Assembly (NCBI GenBank): GCA_030272155.1
Contig: CP126193.1
Coordinates: 5,766,001-5,830,000, forward strand
Direction: 5' to 3'
DNA from: Tetradesmus obliquus
Lineage: Eukaryota > Chlorophyta > Chlorophyceae > Sphaeropleales > Scenedesmaceae
DNA: 64,000 nt
A program made the position numbers and the translations under genes. Under the pieces are notes generated by a model, which saw only the letters and a program-made list of their open reading frames with translations, ran no database searches and had not been told where the DNA came from. Below are positions 1-64,000 of the stretch, in pieces (position 1 is the first letter of the stretch; every line of letters begins with the position of its first letter).

Positions 1-3000
1 GAAGCAGCCCTAAGAAGCAGCCGCTGCTGCATCTGACAGTTGTGGAGGGCAAGCGTGAGAGGAAGAAGGTGGGTGTTGGGCTTTGCTGTGTCGCTGCTGC
101 ATGCTGTACTTGTGTAGCATCATACCAACCAGCCAATGCTTTGAAGTGCATTGCCTTGTTGCTGCTTCATCCGCCATGTAAGAATGGTTAGCATGGAATG
201 GCTGTGGCTGTTGCAGTTCCCAGCTTGCTGGCTGTACTGCTGTAGTGCTGCCAGCAGCTGTTGTTCCACAACCTGCAAATGTGCACACCGCTTTTGCAAG
301 CAAACCTCTTTAACTACGCATTTGGGTGTCGATGTATTGCAGCCGGAGGTGTTCATGCCAGAGGCAAAGCAGGCGGTCACCAAGACAGCACCCAAGGAGG
401 TGCGCACCCACCCTGCTCTGCACAGCATGTGTGAGGGCTGCTGCAATTCCTATCCAGTGTTATGATGCCTGTGCTGTCCGTTGCACGTGCGCGGCTGGCG
501 CTAGGCGCACCCCAGCGCTCATGTGCTTATGTCAGTGCCAGCAGAACTATCAGCAGCAGCACTAAGACGCGGTATTCAAAGGCACCATCCATTATATGCT
601 CTCCTACAGCTGCGTGTTGCCCGCTGGTGTGCTTTTTCATAAGTTGTTGTGCTCCTGTGGGTGCTTGCAGGGTGCTGGTGAGAAGCTGGGCGACATCCCC
701 AATGTGAGCGCGCATTTTCAAACTGGTGCAGCTACAGGATAAAGCAGCGCACAGCAGCAGCAAATAGCTCCGGCAATGACGCTGCCAGCAACACCGTACC
801 ACATCTCTGGATTCGTGCTGGGCAAGCCCTGCTGCACTCTACACAGCCACAGCCCTACTCAGGCCGTGACGTCTTACTTGGGTGCTCTGGTTATCAGCAG
901 TGCTGCCTGCCTGCCTCAGCAGGGCAGCCCTTCCTGCTTCTGTTCCTGCGCTTGTTCAACAAGCCTTGCTGCTGCTGCTGCTGCTGCTGCCGCTGCTGCT
1001 GCTGCAGGTCAAGTTCAAGCTGGGCAAGATCAGCGGCAAGGATGACACCATCCGCGGCCTGCACCGCCTGCTGTTCAACCGCGACGGCACGGTGAGCACT
1101 TAGGAAAGCCTGCTGCACGTGCAATGCAGCAGGTGGTTCTACCAACTGTTGCTTCAATCAAGCACCGCCTGCTGTTCGGTCGTGACGGCGTGGTGAGCAC
1201 AGCATGCAGCACTGCAGTCTTGCAGCGACGTGCAGGGCTTCAGCCATTGTTGTTGTACACAACACCACCTGCTATTCAACCACAATGAGTACATCAGACT
1301 GGCTGCCGCACTTCCGACACTGCACTCTGCACATGCTGAACAGGGGCTGGTCCTGTGCATGTCGTTCCTTTTGTTGCCTACCTCATGTGGCTTGCATTTG
1401 ACGTGTATCTTCTGCATCAACTGCATCGAATTACTTCCGTGGTTACCTGCAGGTGCATGAGCGCAAGCGCAACATCTGGGCCTTCTCAGGACTGGTCTAT
1501 GAGGGCGACGAGGTGCGGCGGTGCTGTCACAAGCATTTCGCTCAAAGCACATGCCATCAGCAACAGCGGCTTTGATGCACTAGAGCGGCTCACATTCCTG
1601 CAGCGCAGCATATGTCTCGACACTTAGCCGGCAACAAGCAGCTGTGCAGCCAAACCTACCGCGCGCTCGCCCCTGCTGTGCACATCAAACACCAGCCAAT
1701 AAGTTGTGCCAGCCTGTTGTCGCGATAGCAACAGCAGGTGTGCCAGGCTGCACTTGCAACGATGTGCACCTGCTGCGCGCCTGTTCTGCAAAAACTGACG
1801 TGCTACACACCTCCTTCTTCTCACCCCTTTTGTTTGCTGCCATGCTGCAGGCGGCTGAGCGGGCCAAGGTGGCCGCCAAGCTGGGCGGCTGGCAGGTGGC
1901 GGCGCTGGGGGAGCTGCTGGACGCCTTTGACCTGCCAAGGCCCAGCGAGGGCAACAAGGAGCGCAAGATTGAGCGCATACTGGAGTTCCTGGAGAAGCCG
2001 CACCAGGCCTCTGACAAGGACCTGGCAGCGCTGGTGAGCGCGTGTACTGCGTGTGTGCAGCAGCAGACGTAATAGTCAGTCAAGAAGCCGTATCAAGTGG
2101 CCCTTTCACATGTACGACTGCACCAGCAAGTGGCATGTTGAAGTCTTGCCGTCACCTCACCCGTGGAGGAGAAGAAGAGGGCCGCTGCCGCCGAGAAGCG
2201 CAGCAAGGCTGCAGCAGCAGCAGCAGCAGCCACCAATACTGTAACAACTCACACATTGCTGCTTGTCGCGCCTGCAGGAGGAGAAGAAGAAGGCCGCTGC
2301 CGCCAAGAAGCGCAGCAAGGCAGCAGCAGCCACGCCCAAGGCAGGCGCCAAGCGCGGCAGGTCTGCTGGCGGCTCCGCTGCCAAGTCCTCCACCGCCAAG
2401 AAGAAGGCCAAGGGGGCTGGCGGCAAGGCCCGCAAGGCAGCTCATGAGGGCGATGAAGATGAGGAGGAAGAGCAGAGTGAGGAGCAGCAGAGTGAAGAGG
2501 AGCAGAGTGAGGAGGAGCAGGAGTCCGAGCAGGTGGGTGTTTTTTTCAAGAAGGTTGACTTGTAAGTGTTATATTTGGTGTTTGGTTAGGAGTGAGGAGG
2601 ACCAGCAGAGTGAGGAGCAGGAGTCTGAGCAGGTGGGTGGTGGGGTGCAGCGTTGAAGATGGTTGACTGTCACGGGTATGTTTTGCTGCTGCTGTTTTGC
2701 TGTTGCAATGTAGCATCCAGGATAAAGCACTGCGGCTGTGGCATCATGCCTGCTTTGCTGCTGGCTGCGCCTCACCGCGCTGTGCTCCCTGCTGCGCACC
2801 CTCGCTGCTTGCCTAAATTGTGCTTGCTGCATCCTCTTTCTGCATCTTCATCTGGCCATTGCAGGATGAAGACACACTGAAGAAGGGCAAGAAGCAAAGT
2901 ACAGCACCAAAGCGCGCCGCGCCAGCCAGCACTCACTTCTTGCTGCACTCTTCCTGCATCTGCGTTGCGTATGCAGGAGGAGGAGACGTCGACAAAGGGC

Positions 3001-3576
3001 AAGAAGCGTGCACAAAAGCGACCACACTTTCACTTCTTGCTGCAAATCTCTGTGTCTTTGTTGTGGCTGCCAGGAGGAGGAGACGCCAAAGAAGGGCAAG
3101 AAGCGTGCCGCACCAAAACGCGCTGCGTCAATCAGCATTCACTGCTTCCTGCATCCTCTTTCTGTGTCTTCATCTGGCCACTGCAGGAGGATGAGACGCC
3201 AAAGAAGGGCAAGAAGCGTGCAGCTTGACACTCTGTGCTCCCTGCTGCGCACTCCCTCACTGCCTGCAATCTTCTGCATCGCCAACTGGTCACTGCAGGA
3301 GGAGGGGACGCCAAAGAAGGGCAAGAAGCGCGCCGCACCAAAGCGCGCCGCGCCAGCCAGCAAAGGCAAGGCCAAGGGCGGCCGCGGCAAGGCAGCAGCA
3401 GCAGCAGCCGACAGCGACGACGATGCAGCAGCAGACGAGGCAGATGAGGCAGATGCAGATGAGGCGCATGATGAAGCTGACGAGGAGCAGCAGGAGGAGG
3501 AGGGCACTGCCAAGAAGAAGGCGCGCAAGGCTGCGCCTGCCTCTGCTGCCAAAGGCAAGGGCCGCGGCAGCAAGGG

Positions 3577-3607
<31 letters not shown>

Positions 3608-5365
3608 ACGCCGGCCTCTGCTGGCAAGGGCAGGGGCCGTGGCAAGAAGCAGCAGCAGGAGGATGATGCTGACATGGCAGAGGCAGCAGCAGAAGGTGAG
3701 GAGGGTGCAGGAGGGCTGTGGGGCGGGGCTGGGCAGTTACTGCTGTACGACAGGCGCGCAGTTATGCAATACGGTTGGCAGCGGGTGTCCGCTGGCTGTG
3801 CAAGGCTGCACGAGGTCTCAACGGAAGGGGTTCAGTGTGTGGCAGCACCCCTGCACAGACAGCATTGCGTGCTGCCAAGTGTGCCTGCGTCCTGGCTGCC
3901 TGCAGCCAGACATATGTCCGCCCGAGCCTGACAGCCGGCTGTGCGCGAGTAACAGGATAGGCAGCGCCCACGCTCCACCTCAACACTGGATACTGCCTCT
4001 CTGCCATTTAGTCCGCTAACTAACCGTGCTCTCTATGCGCATCTGCTGCGTCTGCTGCTGCTGCTGCTGCTGCTGCGTCTGCTGCTGCGTCAGGCGATGC
4101 GCTGCCTGGCGAGCCTCAGCTGCGTGCTGCGCTGCTGGCGCTGCTGCAGGGCGTGGACCTGCAGACGGTCAGCTACAAGCAGCTGCACCAGCAGCTGGAG
4201 GAGCAGTTCAAGGTGGGAGGCTAGGCGGGAAGTTGAGCGTGATGTTTTTGGCATGTCACTGCACGCATTGCGCGGCGTGCGGCAAGGGCCGCTGGGACGA
4301 CAAATGCCGGGCTGCTTGGTTAAGCTGCTGGCATAAAGGGCAAGGGTGTGTGTTAGTTGGGGCACCTGTCGCTTGCCGCGGAGCACGTGCGCAGGTGGCC
4401 GGTCTGTCACACTCTGTGTAGTGCCCTGCCAATGGCATCTGCAACAGCATCACTGTGCTGGCTGCGCCCTGCTGCCCGTGTCGTCAGTAAACACGCTGCT
4501 GGCTGTGCGTTGCTGCTACCTGGACATCGGCCCGTTTGTTGTGCACTGTGTGGTGCCGTGGCAGTGACAACAGCATAGCACTGCTGGCCGTGCCTTGCTA
4601 CGCCTTGCTGCGTCATGCTGTGCCCTTGCTGCCCTGTGCTGTGCGGTGCTGCGCCCATCCATGCCCTTGCTGCACTTGCGATGACGTTGTTGCTAACACG
4701 CTGCCGGCTGCGCCCCAATCATCAAATTGATATGCAGGTGGACTTGAAGCCCAAGAAGAAGTTCCTGAAGGGTGTAATCCAGGGCTGGGTTGATGCACAG
4801 GATGACGGCGCGGCGCAGCAGCAGCCAGCAGCAGCAGATGCAGCAGATGCGGAGCAGCAGGAAGAGGCTGCTGCAGCAGAGGCCCAGGAGCCTGCTGCAG
4901 CAGCAGACGGTGAAGGTGCATCTGACAAGCAGCAGGAGGCAGCAGATGCAGCTGATGCAGGAGAGCAGCAGCAGCAGGAAGCGCCTAAGGAGGAGGAGGC
5001 AGCAGCAGCAGAGCCGGCTGCTGCAGCGGAGGAGCAGGGGGCGGAGGCGCCGCCGCAGCAGGTCCGTGGTGGCGATGCAGCAGCAGAAACATGGGGCAGC
5101 GAGGTGCGCTGCGTAGCTGTTGATGGCTGCTGCTGTGACAGCCAGAGTTGCAAAGCAGAGGTCGCGTTGGACTGCAGCTCGCCTGTCTTTGGGAGGCAGG
5201 GGCCTTCTTGCCTGCAGGCATGCGATGCCTGGTTCCTATAATCCACAGGATCGTTGAGCTGGTGGTGTGCAGGCAGATGGATGCAGGCAGATGAATGCAG
5301 TTAGACGAATGCTAGCAATTGTGCATGACTGGCTGCGGGACTTGCAAGCACCCAGTTGACTCTGC

Positions 5366-5403
<38 letters not shown>

Positions 5404-5650
5404 ATCTTTGCAGGATGAGAAGGAGCCAGATCAAGCAGCAGCTGAGGAGCCAGCAGCAGCAGCAGCAGCGGAGGCTGCTCCTGCCGCAGAGGAGGCTGCT
5501 GCTGCTGTTGCAGCCGCGCCTGCTGCTGACGACGCAGCGGCTGCCAAGGAGCAGCAGCCAGCAACAGTGGAGGCTGTGCCTGCAGCAGCAGCAGCAGCAG
5601 CAGCAGAGCCTGCTGCAGCCGAGGCAGCAGCGCCGGCTCCAGCAGAGTAG
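1..5650 (+). CDS. DEK: DEK-domain chromatin-associated protein (5' end outside window)
   Basis: Homologue of the eukaryotic DEK chromatin/histone-binding protein, expected in the nucleus. Exons with consistent phase: ..-68, 343-399, 671-703, 1008-1091, 1453-1512, 1851-2033, 2278-2532, 3299-3695, 4094-4212, 4738-5061, 5414-5650. The first exons carry the signatures known from plant and animal DEK: a V-E-x-K-R-E-R-K-K start, a K-L-G-D-I-P-N segment, a L-H-R-L-L-F-N-R segment, the W-A-F-S-G core, then a SAP-like helical stretch ending L-E-F-L-E. The middle is Lys/Ala-rich with acidic E-E-Q-S repeats. Exons 4094-4212 and 4738-5061 form the C-terminal DEK_C helical DNA-binding domain. The tail is Ala/Gln/Glu-rich low complexity. 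The N-terminus lies left of base 1. The introns hold several tandem copies of exon borders, listed separately; these copies are not needed for the reading frame. Confidence 0.9.
1061..1290 (+). repeat. Donor-side exon-border copies in DEK intron
   Basis: The end of the DEK exon at 1008-1091 (His-Arg-Leu-Leu-Phe codons, then a gtgagc donor) recurs in the following intron. One copy reaches its donor at 1192, about 101 bases on. A third, decayed copy lies near 1263-1286, where the GT is no longer clear. The copies have no acceptor in front of them. Confidence 0.8.
2164..2300 (+). repeat. Acceptor-side copy of the Lys-rich DEK exon
   Basis: The start of the exon at 2278 (E-E-K-K-K-A-A-A-A-K-K-R-S-K) is matched by a copy at about 2166-2215, 112 bases upstream. 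In the upstream copy the cag acceptor has become gtg, so it is an inactive relic. Confidence 0.7.
2532..2640 (+). repeat. Donor-side copy of the acidic DEK exon end
   Basis: The exon ending at 2532 (E-Q-E-S-E-Q followed by gtgggt) is repeated once, ending at a second gtgggt donor near 2632, 100 bases downstream. If entered in phase 0 from the ag at 2589, this copy reads into a stop at once, which suggests it is not used as a separate exon. Confidence 0.65.
2850..3345 (+). repeat. Five-copy acceptor array in DEK
   Basis: Five tandem units of about 110 bases each carry a pyrimidine-rich tract, a cag acceptor and the same exon start (E-E-E-T-P-K-K-G-K-K-R). First exon bases fall at 2865, 2977, 3074, 3187 and 3299, so spacing is 112, 97, 113 and 112. 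Only the last copy continues into the long exon to 3695. The earlier ones run into intron-like sequence without a donor, and the fourth meets a TGA soon after its start. The copied amino acids are largely kept. Confidence 0.85.
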
Positions 5651-6883
5651 CTCAAGCATACTCTCTGTTGACTGGGGTGGGATGCTGGTGTTGACTGTTG
5701 TGTGATGCAGTGTGTTGGTGAGACGCGGCAAAACACGGCTCAATTGGCACGTCAGCATGTGTGTGAGCGCAGCACCCTGCTTATGCTATCGGCGCCTCCT
5801 CGATGCAGCTGCTGCAGCAGCCCCACATGGCAGCGTGCTGCCAAGTGGTGGTGGCGATGTTGGACTTTCCGATGCCTTGTATTGCGCTGATTGGTGCTGA
5901 CACATATACTGCTTAAGGTGCAAGCGGCGCACAGACCCTGTTGGTTGCGCGGCATTCTGCACGGTATGCTGAGAGTCTGTTGTCTTGTGGGCGCTGTCCA
6001 GTGTCTTCTAAAACTTTAAATATCAAGTTGCCATGGTCCATTGTTGGACGCTGCTTACGTGTAGGGGCGTTGGCAATTGCAGCCAAAGGTTGTGCCAACC
6101 TGCGGGGGCAGTTTGCTTGAAACAGCTGCTGCTTCCGCTGCTGCCTGTATGTGGCGCGTGCATACACAACTGAGAGTGCTATGCGTAGCTCAGCACGCAA
6201 GCTGCTGCCATGACAACGCACGAGCCTTGGACCCGTTGTGCTTGGTCCTCCAGCCTTGATGTAAGCAGACAAGCATCAGGTCTGCTGATGCAGCTGTGCT
6301 GATCTTGCCGTTGATCATGGATCATGGTTCGTTATGACCTGGTGAACAGCAGGCTGCCGTGGGCAGTGTGCATGCAGAGTCCGTTTGTGGTGTGTCAGGC
6401 ATAACAGCAGGTGGCTGGTGTGGCAGCATGCCGGCGCCTGACTTGTGCTTACCTACAACGGCTGTGCCGTCTAGGTATTGCAGGCGTGATAAGGTGGACC
6501 CAGTACTTCAAACAGATGCACGTGCAGTTAATTGACAACTGTGCCTTGTGGTGGTTGCTGTGTGAACCGTTACATTGTTGTAACCAACATGAGTAAAGCT
6601 CATGCATGAACCATATGGTTCTGGGTAGCTGAGGCATCAAAAGCGGCAAGCGGCAAAAGCGGCATGTGCCTTTGAATGAGATTCCATAGTAGCTTGTGTG
6701 CTCAATCTGTATGGTCAATACTAGATCGTGTGTGAGCTGCATCACGGGGGTGGGCACCAGCTGTTGCTGTTGCTGTGCAGTGCAGTGCTGTCCTGCAAGC
6801 AGGGTAGTAGATGTGCTTGGGGCAGCACAGGGGTGTCCGAGGAAGGCCAATGCCGTAGCCAAGCGCTGCAATTTATTTAGCTG
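5651..6883 (+). other. DEK 3' region and LYR-gene upstream region
   Basis: No coding exon is recognised. The sequence just after the DEK stop is T/G-rich on the plus strand, as in other 3' regions here. A TGTAA at 6260-6264 fits the DEK poly(A) signal, about 610 bases after the stop. The stretch from there to 6883 should hold the promoter of the LYR gene; I see no clear TATA box. Confidence 0.5.
6260..6264 (+). terminator. Putative TGTAA poly(A) signal of DEK
   Basis: TGTAA is the common chlorophyte polyadenylation motif. It lies about 610 bases downstream of the DEK stop on the sense strand. The motif is short, so chance occurrence cannot be excluded. Confidence 0.4.
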
Positions 6884-7392
6884 ATGTCCCGCAGCAAAGT
6901 GCTCAGCCTTTACCGGGCGCTTCTGCGGGAGGCACGACAAATGCCAACAGAGAATCGAAGGTGATGCATCAGCAGGTCGCTCGGCCCAGCGCAGCGCATA
7001 GGCTGTACATGAAAAACGAATGTGAATTGCTTTCAGCGTTCTGGCCTCCTACCGCGATCTGGCTGCAGCATGTTGGCTATGCTACTGCTGCTACTGCTGC
7101 TTGTCATTCTGCACTGGTCAACAAAATCACCCATCTTGTCTGTCGATGGCTACCTCTCCTGCTTCTACTCAGCAAACAGTTTAGCCAGCAGGCCCTGCTG
7201 TCTTTACGCCTGTGCAGGCAGTTTGTCAAGCTCAAGTCTCGGCAAGAGTTCAGGAGCGCTGCAGCACTGTCAGACCCTCAGGCAATCGAGTTCAGCATAG
7301 CGCTGGCAGAGACGCAGCTGGACAATGTGACCAGGCAGCGGCAGCTGCTGAACGAGCTGCGAGACGAGGGCAACCTCAAGGGCCCCAAGTGA
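6884..7392 (+). CDS. LYR-motif (complex 1 LYR family) small protein
   Basis: Two exons, 6884-6960 and 7218-7392, join in phase 2 to give 83 residues. The protein starts M-S-R-S-K-V-L-S-L-Y-R, with the L-Y-R triad at residues 9-11, followed by the usual A-L-L-R-E-A-R helix. Later come a Phe in E-F-R, an L-S-D-P turn and an A-x-x-Q-L...R-Q helix, which resemble ISD11/LYRM4. LYR proteins are small mitochondrial adaptors that bind acyl-ACP and help assemble Fe-S clusters or respiratory complexes. The exact subfamily (ISD11-like or another LYRM) is not certain because the basic Y-x-x-R-R segment of ISD11 is not well matched. The start is the first ATG that gives the family N-terminus. Neighbouring regions are non-coding. 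Confidence 0.8.
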
Positions 7393-10300
7393 GGCTTGAA
7401 GGCAGGTTTCACCTGCTCAGCCTGCCAATGCTGCGAGCTGTGCGCCCAGCGCTGGTTGAGGGGGTGGTTTAGGGGGCCGGCTGGGCTGCTGCAGTGCGCG
7501 TGGTGGTGCCCAGATGTAGTACTGTGATTGTATCCCCAGGTGCTAGCTGCTGCAGTGTGTTGAAACCAGATGGCTGGGCTGCGTTGCAGCCAGCAGCTGC
7601 GCAGCGTTGATCGCCAGCATAAGCCAGGGCCCAGCAGCGCCCACACGGCTGTTTTGTTGCAGTTTGTGCAGAGGGGCCAGGGGCCTGTGCTTGTGCAGGC
7701 ACATGCAACACATGACGCTGCATTGATCGAACCATCTGCACTGATTGGTTTTGTATGGTGCTATGGATGCGGAACAGTTGCACTGCATATGTTGCAGCCG
7801 CTCAGCTTTGCAGGCTGCAAGCCAGCTTGCTGCAGTGCCACTGCCAGTGGCAGCCTTTGGTCCCCAGGTTGGTGCACAACCAACGCAGCGCCAGGTGACT
7901 TGCAGTGTGCGGCTTAGCTACGCCAGCTACGGTCTTTCGTTGAGCCGTAGCTAAGGAAGCGTACTGTTTGAGTGTGCAGGTGAACCACAGCCGAGTCCGC
8001 TGGCTTGCAATGTGCACAGAGCCTACAGCTGAGTGACGACTGCGTGACAACTGTGTGACACTGTCAACAGGTGCCACCTGTCAAATCATATTTCACTCAG
8101 TGCGGGTGGGAGCGCCGTATGTGACAAGTCGGGGGCACGGGTCAGTTGATGGGAAAGGGCCGATGGCGTTGCTGCTGTGGGTTGGCGCATGGTATCATCA
8201 TGATGTGAGCTGAAGTGTGACACCCGTGCCTGAGGTAAAGGGCCGCCCTTTACGCATCGGATGGCGTCCTGCCAGCTGTGTTGGGTCGACTAGAACTTCT
8301 AGACCATATTGAATATGGTCCAAGGGCGTGAACTTCACACCAGAAAGGCGCTGATCATCATCACGAGCTCGAAGCTGATGTGCTATAGGTTACAACAAGA
8401 ATTTCTGGAACACACCCCACTCAGACTTGGTGATATATCACAACGCGCCCACTGTCAGCGCTGCGGCTAGCTCCTCTCTGCTGGCACACTTAGTTATTTG
8501 AAGCCTTGTCAGACCCCACGGCAGTGCAACCTGTGACTGTGAGATGCCATGCGCTACACGCCGATCATCGCTTCGAAACGAGTGAATCCACTGTGCCTAT
8601 ACCATCTAACCATCAAAATGCCGTCATCACCCATTCAAATGCAGCAAGTGCCCCCATACAGTGCGAGACAGATAAGCAGACGCCCTTGGCAGCCAAGGCA
8701 ACAGCCTGTCTTGACCCCCAAAGCGCTTGAAGCAGCCCTGCGTGCTCACGTGACACCGCATGCACTGCATGGCATGCAGCTGGGCATTGCAGCGCCAGTG
8801 AGCACAGCAGCACATGCATAGGCAAGCATACAAGAATGGACAGTGCTGCTGGAAGCCGGAGCAGCCATCTTCTGCAGGGGCAGCCCTGCTGCGGTGCTGC
8901 TGCACGCGTTTGGCAAAGGAAAGTACATTGGAGCTGCTCAAACGCTCTTTTGCTCTTCACAACTGCTGCCAACCGGCCAATCAACAACAGAGCCATACAA
9001 AAGGAACCCACCGCCACCCCCACACGCGTTTCTACCTCAACACAATGGACTGATGCTCATCCGCGGGATGCACGATGCGCGCAACAGACGTGTGAAGAGT
9101 GTCGCCCTGCCCTGATTAAGCAACTCGCAGCTGGCAATGCGTCAGTCAGCCAGGCCGTGTGCACAAGGACCTGATCAGAATGTGGCCCTTCGCCCTGGTA
9201 CATGTGAACATGTGACAACAAAACAGCAAAGCAAAAAGGCACCCCAGGTGGCAGGCACAAGAGCCAGCCAGCCAGGCGCTTGATTGGCACACGGCTAACC
9301 CTGTCATGTCACCTAGAACCCTGGTTCCATGGTGGATCAAAACCCCAAGGGCAAGCAATCCTCTTGCAGGATGACTGCCTGCAGAGGCATCTGCAAAAAT
9401 GCAATGCCTCTGCATCTGAGCACGCCGACGGCTGACTGGGTGCCTAGCTAGAGCTACGCAGCACGCACTGCATATCGACAGCCCACACGTCCTTTTCATT
9501 GCCGAGAGGGGTTGAGTTCATAAACCTGACATGACGCCGGACCCTAGATCGCACATGGCTGGAAAAACAATGACAGCATAGGAGTGGTGCTGCAGCACAT
9601 CTGCTGCAATGCTGCTTTGACCACGTGATGGTCTGCGCAGTGCAGCAGTCCACCGTGGCTCCTCAACAAGCACACACAGCTGCAACCAGCGGCATGCAGA
9701 ACGCCTGGCGCAGGGCACTGTGTGGTGTATAGCCTGCTTGCCACACACAGAAAGATGTCCCAGAACCCTGTGCACTCAGCCTGCTGCGCCGCAGCGAATC
9801 CAGGCTGCCTGCTTAACGGCTGCTATGGCAGCTATCCTCGGCCGGTCCATGGGATGCGTAAAGCAATCAGTTAATGTACACTCCAGGCGCTTGCGCTGAA
9901 GCTGTGCCTACATGTAGTCACAGCCTGCCAGCAGCGCTGGCGGCGCATTATGCAGTGCGGCTGCTCTTATGCAGTGTGAAACAGAACTGCAAAACGTCAC
10001 ACGAAAGATGAGCTATGGGAGATGCCACCGCGACTGCCAAAGCCGACCTCAGCTGCCTGTTCGCACACCATAACAGCCGAGCCTATTTGTACACTGCACA
10101 CCGTGTGCCTTGCAAACGCTCCCGCATGCCAGCCCACACAGAAACAAGCGAAGCTTTCACAACACAGATGGACCCTGGAGTGACGTGCTTCTGTAAGGCA
10201 GCCCAGTACTGCTGGTGTGCCTGGATAAGGCTTCTGACTGATAACAGAAGCCTGGTGTCCCACAGCAGCGTGCATGTGCCGAGCATGCATGCCTACAAGC

Positions 10301-13300
10301 AAGCACAGGCGGAGCACAGCTGGCGGCCGATCTCACTACGCAACACAGCTGCAGTGTGCTGCGGCACAGCTGCAGGAAGCAGCGCAGTACAAAGATATGT
10401 CACCGTCTGCTGCCAGCACTTTTATCAGTTTATGCAGTGCAGCCTCGGCACCATTCTGCAGTGGCAGCAAACCAGCCAGCACGAGGCAAGGAACAGCAGC
10501 CGCTGCTGCTTGAGGCAGCTCCAATTCCTCGACACAGGGCACCGTGCATGCGTTGCTGATTCTAATCAGCAAGCGATGGGCCAGACACTTTGCAGGACTG
10601 CAGCAGGCGCTCAGTCAGTCAACCTGCCCATCTGACCACTGACTCAACAGCCACCGCAGCTGCGCTACAGGCAGCGCTAAAACAAAACAAACACAAACAC
10701 ATGCTGTGCAGCCGGCAGACCATACAGGTGCAGCCAACTCGCGCAGCAGCAATGCAGTGATGCAGGGTTGCACACGCGTGCCGTAGTGAACAGTTCGGGC
10801 CGCAGGCTCGGTCAAATGTGGTGCAGCACGGCTGCACCAACAGTCTGGAAAAGTTATAACAGTCTGTTATGGTACAACACAGGCACCTCCACCTGCACCT
10901 TCTGGCACAGCTCCGTCTGCCATCTGCTTTGCTCTGGAGCCTTGCAGGAACACTCATCCATGCAAACCTCTTCCATCAACAACACCCTGCCAGCAAACAG
11001 ACAATCGGGCAGAGCATGTCGAATAGCCGCGCCCTGAAGGCAACGACTTGCAGGCACACTGAACCATGCACAAACCCACGCACAGGCACAGCCAGCGACG
11101 CAACCAGGACCACAATGGACACACCAGCAGGACCTTTAGTCTGCCTGCAACAACCGGAGCAAGTCTGAGTTCAGCAATCTTAGGCCTGTAGATGACCTCA
11201 CTCGACTAGCAGCGGCGGCATGGTGCATTGCATGCATGCCACACACAGCACAGCATGGCGCAGCACAGCCAGCAAAACCCAGGCATGAACGGTGAACACA
11301 GACACGCATAGACACATAGCATGCCATGCACCGAACCATATCTAGCAACAAGAGGTTATGTGGCAGGCAGTGGGAAAGAGGTGTTAGCAGGCGCCCACCA
11401 GATGTTTGCAGACGTGGCCAGGGTGGCAACTACAGGGCGCTGTTGTGTTGTGAACCATCAGCCCAGCCGCTTAACGTTGTCTACGAAATGCAGCAGCGTA
11501 CGCACATGCGCACGTTTGCTGCACCAACAAGGCACAGGCCTGACAGCGCATAAGCTCCAGACCCAGCACAGCAGCAGCTCTAGAAGCTGGCACAGAACAA
11601 CTGCCTGCTATCCACGCATCGCGCATACCCCCCAAGCAAAACACATCCAAGCTACTCACACACTGCATAGGCCGCAGCCACACAGCTGAACATCACACCA
11701 CAAACTGTTAGGTTTCTAATCGAGCAGTGTGCTGCTGCGGCCACAAAAGCGCTGCGCAGTGCTGTGTGAAGTGTGCAAAGCAATGAGCGCCAGACAGCAC
11801 GCTGCATGCAGACAAAAACCAGCACACGGCGCGCAGCAGCTCAGCAGCGCACGGTGATGTGGCGCAGGCGCTAGCAGTGCATGCAACTGCCTGCAGTTGG
11901 GTTTGGTACACAGCTAGCCAGCATGGCAAAAAAGCACACGCGATTGAAAAATGGGCTATACAGTCGAGCAGCATGCAGACCCCAAAACAGGGAGGCACGC
12001 ACGGAAGCCGCCCGCAGCAAGCGATGTGCACAATCCGAAGCACTGCTGCTGGCCTGGCAGCGTGCAGCTCGCAATGACAGCGCAACGCCACCAAAGCATG
12101 CCAGCCACCGAATATACAACACAATGCACAGCCCGGGACCTGCTCCTGCACACACAAACGCCAACCATGCCTCAAGCCGCAATGGCGCCGCAAAACTGTC
12201 GGCGGCAGGTGCTGCTGCCAGCCGCGTATGCTCAGCAATGCATACAACGAGAATAACACAAACATAACATGTCATCTGCACCAGTCCAGGCAGCATCATT
12301 ATGCTGCAGCTGTTGATGTACACGGCTGGCGCAGCTGTCCAAGTACGGCTGAGCATCTCCCGAAAAGCACACAGCAATGCCTGGCGTGCGCGTGCTGCTT
12401 GCACACGGCAGACTGGCTACCATCGAATGCCTACTGCTGGTGTTCAACAGACGCAGGCAGCACACATGCCAGGGCAAGACACACAGTCCTGTTCAACAAG
12501 TTGGCTGGACCTGCTTGTCACAACCCTGGCAGTTGCTGGAGTATAGCAGAGTGAAGCAGAGCCACACCTGCGCCAGGCAAACCACCCCAGCATGCCATGG
12601 CAGCAAACAGGGGCCCTACATGCGAACTGCCATTATGTTGGAATGCCAGCCCGCCGTTCGTAACTAGGCATCACACCAAAACACCGAGACGCCCGCTGCC
12701 GCGCTCCATATGAACGCGCAGCAACCCCAAACCACATTCATACACCTACGCGCGCAGGCTGTAGCTCAGAACAGCGGCACACGCGCCGTGCGCGTTGCAA
12801 CGTGCAGCAGCGCAGTACTGCATAATGCAGCAGCTCAGCATTACATCATGCAGCAGTGCAGCATGGCCTCTCGGGCAGGCTCGGGCCTGCGGACAGCTGT
12901 GTGCAATGCACAACCGCCAGAATGGCTTTCATGAACAGCAACCCAAGGTGCCCCGCAGCAGTCAACCGGGCAAGAGGGCAGGCCTGGCAGGCGCAGCTGT
13001 GCTGCTGCTGCACCGCGCAACTAAAGAGAACCCAGGCGCTCACAGGCCCAACACACCCAAGCCATGCTACAACACTTTTGTTAGCTGCTGCTGCTGCTAC
13101 ACCGTCAGCTCCCACGCGCATACGTAGCAACCTCGCTCACGCTTCCACCACCCCACAAGCGCCAACGGCTGCCTCAAGCCGAACCGCTGCCTATCTCCTG
13201 TTGCTTTTTTCTTCGAATCAGTGCCACCCCACCCATCCAAGCTACAGAGCAAGCAGCCATTCAACACGCAGCACACAAGGCCTTGTGCGTCCTGTGGACA

Positions 13301-13825
13301 GCCCAACTGCCAGGCGCAACTCAGTGCAGAACAGTACAACACACTGCCTGTTAACATGACCGTTCTGCGCAGTTTTCTAGCAAGACCCTAGCAAGCAAGC
13401 CCTAAACCCACCCTCCTAAACCCCTGTTGGCGAAAGAGATGAGACAATGCGCAACGCAAGAAGAAACAAGCCACGTCAGCTGCAGCAGCTGCTGCACGGT
13501 GCTCGCGAGAGCCACACACAGCCGCTACTGCAGCTGGAAAAACTAGAATCCCAAAACAGAAAGCTGCACGCAGCCACACTGCCAGCTGCTGCCGCAACAC
13601 TGCAGCCACACCACTGCATGCGCCTTCACTGCTTCATCGGCTGCAGCTGACAGTGCTGCAGCCTGCTGTCCGGCAAAGAAAAAGAAGCCAGCTAGCCAGC
13701 CGGCCGGCAAGAATACATAACTCACGGCCAGCAGCCAGCAGCTGCTGCAATCCCACAGCCTTGCTGCTCGCTGCTGCCGCATGCTACACAATGGTATACA
13801 ACCTGCCACCTGCCGCCTGGCACAA
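7393..13825. other. 6.4-kb stretch without recognisable genes; strand-asymmetry switch
   Basis: No exon with family-like content or sound splice signals is seen on either strand. Base composition changes. To about 8.1 kb the plus strand is T/G-rich, like the 3' region of the LYR gene. From about 8.6 kb to 13.8 kb it is C/A-rich, which is what a T/G-rich minus-strand transcript would look like. Long open frames on the minus strand here give Cys/Val/Leu-rich translations that follow from this composition. TGTAA motifs on the minus strand occur at 12841-12845 and about 8389-8393. The region may be a very long 3' region of the CCCH gene, a non-coding transcript, or unexpressed spacer. Confidence 0.5.
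12841..12845 (-). terminator. Putative TGTAA poly(A) signal of the CCCH gene
   Basis: This is the first minus-strand TGTAA I found downstream of the CCCH stop at 13826, about 980 bases away. The distance is long, so the assignment is tentative. Confidence 0.3.
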
Positions 13826-15516
13826 TCACTTTGCAGCTGCCTCGCGCTGATCCAGCAGCTCACAGGCCTCCCCTGCAGGCGACTCCGCTGCTGCTGCTGC
13901 TGCAGGCTTGTCCGCCGCTGCTGCTGCACGGCCGCCGCTGCTGCCCTCGTTGTTGCCAGCTCTGCTGCTGGGCCTGTTGCTGCCGCCAGGCCGGGCCCTG
14001 CTGCCCCTGCTGCTGCTGCCGCTGAGGCCCATCCCATGCATCTGGTGCGTGACTGCTGACACTGCAGCAGGTGCAGCCATAGGCATGCTGACATATGGCG
14101 GCCGCATGTGCATTACCGGGTGGATCATGGGAGCAGATACTGCCACAGGGTACATGCGCGCGTGGTGCGGCACGGCGGCTGGGTGGTAGTAACCCACAGG
14201 CACCATTATGTGCTGACCTGGCATGCTGTAGCCCGTGTGATGCGGGCCTGGGCCGCCCATGTGGCCTCCATGTGGGCCATGCATGCCGCTGCCAGGGCCG
14301 CCACGGAAGTTGTTGCTTGTGTAAGGGTCCCGGCGGCCGCTGCTGCCGCTGCTGCCCTTGCCGGCATGCGGCTGCCTGCCGTGCGGGCGCTGTAGATCGC
14401 CGCCGCCGCCGCCGGCGTGCTGCTGCTGCTGCAGGGCGCCGCTGCTGCTGCCGTTGCCGTTCTGCGGCTGGCCTGGGGGGAGGTCCGGGTGGTGGAACTT
14501 GCAGGTGTCGCTGAACGCACACCAGCCGTTGCGCACATAAAAGGCGCAGTCCGGCTCTTCTGGCCTGAGCGGCAAGCCCCTGCAGCAGCAGCAACAGCAC
14601 AGCACAGCGTTGAGCAGGAAACAGTGAGACATAGCGGTTGCTTCAGGGCAGATGAATATGCAGCGACTACTGATGCGACACCATGAGTTTGACTGATCGC
14701 ACAGCGTGTAATTATGAAACATGTGAAGCGCTTGCTGGGGCGGCTGCAGTGCTGTTGATGTTTTTCAATGAAACAGCAGTTATCTGCCAGCACAAAGAGG
14801 TGTGCTTGGCTGTAGCGCTCGTCTGTTCAACTATTGCTTGCTGACACAATAGAGGGCTGCCAAACCGAGCCCAGGATTCACAGCTGCTTGTGCTGTTTGG
14901 TAATACATATTTAAAAGCAGCCTGCAAGCAGCAATCACAATACTACATACGGAAGCTGCAACAGCAGCACTACATCTGCACCAGTGTGTGCTGGCAGACC
15001 ACTGCCATTGTCGCCTGCTGCCACACCTGTTGTTCATAAACACCTGAGGGCGGTCTTCAGGATGACTGAACTTGCAGCGGTTGCCCTGCAAGTATACACC
15101 AGTGGCAGAAATACACACAAGATCAGGTTGCTGTATTGCTTGGAGGACCTACTATTAGGCACTCATAATCATGCCGCATTGCCGCTCGAACGGCCCAGCG
15201 AGTTGCAAAAACCCTTTGACTGAATAGAATAGCGTTTGTACGCGGACGAACGTAGCAACTGGGCAAGAAAGCAAAACTCCCACACACCCTCGCATTTCCA
15301 TACCCAACCCAGGGAACTTACGTATGCGCATGTGCCGGTGCGCATAAAAAACGCACAAGGTTGTTTCAGAGTATCTGCATCCGAGCGGTCTCCAGAGCTG
15401 CACGACTGCTGCTCTGATCCCGTGTACTCTTGGCTGCACTCGACTGCTGCTGCCGCCGTTGACTCATCGGTATCCTTCAAGCTCATGGCCTCGGCCATGC
15501 AAATGATCAAAGTCAA
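13826..15516 (-). CDS. CCCH-type zinc-finger protein with two fingers
   Basis: Three exons on the minus strand, 15516-15322, 15085-15027 and 14579-13826, phases consistent, 335 residues. Two C-x8-C-x5-C-x3-H fingers are present. The first is split by intron 1 (C-A-F-F-M-R-T-G-T-C / G-N-R-C-K-F-S-H). The second is in exon 3 (C-A-F-Y-V-R-N-G-W-C...C-K-F-H-H) and is preceded by G-L-P-L-R-P-x-E-P-D-C, typical of plant ZFN-like CCCH proteins that bind RNA or DNA. The rest is Gly/His/Met/Pro-rich, then Ser/Ala low complexity. Met codons at 15516, 15498 and 15486 are all possible starts; I used the longest. An earlier donor at 15044 would break the frame with exon 3, so the donor after 15027 is chosen. 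Likely a post-transcriptional regulator; targets unknown. Confidence 0.85.
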
Positions 15517-16675
15517 GTTGAGTGTGCCTGTCGGAAACGAGCTGTGACTTCGGCCTCCAACAGCTACTACGCCAGCAGCTCTGATATGGCTGGCAGCAAT
15601 CTCGTTGAGTATCCTAGTACTTTTAAAACTGTTTGAGAAGCCGCTAGACAGGAACGCAATAACTTCGACTCCTGCTGCTGTTCCAAGTCTTCCTCCAACA
15701 AGTGTGCCAAAGCCACAGACGACGACTCAGCCACTGGCACTTGAAACAAAAGTTCTGCAGTGGTAGTTAGCTTTCAACCTGCATAAATGAACCAGAGTTG
15801 TAGCAGTGGTTGGTCGGGTAATGAATTTGTGAGCAACCGCGACTGGTCGGGGTGCCGATCTGTCTGCAAGCGCATATGCTGAAGTGCAAAAACGTCACGG
15901 TATCAGTTACACAAGCGTGTTCTGCATGCTGCTCCGGCCAGTGATCCAGCCAACACGGAGGTACACGTATCGATAGTAGGACCCGACCCACCAACTCGTA
16001 ACATTTAGGGTCGCCAACGCCATAGGAAGAGCGTCACTTATGATCGAACGTTTATTTATGATGTTGTTTTAATCGGTGTCCGTAAGACAGGACTAGGATC
16101 GACACAGTGTCCTTGCAGCCAAGTTTGACTGCCTGCCAGGCGGCATTGAAGGGGCAAGCAGCACGTGCGCGATAGTTCTGTCTTCAGATGGAACAGCTTT
16201 ATTGCAACTGTAGTATATACACGCGAATGCTCAGCTGACATGTATTGGTGCCGAGCTGTTCAGGTGAGCCAGCCTGCCAGGCCCAGGTGGTGTTTAGGGT
16301 TGTACAACCCTACATGTGGCAGTGGCAGCAAACTTGCTGGCATGCGGCCTGCAGAAGTGCTGATATCTGACGTGTTCGTATCAGCGTGCGTGAAGCTAGC
16401 ACTGCTGCTTTCAGAATGTGATGACTGGGTCGCATCAGTAGGAACTGTGCGAACTTCTCCATGCAGCTTCTGTAGCCGCTACAGCCTCAGCGCTACAGAC
16501 TCTGAGAGCCGGTACACAAACAAACCCAATCATGTTACCCCTACACACATGTCAAAAGTGCCAAGCTGCTGAAATGCACGCCATATACTCCGTGCTTGTG
16601 CCAGATCGCCAGCCAGCTGGGCTCCAGCCACACATGTACAGCGCTGACGTGGAGCAGCACACTGCCGCACTACGA
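15517..16675. other. Intergenic: CCCH promoter side and 3' flank of the PH gene
   Basis: No gene is seen. The left part is upstream of the minus-strand CCCH gene and should hold its promoter. The right part lies beyond the poly(A) signal of the PH gene. Short open frames on the plus strand (for example 16165-16572) have no family-like content or splice context. Confidence 0.45.
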
Positions 16676-16680
16676 TTACA
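16676..16680 (-). terminator. Putative TGTAA poly(A) signal of the PH gene
   Basis: Minus-strand TGTAA about 270 bases beyond the stop codon at 16949-16951. Confidence 0.45.
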
Positions 16681-16948
16681 TAATCACATGCACGCGGGCC
16701 TTACTATATTGAAAGCATTGCATCGCCGCCAATGGCCGCTGCGCCCATGTCGGCACAACAGCTGCCAGCGCCGCGGCAATACACAACGCCCACTACCACT
16801 GGCGGCGGCAGGCTGCAACTGTTGCCACAGCTGCCCCGCTCTGCCCTGTCAAGCTGTCGTTGTTGTAGCCTCACTAAACACCACCCTTCCTGCCATGCCA
16901 TCTAACGTCCGCACACGATGCGCCGCGTTTGATGCATCCACATGCTCA

Positions 16949-18471
16949 TCAGCACAAGCTGGCTGCAGGCCTCAGCAGCGGCCCTGCGCGGCCTGCTGCC
17001 ACTGCCTCCACAAAGCCAGCCGCATCCAGCTCCCCTGCCTGCACACGGCCCACAAGCGACTCTATGGAGTGCGGCAGCCGGCTCGGCCTGCCTGAGAGTG
17101 CGAAGGGAGAAATAACAGGGCGAAATAACAGCAGCAGCGGCAGGGGCACACCAGGTGGGCATCAGCAGTTGCGAGTGTGCAGGGAGAAGCAAGAACAGCA
17201 GCAGGGGCAGGGGCAGGCCAGGTGGGTGCGGATAGGTGAAGCTGCCAGGCAATGGTGCGTAACGTGCTTGAAATGCAGCATCGGGGGCATAGAGAGGCAA
17301 TAATAGTCGTAGTTTCCGCTCCGTACGGGGCGCGGTTGCCGATGCCGATGACAAGGTATGGCTTACAAGAAGACTATTATTATTATTATCGGGGGCATAG
17401 ACGTGAAGGCACTGCATCGCCCAGCTGTGCTGCGTGACAGCCGTGACAAGCAGCACACTGTCAACAACACAGCAGGATCCTGCAACAGGTGCTGCAGCGT
17501 TACCGTGTTGGTTGGTGGCTAAAGTTCTACGGGCGTGCGTTGCAGGGTGAACGCCAGCCCTGCAGCAGACTTTTGACAAAACTGTATGGCTTTGGACCCA
17601 CGCGTAAGTATCCTCTCTTGTTTTCACACAAGCAAGCAGCACTCACCAGCGTAGCAGGGTGCCTCCCCTGCCTCCGCCGCATCCAGGATAGCACCAAAGG
17701 AGCACGTCACCTACTCATGTGAGCAAAAATGCTGCAAACATCCTTGTATCCTTGCAGGCAGCACTCACCAGCGTAGCAGGGCGCCTCGCCCGCCTCCCCG
17801 GCATCTATGGACAGCACCGCGGAGCGCACCGCAGCAGCCGCCGCAGCAGCAGCCATCGAGGCAGCCTGGCAGATCGTCTCCGCGGCTGCCGGCGACAGGA
17901 AGCACGCGGCAGAGCACCTGCAGGAGACAGTGTGCATGCAAAATGATTTGCACGAAGTGGGTAAGCTGGCAAGCATGCAACAGAGCACTTGCAGGAGCTG
18001 AGCATTTTGCATGCTCAGGAAGTGCACATGTTGATGATCCAGCATGCAGTGATGAGCTGACAGCTGTTCTATTGTGTTCACTTGAGCAAGCAGGCAACCA
18101 TCAGGTGAGCTGCTGCGCTGCTTCAGCAGATTCTTTGCACTCTGCAATCAGCTGTCATGCCGGATGCGAGCAAGGACTGCTAGCGCTGGTTGAAATCAGC
18201 CCTCTCTCTGCGTGTGATTGCACACGCAGCATGATCGCCTGCCTATTGTGCTTTGCTGCAGGGAGGTGCATTCGCAAGCCCAGGCGCATTCAATGACACA
18301 CGCATGTGCAGAAACAGCCAACACACCTGAGCGGCGTTGAGCTGCTGCTGCTGCTGCCGCCACGACCCGCAAGGTGGTAGCTGATGCTGTCACTGCTGCT
18401 CCTGGCACTGCTGCTGCTGCCGCTGCTGCTAGCACGGACTGCCGTCAGGAGCACCTGCCCATCTCTTACAA

Positions 18472-18502
<31 letters not shown>

Positions 18503-18569
18503 ATTGTCCCAGTGCCTGTCTACTGCAGCAGCTGATGAAGGCCTCCTGCGCTGCTCTGGAGCCACCGAC

Positions 18570-18625
<56 letters not shown>

Positions 18626-18851
18626 GTGATCCAGCTGAAACAGAGGGTTGTCACAGGTGAAGCTGCACCTGCCATGCAGCCGGTGGCTACGCTGCTTTGG
18701 CGCTGCTGCTGCTGCTGCTACATCAGAATGCTGGCTGCCAGGTGCTGCTGCTGCTGCTGCTGCTTGCAGCTGGCTCTCCTTCAACCTCACTGTGATGTTC
18801 AGATTGGGGTTCATCAGGGCACAAACACTGCCATGAGACACACCAGCTTTG

Positions 18852-18882
<31 letters not shown>

Positions 18883-19537
18883 TGGCTTGAAGCTGGCAGC
18901 AGCCGCAGGTGTCGCCGTCAGCGTCGCTGCTGCAAGCCGTGCTGCCGCTGCTGCTTGTGCTGAAGCTGAGCTGCAAGTGATGATGTGGCTGCTGCCTGGC
19001 GGCTTGCTGCTCGCCATTATCAGCTGCACCAACAGCACCACTGCAGCCACCTGTTCCAGCTTTCTCATCCGCAAGTGGCTGGTAGGAGCGGTGGCAGCGG
19101 CTGCACCTATGCTGCGGCATTGCACTGCTGCTGCTGCCACTCTTGTGTTTATGACGCTGCTGATGGCTCTGCTGCTTTGGAGATGCCAAACCCCCGGCTG
19201 TGGCTGTACTGCTGCTGGCAGCAGCTGCTGCTTGCGGTGTGCCTGCTGCATTTGCGGCTGCCGCTGGTGCTGCAGCTGCAGCCAGAGCTGCCAGCAGCTG
19301 CTGCAGAGCTGCTCCCTGCCCGTACTGCTGCCCGCCTAAACCGCCGAGCAGGCTCAGGAGGCTAGGGTTCAGCAGCAGTGTGTTAAACCCTGCTGGGCTG
19401 CCTAGCAGCTGCTGCCAGGGCGATGACGTGGCGCCTGCTGCATTCAATGCTGCCAGCAGAGCTGCTGCTGCACTCAGCACATCCTGCGGCAACTGCTGCT
19501 GCTGCTGCCATGGTGAGCCTGGGCTGTCTCTGCCGGA

Positions 19538-19580
<43 letters not shown>

Positions 19581-20354
19581 AGGAGCCAGTCTGTGTGCAG
19601 CTGCTGCTGCTGGTGCATGGTCTGTGCCTGGAAGATGCTACTCATGAGGCCCTGCAGGTCTGGAGTGACCCAGGTCTTGAGGTTGTGGCGGCTGGGGCCA
19701 GCAGGGATGGCCTGACAGCAGCAGCAGCAGCAGCAGCAGTGGCAGGAGCAATGCAGGAGCAGTGAAGGCAGCAGATTGAAACAGGTGAGAATCGGACTTC
19801 ATCCTGCCACCACCCACAAGCAAAACCAGAACGCAGCGCAATGCAACACCCACATCATATGAGCTGCACAGTGTGACGCATTACATGACGTACACACGTA
19901 ACGTTGGCTCCTGACTGGGGTTCCCACTCCTCGTTTGAGTGAAGCATGTAATGTAATGTATTGCAATGTTATGTGATGTAATGTTACAGCAGCTCACCGT
20001 GCGGGCCTCCTCAGGCAGTTGCGCATACACCCCAAAGGCCCAGCGCATCAACGCCAGGCAGCGCTGATGTGGCGTCAAGTCCTGCTGCCCCCGCAGCCTC
20101 TTGTCAAGCTCCACCCCTTCAGGGCAACCCACAATCACACGCATTACAGAGGGAATGATGTACTCCGAGTGCTCCACACTGCCACTGCTGCTGCTGCTGG
20201 AACCCGCTGTAGCGGTACCCGGCCGGCTGCCGCCGGCTGCTGCAGCTGCGGCGGCCGCAATCATGCTGCTGCGTGCTGCTGCATTGCCGCTGTCAGGTAA
20301 GATTGACGTCCTGCCAGCTGCAAGGATGCTACTGCCATTGCCGCTAACACCACC

Positions 20355-20391
<37 letters not shown>

Positions 20392-20949
20392 CTGCGCTGC
20401 TTGCCGGTGCTGTATAAGCCAGCCAGAGACTTGCGCCCCCAACCGCTGCTGCTGTCAGCTTGCCGGGCTCCCGACCCGGAGCCACTGCTGCTAATCATAC
20501 CCGGGCCACTGCCCCAGTTGACTGTACGCCTGGGGCTGTCTGTGCTTGTGAAGGCAGTGGATGCTAGTCCAGCTGTGTTAGGCTGCAAGTTATAAGCCCC
20601 AGAGGTGCCAGTAGTGCCGTTTGTGGGGCTGCCTGCATAGTACTGATTCGCCTGGTAGTATGGACTGCCTGGCGGCAGCTGCTGCTGCTGCTGCTGCGGT
20701 GGGCTGCCGCTCATGCTGCTGTTGCTGTTGGGGAATGACATGCCTGGGTACTGCTGGAGGTAAGCAGCAGATGCTCCAGGAGGCATCCCTGCTGCTGCTG
20801 CTGCTGCTGCTGCTGGTGATTGTGGCGGGTAGTACAGGCCAACGGATGCCAGGCCAGGGCCGGCACAGGAATAAGGCATGTTTGGAGCAGGCACTCCATA
20901 TGAACTGTTCATGCCAGGCACTGGCGAGTACGCATACGGCTGCTGTGGG

Positions 20950-21016
<67 letters not shown>

Positions 21017-21657
21017 ACAACTGGCCTTGTACTGGGCTGCCATGGTGGTACTGCACCCCACTGAGTGAGCCAGCGACAGGCAACGGCCCCAGCACACTTT
21101 GCCGCTGCCGCTGCTGCTGCGTGCTGCGCAGCGACGCGTGGTGTGCGATGCGACCTGTAACTGCCTCAGTCAATGCCTCCAGATCTACTGTGGCACCGGG
21201 TGACATAAACCCTGCAGTTGCAACTGCTGCTCTAGATGCACCTCCCCTCCTTCCTGGGCTCATTGGCGATCTGCTCCTGCTGCCGCCGCCACTGCCGCTG
21301 CGTGCTGCATTGTGGTCATGTGCAGGCGAGGGTGAGCGTGTATGCAGATAGCCTGACCCAGCTGCTGCTGCTGCTGCTGCTTGCTCCTGCTCCTCTGCAC
21401 TCAACTCGTCCCCGCCTTCCTCGGGTGTGAGTTCATCGTCAGCATCAAATTCTGCAAAGAACTCGTCTGAGCTAGACTGTTGCTGCTGCTGCTGCTGCTG
21501 CCGGCTCGCACGGTTCGCTGCCAGTTGCGCCGCTTCTGCAGCAATGGCAGCAGCCGGGGATGTACGTCTGCTGCCGTTGCCGCTGTTGCGTTGGGCTGCT
21601 GGGCTGCTGCTGCTGTTGACGGACGGCCTGCGTGCTGCTGCTGCTGTTGGCGCTGAG

Positions 21658-21690
<33 letters not shown>

Positions 21691-21972
21691 GGCGATGCCC
21701 TGGCCTGTAGCTTGGACAGCCGCAGAGGTGGGGCGGGTGGCACGACACGCCGTGCTGCAACCACCTGCTGCTGCTGCTGCTGCTGCTGCTGCACTGCTTG
21801 AGCATCTTCGGTGTAATCCTCCGCACTCATTATGCCGCCGTCATCTGCTGACGTGTTAGGCTGCGTGTTATCTAGATCCGAGCCCTCCGCTGCCTCATAG
21901 ATCGTCCCCAGGGTGCCAACCATGGCAGCAGCTTCATCTGCTTCATCAAGGTACTCCTCCTCCTCTTCCTGC

Positions 21973-22010
<38 letters not shown>

Positions 22011-25000
22011 GTACCTAGGCACCCCATTGCTGCTGTGGCCATAATTTGATCGTGGCGTACTTTCATTGGATAGAATGTCGCTAGCTGCATAGATCCCCCG
22101 CCGCTCTGGACTGCCGCCGCCACCTCCGCTGCCACCCGCATAGCTGTGTGGCCGCTGCTGCTGCTGTTGCAGGTGCGGTGCTGCTGCCGCCCCTCCTCTG
22201 CTGCTGGAGGCGCCGCTCCAGGTGCGGCGCAAACCCCTGCTGCCGTTGCCGCTGCCGCTGCCGCTGCTGCTGCTGCTGCTGCCAAGTGGCCTGGCAGCAC
22301 CAGATCCCAGCTTTATGACATTCCCTGCAGCATCAACATAGCTGCCGCCAGATCCACTGAAGCTGCCTAACACTCCCCTGCCTATGCCCTGCCCATCGCC
22401 GCGATGCCCCCCAAGCGAGTTCTGCCGGAGCGACTGCTGCCGCTGCTGCATGTGGCCCCTCGCCCCCTGCTGGGAATGCTGCTGCTGGCCAGACTGACTG
22501 CGCCCCAGCTGCCGGCTGTTATTGTCACTAACAGTATGGTTTAGGTCTTGGGACTCGGATGCGTCCAGGTGGTGGTCAGGGGCTTCCTCCTCATCTTGCC
22601 AGTCGTCTGGTGAGGTGAAGTGAGAGGGGCTGTTGTTTCCGCTGGCTGAGAGGCCCTGGCGAGTTGAAAACGCTGCAAGCAGAAGAACAGAGGCAGCAAT
22701 TTGTGAGACAAAGAGGCTTTTGGCAGCTGTTGTTGCCGCTGGCTGTCAGGCCTGCAATGCCGCTGGCTGAGAGGCCCTGGCGCGTTGAAAAGGCTGCAAG
22801 GCAAGGACAGCGCAGCAGAAGAACACAGGCAACAAATTGTGAGACAAAGAAAGGCTTTTGGCAGCTGCTGTTGCTGCTGGCTGTCAGGCCTGCAAAGCCG
22901 CCGCCGCCTCCCTGGCGCGATGAGAACGCTGCAGGCAACACAAGCGCACAAGGCACAGTCGCTACAACGTGAATCAGTGCCTGCAATTACGATGCGAGGC
23001 AGTGGCTGAAAATAGCCTATAGGCAGCTCAGTGCCTCCAAAACCAGGAGGACGGGAGCCCACCTGCAGCTGAGTGTCTGCAGGTGCTGTAGGACCGCTTA
23101 GTGTAGACAGCAGTCGCCACGTGGTTTTTGCAGCAGCACACATCACACAGCACACACAATGTGGAACCCTGTCTGCTGCCAATTGCAGGGTGCTTGAACA
23201 TGCTGGCCACATGCACAACACCCGCCCCGCCTACCTGGCATCTCCACCTCTTCCTGCTCCGCCTCCTCCTCTGGCAGCTGCTCCGCATGCATCCTCGCAG
23301 CAGTCGCATCATCCCACTGCAAGATGGGCACCCTGCGGCAGCAACAACCCCAGGAGAGGCACAGCAACAGCAGGAGCGAATGCTTGTTTCTTCTGCAGTC
23401 TGGGAACTGGTTACTCCCCAGGAGGGCTTGAACCCCACTCCAAGTGCCAAACAAAGCTGATACAGCAACAGCAACAATAGCAGCTTTACAACACTGCCAG
23501 ACAAATACTCATAGCGTGTCTCAACTGCTGGCAACTCTGCCGCACAGCACTAGCCCAGGGCCCGCGCACCTGTAATATGACAGTTTTCGGCATGGTCAAT
23601 GCACAACCGTTTGCCTGCAAGCAATGCTGGTCAGAAGGCCCCCTGCCCGAAGGCTCCTGGCGCTCCAAGCTCCTGTGCTGGTGGCTGCACACTAGCCCCA
23701 GGGCCCACCCCTACCTTATCCCACACACAGAAGCCGGACAGGGTTCTCACCTGCTGGTGGCTGCGCGAGCTATCTCCACGAACCAGTCCTGCGACTCCTC
23801 CTTGTCACTGCCCTGCAGCACATACTCCTTGCCAGCCAGCTGCGGTGACAGCAGCAGCAGCAGCAGCAGCAGGATCAGCAGCAGCAGCAGCAGCAGCAGC
23901 AGCACTTTCACTTGGCTGCAGAGAAGCCAATGACTCTGTGCTGTTGTCAGGTCATGGTTATGGTTGCATGAGGACAGGCGATGCAGACGCTGTCTTTTAG
24001 TTTTTTGCCTGGTGTGCGCAGCCTGGCATGCACAGCAATTGCTACACAGGTCAAAGCGCAGCAGGGATCTGCCACTCACGTCGAGGTGGATGGTCCCGCG
24101 TGCATCATCAAAGCGTGGCGTGGCCTCCTCCAGGCTGACTGCATTGCCGGGAAACACCGCCACCTTGCCATGAAGGATGTACAGCTTGCGCGGGGTCAGG
24201 ATCTGCAAATTGGGATGGAATGCATCACAGCAATGCAGACAGCATTGCAGCAAGGCACAACCACAGCGGAAAGCAGAAGGCAGGGAAGTTTGTGAGCCAA
24301 AGTTGCAGAACAAGCGAGAAAGCGTAAGGAAGTAGGGCACACCTAGGTATAAGCAGGCTTGGTGAGCAGGGCAGATGCGCTGGGTTTGCAGATGCCGGCA
24401 GGTTGCTTGGTGCTCTGACGCACCACACAGAGGGACAGTGCATACATTTGTTTGATGTGCTTGCACAGCCCGTATCACACGTATCCACATGCATCGATGC
24501 ACCAACGCTTGACGCAGACGCCCTGCGCTCCTCACCGCGTATCTGTCGCCAAAGATGGTTCCCGCCTTGCCGCGCTTCTTGAGCTGCCCCTTCTTCAGCA
24601 CAGCACGCTGAAACCTGCAGCAGCAGCAGCAGCAGCAGCAGCCGGGTGTGTCTCCCACCGGATAGCAGCTTTCTTCTTCTAACCAGTGGGCCTCATGTGA
24701 CTCACGGTACTGTTGAGAGCAGTCTGATGTTCTCAATAGTCTGATGCTGCATGAGATTCTGCAGAAATGGCGCTTTGCGCGCAGACGTTGATGCATCTAT
24801 CAAGGCAGGCGTAAACCACTGCATAAAGCCGCAAAGTAGGGCAGCAGCAGCAGCAGCAGCAGCAGCGGTGTGTCCCACCTGTTCATGTCCAGGCGTCCCG
24901 CCGCCAGGTCAGCGCAGGCCGTCCTGAACACCAGGTTGTCCTCCGCAGACTGGAACACCACAAAGTATCTGCAGCAATAATGATCAGCATATGGCAGCAG

Positions 25001-26306
25001 CAGCAGCAACAGTTGTCTCAGGCATGTTTGTGAGTCAGCGCGTGCTGTGCTGCAGCTGGCGGTCAGGCAAGCCGCACTGTGCAGTCCAGCCAGACGCCGG
25101 CAGGCGCCCCCAGGCTACGCTTGTCTGTCAGGAGCAGTTTGAAATTTTGAAAATAGACGAACCTCCTGTCATCCCTGCAGCTGATGAGCACGCTGCGCGG
25201 CTCCACGTCATCAAACACGATCTGGTTGATCGCGTCAAAGCGCAGGAAGATGCGCACACTGCCCTTCTGGATCTGTATTTGCACAGGTGAAATCACACAG
25301 GACAGCAGTGCACCGTGGGCCGCAGTGCAGAATGCAGCATGATGAGTATGTTGTCAGTTCGGAACGTGAGATTTGAAAAAAGGTAACAGGCTGTACATAG
25401 ACCCCAGCTGAGTTGCTGCCAAGAGTGTCTGCAGGGAAACGGAAGGCTCCTTTGTGCAGGCAAGCACACCTCTGTTTGCTTGCTGCATGGCAGTGGCACC
25501 CTCTGCACAGTTACTGCTAATGCAATGGAGCAGCAGCAATGCATTGGTGGCGACTCAGGTAGCCTGTAATGCATTGCTGCTGCTCCTTGATCACACAACA
25601 AAGCAGCACAGCAGAACAATGCACACACAACAGCTGGAATACAGCAGCTGTTGCACAAGGGAGCAGCTGCTGTTTCTTTCATTTTTGCTGCACATACTGT
25701 CCATACATAGCTGACTTGTGCTGCAAAAAACAAATATGTTTGCCTCACCAGCTTCAGTGCGGGTGCTGCCACATCCAGGTGCAGTATGCGCTGTTCCACA
25801 CGCGTGTTCTTGCGGTCACCAACCAGCTGCACCTCCACCCTGCAGCAGCAGCATGTAACAAGGGTGCAGTGGCGGCAGCAGCGCAGGTGGAAGCAGCAGC
25901 AGCACAGGCAGAGCAGTAGCAGCACTGTCAGCAGATGCGGCAGAGAGCCATCTTCATACACAGCTTCATTCATACATATGCCTGGTGCTGAGGTGTGGCG
26001 AGAGCCTGCTGGCAAGTCGCTGACCTGCTCCTAACTGTTGGTTTCTGGACTGTCGAAGCTGCAAGGCATGCTAGTTGCGCCTCTTGGGTGTACTGCAGGA
26101 GTCTCTCGACAGCTGTTGCTGAAGCAGCACAGTTATCTGGAGCTACGTGTGCTTGTGTGAGCTGCTGCACCTGCCAGTCATGTTGCAGCAACAGCGGCTG
26201 TTAGGCTGCCTGGCTTTTCCTGTCACTGAAGGTCCTGCAGCACTTACCCGAATGTGAAGAAGTAATGCGCAGTCAACCCCCTCCCCGGCAACCTCTCCCC
26301 CTGCAT
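16949..26306 (-). CDS. Large PH-domain protein with long Gln/Ser/Ala/Gly low-complexity regions
   Basis: Multi-exon minus-strand gene starting at the ATG at 26306 (M-Q-G-E-R-L-P-G-R-G) and ending at 16949. Early exons near 26250, 25830, 25270-25110 and 24960-24880 give a folded, beta-rich region I cannot assign. A pleckstrin-homology domain follows: K-K-G-x-L-K-K-R-G-K near 24590, beta strands near 24200-24080, and the closing helix with the conserved Trp (S-x-D-W-F-V-E-I-A) near 23780. The largest exon, about 22670-19990, is mostly poly-Gln (runs up to about 18), Ser, Gly and Ala, and ends in a conserved-looking segment (I-I-P-S-V-M-R-V-I-V-G-C). A second Gln/Ala-rich exon spans about 19714-18315, then 17947-17769 and 17140-16949. 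The last junctions are in phase. PH domains bind phosphoinositides or proteins at membranes. Function is unknown; internal exon limits are approximate. Confidence 0.75.
17640..17830 (-). repeat. Donor-side exon-border copy in PH gene
   Basis: On the minus strand the exon ending at 17769 (E-A-G-E-A-P-C-Y-A-G, then gtgagt) is copied 122 bases downstream, with its donor after 17647. The copy changes an I-D-A-G stretch to L-D-A-A but keeps the E-A-G-E-A-P-C-Y-A-G block. Confidence 0.8.
22650..22970 (-). repeat. Three-copy acceptor array in PH gene
   Basis: Minus-strand copies of a cag acceptor followed by the exon start F-S-T-R-Q-G-L-S-A-S-G begin at 22928, 22793 and 22672 (spacing 135 and 121). 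The last is the real exon start. The upstream copies share the intron tract before the acceptor, so the repeated unit spans intron end plus exon start. Confidence 0.8.
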
Positions 26307-27963
26307 GACGCCTGCTGCTGCTGTGTTGGCAGTGCTGGCCCGCACAGCAATGTGCAGCGATGTGCTGCTGCTGTCCTACCAGCTCCTCGTCGCAGCTGAG
26401 GGCCTGAATGCGGCCCTGACAGCCACTATATGCGTACTACATGGTTTGGGTTCATTACATGGTACGCAGTACGTAGCTGGAAGTGTGTGCAGCACCGTGC
26501 ACTCAGCCCTAGCTGCCAGCCTGACAGCTACACAGCAGCACGCCAGTGTTCAACTCAGAAACGATGTTCAGGCACCAATAAATGATTATACACGTAAATT
26601 CGATGTTCTGTATGACAGGGCAGGCACCTGTATTCAGTCTTGTGCAAACAAGGCTTTCGCAGTACAAACTCTGCACGCGTAGATATCGCAACGAGATCGC
26701 GGTTGACTCTGCACATAAAATGCTACGAGCACCAGCAAAACATATAGCAGCTCAGAACCAAGGCGAGTGCATACGTCGGTGTTAATTGGCTCGCTGAGCT
26801 GAGCTACAGCACGTCAGCCTGGAGCTGCAGATAACAGGGTAGGCTGCAAAACACAACAAAACCAGTGTACAGGCTATGTTTGCTGCAGTAACCGCAAACA
26901 TACACCGCCCGCCAAGGCCCACCATGCTCCAAGACTGCTACAGCGCCATCATGCAGAGTGCGATTGTGGCCATCGCCCACGCAAACGGAACAGTAATAAT
27001 CCTTATACTGAGTGATTTTTATATTTTGATGAGCTCAGCTGTGGGATTACCAGCTCAGCACCACGTGTTGTACTGCATCATGTACTGCTGGCTGACCAAC
27101 TTTGACTGGCTAGGATCATACAAAGCATGCAGCAGCGTGTAAGTTCAAAAACAGCTAAAGCGGCTCCGGCACTAGCAGCAACCACAGACTGACCACACAA
27201 GCGCCGGCCTTGCTGCCAGCAGCATGCATGGATCTTCAACCGTTCATATGAGTTGCTCAGCTTGGCCAGCACTGCTGCACATCAGTATTGCACATATGAC
27301 ATTTGTAGACCCCCTTTCTGTATTACTTACTTTAGCATCACTCTCGGGCGGGCCAGTGGCGGTGGTGTGCCTCATGAGCTTCAGGGCTGCCGTAAATTTC
27401 ACGGGCTAGGGTGTCCAAGGGATCTGGCAGGAAAATGGACAGACATGACACTGTCCGACAGTGAGTGTGATTCACCGACTCTGTAAGAGCCCTGTTACAA
27501 GTGGCACAAATGCTAGAGGGCATGCACAAAGACACAACGCTTTGTAGCATGCCACACTGCACCATGCGCCTGACCACAGTCTCTCAAGCTCAAGAGTTGT
27601 GGCAGTAGACTTGCGCACAGCGTCTCCGCACGCAGCACACCAACTTGAAGCGCTGACATGCCGTTCTGTATTTAGAAACGATCTGTCATGCACGCTGTGC
27701 ATATGAAAAGCTACATGCAGTGCTGCAGGATGCAACATGTGCTATCAAATCCCGAAGCAATTGGCAACCGCAAGATGGGGCAAATGTCATGATGCAGGCG
27801 CCGCAACTGTACCAGCAAATTGATTCGATGATGCGATTGCCTGTTGGCTCCACTCCACAAGCATGCAATGGAACCCAGTAAATAGGTATAAGAAGTCTGG
27901 GATGGCCCTTAACCAGCTGCTGCAGGTGCACAGCGCTGCAAAGTCACGGCCGTATGTGCAAAT
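26307..27963. other. Intergenic region, no gene seen
   Basis: Lies between the start of the PH gene and the poly(A) side of the FAS1 gene, both on the minus strand. It should contain the PH-gene promoter near 26.3-26.8 kb. Relatively A/T-rich with short unremarkable open frames. Confidence 0.45.
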
Positions 27964-27968
27964 TTACA
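27964..27968 (-). terminator. Putative TGTAA poly(A) signal of the FAS1 gene
   Basis: Minus-strand TGTAA about 125 bases after the stop at 28092. Confidence 0.5.
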
Positions 27969-28091
27969 TGGAATGCGCGACCGGGCAGCCACAATTTATG
28001 GCACCACCTTTATTATGCTACAACTCTCTCAAGAACAAAACGATGCGGTGATCACTCAGCCAGCCTGCAAGCTGCAGAGCCTGATGTGCAT

Positions 28092-30119
28092 TCAGGGCTT
28101 CTTTGCAGCAGCAGCAGCACCCTTGGTGCAGTCTGTGCCACTCTTCATGCTGGCAGCAGCAGCAGCACTCTTCATGCTGGCAGCAGCAGCAGCACTCTTC
28201 ATGCCGGCAGCAGCAGCAGCACTCTTCATGCCGGCAGCAGCAGCAGCCTTCTCGGTCTTCTTAGCTGCCTTCTTCTCAGCCCACTTCTTGCACTTCTCGC
28301 TGGTAGGGTTTGCCTTGCACTTCGCCTCCCATCCCTCAGCATCGCCAGCAATGCCCACACCAGCAGGCAGCAGCACGTCCTTCACAATGTGCACCACGCT
28401 GTTGCCGGCCTTGATATCCGCAGTGACAACCTTGGCCCAGTTAGTAGCTCCGATGAACTTCACATAGGTCTTGCCCTCCTTGCTCTTCACACGCACAGTC
28501 AGCGGGGCAGCGCCAGCCAGGGCGGTGGTGAAGGTCTGGTTGTCCTTCAGCTGGCTGGACATCACTGCACCAGCAGGGATCACGTGGTACTGCAGAGAGG
28601 GGCAGGAGAGGAGGAAGCAGCAGCAGCAGTGTTGTTTACAGGAGTGTTTGGGAAGGGAGGGCAGTGGCGAAGGTCTGGTTGTCCTTCAGCTCGCTGGACA
28701 GCACGGCACCAGCAGGGATCACGTGGTACTGCAGAATGGGGAGGGAAGGTGGATGGTAAAGAAGGAGAGAGGGAGCGCGATGCACAGCAGCAACGAGCGT
28801 GTCAGCAACAGGCATAGCCACCCTACAAGGGTGTGTTTCAAGTCCGTTGCACTTGCGAGTGACGGCTGCAGTCGAGGCATTGTAGAATGCATCTACGTGT
28901 GTGCTGTTTGCTGGATGCATACGCATGCTGCATAGCAATCAGCTGTGCGCCCGTGGGGCGGCATGCAGCAGTGTACTGCTGCGCTGGTGCTGGCAGTGGG
29001 GTGTGCCTCCCAGTGCATGCTACTTCAACCTGCAGATCTTCTACCTGTCTAAAAGCGAGCGTCAACCATCCATTCATTTGTTCTCCTTTCCAAGTTTTGA
29101 ACTAATTTTTGAACTTGGCATGCATATGCATTGCAGCGGCATGGCATCCTCACCTGCAGCACTTTGGTGAGCAGCTCCTTGTTGCTCAGCAGCGCGGCGG
29201 CAGTGGTGTTCAGGTCCTTCTTCAGACGAGCCTCAAACGCCTGCAGCGGGGCGCACAGCACAATCAAAATGAAAATATATAAATACAGTCTATGCAACAG
29301 ACATGCAGAAGTTGAAGGCTGATTCTGTGTTTGGAACAGCTGCACTGTGCGGTGAGTACTGACATGCTGGCTGTGCTGGTGTCTGCAGGGTCTACTGTTT
29401 TCACTAAAAGTGACGCCAGTGATGGTCAGCTGTTGACTTGCTCTGCTTCTGCACATGGCTGACTTACCTCGTTTGTTGGAGCCAAGATTGTCCACTTGTT
29501 GCCTGCACAGGCACAACAGTGTGCAGGTTGCACATTGGCAGGCGCTACATTGGCCAATCACATAGCGTTGTGGCTGTTATGTTAGTGCACCTTCGGATGT
29601 GGACTGCTCAGATGGGCCATTAGGCATCACATTATAACAATTTCTCAGCCAGCCACTCTCAGCCACACAATGAGCAGTACACACACACACAAAAAGCATC
29701 TAACCTCAAATCCAGCTGTACAGTCAACTGCTGCAAGACGCCGATGCAGCTTGCAAATTCAGATCATGTACAAACAGCCACTCACTGTCAGGGATGCTGA
29801 TGCCTGCTGCAGTCACAGCTGCCAGCAGAGTGCTGAGCTGAGGGGTGCTCTTCAGCGCTGCAGCCACAGAGGGAACAGCTGCAGCAGCACCTGCAGGCTT
29901 GGAATTTGCGTGAAAAAAGAACGTCAATTGGGTAAGTTTGCGCTTTCAGGCGAAGTTTGGTTGGGCGCAGGCACGATGAAGCAATGTGCGGTTGCACAGC
30001 CCACACACTGGCACATGCATGCCTGCGTGATGGCACAGCCCGCGCGCACCTGCAAGGCTGCGTGCCGCTGCTGATGTCGCAAACAGAAACACGCATGCGA
30101 AAGCGATGAAGGAACGCAT
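28092..30119 (-). CDS. Secreted fasciclin (FAS1) domain protein
   Basis: Five exons, 30119-30050, 29890-29786, 29502-29468, 29240-29154 and 28589-28092, phases consistent, 264 residues. Residues 1-20 form a typical signal peptide (hydrophobic core I-A-F-A-C-V-F-L-F-A, then A-A-A). A single FAS1 domain follows. It has the H1 motif W-T-I-L-A-P-T-N-E-A-F, a helical middle, then Y-H-V-I-P-A-G and the closing V-V-H-I-V-K-D-V-L-L-P region. FAS1 proteins are extracellular adhesion or matrix proteins. The C-terminal tail is Lys/Ala-rich with four near-perfect A-A-A-A-A-(G/S)-M-K-S repeats. It has four Cys in the tail region and no clear GPI signal. The exon starting at 28589 has a duplicated acceptor block upstream. 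Likely a cell-wall or surface protein; partner unknown. Confidence 0.88.
28560..28735 (-). repeat. Two-copy acceptor array in FAS1 gene
   Basis: The start of the last FAS1 exon (Y-H-V-I-P-A-G-A-V...L-K-D-N-Q-T-F) occurs twice behind a tgcag acceptor, with first bases at 28728 and 28589, 139 bases apart. The upstream copy keeps nearly the same protein sequence for about 24 codons, then becomes intron-like with a CTG-rich tract. Confidence 0.85.
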
Positions 30120-31136
30120 CTTGAATCAGTGATCGACAGCACGAAGACAGAGTTCTCCAACGTGGGTTGAGTTTCGCAGAAAGTTCACTTAAGGAAGCAG
30201 CTGAATACCGTGGCCTTAGGGTGGGTTCGGTGCGACTTATATGGTTTGAGTGTTGCACCAGCTTCGCCTGATGCCAAGTGTGTGGATCGACACCACAGGA
30301 TGCTGTCAATGTCCGGTTACCTGTCGTATTCGCCACCCGAAAGCCAGAGACGTATCGCAAATGTTCATATCACAATTTAAAATGGAAACCTTTGTCTATA
30401 GCATCTTGGATTGTGTGTTGGAGAGTGTAACCCGCAGGGAGCAGTGACTCACCCTACTTTTCGACCCGTGGAACATGATGGGTAGGGAGTTTGCTTTCCC
30501 TAAACACACATGCGATTGCCATGGCAAGCATCATTAACTATACATCAACTGTAGTTTCAGTTGCAACCAGCAGCAGCATGATGTGCCACATGGGTGTCTC
30601 ACCAGTACTGCCTGTCCACATGCATGACTTCCGCTGTACTGCTGGCTACTGCCTTGAGAGTTTTGCAGTCCGTGCAACGACTCAAGTTGCTTCAAGGCAG
30701 CACGTCATCATGTGTGAAGCAGGCTACTTGCGCATCACGTAACCGCTGCAAGGGAGCTCACATGGTGGCAATTCTCAACCATTTGACGGCGTTCCTACAA
30801 TCACTGCTGAGCTGGCCAAATGGTGTGGGGCGCAACCAAACTGAAGGCGTCCAATCTACAGCTGATGAACAGGCCTGCTAAAGCACCATTGCGATGCTGT
30901 TACCATTAAACACCTTGAATGCTGTGCCCTTGACGCTCAGGCTGGCTGCAGGACTGCCGACCACACTGCAGGCCACACAGGCCGCAGCCTGCGCACGCAA
31001 CAGCTAACATGCACTGCGCAGTACAGTACAGCATGCTGTAGCAAGGCACCTCATTCAGGCGTGCAGGTACCAGTGCCAAGGCAAGCAATGCAGCAGCAGA
31101 GCCACCCGCCACCTGCCCTGATGCAGTGTAGCTGCA
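30120..31136. other. Intergenic: FAS1 upstream region and ELP1 3' flank
   Basis: No gene is recognised. The left part should hold the FAS1 promoter. I found no minus-strand TGTAA between 30120 and the ELP1 stop at 31137, so the ELP1 poly(A) site remains unplaced. Confidence 0.45.
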
Positions 31137-34100
31137 CTACTTGTGGTCTCGCAGCACATCCCACTTCCACCGCACTTCCTGCGCTGCTGCTGCTGCTGCT
31201 GCATTACCAGCCGCGGCCGCCGCACCAGCTGCTGCTGGCCGCTGCTGCTGCCCGCCTGCCGCCCCTGCAGCCGCACCCTGCTGCTGCTGGCCCTTTGCCA
31301 CCTCCTCCATTGCTGCTGCTGCAGCCGACTGCCACTGCCCCACACGCTGCTGCAGCTTAGCAGCATCATCTACATGCTGCAGCATCACCAACAGCTCTGC
31401 TAGCTGCCCTGCCTCTTCTAATGCATGCTTCGGAGGAGCCAGTGTCCCCAGATGCTCCCCTAATGCTGCCTCCTCTCCAGGACTCCCTGCCCTGATCTTG
31501 CCCTTCTTCTGCTTCCCTGCATTCTTTTTCTCATGCCGCAGAGGCTTGCGGCCGCCGATTGTGGATGCGGCCCTGCTGCTGCTCGCAATGCTGCTGCCGA
31601 ACCCCGTCATGCCAGCTCCGGTGCGCTCCGTATACACACTGAGGCCGCTGATCAAACTCACGCCAGCATCGGATGCCAGGTCATCGTTGTCTGCAGCGCC
31701 GGCTGCGCCTGCGGCTTCGGCTTCTGCTGCTGCGAGTGCTGCTTCCATGGCAATGCGGCGGTTGCGGACCTCTTTGAGGCGTGCTGTGTACTTGGCGATG
31801 CGCTCGGTTGACTCGGTTGCCTCTTCCAGCAGCACCGCAGACGCCTGGCAGCAATGCAGGTGAAAGGCCATGCAGGCAAAGATGACAGTCAGAGCATGCA
31901 AATGGCAACTATCTGGGCTCTGTGGCCTTTCCCAGCAGCACTGCAGACGCCTGGCAGCAGAGAGGACAATGGGTGCACCACAAACATCAGCCAGAAACAA
32001 CTTGGCACCTAGCAACACGGCATAGTGCATGCAGGTGGACGCTGTTGCCTCTTCCAGCAAAACCACGGACGCCTGGCAGCAGAGAGACAGAGAGGCGAGC
32101 AGTACGAGGCCGGCAGTTGGTGAAGGGACGACAGGCAGCACGGCAGGCACATCCCAAGCAACACATCCCAGGGCCAAAAACGCCACCCCACCTGCGCAGC
32201 ACCAGGCAGCACTGTGGTGTCCACCAGATCAATCTTGAAAACCGTCAAAACGTTTACGTTGAATCAGCATTGCGAATGCAAGCACCCACCTGTGCAGCGC
32301 CAAACACCACAGTGGTAATAACCAGGTCCTGCCTGCCGCCAGCGTACACCACGCGCAGCGCTTCCCGCCACTCTTTCGCAGCCACCAGCACACAGTATCA
32401 AGCCAGCGGCCCAGCATACTTTCGAATTGTGCCAAACTCACCTGCGCAGAGCGCCAGGCACTACAGTGATGTCCACCAGGTCCAGTAGCAAGCGCTCTGA
32501 CACCCAGGTGCACCAGACAGTATCACCACAGCAACACAGCACAATGTAATTCAGCTTCCAACCCACCTGTGCAGCACCAGGCACTACTGTAGTGTCAACC
32601 AGGTCCTGCCTGCCGCCAGCATACGCCACGCGCAGCGCCTCCCGCCACTCTTTCGCAGCCACCAGCGCCGCAACAGCACCATCCACGTCCTCAAGGTACT
32701 GCACCAGCAGCTGTGCTGCATCTGCGCCGCTGCCGGAGGCCTGCAGCTGCTCCGCGAGCTCCCTGGCAAGGGCCTGCTGCTGCTGCTGGCTGTGCTGCAG
32801 CCGCGCAGACAGCACCATGACCATGCGCCAGGCATTGGCGGCCCTGCAGGCAGTTGCGTTGGCAGGTGAGAAAAACACAGACAGGCAGATTACGGTCTTG
32901 ATAAGGGTTTGAAGATGTTTGAAGGTGTTTGAAAGAGGGAGCTAGTGCATGCTGCTGGCTGTGCTGCAACCGCGCTGACAGCACCATGACCATGCGCCAG
33001 GCGTTGGCGGCCCTGCGGCAACATAAATTACAACATACGTCAGCAGCTGACAACAGAAGGCAGGCAGAGTGCAGTCTTTTGACAGCATCATGACCATGCG
33101 CCAGGCATTGGCGGCCCTGCGACAACATACAGTACAACATACGTCAGCAGTTGACAACAGAAGGCAGGCAGAGTGCAGTCTTGTGACAGCACCATGACCA
33201 TGCGCCAGGCATTGGCGGCCCTGCAAAGGTTTGCATTGGCAGGAGAGAAAGACACAGACAGGCAGAATGCGGCCTTAATAAGAGTTTGTATGTGTGAATT
33301 AAAGGAAGCTGGTGCATGTTGCTGGCTGTGCTGCAGGCGTGCGCAGACAGCACCATGACCATGCGCCAGACACTGGCGGCCCTGCAATGTGCATTGGTGA
33401 TGTTTGGACAAACAACACACGTCAGCAGGTGACAACAGAAGACATGCAGAGTGTGGTCTTGTGAGCGCTGGGGGCTGCGAGCAAGCAGGAGCTGGTGCAC
33501 AGACAGCAGCGTGCAGGCTTCCGGCAGCCCTGCACTGTGTCTTGGTGGTGTATAGACACACCCACAGACAGGCGGAATCTGATCCTGTGAGCGTTGCAAG
33601 CTGCAAGCAAGCGGGATCTGATGCGCCCGCAGCAAGAAAATTGAAGTGATGCATAGGCGTGGCAACACCTAGACACACTCACTTGTACGCTCCAAGCGCC
33701 TGCTCAATCAGCCCCGCTGCGCTGTACGCGACAGCAGCTAGGTGATCATGCCTGCCATCCCAAGGCTAAACTCACTGTGGTCACATTCAAGCTCACTCAC
33801 TTGTATGCCCCAAGTGCGTGCTCAGTCAGCCCCGCTGCGCTGTACGCGACAGCAGCGTCCTCCGCCTTGCGGCCATCCAGCAGCGAGTCGCCATACGCTG
33901 CCAGCACAGCCAACAGCCGCTGCTGCTGCTGCTGCTGCTGCTGCTGTGCACTACCGCCAGCAGCAGCCTCACCCTGCTGCTGCTGCTGCTGCTGCTGTGT
34001 GAGGGCCAGCAGCTGCCTCAGTAGGCCCCTCTCTTTCGCCAGCTTCAGTGCAGCATCAAAGTGCGCTGGACCCGCTGCCACCAAATGCGCCAGTGCCTTG

Positions 34101-37100
34101 TCATATCGCCCGAGCGACAGATCAATCGCATGGCAGCGCAGCGAAACATCGGACTGGCTGCCGAATGCAGTCAGCTCAGATAGATACTCTCCTGGATCTT
34201 TCTGAGAGTGTCCAACTACCATGAATGCTAGTGACAGATCATACAGGCCCAATGCAGTGCGGTACAGTTGGTCCACATCAACATACAGCAGCAGGTGCTT
34301 CAGCGCAGCGTCTGCTGCAGTACTAAGCTGTGCAGGGCAGGCGGCCTCCTGCGGGGTGACTGCTACTGCTGCTGCAACAGCTGCTGCAGCTGAGTCGGCT
34401 GCTGCTGGGGCTGCTGCAGCTGCTGCTGTTGTGCTGCTGCTGACGGAGGCCTCTTTGACTTCTCTGATGGCAATCAGAGCAGCTTCTAAGGAGGGCGGGT
34501 CACTCCTGCATACATAGGGTGAGCAAGTGTGAGCACATGTGCAGGTAGCTTGCGTCCCAAGTGTATGCACAGATGCTTATGTGATGGCCAGCGCATGCGT
34601 GCTCAAATGCAACCAAGAAGCACTCAGCAGCAGCAGCAGCAACTAGCCTGCTGCTCATCAATCAAATCTAGACTTTCAAGGCACACAACGGCAAGTGTAG
34701 CCCAGGCACTGCCATGCGCTTCCTATGTGGCCTGCGCAGCATCCGCAGTGAATCTTTGCAGGGCCAGTCGGAACGTGCAGCAAAACTCAAATACCTTGCG
34801 ACTCGCGCTGCCCACTCACTTGGCATAGCTGATGGCCACTGTCTTCAGGTGGCCCTGCAGGTAGCGCCCCGGCAGCTGCAGCACAGCCTGCCGCACAGCA
34901 GCACACACCGCAGACACTTTGTTGCTGGCATCTACTGCAGCCGCTGCACTGTCAGTGTCAGCTGCCTGACTTGCTGCTAGTGATGCCAGCCCTGCAGCAG
35001 CTGCCGCCGGCTGCTGCTGCTGCTGCTGCTGCTGCCAGCCAAGCATCTGGTGCAGGTCGCCATACACCGCCCCCTGCTGCAGGACGCTGCCAGGCTGCAG
35101 CGCAAACAGCAGATCACAAAGGTCCGAGGAGTCCCTAACCGCCGCCACGAACTGCGCCGCATTCTGCACAACGCGTGGCCACGCATAGTCAACCAGCAGG
35201 TTAAAATCCACGCGGTGTGTGACTGCCAGCTGCCATGCTTTGCTGTGCTGCTGCTGCTCCAGTGCGTCGCAGATCGCTGCGAGGACTAAAAGGCGAGGCG
35301 AGACACCCTCCAGGTTGCCACGTTGCATCTGCAGCACCACGCCGACGTCACCCCAAGGCGCGGCTAGCAGCATGGCACCTGCGGGAAGGAGAGCAGGGAG
35401 GAGATGTTTGGGCAGCAGACAGCAGGGGCAGTGAGGTGAGAAGGGTTGCCGCGCGCAATCAATCAATTACACGCTTTTCCAGCAAGAGAAACCAAGAGAA
35501 ACCAAGGGAGGCTGCTTGGCAGTCCCAAACCACCAGAGGTTGCCGCGCTGCACCTGCACAATCGCAGCAAATTGTGAATGTAGCATGTGAAGCCAGAGTG
35601 CAGGCAGACGAGTGAACAGGCTGAGAGATGAGGCACGTGCCAGGGAAGCTCCATGCACACCCAACAAGCAGACATGCACTGAACCAGCGCACATGGGTGG
35701 AGTGTTGCAGGCAGCTTCCCTCCCCAACAATCACTTTCCAATCGTTCAGCAGTTTTTGTTATGCATCCAATCCTCCTCCTCCTCAGCATGCAGGCCTCTC
35801 ACCTGGCTCCACCACGCGCACGTGTGGGTGTTGCACTACAAGCAGTGACCCCGCTTTTAGCCAGTCAACAGGTTGAATTGCAGTGCTACTTTGCAGATGT
35901 TTCTTGGCCCAATCCCTCACCTGGCTCAACCGCGCGTACGTGAGGGTCGCGCGCAGCAGCAGCAGCGCCGCCGGGGCGCATGGCCATGGCCATTGCTGCA
36001 CGCAGGTCTCCCGGGTACTCACTGGGCCTGTATGTGACTGCTGCTGTCGACTCGTCAGGCTGCAGCACAAACAAGCACAGCCAGCAGCAGTCAGTCGCTG
36101 GCCAGATCGCCACGTTGCATGCGCTTGACTGCTGGGCGTAACTTGGGCAGCAGGCGATGAGTCAGTGTGCTCGGGACATTCAAGAACACGATGCACATGC
36201 AACAAGCATAAGGAGCTGCAGTCGCTAAGCACCTGACACCTCGCTCACACATGCAGACCAAACCGCCCCAAGGACCCTCACCAGCGAATGCACGTAGCTC
36301 GGCAGTTGCCCCACCATCACCACAAACAGCAGCGCCTGCCGCGTGACATACAGCAGCGCGGGCCCGCCCGGGCCGCCCCCCCGCAGCACAAAGCTCGTCA
36401 CATCATTCGCCAGTAGCTTAGCACCCCAGTACAGCGCCCCGTGCTGCGTCAAGCCCAGCACAGGCGCTGCACTGGCCACAGCGGCAGCACGCTGGCTGCT
36501 GCTGCTGCTGCCGCTGGGTCTATTCACTGCAGTGCCAGATCCTGCTGCTGTGTTGAGGCGAGCAGATCCTGCTGCTGCAGTTCCAGCACCAGCCGGCGCA
36601 TTAGGCAGCACCTTGAGGGTCCTGCAGGGCGCCGCAAGCGCAGCCTGCCCCTGCAGCTGCAGCAGCTGCCCGGCTGTGCTGTAATACACTGCAGGGCCGC
36701 CTTGCAGCTGCAGCAGCGCACCGCCAGCTGGATGGGGTGCTGCTGCAATGACGGCTGCCCCTGCGTAGCTCACACGTGTGACTGCTGTCTGCGGCTCTGC
36801 ACCTGCCTGATAACAACCTGCTGCTGCTGCTGCTGTTGTTATGGAGAGCTCGGCTGGAATCTGAACAGACACTTCGATTAGTACCGTTCCTTCACCTGTT
36901 TCCAAACCTTCCTCAGCAGGGTAAGGAGCTGCCAGCAGCAGCAGACTATTCCTGCCCGTCCACACAAGCCCTAACACCAGCCTGCCTTCTGCCAGCGGAA
37001 TAGCCAGCTCCGCTGCTGCTGCTGGAGGCTTCTGCGGCAGCAGCCGCTGCTGCTGCTGCTGGTGCGCCTGCTGCTGCTGACCGGGCCTGCTGGTGGGGGC

Positions 37101-37397
37101 GCTGCTCGTGCTGCTGCCATCAAGAGGGTTCCACGGCCCAGCAGGCATCGACAGGAAGCCATTCCCTGCTACTGTACTGGCAGTTGTACTGCCAGTTGTA
37201 CTGCCTGTAGCGTCAGCTGCTGGGCAGTAGCCCAGGGGCAGTAGGTAGCCGCCAGGGCCCCCCAGTGCTGCCTGATCCTCCAATGTTTCCTCCCACAGAT
37301 CACTCTCTACTGCTCTTAGGAACACCAGCGAGCCATCTGACAGCAGTACAGCCAGCACCTCACACAACCCCTGCTGCACCACACCCACCCCACCCTG

Positions 37398-37428
<31 letters not shown>

Positions 37429-38790
37429 ATGGTGTCGGCTGATGCATCCAGGTCTGCTGCTACGTCGCCGTCAAGCCATGCCACTGCATTGGCTGGCCGA
37501 GGCAGCACTGCACGCACCGCAGCCATGGGTGGGGGCACCTGGCCGTGCCTGCAGCAGCAGCAGCAGCAGCAATGAGAAGCCGGGCAACACTTCTGCATGT
37601 CAGTGTGTTGGCACAGAGACAGCCTTGACTGCTGTCAACGCCTGTAGCAGCATGGCACAATGGCAATACATAAAAGGTGCAAGCAATTGCCGGGATATCC
37701 TTGCCCAGAGGAGATGTCTCCCAGACAGCACGTGATGTTGCAGCTGCTGACAACACATCACAGGCACCACCTTCCCATACACATCTCTCATCCGCTGCTG
37801 TCAGCCGATCTGCTGCTAGCCCACTGTCTCACCTCAGCGGCGTGATGAGCAGCGTGTGCCCATCGATAACAGCCGCAGTGCCCCTGGCACTAACTGCCAC
37901 ATCCCAGCCCACATCCATCACGCTGTAGCTGCCACTGCCTGCCACTACATGCAGCCTGCCAGGCAGCGCCTCATCCCAGGCCACAGATAAACAGCCGGCT
38001 GCATGCGGCAGGCTGGTCAGCTGCTCGTGCTTGAGGTACCAGTGCCAGTTGCTGCGGTGCCACAGCTGCAAGCAGAAGAAAAGAGGCAGCAGGGCAGCAG
38101 TTACTTGCATGTGACAAGTGAAAACAGGTGGTAAAAGCAGCCGGCTGCATCCGGCAGGCTGGCTAGCGTCTTGTGCTTGAGGTACCAGTGCCAGTTGCTG
38201 CGGTGCCACAGCTGCAGGGGGCAAAAAAGAGGCAGCAGGGCAGCATTTGGTTGCATGTGACATGTGGAAAAGTTGGTGGTGGTTGCAGTTGGATGCATGC
38301 GGCAGGCTGGCTAGCGTCTTGTGCTTGAGGTACCAGTGCCAGTTGCTGCGGTGCCACAGCTGCAAAACAAGGGAGCAGCAGAGGCAGCAGGACAGTAAGC
38401 AAGCAGCAGCATGTAGCATGTGGTAGGGTGGTGGGTGGGTGGTGAGGAGGCAGATGCGTTTAAGAAGTAAGAGACATGCACATGTGCAAAAGTGCAACGC
38501 AGCTTGCTGTGTATGGCTGCGCACTGTACGCTTGAGCAAAGAACAGCAGCTGCGGCAGATGCATACCGTTCAACCTTGCAATTTCATTCACTGGTGCAAG
38601 CAGACTGATCTTAGGAGTCTCCTGCACAGTTCTGCTCTCACCTGCACATGCCACTCATGTGTGTCACTGCTGCTGCTGTCTGCCCCTGCTGCTGCACCAG
38701 CTGCCCTCTGCCGCCCTGCCCCTGCTGGTGCCAGCACCACTGCCAGCAGCTCCGAATCACTACTCCAAGACAGCGCATGGATGACCAACC

Positions 38791-38827
<37 letters not shown>

Positions 38828-40408
38828 AGCCTGGCTGTAAGTAGGCACATCAAAGCCGCCATGCTGCAGGCCGTTGCGCTCATACAGCAGCACATGCTGC
38901 AGCCAGCTGCCACCGGCAGCATCTACTACACTGCTTGCCGCCTGCTGCTGCTGCTGCTGCAGAGGGTTCGAGCCTCCACCTGCTGCTGCTGCTGCTGCTG
39001 CTGCCTCTACAGCTGGCCAGGAGGGTACGCCTGGCTGCTGGTGTGGCGCTGCTTTCAGTGGCTGGCCCCTGGAGTCAAAGCCAGCTGTAGCAGCTGCCTG
39101 CTGCAGGTCCTGCGCTACTGCTGCTGCAGCATACAGGTGGCGGCTGTTGGGCTGCCAGGCAATGGGTGCTGCCAGGCCCGCTGCTGCTGCTGCAGTAGCA
39201 TGCAGCTGGCAGTCATCCCTGTCCCAAATGTGCAGCAGGCGGCATGCGCCGCTGTTGCTGCTGCTGCTGCTGCTGCTGGGTGTTGTCCAGAGTGTGTTTG
39301 TGGCAAAGTATTTGCTGTCGCCGCGCCAAGTGAGGGTGGCTGACAGCAGCAACGGGCTGGCGCCTGCGTCGTCACCTGCTGCTGCTGCTGCTGCAGCTGC
39401 TGTTGGGCTGGGTACTGTTACCTCTGCTAGCACATCCCATTCCTGCGGCACGATAGACAGCAGCAGCGCAGTGTGCTACTTTGTGTGTCTGCACCGCACG
39501 ATTTTAGCGCATCCAAACAAACATGCAGCATGAAGCTAACCGGCACAGCACCCACTGCACGCACAACTCCAAAATCACTGTTGCTTCCCTGTACTTCCTA
39601 AACCCTCACCTTGTTCATCATCAGTAAACCCTGGTTGTACCCCAGCAGCACCAGCAGCTCCCCATCAGGGCTCCAGCCAGCAGCAGCCACTCCGCCAGAC
39701 ACCACCCCCACCTCCTCAACTGATCTGCTGGCAGTGTGCAGCAGCAGCAGCTCGCCGCTGCTGCAGGCAATGAAGACTGCATCCAGCTCTAGCACAAAGC
39801 TGAAGGATACAACGAGTTCGGCTGGCGTGCTGCTGCTGCTGCTGCTGCCGTCAGGGCTGAACAGAGGGGGCGGCTCCTCAAAGAGAGGCGTGCTCCAGAG
39901 CAGCTGCGCAGTCAGCAGCAGACAGTGAGGTATGTTTTATTGGAGCTTGTGGCAGCAGACAGTGCCAGGTGGGTGGAGAGTTCCAGGTGTGTGCTGTGCA
40001 TCTCAGTGCAACGACGCAGAACCGGCTTGCAGGTGCACAACTGCAAACTGTCTGGCGAGATATGCTATCAACGCTTGCAACCATTGAACATGATGCAGCA
40101 GGTGCTGTGGCCTCTGCGGCTGTGCCGGCAGCAGGTGGCATCAGCATGCTGGCCACGGGTTAGCCGCTGCAGTTGTGCTGTAACTTGACCACCTGGCTAC
40201 TGTAGATCGTTACAAACGGCTTTATAACAGGTTGTCACACCTTTTTGCCGCCTTGCGGTAGGCACAGCACCAGGGCTGAGCGCGTGACAGCATACAGCAG
40301 CCCTTCTGTACTGTCCAGGCAGAAGTGGCTTACGGGGCCGTCGTCAGCAGCTGCGGGCCCTAGGTCCAAGTCAACGACGGATACAGATTGTAACGTAAGG
40401 TTCTTCAT
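31137..40408 (-). CDS. ELP1: Elongator complex protein 1 (IKAP/Elp1)
   Basis: Elp1 is the scaffold of the Elongator complex, which modifies wobble uridine in tRNA in the cytoplasm. The start at 40408 gives M-K-N-L-T-L, matching the family M-R-N-L-K-L. WD40 propeller pieces follow: S-W/G-W-S-P-D near 39680, L-T-W-R-G-D-S-K-Y-F-A near 39340, L-L-Y-E-R-N-G-L-Q-H-G near 38880, N-W-H-W-Y-L-K near 38050 and V-A-V-I-D-G near 37870. The helical C-terminal half includes R-G-N-L-E-x-V-x-P-R near 35320, D-V-D-Q-L-Y near 34280, Q-K-D-P-x-E-Y-L near 34190, and the exons 32843-32567 and 31844-31137. A basic patch (K-K-N-A-G-K-Q-K-K-G-K) near 31510 fits the tRNA-binding region. Long Gln/Ala/Ser insertions enlarge it. 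Central exon limits are approximate. Six or so border-copy arrays lie in its introns. Confidence 0.92.
31835..32085 (-). repeat. Three-copy acceptor array before the last ELP1 exon
   Basis: Copies of the last-exon start (A-S-A-V-L-L-E-E-A-T) with a ccag acceptor begin at 32072, 31950 and 31844 (real); spacing 122 and 106. Confidence 0.8.
32185..32650 (-). repeat. Four-copy donor array in ELP1
   Basis: The exon end D-x-V-D-T-T-V-V-P-G-A-A-Q followed by gtgggt or gtgagt has its real donor after 32567 and copies with donors after 32442, 32290 and 32192 (spacing 125, 152, 98). The third copy spans back through an R-E-A-L-R-V-x-Y-A-G-G-R-Q block, so it is about 100 bases long. Confidence 0.8.
32820..33400 (-). 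repeat. Five-copy acceptor array in ELP1
   Basis: Copies of the exon start (A-A-N-A-W-R-M-V-M-V-L-S) behind a tgcag or cgcag acceptor begin at 33381, 33220, 33116, 33012 and 32843 (real). Spacing is 161, 104, 104 and 169. The copy nearest the real exon differs only at synonymous sites over the aligned part (AAC for AAT, TCA for TCT, TTG for CTG). The more distant copies carry some amino-acid changes. Traces of a sixth copy lie near 33530. Confidence 0.85.
33680..33860 (-). repeat. Two-copy donor array in ELP1
   Basis: The exon end A-V-A-Y-S-A-A-G-L...A-Y-K with a gtgagtg donor is real after 33801 and copied with a donor after 33683, 118 bases downstream. Confidence 0.8.
38025..38365 (-). repeat. 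Three-copy acceptor array in ELP1
   Basis: Three copies of the exon start L-W-H-R-S-N-W-H-W-Y-L-K-H behind a gcag acceptor begin at 38359, 38211 and 38065 (real); spacing 148 and 146. The first 39 coding bases are the same in all three. The two upstream copies share a further, slightly diverged stretch ending in L-A-S-L-P. Confidence 0.85.
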
Positions 40409-40736
40409 GGTGGCATGCGTGAGAGCAGCGAGTGCTTGTGGGCGGGCAAGCTACTGCTGCTGCTGCTGGCCCTGATTGCCCTACGCTGGCACCTGCACCT
40501 CCAAACTTTGCAATCTAATGTGGACGCAACGCTACAGCTGTAATTGTTTTTTGTTTTGCTCGTGTCACTGACAGGTCACTCTAGGCACTACACCATCGCT
40601 TTCACTTCATCAGCTTGCAGAGTGCTCATTGTTCGTCTTAGCGTATATTTACAGAAGAAATTATTACAAGAATAGCTCAAGGGCGGCACAGTGCCCTGTG
40701 AAACTGCAGGCGGCTTTTGCACTACTGTAGATCAAG
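40409..40736. promoter_or_regulatory. Shared divergent promoter region of ELP1 and PheRS beta
   Basis: Only 328 bases separate the ATG of ELP1 (minus) from the ATG of the PheRS beta subunit (plus), so both promoters and both 5' untranslated regions must fit here. The centre is A/T-richer than its surroundings. A TATA-like gtatattt lies at 40643-40650, about 90 bases before the PheRS start. A purine-lined ATG context (caag-ATG) precedes the PheRS start. Confidence 0.7.
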
Positions 40737-43015
40737 ATGCCGATCGTCGGTGTAAATCGTGATAGACTGTTTGAGGCTCTTGGACGCAAATACAGTGAGT
40801 CACGTGGCAGGCTGCAGGCGCAGGCTGGGCTGTCACTGCAGCACACTGCTGCTCACCAGCACTGTTATCCTGCTGTACCTGCCACTGCAGCTGATGAGGA
40901 ATTTGATCAGCTCTGCTTCGAGTATGGGATTGAGCTGGATGATGTGGTGAGTGGCTGAGCAGGCCTAGCCTGCTCTGGCGCAGCAGCAAACAACCGCAAC
41001 AGCTGTGCAGCTGCAGCACATTACACGGCGCAGCAAACTGCTTGTGCTGTGAATGATGCATGGCAGCGGCAGCAGCAGTTATTGCTGTGAATGATGAAGT
41101 CAGCATTGTGCAGACTGCATCTGATTATTGAAGTGGGCTTGTGAGCAGAGAGTTGGGCATGTTTCAAACAGCTCAGCTGATGGTTAGCTGTCTAGCCTGC
41201 AGCCAATTTGCATCTTGCAGGACATTCGATTGCAGCGGTACTGCAAAGCAACACGTACATGGATGCAGCTGAAGCAGCTCAGACCTGCTATGAACATAAC
41301 AGGCAGACAGCGCAGCAGCTTAGCTTGCAGCCGCAGTAGGCTGCCACCAGCCATTGTGACGCAGCAACATGTGGCTGGCAGGCGCAGGCATTGTGCACCT
41401 GGATCCAGCAGTAGCAGCACCTGCAGGCACAGCATGACACATGCCCAAATCCCCCACTGCACCTGCTGCTCCCTGCTCAAGAACTGTGTTCAACTGTTCA
41501 CAACTGGCGCTGTTCCAGACCTGCTCAGACTGCTTTCCAGCTGCTGTTCACACTGCCGTTCAAACTGCATTTCATTTGGGTTCAAACCGATTTGAAACCA
41601 ATGTGCTGCAGACCTCGGAGCGCGAAATGATCCGCAAGGAGCTGTCCAAGGATGACGCGTCAGCACTGAGTGAGGCCAGCGAGGATGTTATTTACAAGAT
41701 TGACATCCCAGCCAACAGGTGCGCAGTTATGACAGCATGTAACATCATTGTCTGCTTGCTTGCAGTCGGAAGTATGGACTCAACCTGATAGCAAGTGGCA
41801 TGCAGCAGCATCAGAAGCAGCAGAGTTGAATGCGTGCACAGGGGCAACTGTTGCACTGCATCCCCTGCAGGTGCTGCAAGCACAGTCACTGCAAGCCCTC
41901 CCGGCGGCAGCGCCCAGCCTTTGGACCTAGCCATGTTATGTTGCAATCTTCCATGTTACTGACATGTTACTGACTGTCATGTAACACAGGTATGACATGC
42001 TGTGCCTAGAGGGCATCGCGCGCGCGCTCAACATCTTCAAGGGGCGCCTGGAGGCGCCGCAGTACAGGCTGGCAGACATGAAGGGTGAGGCACAGGGCTG
42101 GCAGCAGCAGCAGCGGCGGCAGTGATGAGGCAGCGGCAGCAGCAGCTGCGGTGCAGGCTCGTGCACATGAAGGGTGCGGCAGGGGCGGCAGCGGCAGCAG
42201 CAGCAGCAGCGGCAGTGATGAGGCACAGGGCTGGCCGCAGCAGCAGCAGCGGCAGTGATGAGGCAGCGGCAGCAGCAGCTGTGGTACAGGCTGGCGCACA
42301 TGTAGGGTGAGGCACAGGGCTGGCAGCAGCAGCAGCAGCGGTAGCAACAGCAGCAGCCGTAGTACAGGCTGGCCGACATGAAGGGTGAGGCACAGGGCTG
42401 GCAGCAGCAGCAGCAGCAGCAGCGGTAGCAACAGCAGCAGTCGTAGTACAGGCTGGCCGACATGAAAGGTGAGGCACAGGGCTGGCAGCAGCAGCGGCAG
42501 CAGCAACAGCCTCAGCGGCTGCAGCAGCAGCAGCTATGGTACAGGCCGCTGACATTGAGGGAGCGGCGGCAGCAGCAGCAAGCAGCAACAGCGGTAGAGG
42601 CTGGCAGACATGACGGGTGAGGGAGTGGCAGCAGCAGCAGCAGCAGCAATCAGGGAGCATATCAGGCACCAGTACAGGCTGTCAGGCATGCGTATGAAAT
42701 TGTGCGGCAGCAGCAGCAGCACAAGCAGCGATCAGCGACCACATCTGGCAGCAGTACAGGCTTGCACACATACAGGGTGAGGCCGCCGGTGTTGCCGCCG
42801 CATTAGCAGCAGCACCAGTGGAGCAGCACACCTAGCAGCATTACATTTGTAACAGCAATGAAGCGGCGGCCTGGCGCCAGCAGCAACGGCAGCAGCAGCA
42901 GCAGCAGCAGCAGCGAGGCAGCACATCTAGCTGAGCAGCAGCGATGAGGCAGCACAGCTTGGCAGCAGCACAGCTGTAGCAGCGGTTGCAGGCACAACAG
43001 CTTCAACAGATATGT

Positions 43016-43066
<51 letters not shown>

Positions 43067-45838
43067 CAGTAGAGGCGAGCACAGTGCAGCTCAAGGAGCA
43101 ACAGGAGGCAGCAGGATGTGCAGTGACTCAGCGCGCCGCCCTGAGCAGCTGCTGCACAATGCATGGGTTGGGCTATGTTTGTCAGGACTTCCTGCATGCA
43201 CTGGACATGAGCAAGTGCTGTACAGCCATGTTCAACACAGCGTGCCTATCCCTGCTGCTGCTGCCGCTGCTGCTGCTGCTGCTGCTGCTGCTGCCGCAGG
43301 CAAGCCGCTGCTGCAGCTGGTGGTCAAGCCTGAGACGGCGCTCATCAGGCCCTACGTGGTGGCGGCGGTGCTGCGGGGCGTTACCTTTGACGCCACGCGC
43401 TACACCAGCTTCATCGACCTGCAGGTGCGTGAGGTTACTGGAGCTGGAGGTGCTGGTAATGATGCGTAATGCTGAGCTTAACACACTGTGTCATGCCACG
43501 CGCTACACCAGCTTCATCGACCTGCAGGTTTGTGGGATACAACGCAACATCAGTCAGTGATGCCGCAAATGCAACTGCCTCCAGGTGTTACGGACTTTGT
43601 GCAGCAGCAGTAGCATCGCCTTGGGACAAGTTGTCAGCTGGGCTGGCGTGCTCTGCTCGTTCTTCAGCACCCACACAGCTGCAACCGACGCATCTGCGGT
43701 TTGTGCGGGTGTAATGCTCGTGACAAAGCAAACTGATTTAGACTTCTGCTGATGTTACTCTGCTGTCACACACGCTGTTGCCCTGCAGGACAAGCTGCAC
43801 CAGAACCTGTGCCGCCAGCGCAGCCTGGTTGCCATCGGCACGCACGACCTGGCCAAGTGCCGCGGGCCCTTCAGCTATGAGGCGCTGCCCCCGGCTGACA
43901 TCAGCTTCGTGCCGCTGAAGCAGACACAGAAGTTCAGGGCAGACGAGCTCATGGAGGTGGGTGGGGGTGCTGAGGGTGTTTGATTTAGGGTTTTTAAGGG
44001 GCAGGGTGTGGATCACACACCGCGTGCATCGGCTTACGAGTCGGTGAAGCAGACACAGAAGTTCAGGGCAGACGAGCTCATGGAGGTGGGTGGGGTTGAG
44101 GACTCTGGGTTTTGGGGGTTATGGTTTGGGGTTCTTAGGGTAGGTGGCACAGACCAATGACATCAGCTTCGTGCCGCTGAAGCAGACGCAGAAGTTCAGG
44201 GCAGACGAGCTCATGGAGGTGGGTGGTCTGTTTTGACACACTGTACTGCCCGTCATTGCGTACTGCGTTGACATTTGTGTACCGCCTGTCAGCAAAATGT
44301 ATACTGCCTGAGAACAACAATTTGACGAGCTCATGAGGTGGGTGGCGCGTCTAGCTGCTCTCAACCCAGCACACCACGGGCGGTAGTGACACGCATTGTA
44401 GTGCCTGTCTCCATGTTTTGTGCTGCATGTCACCACAATCGTAGGGCTGGATTGTCTCGGTCTTGTTCTCCTACCTTGTATGTATGTACAGCATGTGCAC
44501 ATGAGCCAGACATTGTCATGGATTGTGCTGCCTGAGAACAACGTGCTGTACTGCCTGCCACGGTACCTTTGTACCGCCTGCAGCACTACTTGGCCAATGA
44601 CCAGAGCTGTGCCCCTCTTAAGGGAAGACTCGTCCATGTTTTCTGTGTTACAACCTATAAACTGTACTGCCTGCCACCGGACTTACATACTGCCTGCAGC
44701 ACTACCTGGCCAACGACCAGAAGCTGAAGAAGTTTGTGCCCCTCACAAAGTACTGCCTGTCATGACGTCTTGTACTGCCTGTCCCACATCATGTACTGCC
44801 TGCAGCACTACTTGGCCAACGACCAGAAGCTGAAGAAGTTTGTGCCGCTCATCAAGGACAGCCTCGTGTACCCTTGTTGTACTGCCTGCCACCGCTCTTC
44901 CGTAATGCCTGCAGCAGTACCTGGCCAACAACCAGAAGCTAATGAACTTTGTGCCTCTCTTTAGGAAAGCTCGGTCCACCCTCTTTGTACTGCCTGAAAA
45001 CCACATACTGTACTGCCTGCCACCTCACTTTTTTTACCGCCTGCAGCACTACCTGGCAAATGACCAGAAGCTCAAGAAGTTTGTGCCGCTCATCAAGGAC
45101 AGCCTCGTGTACCCAGCCATCTACGATGCAGACCGCACGCTGCTGTCGCTGCCTCCCATCATCAACGGCGCCGCGACGGCGGTGAGTCAGCCGCTGAGCT
45201 GTTGCAGCAAGCTGTAAGCTGTGGCCTTGCGCCTCACTAGCAGCAGCAGCGACTTCAGGTCCTCAACCAGATTACGCATGCCCAAATTGTCTGCAAACAG
45301 TCACCGGCAGCTGCTATGCGACAGGGCCTGAACTTGCTGACAATATCCGCCGAACGCAACCGCTGAACTCACTCGCTAGACGCAACCGCTCCACTCAACC
45401 GCACAACTCATCTGCTTCAACCGCCGCAGATTTCGCTGGAGACGCGCGACGTGTTCATCGAGTGCACAGCAACCGACCTGACCAAGGCCAAGGTGGTGCT
45501 CAACACGGTGTGCGCCATGTTTGCGGAGTACTGCGCGCAGCCCTACGTGGTGGAGCCGGTGGAGGTCATCGACAGCTTCGGGGAGAGCCACGGTGGGTAC
45601 ATTCATACATTAAGCTGCTTGTTATGCTTCTTGGCAGCTGCACGAGCAGTGAGTATGTTATTACTGTGCAGTTTGCAGTGCAAAGGAGGCAGGCTGGCAT
45701 GGCGCTGCATGCATGGTTTGGGGGGGGGGGGGGGGGGGGAGTGTGCTAGCCAGCATGCAGCTGGCTTGGCATGTTGGTGTGGTGTTGCCACGTACTCCCA
45801 CAGTACGTGCTCCTTGGCTTACAGCCAGTACCGCTGCC

Positions 45839-45869
<31 letters not shown>

Positions 45870-48725
45870 CTGCCGCTACTTGCTGCGCCAACAGTGTACC
45901 CTGACCTAGCGCCCCGGCAGATAGACGTGCCGCTCGACTACATCAACAGCAGGCTGGGCCTGCAGCTGGAGCCATCCACAGTAGCCAAGCTGCTGCGTAG
46001 CATGCAGCTACAGGTGGAGCTCAGCAGCGCAGCAGCAGCAGCAGCAGCAGCAGACGGCAGCAGCTTCAGCGGGCCCAGCCTGCTGGTCAGCGTGCCACCA
46101 ACGCGCAGCGACATCCTGCATGCGTGCGACGTCATGGAGGATGTGGCGATTGCATACGGCTACAACAACCTTAGCAAGCAGGTGGGAGGCTGCGCCGGCT
46201 TCATTTGAATATGAGATTCCTGGTGGTCCTGGTTGCACGCACGTGATAAGATGGCCAGATATGTTGCAGACTGCTGGTACCAATGCTGGCGTTTGCAGCA
46301 CTTGTGGGCAAACGGATGTTGCAGCGTCAGCAAGCTGCCCGCGGCGCAGCCACCTCGCTTCAACTGCTGTGCACGATGAGACCGCAGGCCACTGATGCTG
46401 CCTGATGGCTTCCTTGCTGCTTCTGCTTCTGCTGCTTCTGCTGCTGCTGCTTCTGCTGCTGCTGCTGCTGCTGCTGCAGATCCCCACCACCGTCACGCAG
46501 GGGCGTGAGCTGCCGCTGAACCAGCTCACGGAGCTGCTGCGGCAGGAGGTGGCGCTGGCGGGCTACACAGAGATCCTCACATGGTGAGCAGCGGGCGGCA
46601 GCGCACCAGCAGCCCACCAGCAGCCCACCACAGCCGATCACAGCCGATCACAGCCGTTCACAGCCCACCACAGCCGCCATTGTCAGCGCTCATTGCAGCT
46701 GTGTAAATGTCACTGCAAGACAAGCTGCATGCATGCGCATTGCATCCTGCTGGGTCACCCATTTGTCCATCTCATGAGCTGCACAACCAGCAGCTGTGCT
46801 GCTTGATCCTACCACTCGCTACCTTCCTAGACTCAACCCTGTCACCGCGTGCTGCAGGGCGCTCTGCTCCCGCGCGGAGAACTTCGATGCGATGCGCTGC
46901 CCCGAGTCCGCACCCGGCTCTGGCGCCGTAGCAATCGGCAACCCCCAGACCGCTGAGTTCGAGGTCTGCCGCACCACGCTGCTGCCCAGCGCGCTCAAAA
47001 CCATCGCGGCCAACAAGCGCGAGCCGCTGCCGCTGCGGCTCTTCGAGCTCAGTGATGTGGTGCTGCTGGATGCCGAGCGGGATGTGGGCGCAAGGAATGA
47101 GCGGCGGCTGGTGGCGGTGCACTGTGGCAAGGCTAGCGAGTTTGAAGTTATTCACGGGCTGCTGGACCGCGTGATGCAGGTACTCAACGTGCCGCGGGAA
47201 GGTGAGCGCATTCTGCAAAGGTTTTTGCAAGTTCCTGCAAGTGCATGCGCATCCATGCGAGGTGCTGATAGATGGGTCGGATTGGTACAATGTTGCAGGC
47301 AGCAGCGACAGCAGCGGAAGGATGTTGACTGGTGCATGGGGTGTGCTTTCGTTCAACCAAGCCACGCGCAGTTGAGGGACCGGCCAAAAGGGTGGTGCCT
47401 CAGCTGCTGCCGCGCAATGGCACCGCCGGAGGTCAGGTTAGGTTGGGATGGGTTTCGTGTGTGGCACAATCAACTTGTGGCTGAGTGATGTGGTGCTGCT
47501 GGATGCGGAGAGGGATGTGGGCGCAAGGAATGAGCGGCGGCTGGTGGCTGTGCACTGCGGCAAGGCCAGCGAGTTTGAGGTCATCCACGGGCTGCTGGAC
47601 CGCGTGATGCAGGTGCTCAACGTGCCGCGGGAAGGTGAGCGGCATGGGCTTGATCTCGGATCCTTCTACGATTTTATGTTTCGTTCTTCAAGCGCTGCGC
47701 CAAGGCTGGCAGGTGATGGGGTGGTGCGCAAGCTGCTAGTCTGCGTGACACTGCTCCTCTCTCTTGCAGCGTGCGCTTGTAGCCTGACCCTACCTCACCG
47801 TGCCTTCTTGTTTTTGTTATCAACCCCTGCAGGCAGCAACCCTGAGCTGGAAGCCAAGCTGGGTGGCAGCTACAGCTTTGTGCACCAACATGACCTTCTG
47901 CTCAACGTATCTGTTGCATCTGACCATGGTCCGTCTGTTGTGAAACGTCTGCAGGCAGCAACCCCGAGCTAGAGGCCAAGCTGGGTGGTGGCTACAGCTC
48001 TGTGCACCACCATGACCCTGTGCTCAACCATCTGTTGCATCTGACCATGGTCTGTCTGTTGTCAAACGCATGCAGGCAGCAACCCTGAGCTTGAGGCCAA
48101 GCTGGGTGGCGGCTACAGCTGGGCGCCCAGCGAGCACGCCAGCTTCTTCCCCGGCCGCCAGGCCACCATCAGCGCGTGCGGGCAGCAGGTGCGCTACACA
48201 TGTGTGGCACTGGTGCTTGTATCTGCATGTGCTGTGTTTGCTGCTTCCCGGGCCGCCAGGCCACCATCAGCGCGCGCGGGCAGCAGGTGAGAACTGCATT
48301 GTGTGGCTGCGCATGCATGCACAGCGCTGCTGATAAAGCGTGCACTACTGCTGTGCACAGCTGCTGCACAGCGCGTGCTGAGGAGTGGACTGGGTTGGTG
48401 CCAGGCAGGAACTGTGTGTGGCAGCACAATCTCTTGGCTACTGCACATTGCTGGTATGGCAGCTCAAGCACCGTTCCTTGGCCGAGCCGCGGAAAACTTA
48501 TTGCTTCAATACTCACAGGCAACATTTCATACTGTCCAACGTTATGCTGCTGCTGCTGCTGCTGCGCAGGTGGGCACCATCGGCATCGTGCACCCTGAGG
48601 TGCTGGCGGCCTTTGACATCGAGCACCCGGTGTCAGCGCTGGAGCTGAACATCCAGCCCTTTGTGTTTGACACGGCACTCAAGTCGCTCATGCACGAGCT
48701 GCACGGCTGGAACCTGGTGCACTGA
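40737..48725 (+). CDS. FARSB: Cytosolic phenylalanyl-tRNA synthetase beta subunit
   Basis: Beta subunit of the alpha2beta2 enzyme that charges tRNA-Phe in the cytosol. Thirteen exons with consistent phases: 40737-40794, 40891-40946, 41612-41718, 41990-42084, 43300-43424, 43789-43956, 45047-45181, 45430-45592, 45895-46181, 46480-46583, 46858-47201, 48076-48188, 48570-48725; 636 residues against about 590 in animals. Family landmarks in order: M-P-x-V-x-V-x-R-D start, D-E-E-F-D-x-L-C-F-E, [23 protein letters not shown]-x-P-P-I-I-N-G, F-I-E-C-T-x-T-D, the B5 segment P-P-T-R-x-D-I-x-H-A-C-D, A-Y-G-Y-N-N, L-N-x-L-T-E-L-L-R, N-P-x-T-A-E-F, H-G-L-L-D-R and F-F-P-G-R. An Ala-run inserts near 46030. 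No organelle presequence is seen. Introns contain at least six exon-border arrays. Residue 48177-48179 is Cys where relatives have Arg. Confidence 0.95.
42062..42785 (+). repeat. Nine-copy donor array in PheRS beta intron
   Basis: The exon ending at 42084 (Y-R-L-A-D-M-K then ggtgagg) is followed by about eight degenerate copies of its last 20-25 bases plus the donor, near 42150, 42286, 42363, 42447, 42540, 42595, 42672 and 42755. They are separated by CAG/CGG-rich filler. Copies near 42363 and 42447 keep the coding meaning and the gtgagg donor; others have lost one or both. Confidence 0.85.
43015..43065 (+). repeat. Long CAG microsatellite in PheRS intron
   Basis: About sixteen to seventeen uninterrupted CAG triplets lie in the intron between 42084 and 43300, next to the donor array. 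The tract is intronic in the model used here. Confidence 0.85.
43385..43530 (+). repeat. Two-copy donor array in PheRS beta
   Basis: The exon end [11 protein letters not shown] has its real donor after 43424. It is repeated without change in these 33 bases with a second donor after 43527, 103 bases downstream. The intron bases after the donor differ (gtgcgt against gtttgt). Confidence 0.85.
43897..44345 (+). repeat. Three- to four-copy donor array in PheRS beta
   Basis: The exon end [13 protein letters not shown] with gtgggt is real after 43956 and copied with donors after 44085 and 44218; a shortened copy ends near 44337. Spacing is 129, 133 and about 119. The third copy extends back through D-I-S-F-V-P-L and differs from the real exon at one synonymous site. 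Confidence 0.85.
44570..45115 (+). repeat. Five-copy acceptor array in PheRS beta
   Basis: Five copies of a gcctgcag-type acceptor and the exon start [14 protein letters not shown] begin at 44584, 44700, 44806, 44915 and 45047 (real); spacing 116, 106, 109 and 132. The copy at 44806 keeps 22 codons with only synonymous differences. The copies at 44584 and 44915 are eroded. Confidence 0.88.
45720..45739 (+). repeat. Poly-G tract of about 20 bases
   Basis: An uninterrupted G run lies in the intron between 45592 and 45895. It could form G-quadruplex structures. Its exact length may be a sequencing or assembly estimate. Confidence 0.8.
47040..47645 (+). repeat. Long (155-base) donor-side exon copy in PheRS beta
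   Basis: The last 53 or so codons of the exon ending at 47201 ([10 protein letters not shown] ... N-V-P-R-E) are repeated at about 47482-47636, again with a gtgagc donor. I count ten base differences in the coding part, all of them synonymous, so the encoded residues are the same. I see no in-phase acceptor directly before the copy. Confidence 0.88.
47825..48125 (+). repeat. Three-copy acceptor array in PheRS beta
   Basis: Copies of a tgcag acceptor plus exon start [11 protein letters not shown] begin at 47834, 47955 and 48076 (real), exactly 121 bases apart. Differences are mostly synonymous; one copy changes a Gly to Ser. Confidence 0.88.
48150..48290 (+). repeat. Two-copy donor array at the PheRS penultimate exon
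   Basis: The exon end G-R-Q-A-T-I-S-A-x-G-Q-Q is real after 48188 and copied with a donor after 48286, 98 bases on. The primary exon encodes Cys at x (48177-48179) while the copy encodes Arg (48275-48277). Confidence 0.85.
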
Positions 48726-49733
48726 GCGGCAAGCGTTGCAGTTGTGTGGGGCTTTGGTTTGTTGGAAGTACAGGGTGCGTGTTTCAGTGGAAGCTGCTCT
48801 AGACCCAGAGAGTGCGGGGCGTTGTGGGGTTGCGGCTGAGTGGCTGTGGGATGTTGGCTGGGTGAGGCGCTGCAGGCTGGCAGCCAGGTGTTCAGAAGGA
48901 AATGTTGCCAGCTGTGCCAGCAGCTTGGGGATGTCTGCCGACTGCTGTTGGTGAACGTGTCCTGCAGCTGTACAATGCTGGCATGTCGACTGAGAGGAGC
49001 TGCTTCTTGCGTTCAGTGGTGTACATTTCAGCTGCATGCTGTGCCACGTGGTGCCATGGTGGTGCAGCCGGGCTGCAGCAGCATTGGACACCATGTTGCT
49101 GCATCTGTGCTTTGACTATTCTTGCGGTGAGGATAGTTTGCAGATGCGTTGGTTATGAGGGCCACGCTGCATACTGTGCATGTGCACAAGTTCAGCCATT
49201 GTCGCCATCACCGTGTTCCCAGAGAACTAGCTGCTGCCGGAGCCTGCAGGGCACTGGCACCTTCATGTGCATCTGTAAAAGTGTGCGGCTGGCCAGTGAC
49301 CTTCATCTGTCATACTTGATTCCGCTTTTGAATATTCTTGACCTGATGTGAAATGATCAAATCGTTCACCGTCGGCCTCGACGAGTTCAAAGGAATCGGC
49401 GAGTGAGGGATCAATGCCAAGCATCACCAGGCAGATCTTTCAAATTCAGTGAATCAAAAACACAAATGTTTAATTGTTTTTCAAGTTAACTTCGATCATG
49501 CTTAGACGGAAGTGTCACTTGCTATTCAAATTCGAACGGCTTCAAAAGGAGCGGGCTCACGAGCCGATCCTACATGGCAGGCTGCTGCTACTACACTTTA
49601 CGGCTCCAGTGTGGTACTTTTGCGCCGCTAAGTTGCTAGTTTGCTACGAGCTGCTTGACGACGCTCTTTACTGCTGTGCCTGCTATCCAAAAGGCCAGCC
49701 AAGGACCCAACAGCACCAGGACACACAACAGTC
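48726..49733 (+). other. PheRS 3' region and upstream region of the CDCA7-like gene
   Basis: T/G-rich sense strand after the PheRS stop, no exon seen. TGTAA at 49274-49278, about 550 bases after the stop, is a plausible poly(A) signal. The A/T-richer part from 49300 to 49733 should hold the promoter of the next gene. Confidence 0.5.
49274..49278 (+). terminator. Putative TGTAA poly(A) signal of PheRS beta
   Basis: TGTAA on the sense strand in the 3' region of the PheRS gene. Confidence 0.4.
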
Positions 49734-51940
49734 ATGTCGCTGATTGCTGCAAGCCCGCTTACTGCTTTTGAGCAGGAGCGTCTGGACCGCATTGCTGAGA
49801 ACAGGAGGCGGATGGGTAAGTCGAGTTTCCTTGCTCGTCGGCTGTCTGATCACCTTCCGCAGAGTCTAATCATTCGCATTGTTGTACATTGCAGAGGAAA
49901 TGGGGGTTTTGGACACAGCAAGGGACCTGCTCAAGTCATTCCGGCCAGCAAAGCCCCCCACCCAGAGGCGCACAGTGCCCAAGGTGCGCGGCCAGCTGCT
50001 CAGGATGCAGATCAATGCCAGTAAGGTTCCGATTATTGAGTACAAATGTTTCGAACCGCAGGAGAGGAAGCCAAAGCGCCACCAGCCAGTGCGTCGCTCC
50101 CGACGCCTTACGGGAGCAGGAGCAGAGTTCGGCTCACAGGAAGACAGCAACGATGAGTGTGTGACATACTCCGACCTGGAGCCCGGCCTGGACGACATTC
50201 TGGCAGGTGCGCGAGGCAGCAACCGACCGACTGAGCAGAAGACCGTTGCACCTGCCTGATGTGCAAATGGTGCTGCTGCAGGCTGTTTGCACTTTCAGCT
50301 GCATCAACACCTTCACCGTCTCTGTCTAACAGACATCTTGTGTGCTTTCTTCCTGATGCAGATGGCGGCGACATTGAGAGCATGCCAGAGGAGAAGCAGG
50401 TGCAGTTCCAGGAGATGCGCTGCGGCAGCATGGGCAGGGGCTCTGTCTACGACAGCGTGGCTGGTGAGTGCTGCTGAAGAGCAGCTGGGCAGCAAATGAA
50501 GCATTTGCCCAACACCACAGCATTGCTTGTGTATGGCATGTGCCCTGCAGAACTCTTGGTGACCCTGTCACTGTGCAGTTCGTTGCCAGCACATGTGATA
50601 CGCAGACCAGCAGAGCAGTAAATGCAGGCCTTGTGTCTGCCCAGACCTGTGATTCACTGACCCTGTCACTGTGATTCCCAGCAAATATACTCAGCCATGG
50701 GCCCTTACAAAGCCTCACTGCACGGCTGACTAGAACATGCCCTGCCTGCACCCCTGCTGCTGCCGCCCCACCTCCCACTCCCACCCCCGCAGGCATCACC
50801 TGCCACTTCTGCCGCCAGAAGAAGCTGTGCGGCGAGGATGGCTGCCCCCGCTGCAGCCGCCGCAGCACCACCGCAGACTGCATCGGCAAGACCGACTGCA
50901 GCCGCTGCCACGGCGCCACGGGCCGCTTCTGCCGTGCCTGCCTGCTCATCCGCTACGGCCAGACCATGGAGGTGAGAGGCAGGCACCACTTCTGTCGTGA
51001 TATGAGTCTCATCTGCTCGCTGCACACCATGCGTCTGTGCAGCATCAACTCCATACAGCTGTGCAAGTTGATTGGGCTGGTGCATCTGTGTGCATGCTGC
51101 ATCTACTTGGTTGTATGCACTCTAGAGTGCCGCCATGATTGGCTGGAGCGGCAGGTCATGCCTGCATTGCATTTGCCAGTGCAGCTCTTTCAGCAACAGC
51201 AGGCTGCAACCCTGTTCTACTGGTGCAGCTTCCTGCAGCGAGCTACACCGCCTTCCACATCCTGGCAACTAACCTGCCTGCCAAACTTGCTGCGCCCCAC
51301 CTATCTTATCTCACCCCACCCACAGGACGCCCGCAAAGAGATGGACGCCGGCACCTGGCTGTGCCCGCACTGCTACGAGGACGAGCACCCAGAGGAGGGC
51401 TGGATGTGCAACAGCTCCATCTGCATGAAGCGCCGCGGCTACAAGCCCACCGGCATTGCCATCTACGACGCACAGCAGCGAGGCTTCCCCTCAGTGGCGC
51501 ACTGGCTGCAGGCGCAGCTGCGCAAGCGCGGCGGCAGCAGCGGCAAAGAGGCTGGCGCTGCTGCTGCTGCTGCCGGTGACAAGCAGTCCCAGGCAGACAG
51601 CTCGTCTGGCAGCGCTGCTGCAGGCGCTGCTGCTGCTGCTGAGGTGGTGAGCAGCAAGCGCAGCAAAAAGGTGGCAGCAGCACCCGGCAGCAGCAAGGCG
51701 GCATCCTCTTCAGCATCTGCTGAGGTGCAGGCACCCGGCACGCCCGTGCGAGATGCAGTTAGCGCTGGGGTGGAGAGTGCTGCTGCTGAGCCTGCTGCTG
51801 CTGGCAGGGGTGGCCGCGTGACGCGGCGCGGTGCTGGTGCTGGTTTTGTTGCTGACGCTGAGCAGGAGCAGAGCAGCAAGCGTGTGTGTGTTGGTGAGGC
51901 TGCGGGCACCCGCAGGAGCCTGCGCTTCAGGGGCAAGTGA
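49734..51940 (+). CDS. CDCA7-like zf-4CXXC_R1 zinc-finger protein
   Basis: Five exons, 49734-49815, 49895-50206, 50362-50463, 50793-50971 and 51326-51940, phases consistent, 429 residues. The cysteine-rich zf-4CXXC_R1 domain, as in CDCA7 proteins, begins in exon 4 with I-T-C-H-F-C-R-Q-K and continues G-R-F-C-R-A-C-L-L-I-R-Y-G. Exon 5 adds W-L-C-P-H-C, C-N-S-S-I-C, P-T-G-I and S-V-A-H-W-L. CDCA7 proteins recruit HELLS/DDM1-type remodellers to maintain heterochromatin and DNA methylation. Oddities: extra Cys residues (an L-C-G-E-D-G-C-P-R-C stretch) inside the first half, an acidic insertion between C-P-H-C and the next Cys pair, and Ser instead of Cys in C-N-S-S-I-C. The N-terminal half has basic R-R-S-R-R patches; the C-terminus is Ala/Ser-rich low complexity. 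Nuclear location is expected. No exon-border arrays are seen. Confidence 0.87.
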
Positions 51941-52730
51941 ACGTACTGTTGCGTTGGCGTGGTGTTGGCAATAGCACTGGAAGGGTAGGGCTGCGGCCTT
52001 TGGGTGGTGTTGGTGTTGCATGGGTCATTTTGATCCTGTGGGCTGTTTTGCCGCTGTGTTGTGGCCTGGTTGGAGGATGGTGTATATTTGATTGGCTGTG
52101 CGACAGCTGGAGCAGCCGTAAGTACGAGCCGCCTTCCTGATTACTTGACAGTGACAAACATGTGACGTTGTTTAGGCGCACATGCCTGAGCAATCAACTT
52201 GACATGATTACAGACGGGTTGCAGACTCGGCTGTGGATTTCATTCAGGATATGCACAGCAACAGACATGCCTTGCCTGCAATTGTACGACCATATGAAAG
52301 TGACAGACACGGTGAATTGATTGTGTGAAGTTATGACAGCTGTTGACGTGATTCGGCTTTCAAAGTCTTATGATCAGGTATGTACAACTAATGTCTGGCA
52401 ACTCTTGCCAGCAGCTCATTATTGATGGCTTGCCAGCATGTCCAGGGTTCTGAGCCAGCGCATGTGCTATGTTACGGCCATTGCATTTGCCTGGAGGTTG
52501 GCTAGTTGAAACCTATGCGTCTTGCCAATGTCGCTTGCTTGTGATGAGAAGTTAGTCAAGCTGGCATGTTTTGGTTGCCTGCAAGCAAGGAGCACGGATG
52601 GTGGTTGTGCGCTGGTTGTATGTGCTGTGGTGCTGAAAATGCACCCTGTACAAGGGACATGCAGTAATATACGTCAGGATTCAGTTTTCATCACATGCCT
52701 TACGTCTGATAAAACGGAAAAAGCTGCCGA
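51941..52730 (+). other. Intergenic or 5' region between CDCA7-like and RING genes
   Basis: T/G-rich after the CDCA7-like stop, then A/T-richer. No convincing exon is seen, but the RING gene may begin with a short exon in this stretch because its start is uncertain. Confidence 0.4.
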
Positions 52731-54134
52731 ATGTTGTGGTTTTGCATTCCTGCAACCCTGTGCACATGTTCTGTTGGTGAGGTCAGTTCCGAAACGTCTA
52801 CAGCTAGCGCTGCTGCTGCAGGCCAACCCAGCAGTGGGCAGAGCGGCAAGCGGGGCGCCGCTAGGAATGTGCACAAACCTAGCCGGGCCACCAGCAGCAG
52901 CAAACATAATCAGCAGCAGCAGCAGCGGATCCCTCAGGCTGCACAATATGGGCTCAACCATGAGGCGACAGGCCTGTTCACTTGGGCTGACAGTGCTTGG
53001 TTCCAACGCTGGATCCCTCCTCTCTTGATTTGCGCTGTGTTGATGCTCTTGTTTGCTGACTTGGTGATCAGTTGGCATTACTCGTGCCTGTTTGGCATTA
53101 TGCAAAAGCTGGGGTTGATGCGCAGAGGTGATCCTGCAGGTGATGGGCTGACAGGGCGGGCCAGAAGGGCAGCAGCAAGGGGTGCAAGCAGTACAGATGA
53201 TAATCGCCAGCAGCAGCAGCCAAGCAGGGCAGGCAAGCAGGGAAAGAAGAAGCAAGCGAGCAAAGCTGGTTGCAGGCAGGACACCAATCAAAGCAGCAAC
53301 ACCAGGCAAGCAGCCAGCACGGATTGCGGCAGTGATTGCAACACCAGCAAGGACATATGTGCCAGGGCTTTGAGCCGCCGGCAAGGTAGTATGGCTAGCA
53401 GTGATCATGGTGAAACAGAGATCCAGCAACAGCAGCGTCAAGACCAGGGGCACCCCAGCAGCAGCCAACCCGCTGTGGTCAACAGTCGTGTTGCAGTGCA
53501 GATAGGAGACAGTGCTGTCATAATGCAGCAGGCACCAGCATTGGCAACCACAGCTGCTGCATCAACCACAGGTGCGCAGGTCACGGAACTGTATGTCAGG
53601 GACGTGTAAGACGTCTGTGTGACTTGATAACATGCACAACAGCACCCAATGGCATTATCAGCAACCTGCATGTTCTGCCTGCGCCAGGTACAAAGCGCTG
53701 AGCAGAACCTTGCTGCCACCAGCTTTGTTTGTTAGATGCACTTCTACCCATCGCACAACCCACTTCATTCACTCTGCCTGATTGCCTGCGCAGGTGTCGT
53801 GGAAACTCAAACCACTGGAATGCATCCTTACAGCAGCCAGAAACACATCAACAGCGGCACACAGCCTGGAAAGGGCCCCGGCAGCAGCAGCACCAGCAGC
53901 AGCTCAAGCACCAGCAGAGCGGCACCTGCAAATCCCGCCACGCAACAGCCAGTTGCACCACACATGACATCGCAGTCACCTCCTGCTAGCAGCCAGGCGG
54001 CAGCAGCAGCGGCGACCTCCCTGGCAAGCAACAGTGGCGACATGCAGCAGCAGCAGCAGTCTGAGGAAGCAGAGATGCTGGACCTGATGGCTGCACTGAT
54101 GCAAGGCGCTCCAGCAGCCGCACCAGCAGCAACA

Positions 54135-54187
<53 letters not shown>

Positions 54188-54488
54188 TCATCGTGTGACA
54201 CCTTCAACAAGCGCTGTGCGTGCAGCAGTCAGCGCAGCCAGTGGTGACACAACTGGTATGCCTGCAGCCGCCAATTGTGAAAGTGGTGGCAGCAATGATG
54301 ACAATGTGGAGGGTGATGAGTCGCTGTGTGTGGTGTGCTGGGAGCGGCCGCGCAGCATCATAGTGTGCCACTCCCACCCGCGCCTGACGGCACAGCTGTG
54401 CCGGGTGTGCTACGCGGCGTACGACACCCGCAAGGGCTGCCCGCTGTGCAGGCGGCCCGTGGAGGATGCCGTGGACCTGAGTGTGTGA
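52731..54488 (+). CDS. Membrane-anchored RING-finger protein (likely E3 ubiquitin ligase)
   Basis: Two exons, 52731-53571 and 53794-54488, join in phase 1 (a Gly codon split across the intron); about 511 residues. Around residues 93-115 there is one strong membrane segment (W-I-P-P-L-L-I-C-A-V-L-M-L-L-F-A-D). The middle is Gln/Ser/Ala low complexity, including a run of about 20 Ala near 54137-54185. The C-terminus is a RING-type finger: C-V-V-C, then C-H-S-H, C-R-V-C and C-P-L-C-R-R, ending V-D-L-S-V. C-terminal RINGs of this type occur in SP1/MUL1-like ligases of organelle membranes, but the rest of that family is not matched. The ATG at 52731 is only the longest possible start; an upstream exon spliced near 52782 is also possible. 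Confidence 0.7.
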
Positions 54489-54521
54489 TGTCACCAATTG
54501 ATGGGCGGCCTTTCATTGGTC

Positions 54522-54538
54522 GTGGGTTCGATCCCCGC
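54522..54538 (+). other. tRNA-like T-arm (B-box) fragment
   Basis: A five-base stem (GTGGG with CCCGC, one G-T pair) encloses the loop TTCGATC, and the bases GGTTCGATCCC match the B-box GGTTCGANNCC. The preceding bases resemble a tRNA variable loop (ggtc). I find no matching 5' acceptor strand or D-arm about 70 bases upstream, so this is not an intact tRNA gene. It may be a tRNA or SINE relic or coincidence. Confidence 0.4.
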
Positions 54539-55456
54539 AAGGAGCAAGTGGAACTGACGGTGCAGAAGGATGCCGTGCTGTGGCTAAGCGGAGGAGGGTT
54601 GCTGTACGTGTAGTCAAAATTAGGGGCTGCTTGCCAGTGCGCTAGAGTCACTGGCCAGTGCATGGCTGATGTAGTGGCTGCCCAATGAGCCTGTCACTGG
54701 CTCGCAAACGGGCTGTGTCCCCGTCATGTAACACCATCATCATCATGTTACCCATCAAGCCATAGCATCACGCCATCGGCCCCGCGCCGTCATGTAACAC
54801 ATAGATTGTGGATCAATGGCATTTGCAAGTGCTGTGTGTGTTGGACCGCGCAGACCTGGCCTGCTTGCTCTGAGTGCAGACTACCAGCCTGGTAGTGGGC
54901 GCTGACAGTCCCTCTGTCCTGCTTGAAGTTGTTGCCTTTGCTCGATCACTGATGTTGGCAACATGATGAACTACGCTAGTGTACTACGATGCACGTGTGC
55001 TCAAGCAATGTGAACAATCCAGGTGTGGCCCAAGCAGCGTGCATGGCATTCCACATGACAACAACTGTGCAACGGTCACTGGTTTACCTGGTTGTTGCGT
55101 GCGACTAGCCAGTAGGATCATGCTCCCTTTTGGTAGAAAAACGGTCAGTGTTAGCGTGGATCAGCATTGGCTCCCAGGATCATGCATGCCAAATAAGTTG
55201 CCATGCTTCACGCCTCGTTTCTGTTGTCTGTGTTACAAGGGCAACACTGCCAGCATTGGAATGTACAGGAAGCCCCAACGCATGCTCTATAAAGAGCCAA
55301 ATCTGGCCAGGAACTGCAAATTACAGCACACCACACCACTCGTCCCTCAGGCATGAGGCCTGATAGGCCCTGGGTGATCAGGGACAATCTAAGCCACCTG
55401 TGTGCACCAATGTCTGCATGCTTGTAACGCAGCAGAATCCATAAGGCAAAATCTGC

Positions 55457-55461
55457 TTACA
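55457..55461 (-). terminator. Putative TGTAA poly(A) signal of the SAP gene
   Basis: Minus-strand TGTAA about 185 bases after the stop at 55643. Confidence 0.4.
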
Positions 55462-55642
55462 CACAATCACAACAGGCAGTCCAAACACTGCAGTTTAGAG
55501 CAAATTGTCTCTCAGCTCCACCGCATGCCCTCTGTCACCCTCACAGTGAAGTCGTCCTCAGGCTGCTGCTAGACAACTCCTGAGGCTCAGGCGGCAGCTA
55601 TCTAACTTAATCCTACCACTCAGTGACTGCTCACCATGCTGC

Positions 55643-57019
55643 CTAGCCCTGTGTGGCCTTCTTCAGCCGCCGCTGGTAGTCCAGCAGCCGCTTGACCAGC
55701 TCAGTCTTGCTGCCAGACACAGGACAGCTGCGCACACGCAGCAGCTCCACGAGCTCCTTGTTAGTCATGCCCTTCAACTCATCCACACTGAACATGCGGT
55801 GCTTGCTGCTGCTGCTGCTGCTGCTGCCGCCAGCGCCACCAGCAGCGCCTGGGTTGCCCGCTGCTGCCACAGCTGCGGCAGATGCTGCTGCTACTGCTTT
55901 GCTGGACATGATGAGACTGCTGCCGCCTCTGCTGCTGCCACCTGCACCAGCAGGTACTGGTTTACTATGAGGCAATGCTGCTGCTACTGCTGTTGGTAAT
56001 ACTGCTGCTGCTGTGTGGGGTGCTGGCCTTGCCCCAACTTTTGCCGCTGCTGCGGCTGCGGGTGACCAGCTGCGGTCCGTGCCTGCTACTGCTGCTAGTG
56101 CTGCTTCCAAGCCGCCGTCACCTGCGACAGTGCATACAGAGCCAGCCAGCCAGCCAGCCGCATCAGGGCTTGGGGTGAGCCAGCATGCAATGTAATGGCA
56201 GATGTCCATCTGAGGCACCATATACGTCGCATCTGGCTGCAGGCAGGCGCAGTGACCGGGTGCACTTTGCTGGCAAGCTCATACAGCGCATCGAGGCTGC
56301 TACTCATGCAGCTGATATGGCACATCATTACTGCTATGCGTGCAGCTGCTGAAGCCGCGTCATGACGACAGCCTACTAGGCTACTAGGCTAGAATACCGA
56401 CCCTGCCCTGTAACCTTCTCTGTGCCTACAGGTGAGAACTTCGCATGATGCTATGGTGCCGGGCAGCCGTGCCTACATGAACAGCCCTACTTGGAGTGCC
56501 AGGAGACTTTGGCGGGGGTCTTCTGGCTCAGCATTGCTTGAAGGTGCGCAGCTGTGCATGACCAGCGTACTTCGGTATCCTGGCTTTGTCTAGAATTCGT
56601 CATACTATCCACATTGTCTGTGGGCGCACCTGCTGCTTGGTTGGCTGCTGTTTGGTGCTGCCGTTTGCTGCTCCTATCTTCAAGGTGCTGCCGCGCCTGC
56701 CGCTTCGTAGCAGCTGCTGCTGCAGCTGAGTGGCGCTTCTGCGACTGTTTGTACAGGTCATGTAGTGCTTGACTGCCGTTCCTGATTATGCAGCCCGCTG
56801 CAAAAGCAGCGTACAACAGCAGGGCAGAAGGTTACAGTTGGCAGCTGTTGCATGCAGACAAGCTGAGCGGGAACTATCTACTCAGCTCCACATGCAAATT
56901 TCGGCCTGTAATGTTTGCCAACCGCACAAGGCAGCTGCACTGATTGCATGCTCACGACTCAACAGTGTTGCATCAATGCTGCGCTGCTGTGTTTCCTGAT
57001 CTGCTGTTGGGGGCTCCAT
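55643..57019 (-). CDS. SAP-domain protein
   Basis: A C-terminal SAP motif, a helix-turn-helix DNA-binding element, is clear in the last exon (56121-55643). It reads V-D-E-L-K-G-M-T-N-K-E-L-V-E-L-L, then S-G-S-K-T-E-L-V-K-R-L-L. It is preceded by Ala/Gly/Ser low complexity. Upstream, exon 1 (57019-56923, start M-E-P-P-T-A-D-Q) joins in phase 1 to an exon starting at 56797 with helical, Arg/Lys/Gln-rich content. The junction from there to 56121 is uncertain; a donor after about 56605 would fit the phase. SAP proteins act in chromatin organisation, DNA repair or RNA processing. No second domain identifies which. Confidence 0.7.
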
Positions 57020-58066
57020 GGCTGCTTTGCTAAAAGCAGCGTCTGAACCATGCAAGCTGAAACAAGAACATGCATGGAATTTTGCTGATATGGAAGGTCA
57101 GCCAGTTGACACATAACCATTCATGGCTGACACTTGGTACAGGATGATCGAGCTGCAGCTGCCTTACGTTGTGTTGTGTTGTCATGGCAGCAGACGTACA
57201 CAGGTGCAACCTGCATGTGTACGCCCTCCATCACACCAAAGCATCCCCTGCAGGCAAATTTCAGTCGTAAGTCAAGGGCTGCAGGAAACGGGAGCTGCTG
57301 TTGAGCTACATGTTGTGAGCATCACCTGTCCGGCAGGTTTTTGAGCAGGTCCATGATTTAATGCACGTAAACGTTGATTTAAATACGTTCTGAACACTCG
57401 AGAATGAGCCGGGGTGTCGATACGTGAAGATGCAATTGGAAACGGTGTTGTCATGCCACTGTTTTCAAATTCGATCGAATGTGTGACCTCACCCATGATT
57501 AAATGACAGCCGAGCCTTCGGGCTTAATAGCCATGCGAGCTCATTGTTTGTTTGCTGTGGCGCGATGGCTGCTAGTTGGACCATGGATGAGTGCGAGCTG
57601 CTTGCAGTGGCAGGCTGCCCACAGTGGCCACGGCCGCATGGTGCCACCAGTACAACCATGATGGATGGTTTTACACATGAAAGAAGACTCTATGCAATTG
57701 ACATATGAGAAGCTCCAACGTGCGCTTACATGCACTTGCTGACACGTGTATACTCATAGAGCAGTGCACAGTTGCCCACAAAACAAGGGGCTACCCAGAT
57801 CTCAATTGCAGCAACAACCCATGTCAGATGCCATGCAGCACCTGCCTAAGGTGCACGTGGCTGCCAACTGCAGAGCAGCCAATACTTTTAGTCTTGCAAT
57901 GCCATTACACAAGCCAGCTCCAGCAGGAATCAAGACAGTGAAATGACTGCATCAACATCTGTCCCTCTTGGCGCAAGGACCGTGCTATGCGTGATGCTGT
58001 TGTGACCTGCACGGTGTGCTAGAGATGCAGTGACAGATCCAAGAATCAGCAAAGATCGACGATGTT
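57020..58066. other. Intergenic: SAP promoter and 3' flank of the 992-residue gene
   Basis: No gene is recognised. A minus-strand TGTAA at 57726-57730, about 340 bases after the stop at 58067, is a plausible poly(A) signal for the next gene. The left part should hold the SAP-gene promoter. Confidence 0.45.
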
Positions 58067-60165
58067 TCAGCTACTGTCATCATCACTATCCTCCCTGTGG
58101 TTAGCCAGCTTTGCTGCACGCACACGGGCAAGAGCTTTTGCATACGCTGTCTGCTTGCCCCGCGCAGCTGGTGCCACGTCGCCGCTGTCGCTAGCGCAGC
58201 TGCTGCCGCTGCTGCTGCTGCTGCAGCTGTCAGATTGTCTCAGGTTCACCTGCAGCATACAGCGTAAGAGCAAAAACATGAGCCCAATGTTTTAGAAGCG
58301 GCAATGCTGTAAAAGCACATCCGTCCAGCTGTTTCTTGGGTCTAGGGCAGGGGACTAGGGACGGAGCAAGCGCTAGCAATGCGATGGTACAAACCGATTG
58401 CTGTTTGTTGCACCTGCTCACCTTGACAGGCTTGTACAGGCCAGCAGCATACTGCAGTATCTGCGCTGTCAGCGGAGCAGCGCCAGCAGCGCCGCCACTG
58501 CTGCCACCGCTGCTGCGTGCTGTGACTGCTGCTGCCATCCGGCCAGCAGACAATGCTCCATTGCCGCTGACCCGCGCACCTCCAGCAGACGCCTGCTGCG
58601 CACGCACTTGCTGTAGCAGCTGCGCTGTCGCGGAAACTGCCTTCCCAGGGGTGGGCTGAGCAGTAGCAGCAGCAGATCTGCCGTTCATCGACACCCTGGC
58701 ACCTAATCTTGAGAGCTGCCTGCTTAAAGCAATGAATGTGCTGCCGCCCGCGCTGGCGTTGCCCTGCTGTGCTGCACCAGGTGCATGCACGCCTGACAGC
58801 GCAGCTGCCACGCTTCTGGCTCGGCCTGCTGCGCCGCCTAGGCTGCCTGCAGCAGGTGCACAGCCGCCGCCAATGCTGCACGGCCTGCCACCCGCGCCTG
58901 CCAGCTGCTGTGCACGCTTTAGTGGACTGCTCACAAGCCACGCTGAGCTGCTGGCAGCATGCAAATTGCCTGCAGCAACGGCTGCTGCATTAGCTGCACC
59001 ATATGCAACATGGCTGTTGCTGTTGTGCAACCCAAGGGGCCGCACGCTGCTGCCGTCCCTGACTGTGTGCATACAGCTGATACTCCCGCTCAGTGCGCCG
59101 CCAGCAGTCATCGGCCTGCGCTGCTCCTGCTGCTGCTGCCTCAGCTGCTGCAGGTGCCCAGTAAGCTTGCCAGGGCTGCTGACGCTGCAGGATCGCCGCC
59201 TGGCACGCGATGATGATGACCCAGCAGCAGCACTTGGCAGCGGCAGCATATCCCAAACCCTGAGCGGCCGCGGCACCGACTGAGCACGCTGCAAGCCGAT
59301 GTGCTCGCAGCTGCCACCATAGCTACCGCGGTAGCCGTGGCCAGCATCTGCTGCTGCTGCTGCTGCTGCCTGGTCGTGTACATGCTCTTGCCAGCTGTCC
59401 CATAGGTCATAGCCAGCAGTAATGCTGCGCCTGCGGCTGTCATCGGCCCAGTGCCTGCCAGTGTGCCCAGACACATAGCCGCCACCTGTGCTGCCTGCGC
59501 GCCGGTGCAGCAGCCCAGCATCTTCCCTCGCGGCAGCTGCTGCGCCATCTTGATGGTTGTAGTGCCGTGGCTGTGACTGCAGCTCATGCAAGTGCTGCAA
59601 GCTGCGATGTTGTAGCCAGGTGCTGCTGTGTGGCCGCTGCCGAGGCAAGCTGCTGCTGTGTGAGTTCCAGGCAATGCCAGGGTCTGTCTGTCGCAAGCTC
59701 TGCTCCGGGCAGTACTGCTGCGGCAGCGCTGGCTGCTCCTGCTCCTGCTGGCGCAGCTGTACTCGCGTTTTGAACCCTGCGAGCTCGCTGAGGCTCTGCT
59801 GTAGGGCTGCAACAGCAGATGCAGGTCGTTGTACATGCTGCTGCTGCTGCTGGTGCTGCTTGCTCTGCTGCTGGTGGCTGGCCACCCTGCTGGTACCGAC
59901 AGTGCTCTGCCGCCTAGCCGTTGCTGCCGTGCCTAGCAGCCTGCTGCTGCTGGTGCTGCTGCTGCCACCATTGCTGCCACTGCGCCGCCTAGGCTCTGCT
60001 GCTGCCCTGCCTGCACTCGTCCAAGGCCGCACTTGCTGGCCTGCTGTGACGTGCCTGCTGTATACATCACCTGCACTGTCGCTGTTGTCGCTAGTCCTGC
60101 TGGTTGCCTGCCCAGCAGGCTTCCATGGCAGCTCGAAGTCTGCAAGCTCCTGCAAGTGCCGCAGC

Positions 60166-60200
<35 letters not shown>

Positions 60201-61217
60201 AGCTGACCCCAGCTTGCCAGGCGTACCTGGCAGCGAGCCAGGGCCTGCAATGCGCTGCTGCTGCAGAACGCTACCACTATCAGCTATGCTGCTGCGCCTG
60301 CTGTTCGCTGCTGTGGCCGTATTGCTGTGGGCTGCAGTGGGGTCACTGCTGAGACCCCACCCACCCATCAGCGCAGGGGATGTGGCAGGCCGCAAAGTGC
60401 CCAGGTGGCCTGACAGCCCGCTGAATACAGCAGTGTCCTTAGGCTGACCTGCTGCATCAGCTGCAAACACATCCATGCTGTTACTGTGTTGGTGAGCATG
60501 ATGCTGTCTGCTTTGGCGCTGCTGCTGTTGCTGCTGCTGGAACAAGGCGCCTGGCTGCTGCAGCTGCTGCAGCAGCTCTTGCCTGTAGCTGCGAGCCTCC
60601 ATATCTGCCTGTAGCTTCGCCAGCTTTGCCTGCAGCGCTGCGTTACCGGCAATGACACGCACAGCTGCATTAGCGCCATCATCCGGAGCTACCAGCACTG
60701 GCTGCTGCTGCTGTCCCCGCTCCTCTTGGTCCCGCTTGAAGCGCTGTGCGTACAACGCCGCTGCATCTGCCTGACGCATCGCACGGAATAAGCCAGTGCC
60801 GCGCTGCTTGCTTGGCGTGCTGCTGCTGGTAGTGTTGACAGCTGCCGGGGTGCTGGCATCCCCTGCATGCTGCTGCTGTGCCTGCAGCTCGCAGGCAGCT
60901 GTCCTTGCGGTGTTTTGCCAAGGTTGACCTGCAGCAGCTGGTGCTTGTTTGCCTGCAGCTGTGCTTGGACTGCCAGCAGCCCTTGACAGAACCTCATCCA
61001 AAGCCTGGTGCACATCTTTCAGCACCAGGTTGCCTGCTATGTTTGATGCTTGCTGGGAGATGTCTAATGCATCATTGTCGCTGTCCAGCACAAGTGTCTG
61101 TTGCTGCTGCCTGCTTCCATACGGCTGAAACACCTGGCGTGCTGCTGTCTTCTGCAAGTAGTCATCCAGCAGGCTGGTGTGCTGTATGTCAGACATTGTT
61201 GCTGCTACGTTCGTCAT
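58067..61217 (-). CDS. Unrecognised 992-residue low-complexity protein
   Basis: Two exons, 61217-58422 and 58249-58067, joined in phase 0. I do not recognise a family. The N-terminus is the most ordered part (D-I-Q-H-T-S-L-L-D-D-Y-L-Q-K-T-A and a helix near L-V-L-K-D-V-H-Q-A-L-D-E-V-L). The rest is rich in Gln, Ser, Ala, Arg and Gly, with poly-Gln and poly-Ala runs and several short motifs such as E-L-P-W-K-P-A near residue 360 and V-W-D-M-L-P-L-P near residue 660. The end is Lys/Arg-rich, then acidic (D-S-D-D-D-S-S). No signal peptide or membrane segment is seen. A mostly disordered protein that could be a scaffold, cytoskeletal or nuclear factor. The coding call rests on the long open frame, the consistent splice and the poly(A) signal downstream. 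Confidence 0.75.
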
Positions 61218-61786
61218 GTGATGTTCAACAGCTTGCTGGGTTGGCCCTGGTCTCAGGCAACAACATAGTGGCTGACCGCGTCATGGTGAACCTGTAGCTC
61301 GAACAGTACATCGAAATGTTATGAATTTATACAACTGCATCGTCGTTGACCAGGTAAAGCATCTGCTCAAACAGGCTACTGACGTTGTGCGACCATGCAG
61401 CAACAGCACTGCTGAGCAAGGGGTGTACAAGAAATGAACTCAAAACTACGTCACCAGCAAGGAACATCATGCATCGTCACAGCAGTGCTGAGAAGAGTAG
61501 CAGGTGTTTTGAAGCGACAGACGTGTCAAGTGACATGACCGTCCAGCTTTCGCAGAGCTTTGCTTGTTGCTGGCCGCTGCGTTTCGGTGTTGATCTTGGC
61601 AGAAACCTTCTTCTTTATCTTTGCGGCTATTACAGCCCCTGAGGTACTTGGCTACGCTGGCAGCGCATGTGGTGCTGTTACTGTGTGCAGCGCATTGTGA
61701 AACAGCAGCAAGTGTTCATTGCTGCAACATGCTGCTGAACATCGCAGCAAATTGGATGTGTTTCATGACGTCAAAGGCGTGAAACC
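61218..61786. other. Intergenic region upstream of the 992-residue gene
   Basis: A/T-richer sequence with no exon seen. A minus-strand TGTAA at 61630-61634 could serve a gene ending at 61787. Confidence 0.4.
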
Positions 61787-61906
61787 CTAAAGCAGCTCTG
61801 CATAGAAGCTGACGATGGCTTTGGCAAGCACACTGGCAAGCCGCTTCGCTGCCGGTGGCACCTGCGCTGGCGTATGGTCGGTGCAGGCCAGCACCAGCGG
61901 ATATTC
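61787..61906 (-). CDS. Possible terminal exon of an unrecognised gene
   Basis: A minus-strand segment of 39 codons plus stop follows a tgtgcag acceptor. It reads E-Y-P-L-V-L-A-C-T-D-H-T-P, then an amphipathic helix ending S-F-Y-A-E-L-L. A TGTAA lies about 155 bases downstream. Upstream exons between 62000 and 63100 could not be built with confidence, since both strands offer short candidates there. Confidence 0.4.
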   Translation of the reverse strand, partial: EYPLVLACTDHTPAQVPPAAKRLASVLAKAIVSFYAELL

Positions 61907-63226
61907 CTGCACACACAGACTGCTGCTGCAGCAGCATGAGAATCTGCCAGTCACACAACTGGCTGTGCGGGACAGCCGTGACAACAGCATTGTGCAACCT
62001 GCCCCTGCCGGGCATTTCACGCAGGCGTGCAGCAGTTTGAGGAGTTGCGCAGCGGATACTATCCGCTACTAGGCTAGTAGCAATGCGTGAGCAACTACCA
62101 GCAGCACGGCAGCAGCCTTGCATCTGCTGCTGCAGAGCCCCGACTTTGAGCGCCTGAGGAGTGGCGCTGCCGCTCAACCGCAGGACTGACAGCTTTGAGC
62201 AGCTGCAGCAGTGGCAGGGGCACTGCTGTGCGAGCGCAATGCTGCAGCATGCAGTGCAACTGGCTGCAGTGAGGAGTCCAGAAACACCAGAAATTTGTAG
62301 GTGGGCACTGTACGTTCCATTTATGCTCTCGACCACACAACGCTATGCTGCAGGCATACCTTCGTGCACAATCTTTCTGCTGCTGCCTGGTGGCTTTGAG
62401 CATGTCGTAGCCGCATGTGCCTTATATCATTCTTGGCCTCCAAGGAACACTGGTGGCAGGGTTGACAAAGATCTAGCGAACCATGCACAGTCAGCTGTTA
62501 GTGCTACCGTGGTGGGCGGCATTGCTGGCACTGCATATCCACGTGCGGCAGCGAGAAAGCGTGGGGGGTGATGTTACCTGATCGAATAGGACACACATGT
62601 TTGCTGGCGGTGTGCTGACTGTGTCTGCGGTGTGCCTTGTGTGGAGGGCTGGCCAGCAGCTGTCACCGCTCCTGTGCAGACATGGCTGTAATTCCACAGG
62701 TGAGCAGCGGCAGCAGCAGCAGCAGTGTTGTCCACTCCACCTTTTAACAGTGGCAAGCTGCCGGCCCCAAGCTGTCGGGCAGTGGTGGGCGGCAACACCA
62801 CACGACAGCAATGCTGAACAAGCAAATATCTTTGCTGACATCATGATGCTAGGGTTTACGAGCGCACTGGCACTACATCGGTTGTCCATCATCTTCATAA
62901 ATTGAAATCAATTTATCATATTGACTGTTTCTATGCCCTGTCAACTATGACAGCATTCGCACGTGCTTCAGGCAGTGGCAGGGCAGAAAGACAACCCTGT
63001 GCGGCACATGTTTCAGGCTGTGCCACAGCTGCACTGCATGCCAGTAGTGACTGTAAAATAAGCTCTCAGACCCTGCCTTCCGTGACATCCCCTTTTGTGC
63101 CACGCTTTACGCTGATGTCGCGCTAGCCCAGTTGCTTTTCACGGGCACGGCACCTGCGTGGTCCACCGCCTCGCCTGAACAAGCTGTTCATTGAAGTTTT
63201 TGTTTGGGATAAGCGAAGAATTCATC
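61907..63226. other. Region with unresolved coding content
   Basis: It may hold upstream exons of the minus-strand gene ending at 61787. A plus-strand stretch at about 62134-62190 (S-P-D-F-E-R-L-R-S-G, then a stop) also looks exon-like. I cannot decide between them. Confidence 0.25.
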
Positions 63227-64000
63227 ATGCACTCTGCTTCACGAACTTTGCTGGGGCGGGCACGGAGATTGACTGATACAACAGAGACCAAGGTAGAAAG
63301 CAGCAAAGCGGACTTTGCGGCAGCCGAGGCCGGGAGCATTGGAGCTCTGCACAAAGGCAGCTCTCCAGGTACTAAGGCAGGGTAGTAGCACCACCCCCTG
63401 CACTTGTGTTGTGCCATGCTGCAGCAGTGTTGGACACTAAATTGACGAAAGGATTGCACCTAGTGCAGAGCATATGCATAGCCAGGCAGCTGCCTGTTAT
63501 AACTTACATTCCGTGTAAGTGCTCAATCAGACATGTGCTGCTTGGTGTGTCAGCAGCTGACTTCCTCGCACACCGACATGATGGCCACTGCCTTGCTGCT
63601 TGCCATTGCTGCTCTGCCGCAGAGCTGCTGAGTGTTATCAGCTGCTATGGCGAGGGCATGGACCAAAACAAAACAGCCATTGTGAGTCTATTTTGTATGA
63701 AAGGTTACATGCCAGCAGTAGTGCCACCAGCAGCGTGCAATATGCGGATCCTCGGCCAGCTGCAGCACTCGAGTCAAGGCACATGCCTGCAGCTCCTACA
63801 CCAGCCTCAGCAGCAGTACGGTGAACAGCAAGCAACGGCATTGAGCAGGAATTTGCATAGGACATGACGTACAGTTTGGCATGTGTGTCGCTAGGGAACC
63901 TCGTTGCAGTGGTTGCGTGCTGATTCTGCATGTACTGCTTTGCTGACTCATCACCAGGTTGGGCAGCTCAAGGCCACCTACAGTGTGCACACACAGCCAG
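63227..64000 (+). CDS. Possible 5' part of an unrecognised gene running off the window
   Basis: A candidate first exon, 63227-63368, starts M-H-S-A-S-R-T-L-L-G-R-A-R-R-L and ends at a gt donor. Its Arg-rich, hydroxylated start resembles an organelle transit peptide (inference). A second candidate segment lies near 63735-63825, and a third follows a ccag acceptor at 63957 (V-G-Q-L-K-A-T-Y-S-V) and runs to the window end. The phase between them is not settled. Confidence 0.3.

Follow-up and report, generated by a model that had tools for sequence, protein, structure and literature searches.

Polarised tandem copies of splice junctions in introns of Tetradesmus obliquus and the preservation of their exon-derived part

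Some introns of Tetradesmus obliquus contain direct copies of their own splice junctions: the end of an exon, with its donor site, recurs downstream of that exon, and the start of an exon, with its acceptor site, recurs upstream of it. A preliminary description had reported such arrays in a stretch of 64,000 nt (referred to as the window), and the present analysis indicates that the feature is real and is found elsewhere in the genome, though patchily. It is mostly explained by tandem duplication at positions where duplication is tolerated. In addition, the junction block within each copy is preserved relative to the remainder of the repeat unit, a new element that was absent from the preliminary description and that is surprising, as the sequence seems to have no use. 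We consider recurrent re-templating of the copies by the working exon, i.e. gene conversion, to be the most likely explanation, and assign it a probability of about one half.

Junction copies in five genes

The DNA examined comprised the window, which is located on contig 3 of the 104.66 Mb, 17-contig T. obliquus genome, and 23 stretches of 10 kb from the same genome. Gene models for the sampled stretches were obtained with a simple trained hidden-Markov gene finder, which predicted 320 introns across the DNA examined; the gene finder recovers the exons of PheRS-beta and miscalls some copies as exons, which constitutes an annotation trap. A further stretch (L010), which is AT-richer (GC 0.49) and contains many near-identical, satellite-like repeats, was excluded from all gene-model work. 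In the window, published proteins served to map the exon models of PheRS-beta, ELP1 and FAS1, the borders of DEK and the PH-domain gene are gene finder predictions combined with a domain match, and all models other than the first three come from this home-made predictor. When joined from its exons, PheRS-beta yields 533 residues matched to the beta chain of 3l4g (E 7e-159), which we take to be the human protein. The same exons are recovered with the published ELP1 and FAS1 proteins of this assembly, with the PheRS protein of another T. obliquus assembly and with the PheRS and ELP1 proteins of Scenedesmus NREL 46B-D3, and the proteins read across the junctions without added residues. Pfam matches back the names DEK (DEK_C), PH and fasciclin, although the PH match (24.2 bits) is just below the curated cut-off of 25.1; among the 25 matches listed in a search for a published DEK relative that could verify the DEK exons, none named T. 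obliquus or Scenedesmus. A published model on the minus strand (OEZ86_003144, window 28095-40408) fuses ELP1 and the neighbouring fasciclin gene FAS1 into one protein and appears to omit some ELP1 exons called by the gene finder; the fusion looks like a mis-annotation.

After low-complexity queries and repeats were filtered out, as in the border and self-comparison tests below, copies were detected in the adjacent intron at 19 of the 84 exon borders of these five genes (42 introns), as compared to 9 of 2704 when the same borders were searched against introns of the other genes. The 19 arrays (10 donor-side and 9 acceptor-side; 3 in DEK, 2 in PH, 1 in FAS1, 6 in ELP1 and 7 in PheRS-beta) contain one to seven extra copies at spacings of 78-169 bp, mostly ~120 bp and once 433 bp, so that the earlier figures of about 17 arrays, repeated 2 to 9 times every 100-150 bases, were close.

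DEK, on the plus strand, contains one donor-side copy at 1162-1189 in intron 1092-1452 (spacing 101 bp, GT kept), one acceptor-side copy at 2166-2218 in intron 2034-2277 (112 bp, AG lost) and four acceptor-side copies at 2865-3224 in intron 2533-3298 (97-113 bp). A further likely donor-side copy, matching the exon that ends at 2532, was seen by eye in low-complexity sequence at 2591-2632 and is not counted because the filter removed it. On the minus strand, the PH-domain gene contains one donor-side copy at 17647-17695 in intron 17092-17768 (122 bp) and an acceptor-side copy at 22760-22791 in intron 22673-23234 (121 bp), and FAS1 contains an acceptor-side copy at 28658-28728 in intron 28590-29153 (139 bp). 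The ELP1 arrays, also on the minus strand, comprise two acceptor-side copies at 31918-32072 (106 and 122 bp) and three donor-side copies at 32192-32483 (98-154 bp; GT lost in the copy at 32450-32483) in intron 31845-32566; four acceptor-side copies at 32950-33381 (104-169 bp) and a donor-side copy at 33683-33738 (118 bp) in intron 32844-33800; a weak donor-side copy, 72% identical, at 35803-35853 in intron 35380-35920 (118 bp); and two acceptor-side copies at 38135-38359 in intron 38066-38641 (146 and 148 bp). PheRS-beta, on the plus strand, contains a CAG-rich array of seven donor-side copies at 42133-42776 in intron 42085-43299 (78-148 bp; one without GT), a donor-side copy at 43495-43527 in intron 43425-43788 (103 bp) whose exon part is 33/33 identical beside a spacer of background similarity, and, in intron 43957-45043, two donor-side copies at 44027-44218 (129 and 133 bp) and four acceptor-side copies at 44581-44981 (106-132 bp). 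Its intron 47202-48075 holds a long donor-side copy of exon 8 at 47485-47634 (433 bp) and two acceptor-side copies at 47833-47999 (121 and 122 bp), and intron 48189-48569 a donor-side copy at 48240-48286 (98 bp). In this test the start of PheRS-beta exon 4 was placed 3 nt early, and its copies are printed with ‘TG’ where TGCAG stands. Two other features of the locus were observed: a spacer motif, TGTACTGCCTG, recurs in the PheRS acceptor array (window 44541-45047), with similar motifs near 30602 and 37173 in unrelated places, and a run of 20 G is present within a PheRS intron at 45720-45739.

The suggestion that the process enlarges introns holds for the five genes, in which median length is 576 for introns with arrays (n = 15) and 304 for those without (n = 27; p = 9e-5), but not for the automatic intron set, in which the predictor fragments arrays by calling copies exons and no length difference was seen (364 vs 285, p = 0.43; 237.5 vs 284.5 in the sample stretches alone). 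The copies had also been described as in-phase sites, a claim that the spacings do not support: the 48 spacings are distributed 11:17:20 over remainders 0:1:2 modulo 3 (p = 0.27), which rules out in-frame alternative sites. As the spacings are in general no multiple of 3, a frameshift would be the usual result of splicing at a copy.

Polarity and spread through the genome

The polarity of the copies was evaluated over all predicted introns with 36-nt exon queries. The last 36 nt of an exon recur in the downstream intron in 13 of 275 cases and the first 36 nt recur in the upstream intron in 20 of 276, as compared to 1/198 and 1/214 for wrong-end controls and 3/199 and 1/211 for mid-exon controls (exon ends vs the pooled 6/822, Fisher p = 1e-8). 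Reverse-complemented exon ends gave no match (0/275 and 0/276), against 33 direct matches. Intron segments recur less often (2/235 near the donor, 10/229 near the acceptor and 2/144 in the middle); exon ends exceed the middle and near-donor segments (4/379, p = 1e-4) and also all intron segments including those upstream of the acceptor (14/608, p = 0.002), a segment that acceptor arrays often include. When flanks were inspected singly, the second splice site was absent in 29 of the 33 best copies, the other four having a candidate site; 12 of 13 donor-side copies are without a preceding AG and 17 of 20 acceptor-side copies without a following GT. Both the polarity and the general absence of the partner site stated in the preliminary description are thus borne out, and the latter rules out cassette exons.

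When 316 introns, each extended by up to 150 nt into the neighbouring exons, were compared with themselves, 114 direct and 8 inverted repeats were detected. Among the direct repeats, 17 are of donor type (15 introns), 37 of acceptor type (21 introns), 28 exon-to-exon (21 introns), often representing copies miscalled as exons, and 28 intron-only (14 introns). The border lies within most donor- and acceptor-type blocks. Junction repeats are therefore commoner than, but not exclusive of, repeats inside introns.

A repeat touching an exon is present in 52 of 320 introns and, outside the window, in 30 of 256, a set that includes genuine exon-exon repeats (stretch L008 has that kind alone). The 30 introns are confined to 8 of the 23 sampled stretches, and 15 have none (dispersion chi-square 68, 23 df); the array-bearing stretches are spread over five contigs, the window's contig among them. 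Junction-linked duplication is accordingly shared by genes of unrelated function, as had been claimed, and the view that it is a property of this genome stands with the reservation that its distribution is patchy. The densest stretch of the sample (L026, 10 kb) carries a mitochondrial carrier gene with exon-touching repeats in 9 of 17 predicted introns, and at ~1000-1600 of stretch L025 a short exon start (ERIAELEESAMGEKPWHL) of an Mpp10-family gene is present in about four near-identical copies, which the gene finder interprets as consecutive exons.

Preservation of the junction block and its possible causes

The exon-derived part of the unit is kept, whereas the intron-derived spacer has decayed. 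Between working junction and copy, the exon part is 0.875 identical in 12 donor pairs and 0.888 identical in 19 acceptor pairs, as compared to 0.532 and 0.631 for the spacers and 0.50 for shuffled spacers; the repeat-rich array W42307 was left out of this analysis and of those of spacer similarity, codon differences, splice scores and per-position mismatch. Identity drops at the border, exon-side mismatch being 5-17% per 10-nt bin within 60 nt and 5-8% in the border bin itself. The contrast recurs in pairs of which both members are intronic copies (0.83 vs 0.60, n = 18, p = 2e-5), and exon identity is uncorrelated with spacer identity (Spearman -0.09, n = 31). Spacer similarity, tested singly for 29 of the 33 border hits, is significant (p<0.05) in 13 of 29 arrays. 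When 28 of these were split by hand at spacer score into low and high classes, the flanks of the low class mismatched below background (acceptor 60/120 vs 0.69, p = 2e-5; donor 99/160 vs 0.735, p = 0.001), and its exon parts were, if anything, less diverged (60/717 vs 70/590 mismatches, p = 0.04). Duplication of a whole unit would make exon part and spacer equally old, so exon divergence is expected to be at least about half the spacer rate.

We propose that the arrays arose in two steps. In the first, for which support is good, genes undergo local tandem duplication in units of ~120 bp; a duplication inside an exon would disrupt the protein and then be lost, whereas one that straddles a junction would be harmless because the outermost working junction remains usable and the second becomes intronic. 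A straddled donor would leave an exon end plus donor downstream of the exon, and a straddled acceptor an acceptor plus exon start upstream, so that tandem duplication and selection together would produce the polarity, the direct orientation, the inclusion of the border and the missing partner splice site. The polarity is thus explicable without special machinery, and the residual spacer homology and the flanks below background are as a tandem origin predicts. In the second step, which we infer, the junction block (~25-150 bp of exon plus the splice-site bases) would be repeatedly re-templated by the working exon, by short-tract gene conversion or re-copying; the exon, cleaned by selection, would act as a permanent template, while the spacer would drift towards saturation. 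The arrays visible today would then be duplications with a refreshed exon part, some of them enlarged further through unequal exchange between copies, and the copies themselves probably do nothing.

Several observations bear on the second step. Differences between copies are codon-periodic (0.105, 0.113 and 0.239 at positions 1, 2 and 3; p = 2e-9), a pattern that would not be expected of two freely drifting intronic copies and that looks as if each copy had tracked the coding template at a different time. The near-neutral differences between exon and copy and the unexceptional splice dinucleotides fit refreshed copies better than strong selection, although the nonsynonymous fraction (0.517) is below the 0.595 expected for a neutral copy beside a constrained exon (p = 0.014), which counts against re-templating. 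Comparison with NREL 46B-D3 at the protein level gives a mixed picture: the PheRS copy at 48240-48286 encodes R where the working exon encodes C, and the ELP1 copy at 33683-33738 encodes Q where the working exon encodes H. In both cases NREL 46B-D3 has the residue of the copy, so these two copies were not re-templated recently, which also weighs against re-templating. Other copies carry T. obliquus residues missing from NREL 46B-D3 (F in exon 4, E in exon 8) and so, on this comparison, arose or were refreshed after the lineages split. Further points against the second step are that no conversion event was directly observed, that conversion tracts of 25-50 bp are short for ordinary homologous recombination, and that intron-only repeats make up 28 of the 114 direct blocks.

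The main rival to re-templating is that the copied junctions would be functional, i.e. that they would act as alternative or regulatory splice sites (for example in unproductive splicing) whose block and splice core are kept by purifying selection; judged from the sequence, this is unlikely. The splice cores are indeed kept: donor positions +1 to +5 mismatch at 14/60 (0.233) as compared to 32/60 (0.53) at +6 to +10 (p = 0.001), and the five acceptor splice-site bases at 15/95 (0.158) as compared to 48/95 (0.51) at intron bases 6-10 (p = 5e-7), where two random introns mismatch at 0.73 (donor) and 0.66 (acceptor). The five bases mismatch no more than they do between two working sites (0.233 vs 0.247; 0.158 vs 0.150). 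However, 43 of 49 copies (0.88) retain GT/AG, a proportion that does not significantly exceed the dinucleotide identity of the exon parts (0.80, p = 0.21), and the mean site scores of the copies, 2.3 (donor) and 4.8 (acceptor), are below the 7.2 and 6.3 of their own working sites. Spacings that are no multiples of 3 provide no in-frame alternatives in general, the nonsynonymous fraction is overall far from strong coding constraint, and every junction is present once in the published models (ELP1 of this assembly, PheRS of the other T. obliquus assembly, and NREL 46B-D3).

Two PheRS copies with synonymous changes only argue for function. One exon-4 acceptor-side copy (44806) has four changes in 22 codons, and the exon-8 copy has 10 differences in 51 codons, a 10:0 ratio that also opposes re-templating (p about 1e-4 for a neutral re-templated copy, before multiple testing). 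The open frame of the exon-8 copy extends upstream past an in-frame ATG at 47448 (window 47442-47634), and the copy could be an alternative first exon. No other genomic source for it was found in this genome; of the 13 matches in a PheRS protein search, 12 lie at the window locus, and the remaining one is distant (54% identity) and lies elsewhere. An inter-haplotype origin of the synonymous-only copies would not explain intron flanks that mismatch at ~50% beside exon blocks at ~8-12%.

We regard it as quite unlikely that exon-border fragments were copied alone at birth, by template switching or by an RNA-templated event that stopped at the splice site, such that the spacers were never homologous. 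This would fit several pairs (in L012, L029 and W43425) with 97-100% exon identity beside background-level spacers, and the 10 of 17 donor-type repeats in which the matching block stops within 11 nt of the border. It is weakened by leftover spacer homology even in the low class and by a spacing distribution that overlaps that of full tandem arrays; moreover, exon-interior fragments, which would be equally harmless in introns, are rarely copied, and inverted exon-end copies are absent (0/551). This absence, together with the inclusion of the border, also disfavours templated insertion by end joining.

It is very doubtful that the preservation is only apparent, arising in ordinary neutral tandem duplications from the constrained exon and from exon-based detection. 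A constrained exon does slow the divergence between exon and copy, and a simple calculation that leaves out ascertainment arrives at a spacer identity of 0.590, close to the observed mean of 0.592 (combined p = 0.11), when the indel rate is set to an extreme 0.6 per substitution; lower rates of 0.3 (0.644, p = 0.002) and 0.1 (0.701, p = 2e-7) fail. A neutral forward simulation with the same detection, which modeled a constrained exon, a neutral copy and indels at assumed rates for donor-side duplications only, yielded spacer identities of 0.72-0.78 and a Spearman correlation of about +0.6. Spacer identity of 0.60 or less occurred in 15-32% of simulated cases, as compared to 83% (donor) and 58% (acceptor) of observed ones, and exon identity of at least 0.9 with a spacer of 0.6 or less is expected in 1-5% of cases and was observed in ~25%. 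The equal contrast in copy-copy pairs also speaks against neutral decay. The argument from preservation is nevertheless of moderate strength, given the small sample and the narrower gap obtained with very high indel rates.

An assembly artefact (mis-joined reads, haplotypes placed end to end, or polishing) is barely credible: haplotype mixing is conceivable, one report describing NREL 46B-D3 as likely diploid with separated haplotypes (PMC7955037), but most copies in the five genes differ from the working exon (71-100% identical), some by indels, arrays span less than ~1 kb and occur on five contigs, and the distribution of derived and ancestral residues over the copies follows an evolutionary pattern. 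As to how arrays grew, sequential duplication at the border, with the outer copies oldest, conflicts with the nearest copy being the most diverged at L026 7462 and in PheRS exon 4.

Significance and comparison with known systems

The arrays form a natural series that runs from full-length junction duplications to ones with little beyond the exon block, and two 17-piece T. obliquus assemblies are listed in PMC12571836, one of them of 104.70 Mb. With the series and the two assemblies it becomes testable how often a junction duplication gives rise to alternative splicing or to a new intron, and whether selection on exons protects duplicated copies via gene conversion. More tentatively, and with the odds against it, constrained exons may act as templates that keep rewriting decoy junction copies in adjacent introns. 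Such ‘exon-anchored’ concerted evolution would maintain intact, unused half-exons from which new exons, new introns and alternative splicing could develop; coding selection may already act on one copy at least, that of PheRS exon 8.

No description of polarised junction arrays in introns was found among the literature titles and abstract openings listed, in a search that covered mostly papers outside closed journals. Several known systems share part of the pattern. Intron creation by a duplicated AGGT likewise involves tandem duplication around splice signals within genes and may leave the mRNA unchanged, but there the AGGT supplies both sites of a new intron, whereas in T. obliquus the copied junctions and the intron that receives the copies were both already present, nearly every copy has one site, and the pattern requires no new intron. 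Introner elements, in which one sequence is inserted in many genes, differ from the arrays described here, as cross-gene matches of exon borders are rare (9/2704) as compared to matches in their own introns (19/84). In tandem exon duplication, which gives rise to mutually exclusive exons, exon sequence is repeated in the intron with both splice sites in each copy; the T. obliquus copies are mostly half-exons without the second site, at spacings that are no multiples of three. Under concerted evolution by gene conversion, new variants are shared with the template, and in the protein comparison two copies share residues absent from NREL 46B-D3 and two do not. Internal gene duplication, reportedly described by Gao & Lynch in 2009 for within-gene duplications covering exon-intron borders, resembles the 19 arrays in that the duplicated segment lies within one gene and spans such a border; the T. 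obliquus arrays differ in being polarised partial-exon arrays located in introns and clustered in some genes, in which the exon block is better preserved than the spacer. Finally, intronic minisatellites form multi-copy arrays with units of ~100-150 bp that change by unequal exchange, and some T. obliquus arrays are comparable in units and arrangement (e.g. 32976-33224 and 47828-48120), but the T. obliquus units have a splice junction as their anchor, and the exon-derived part persists as the remainder decays.
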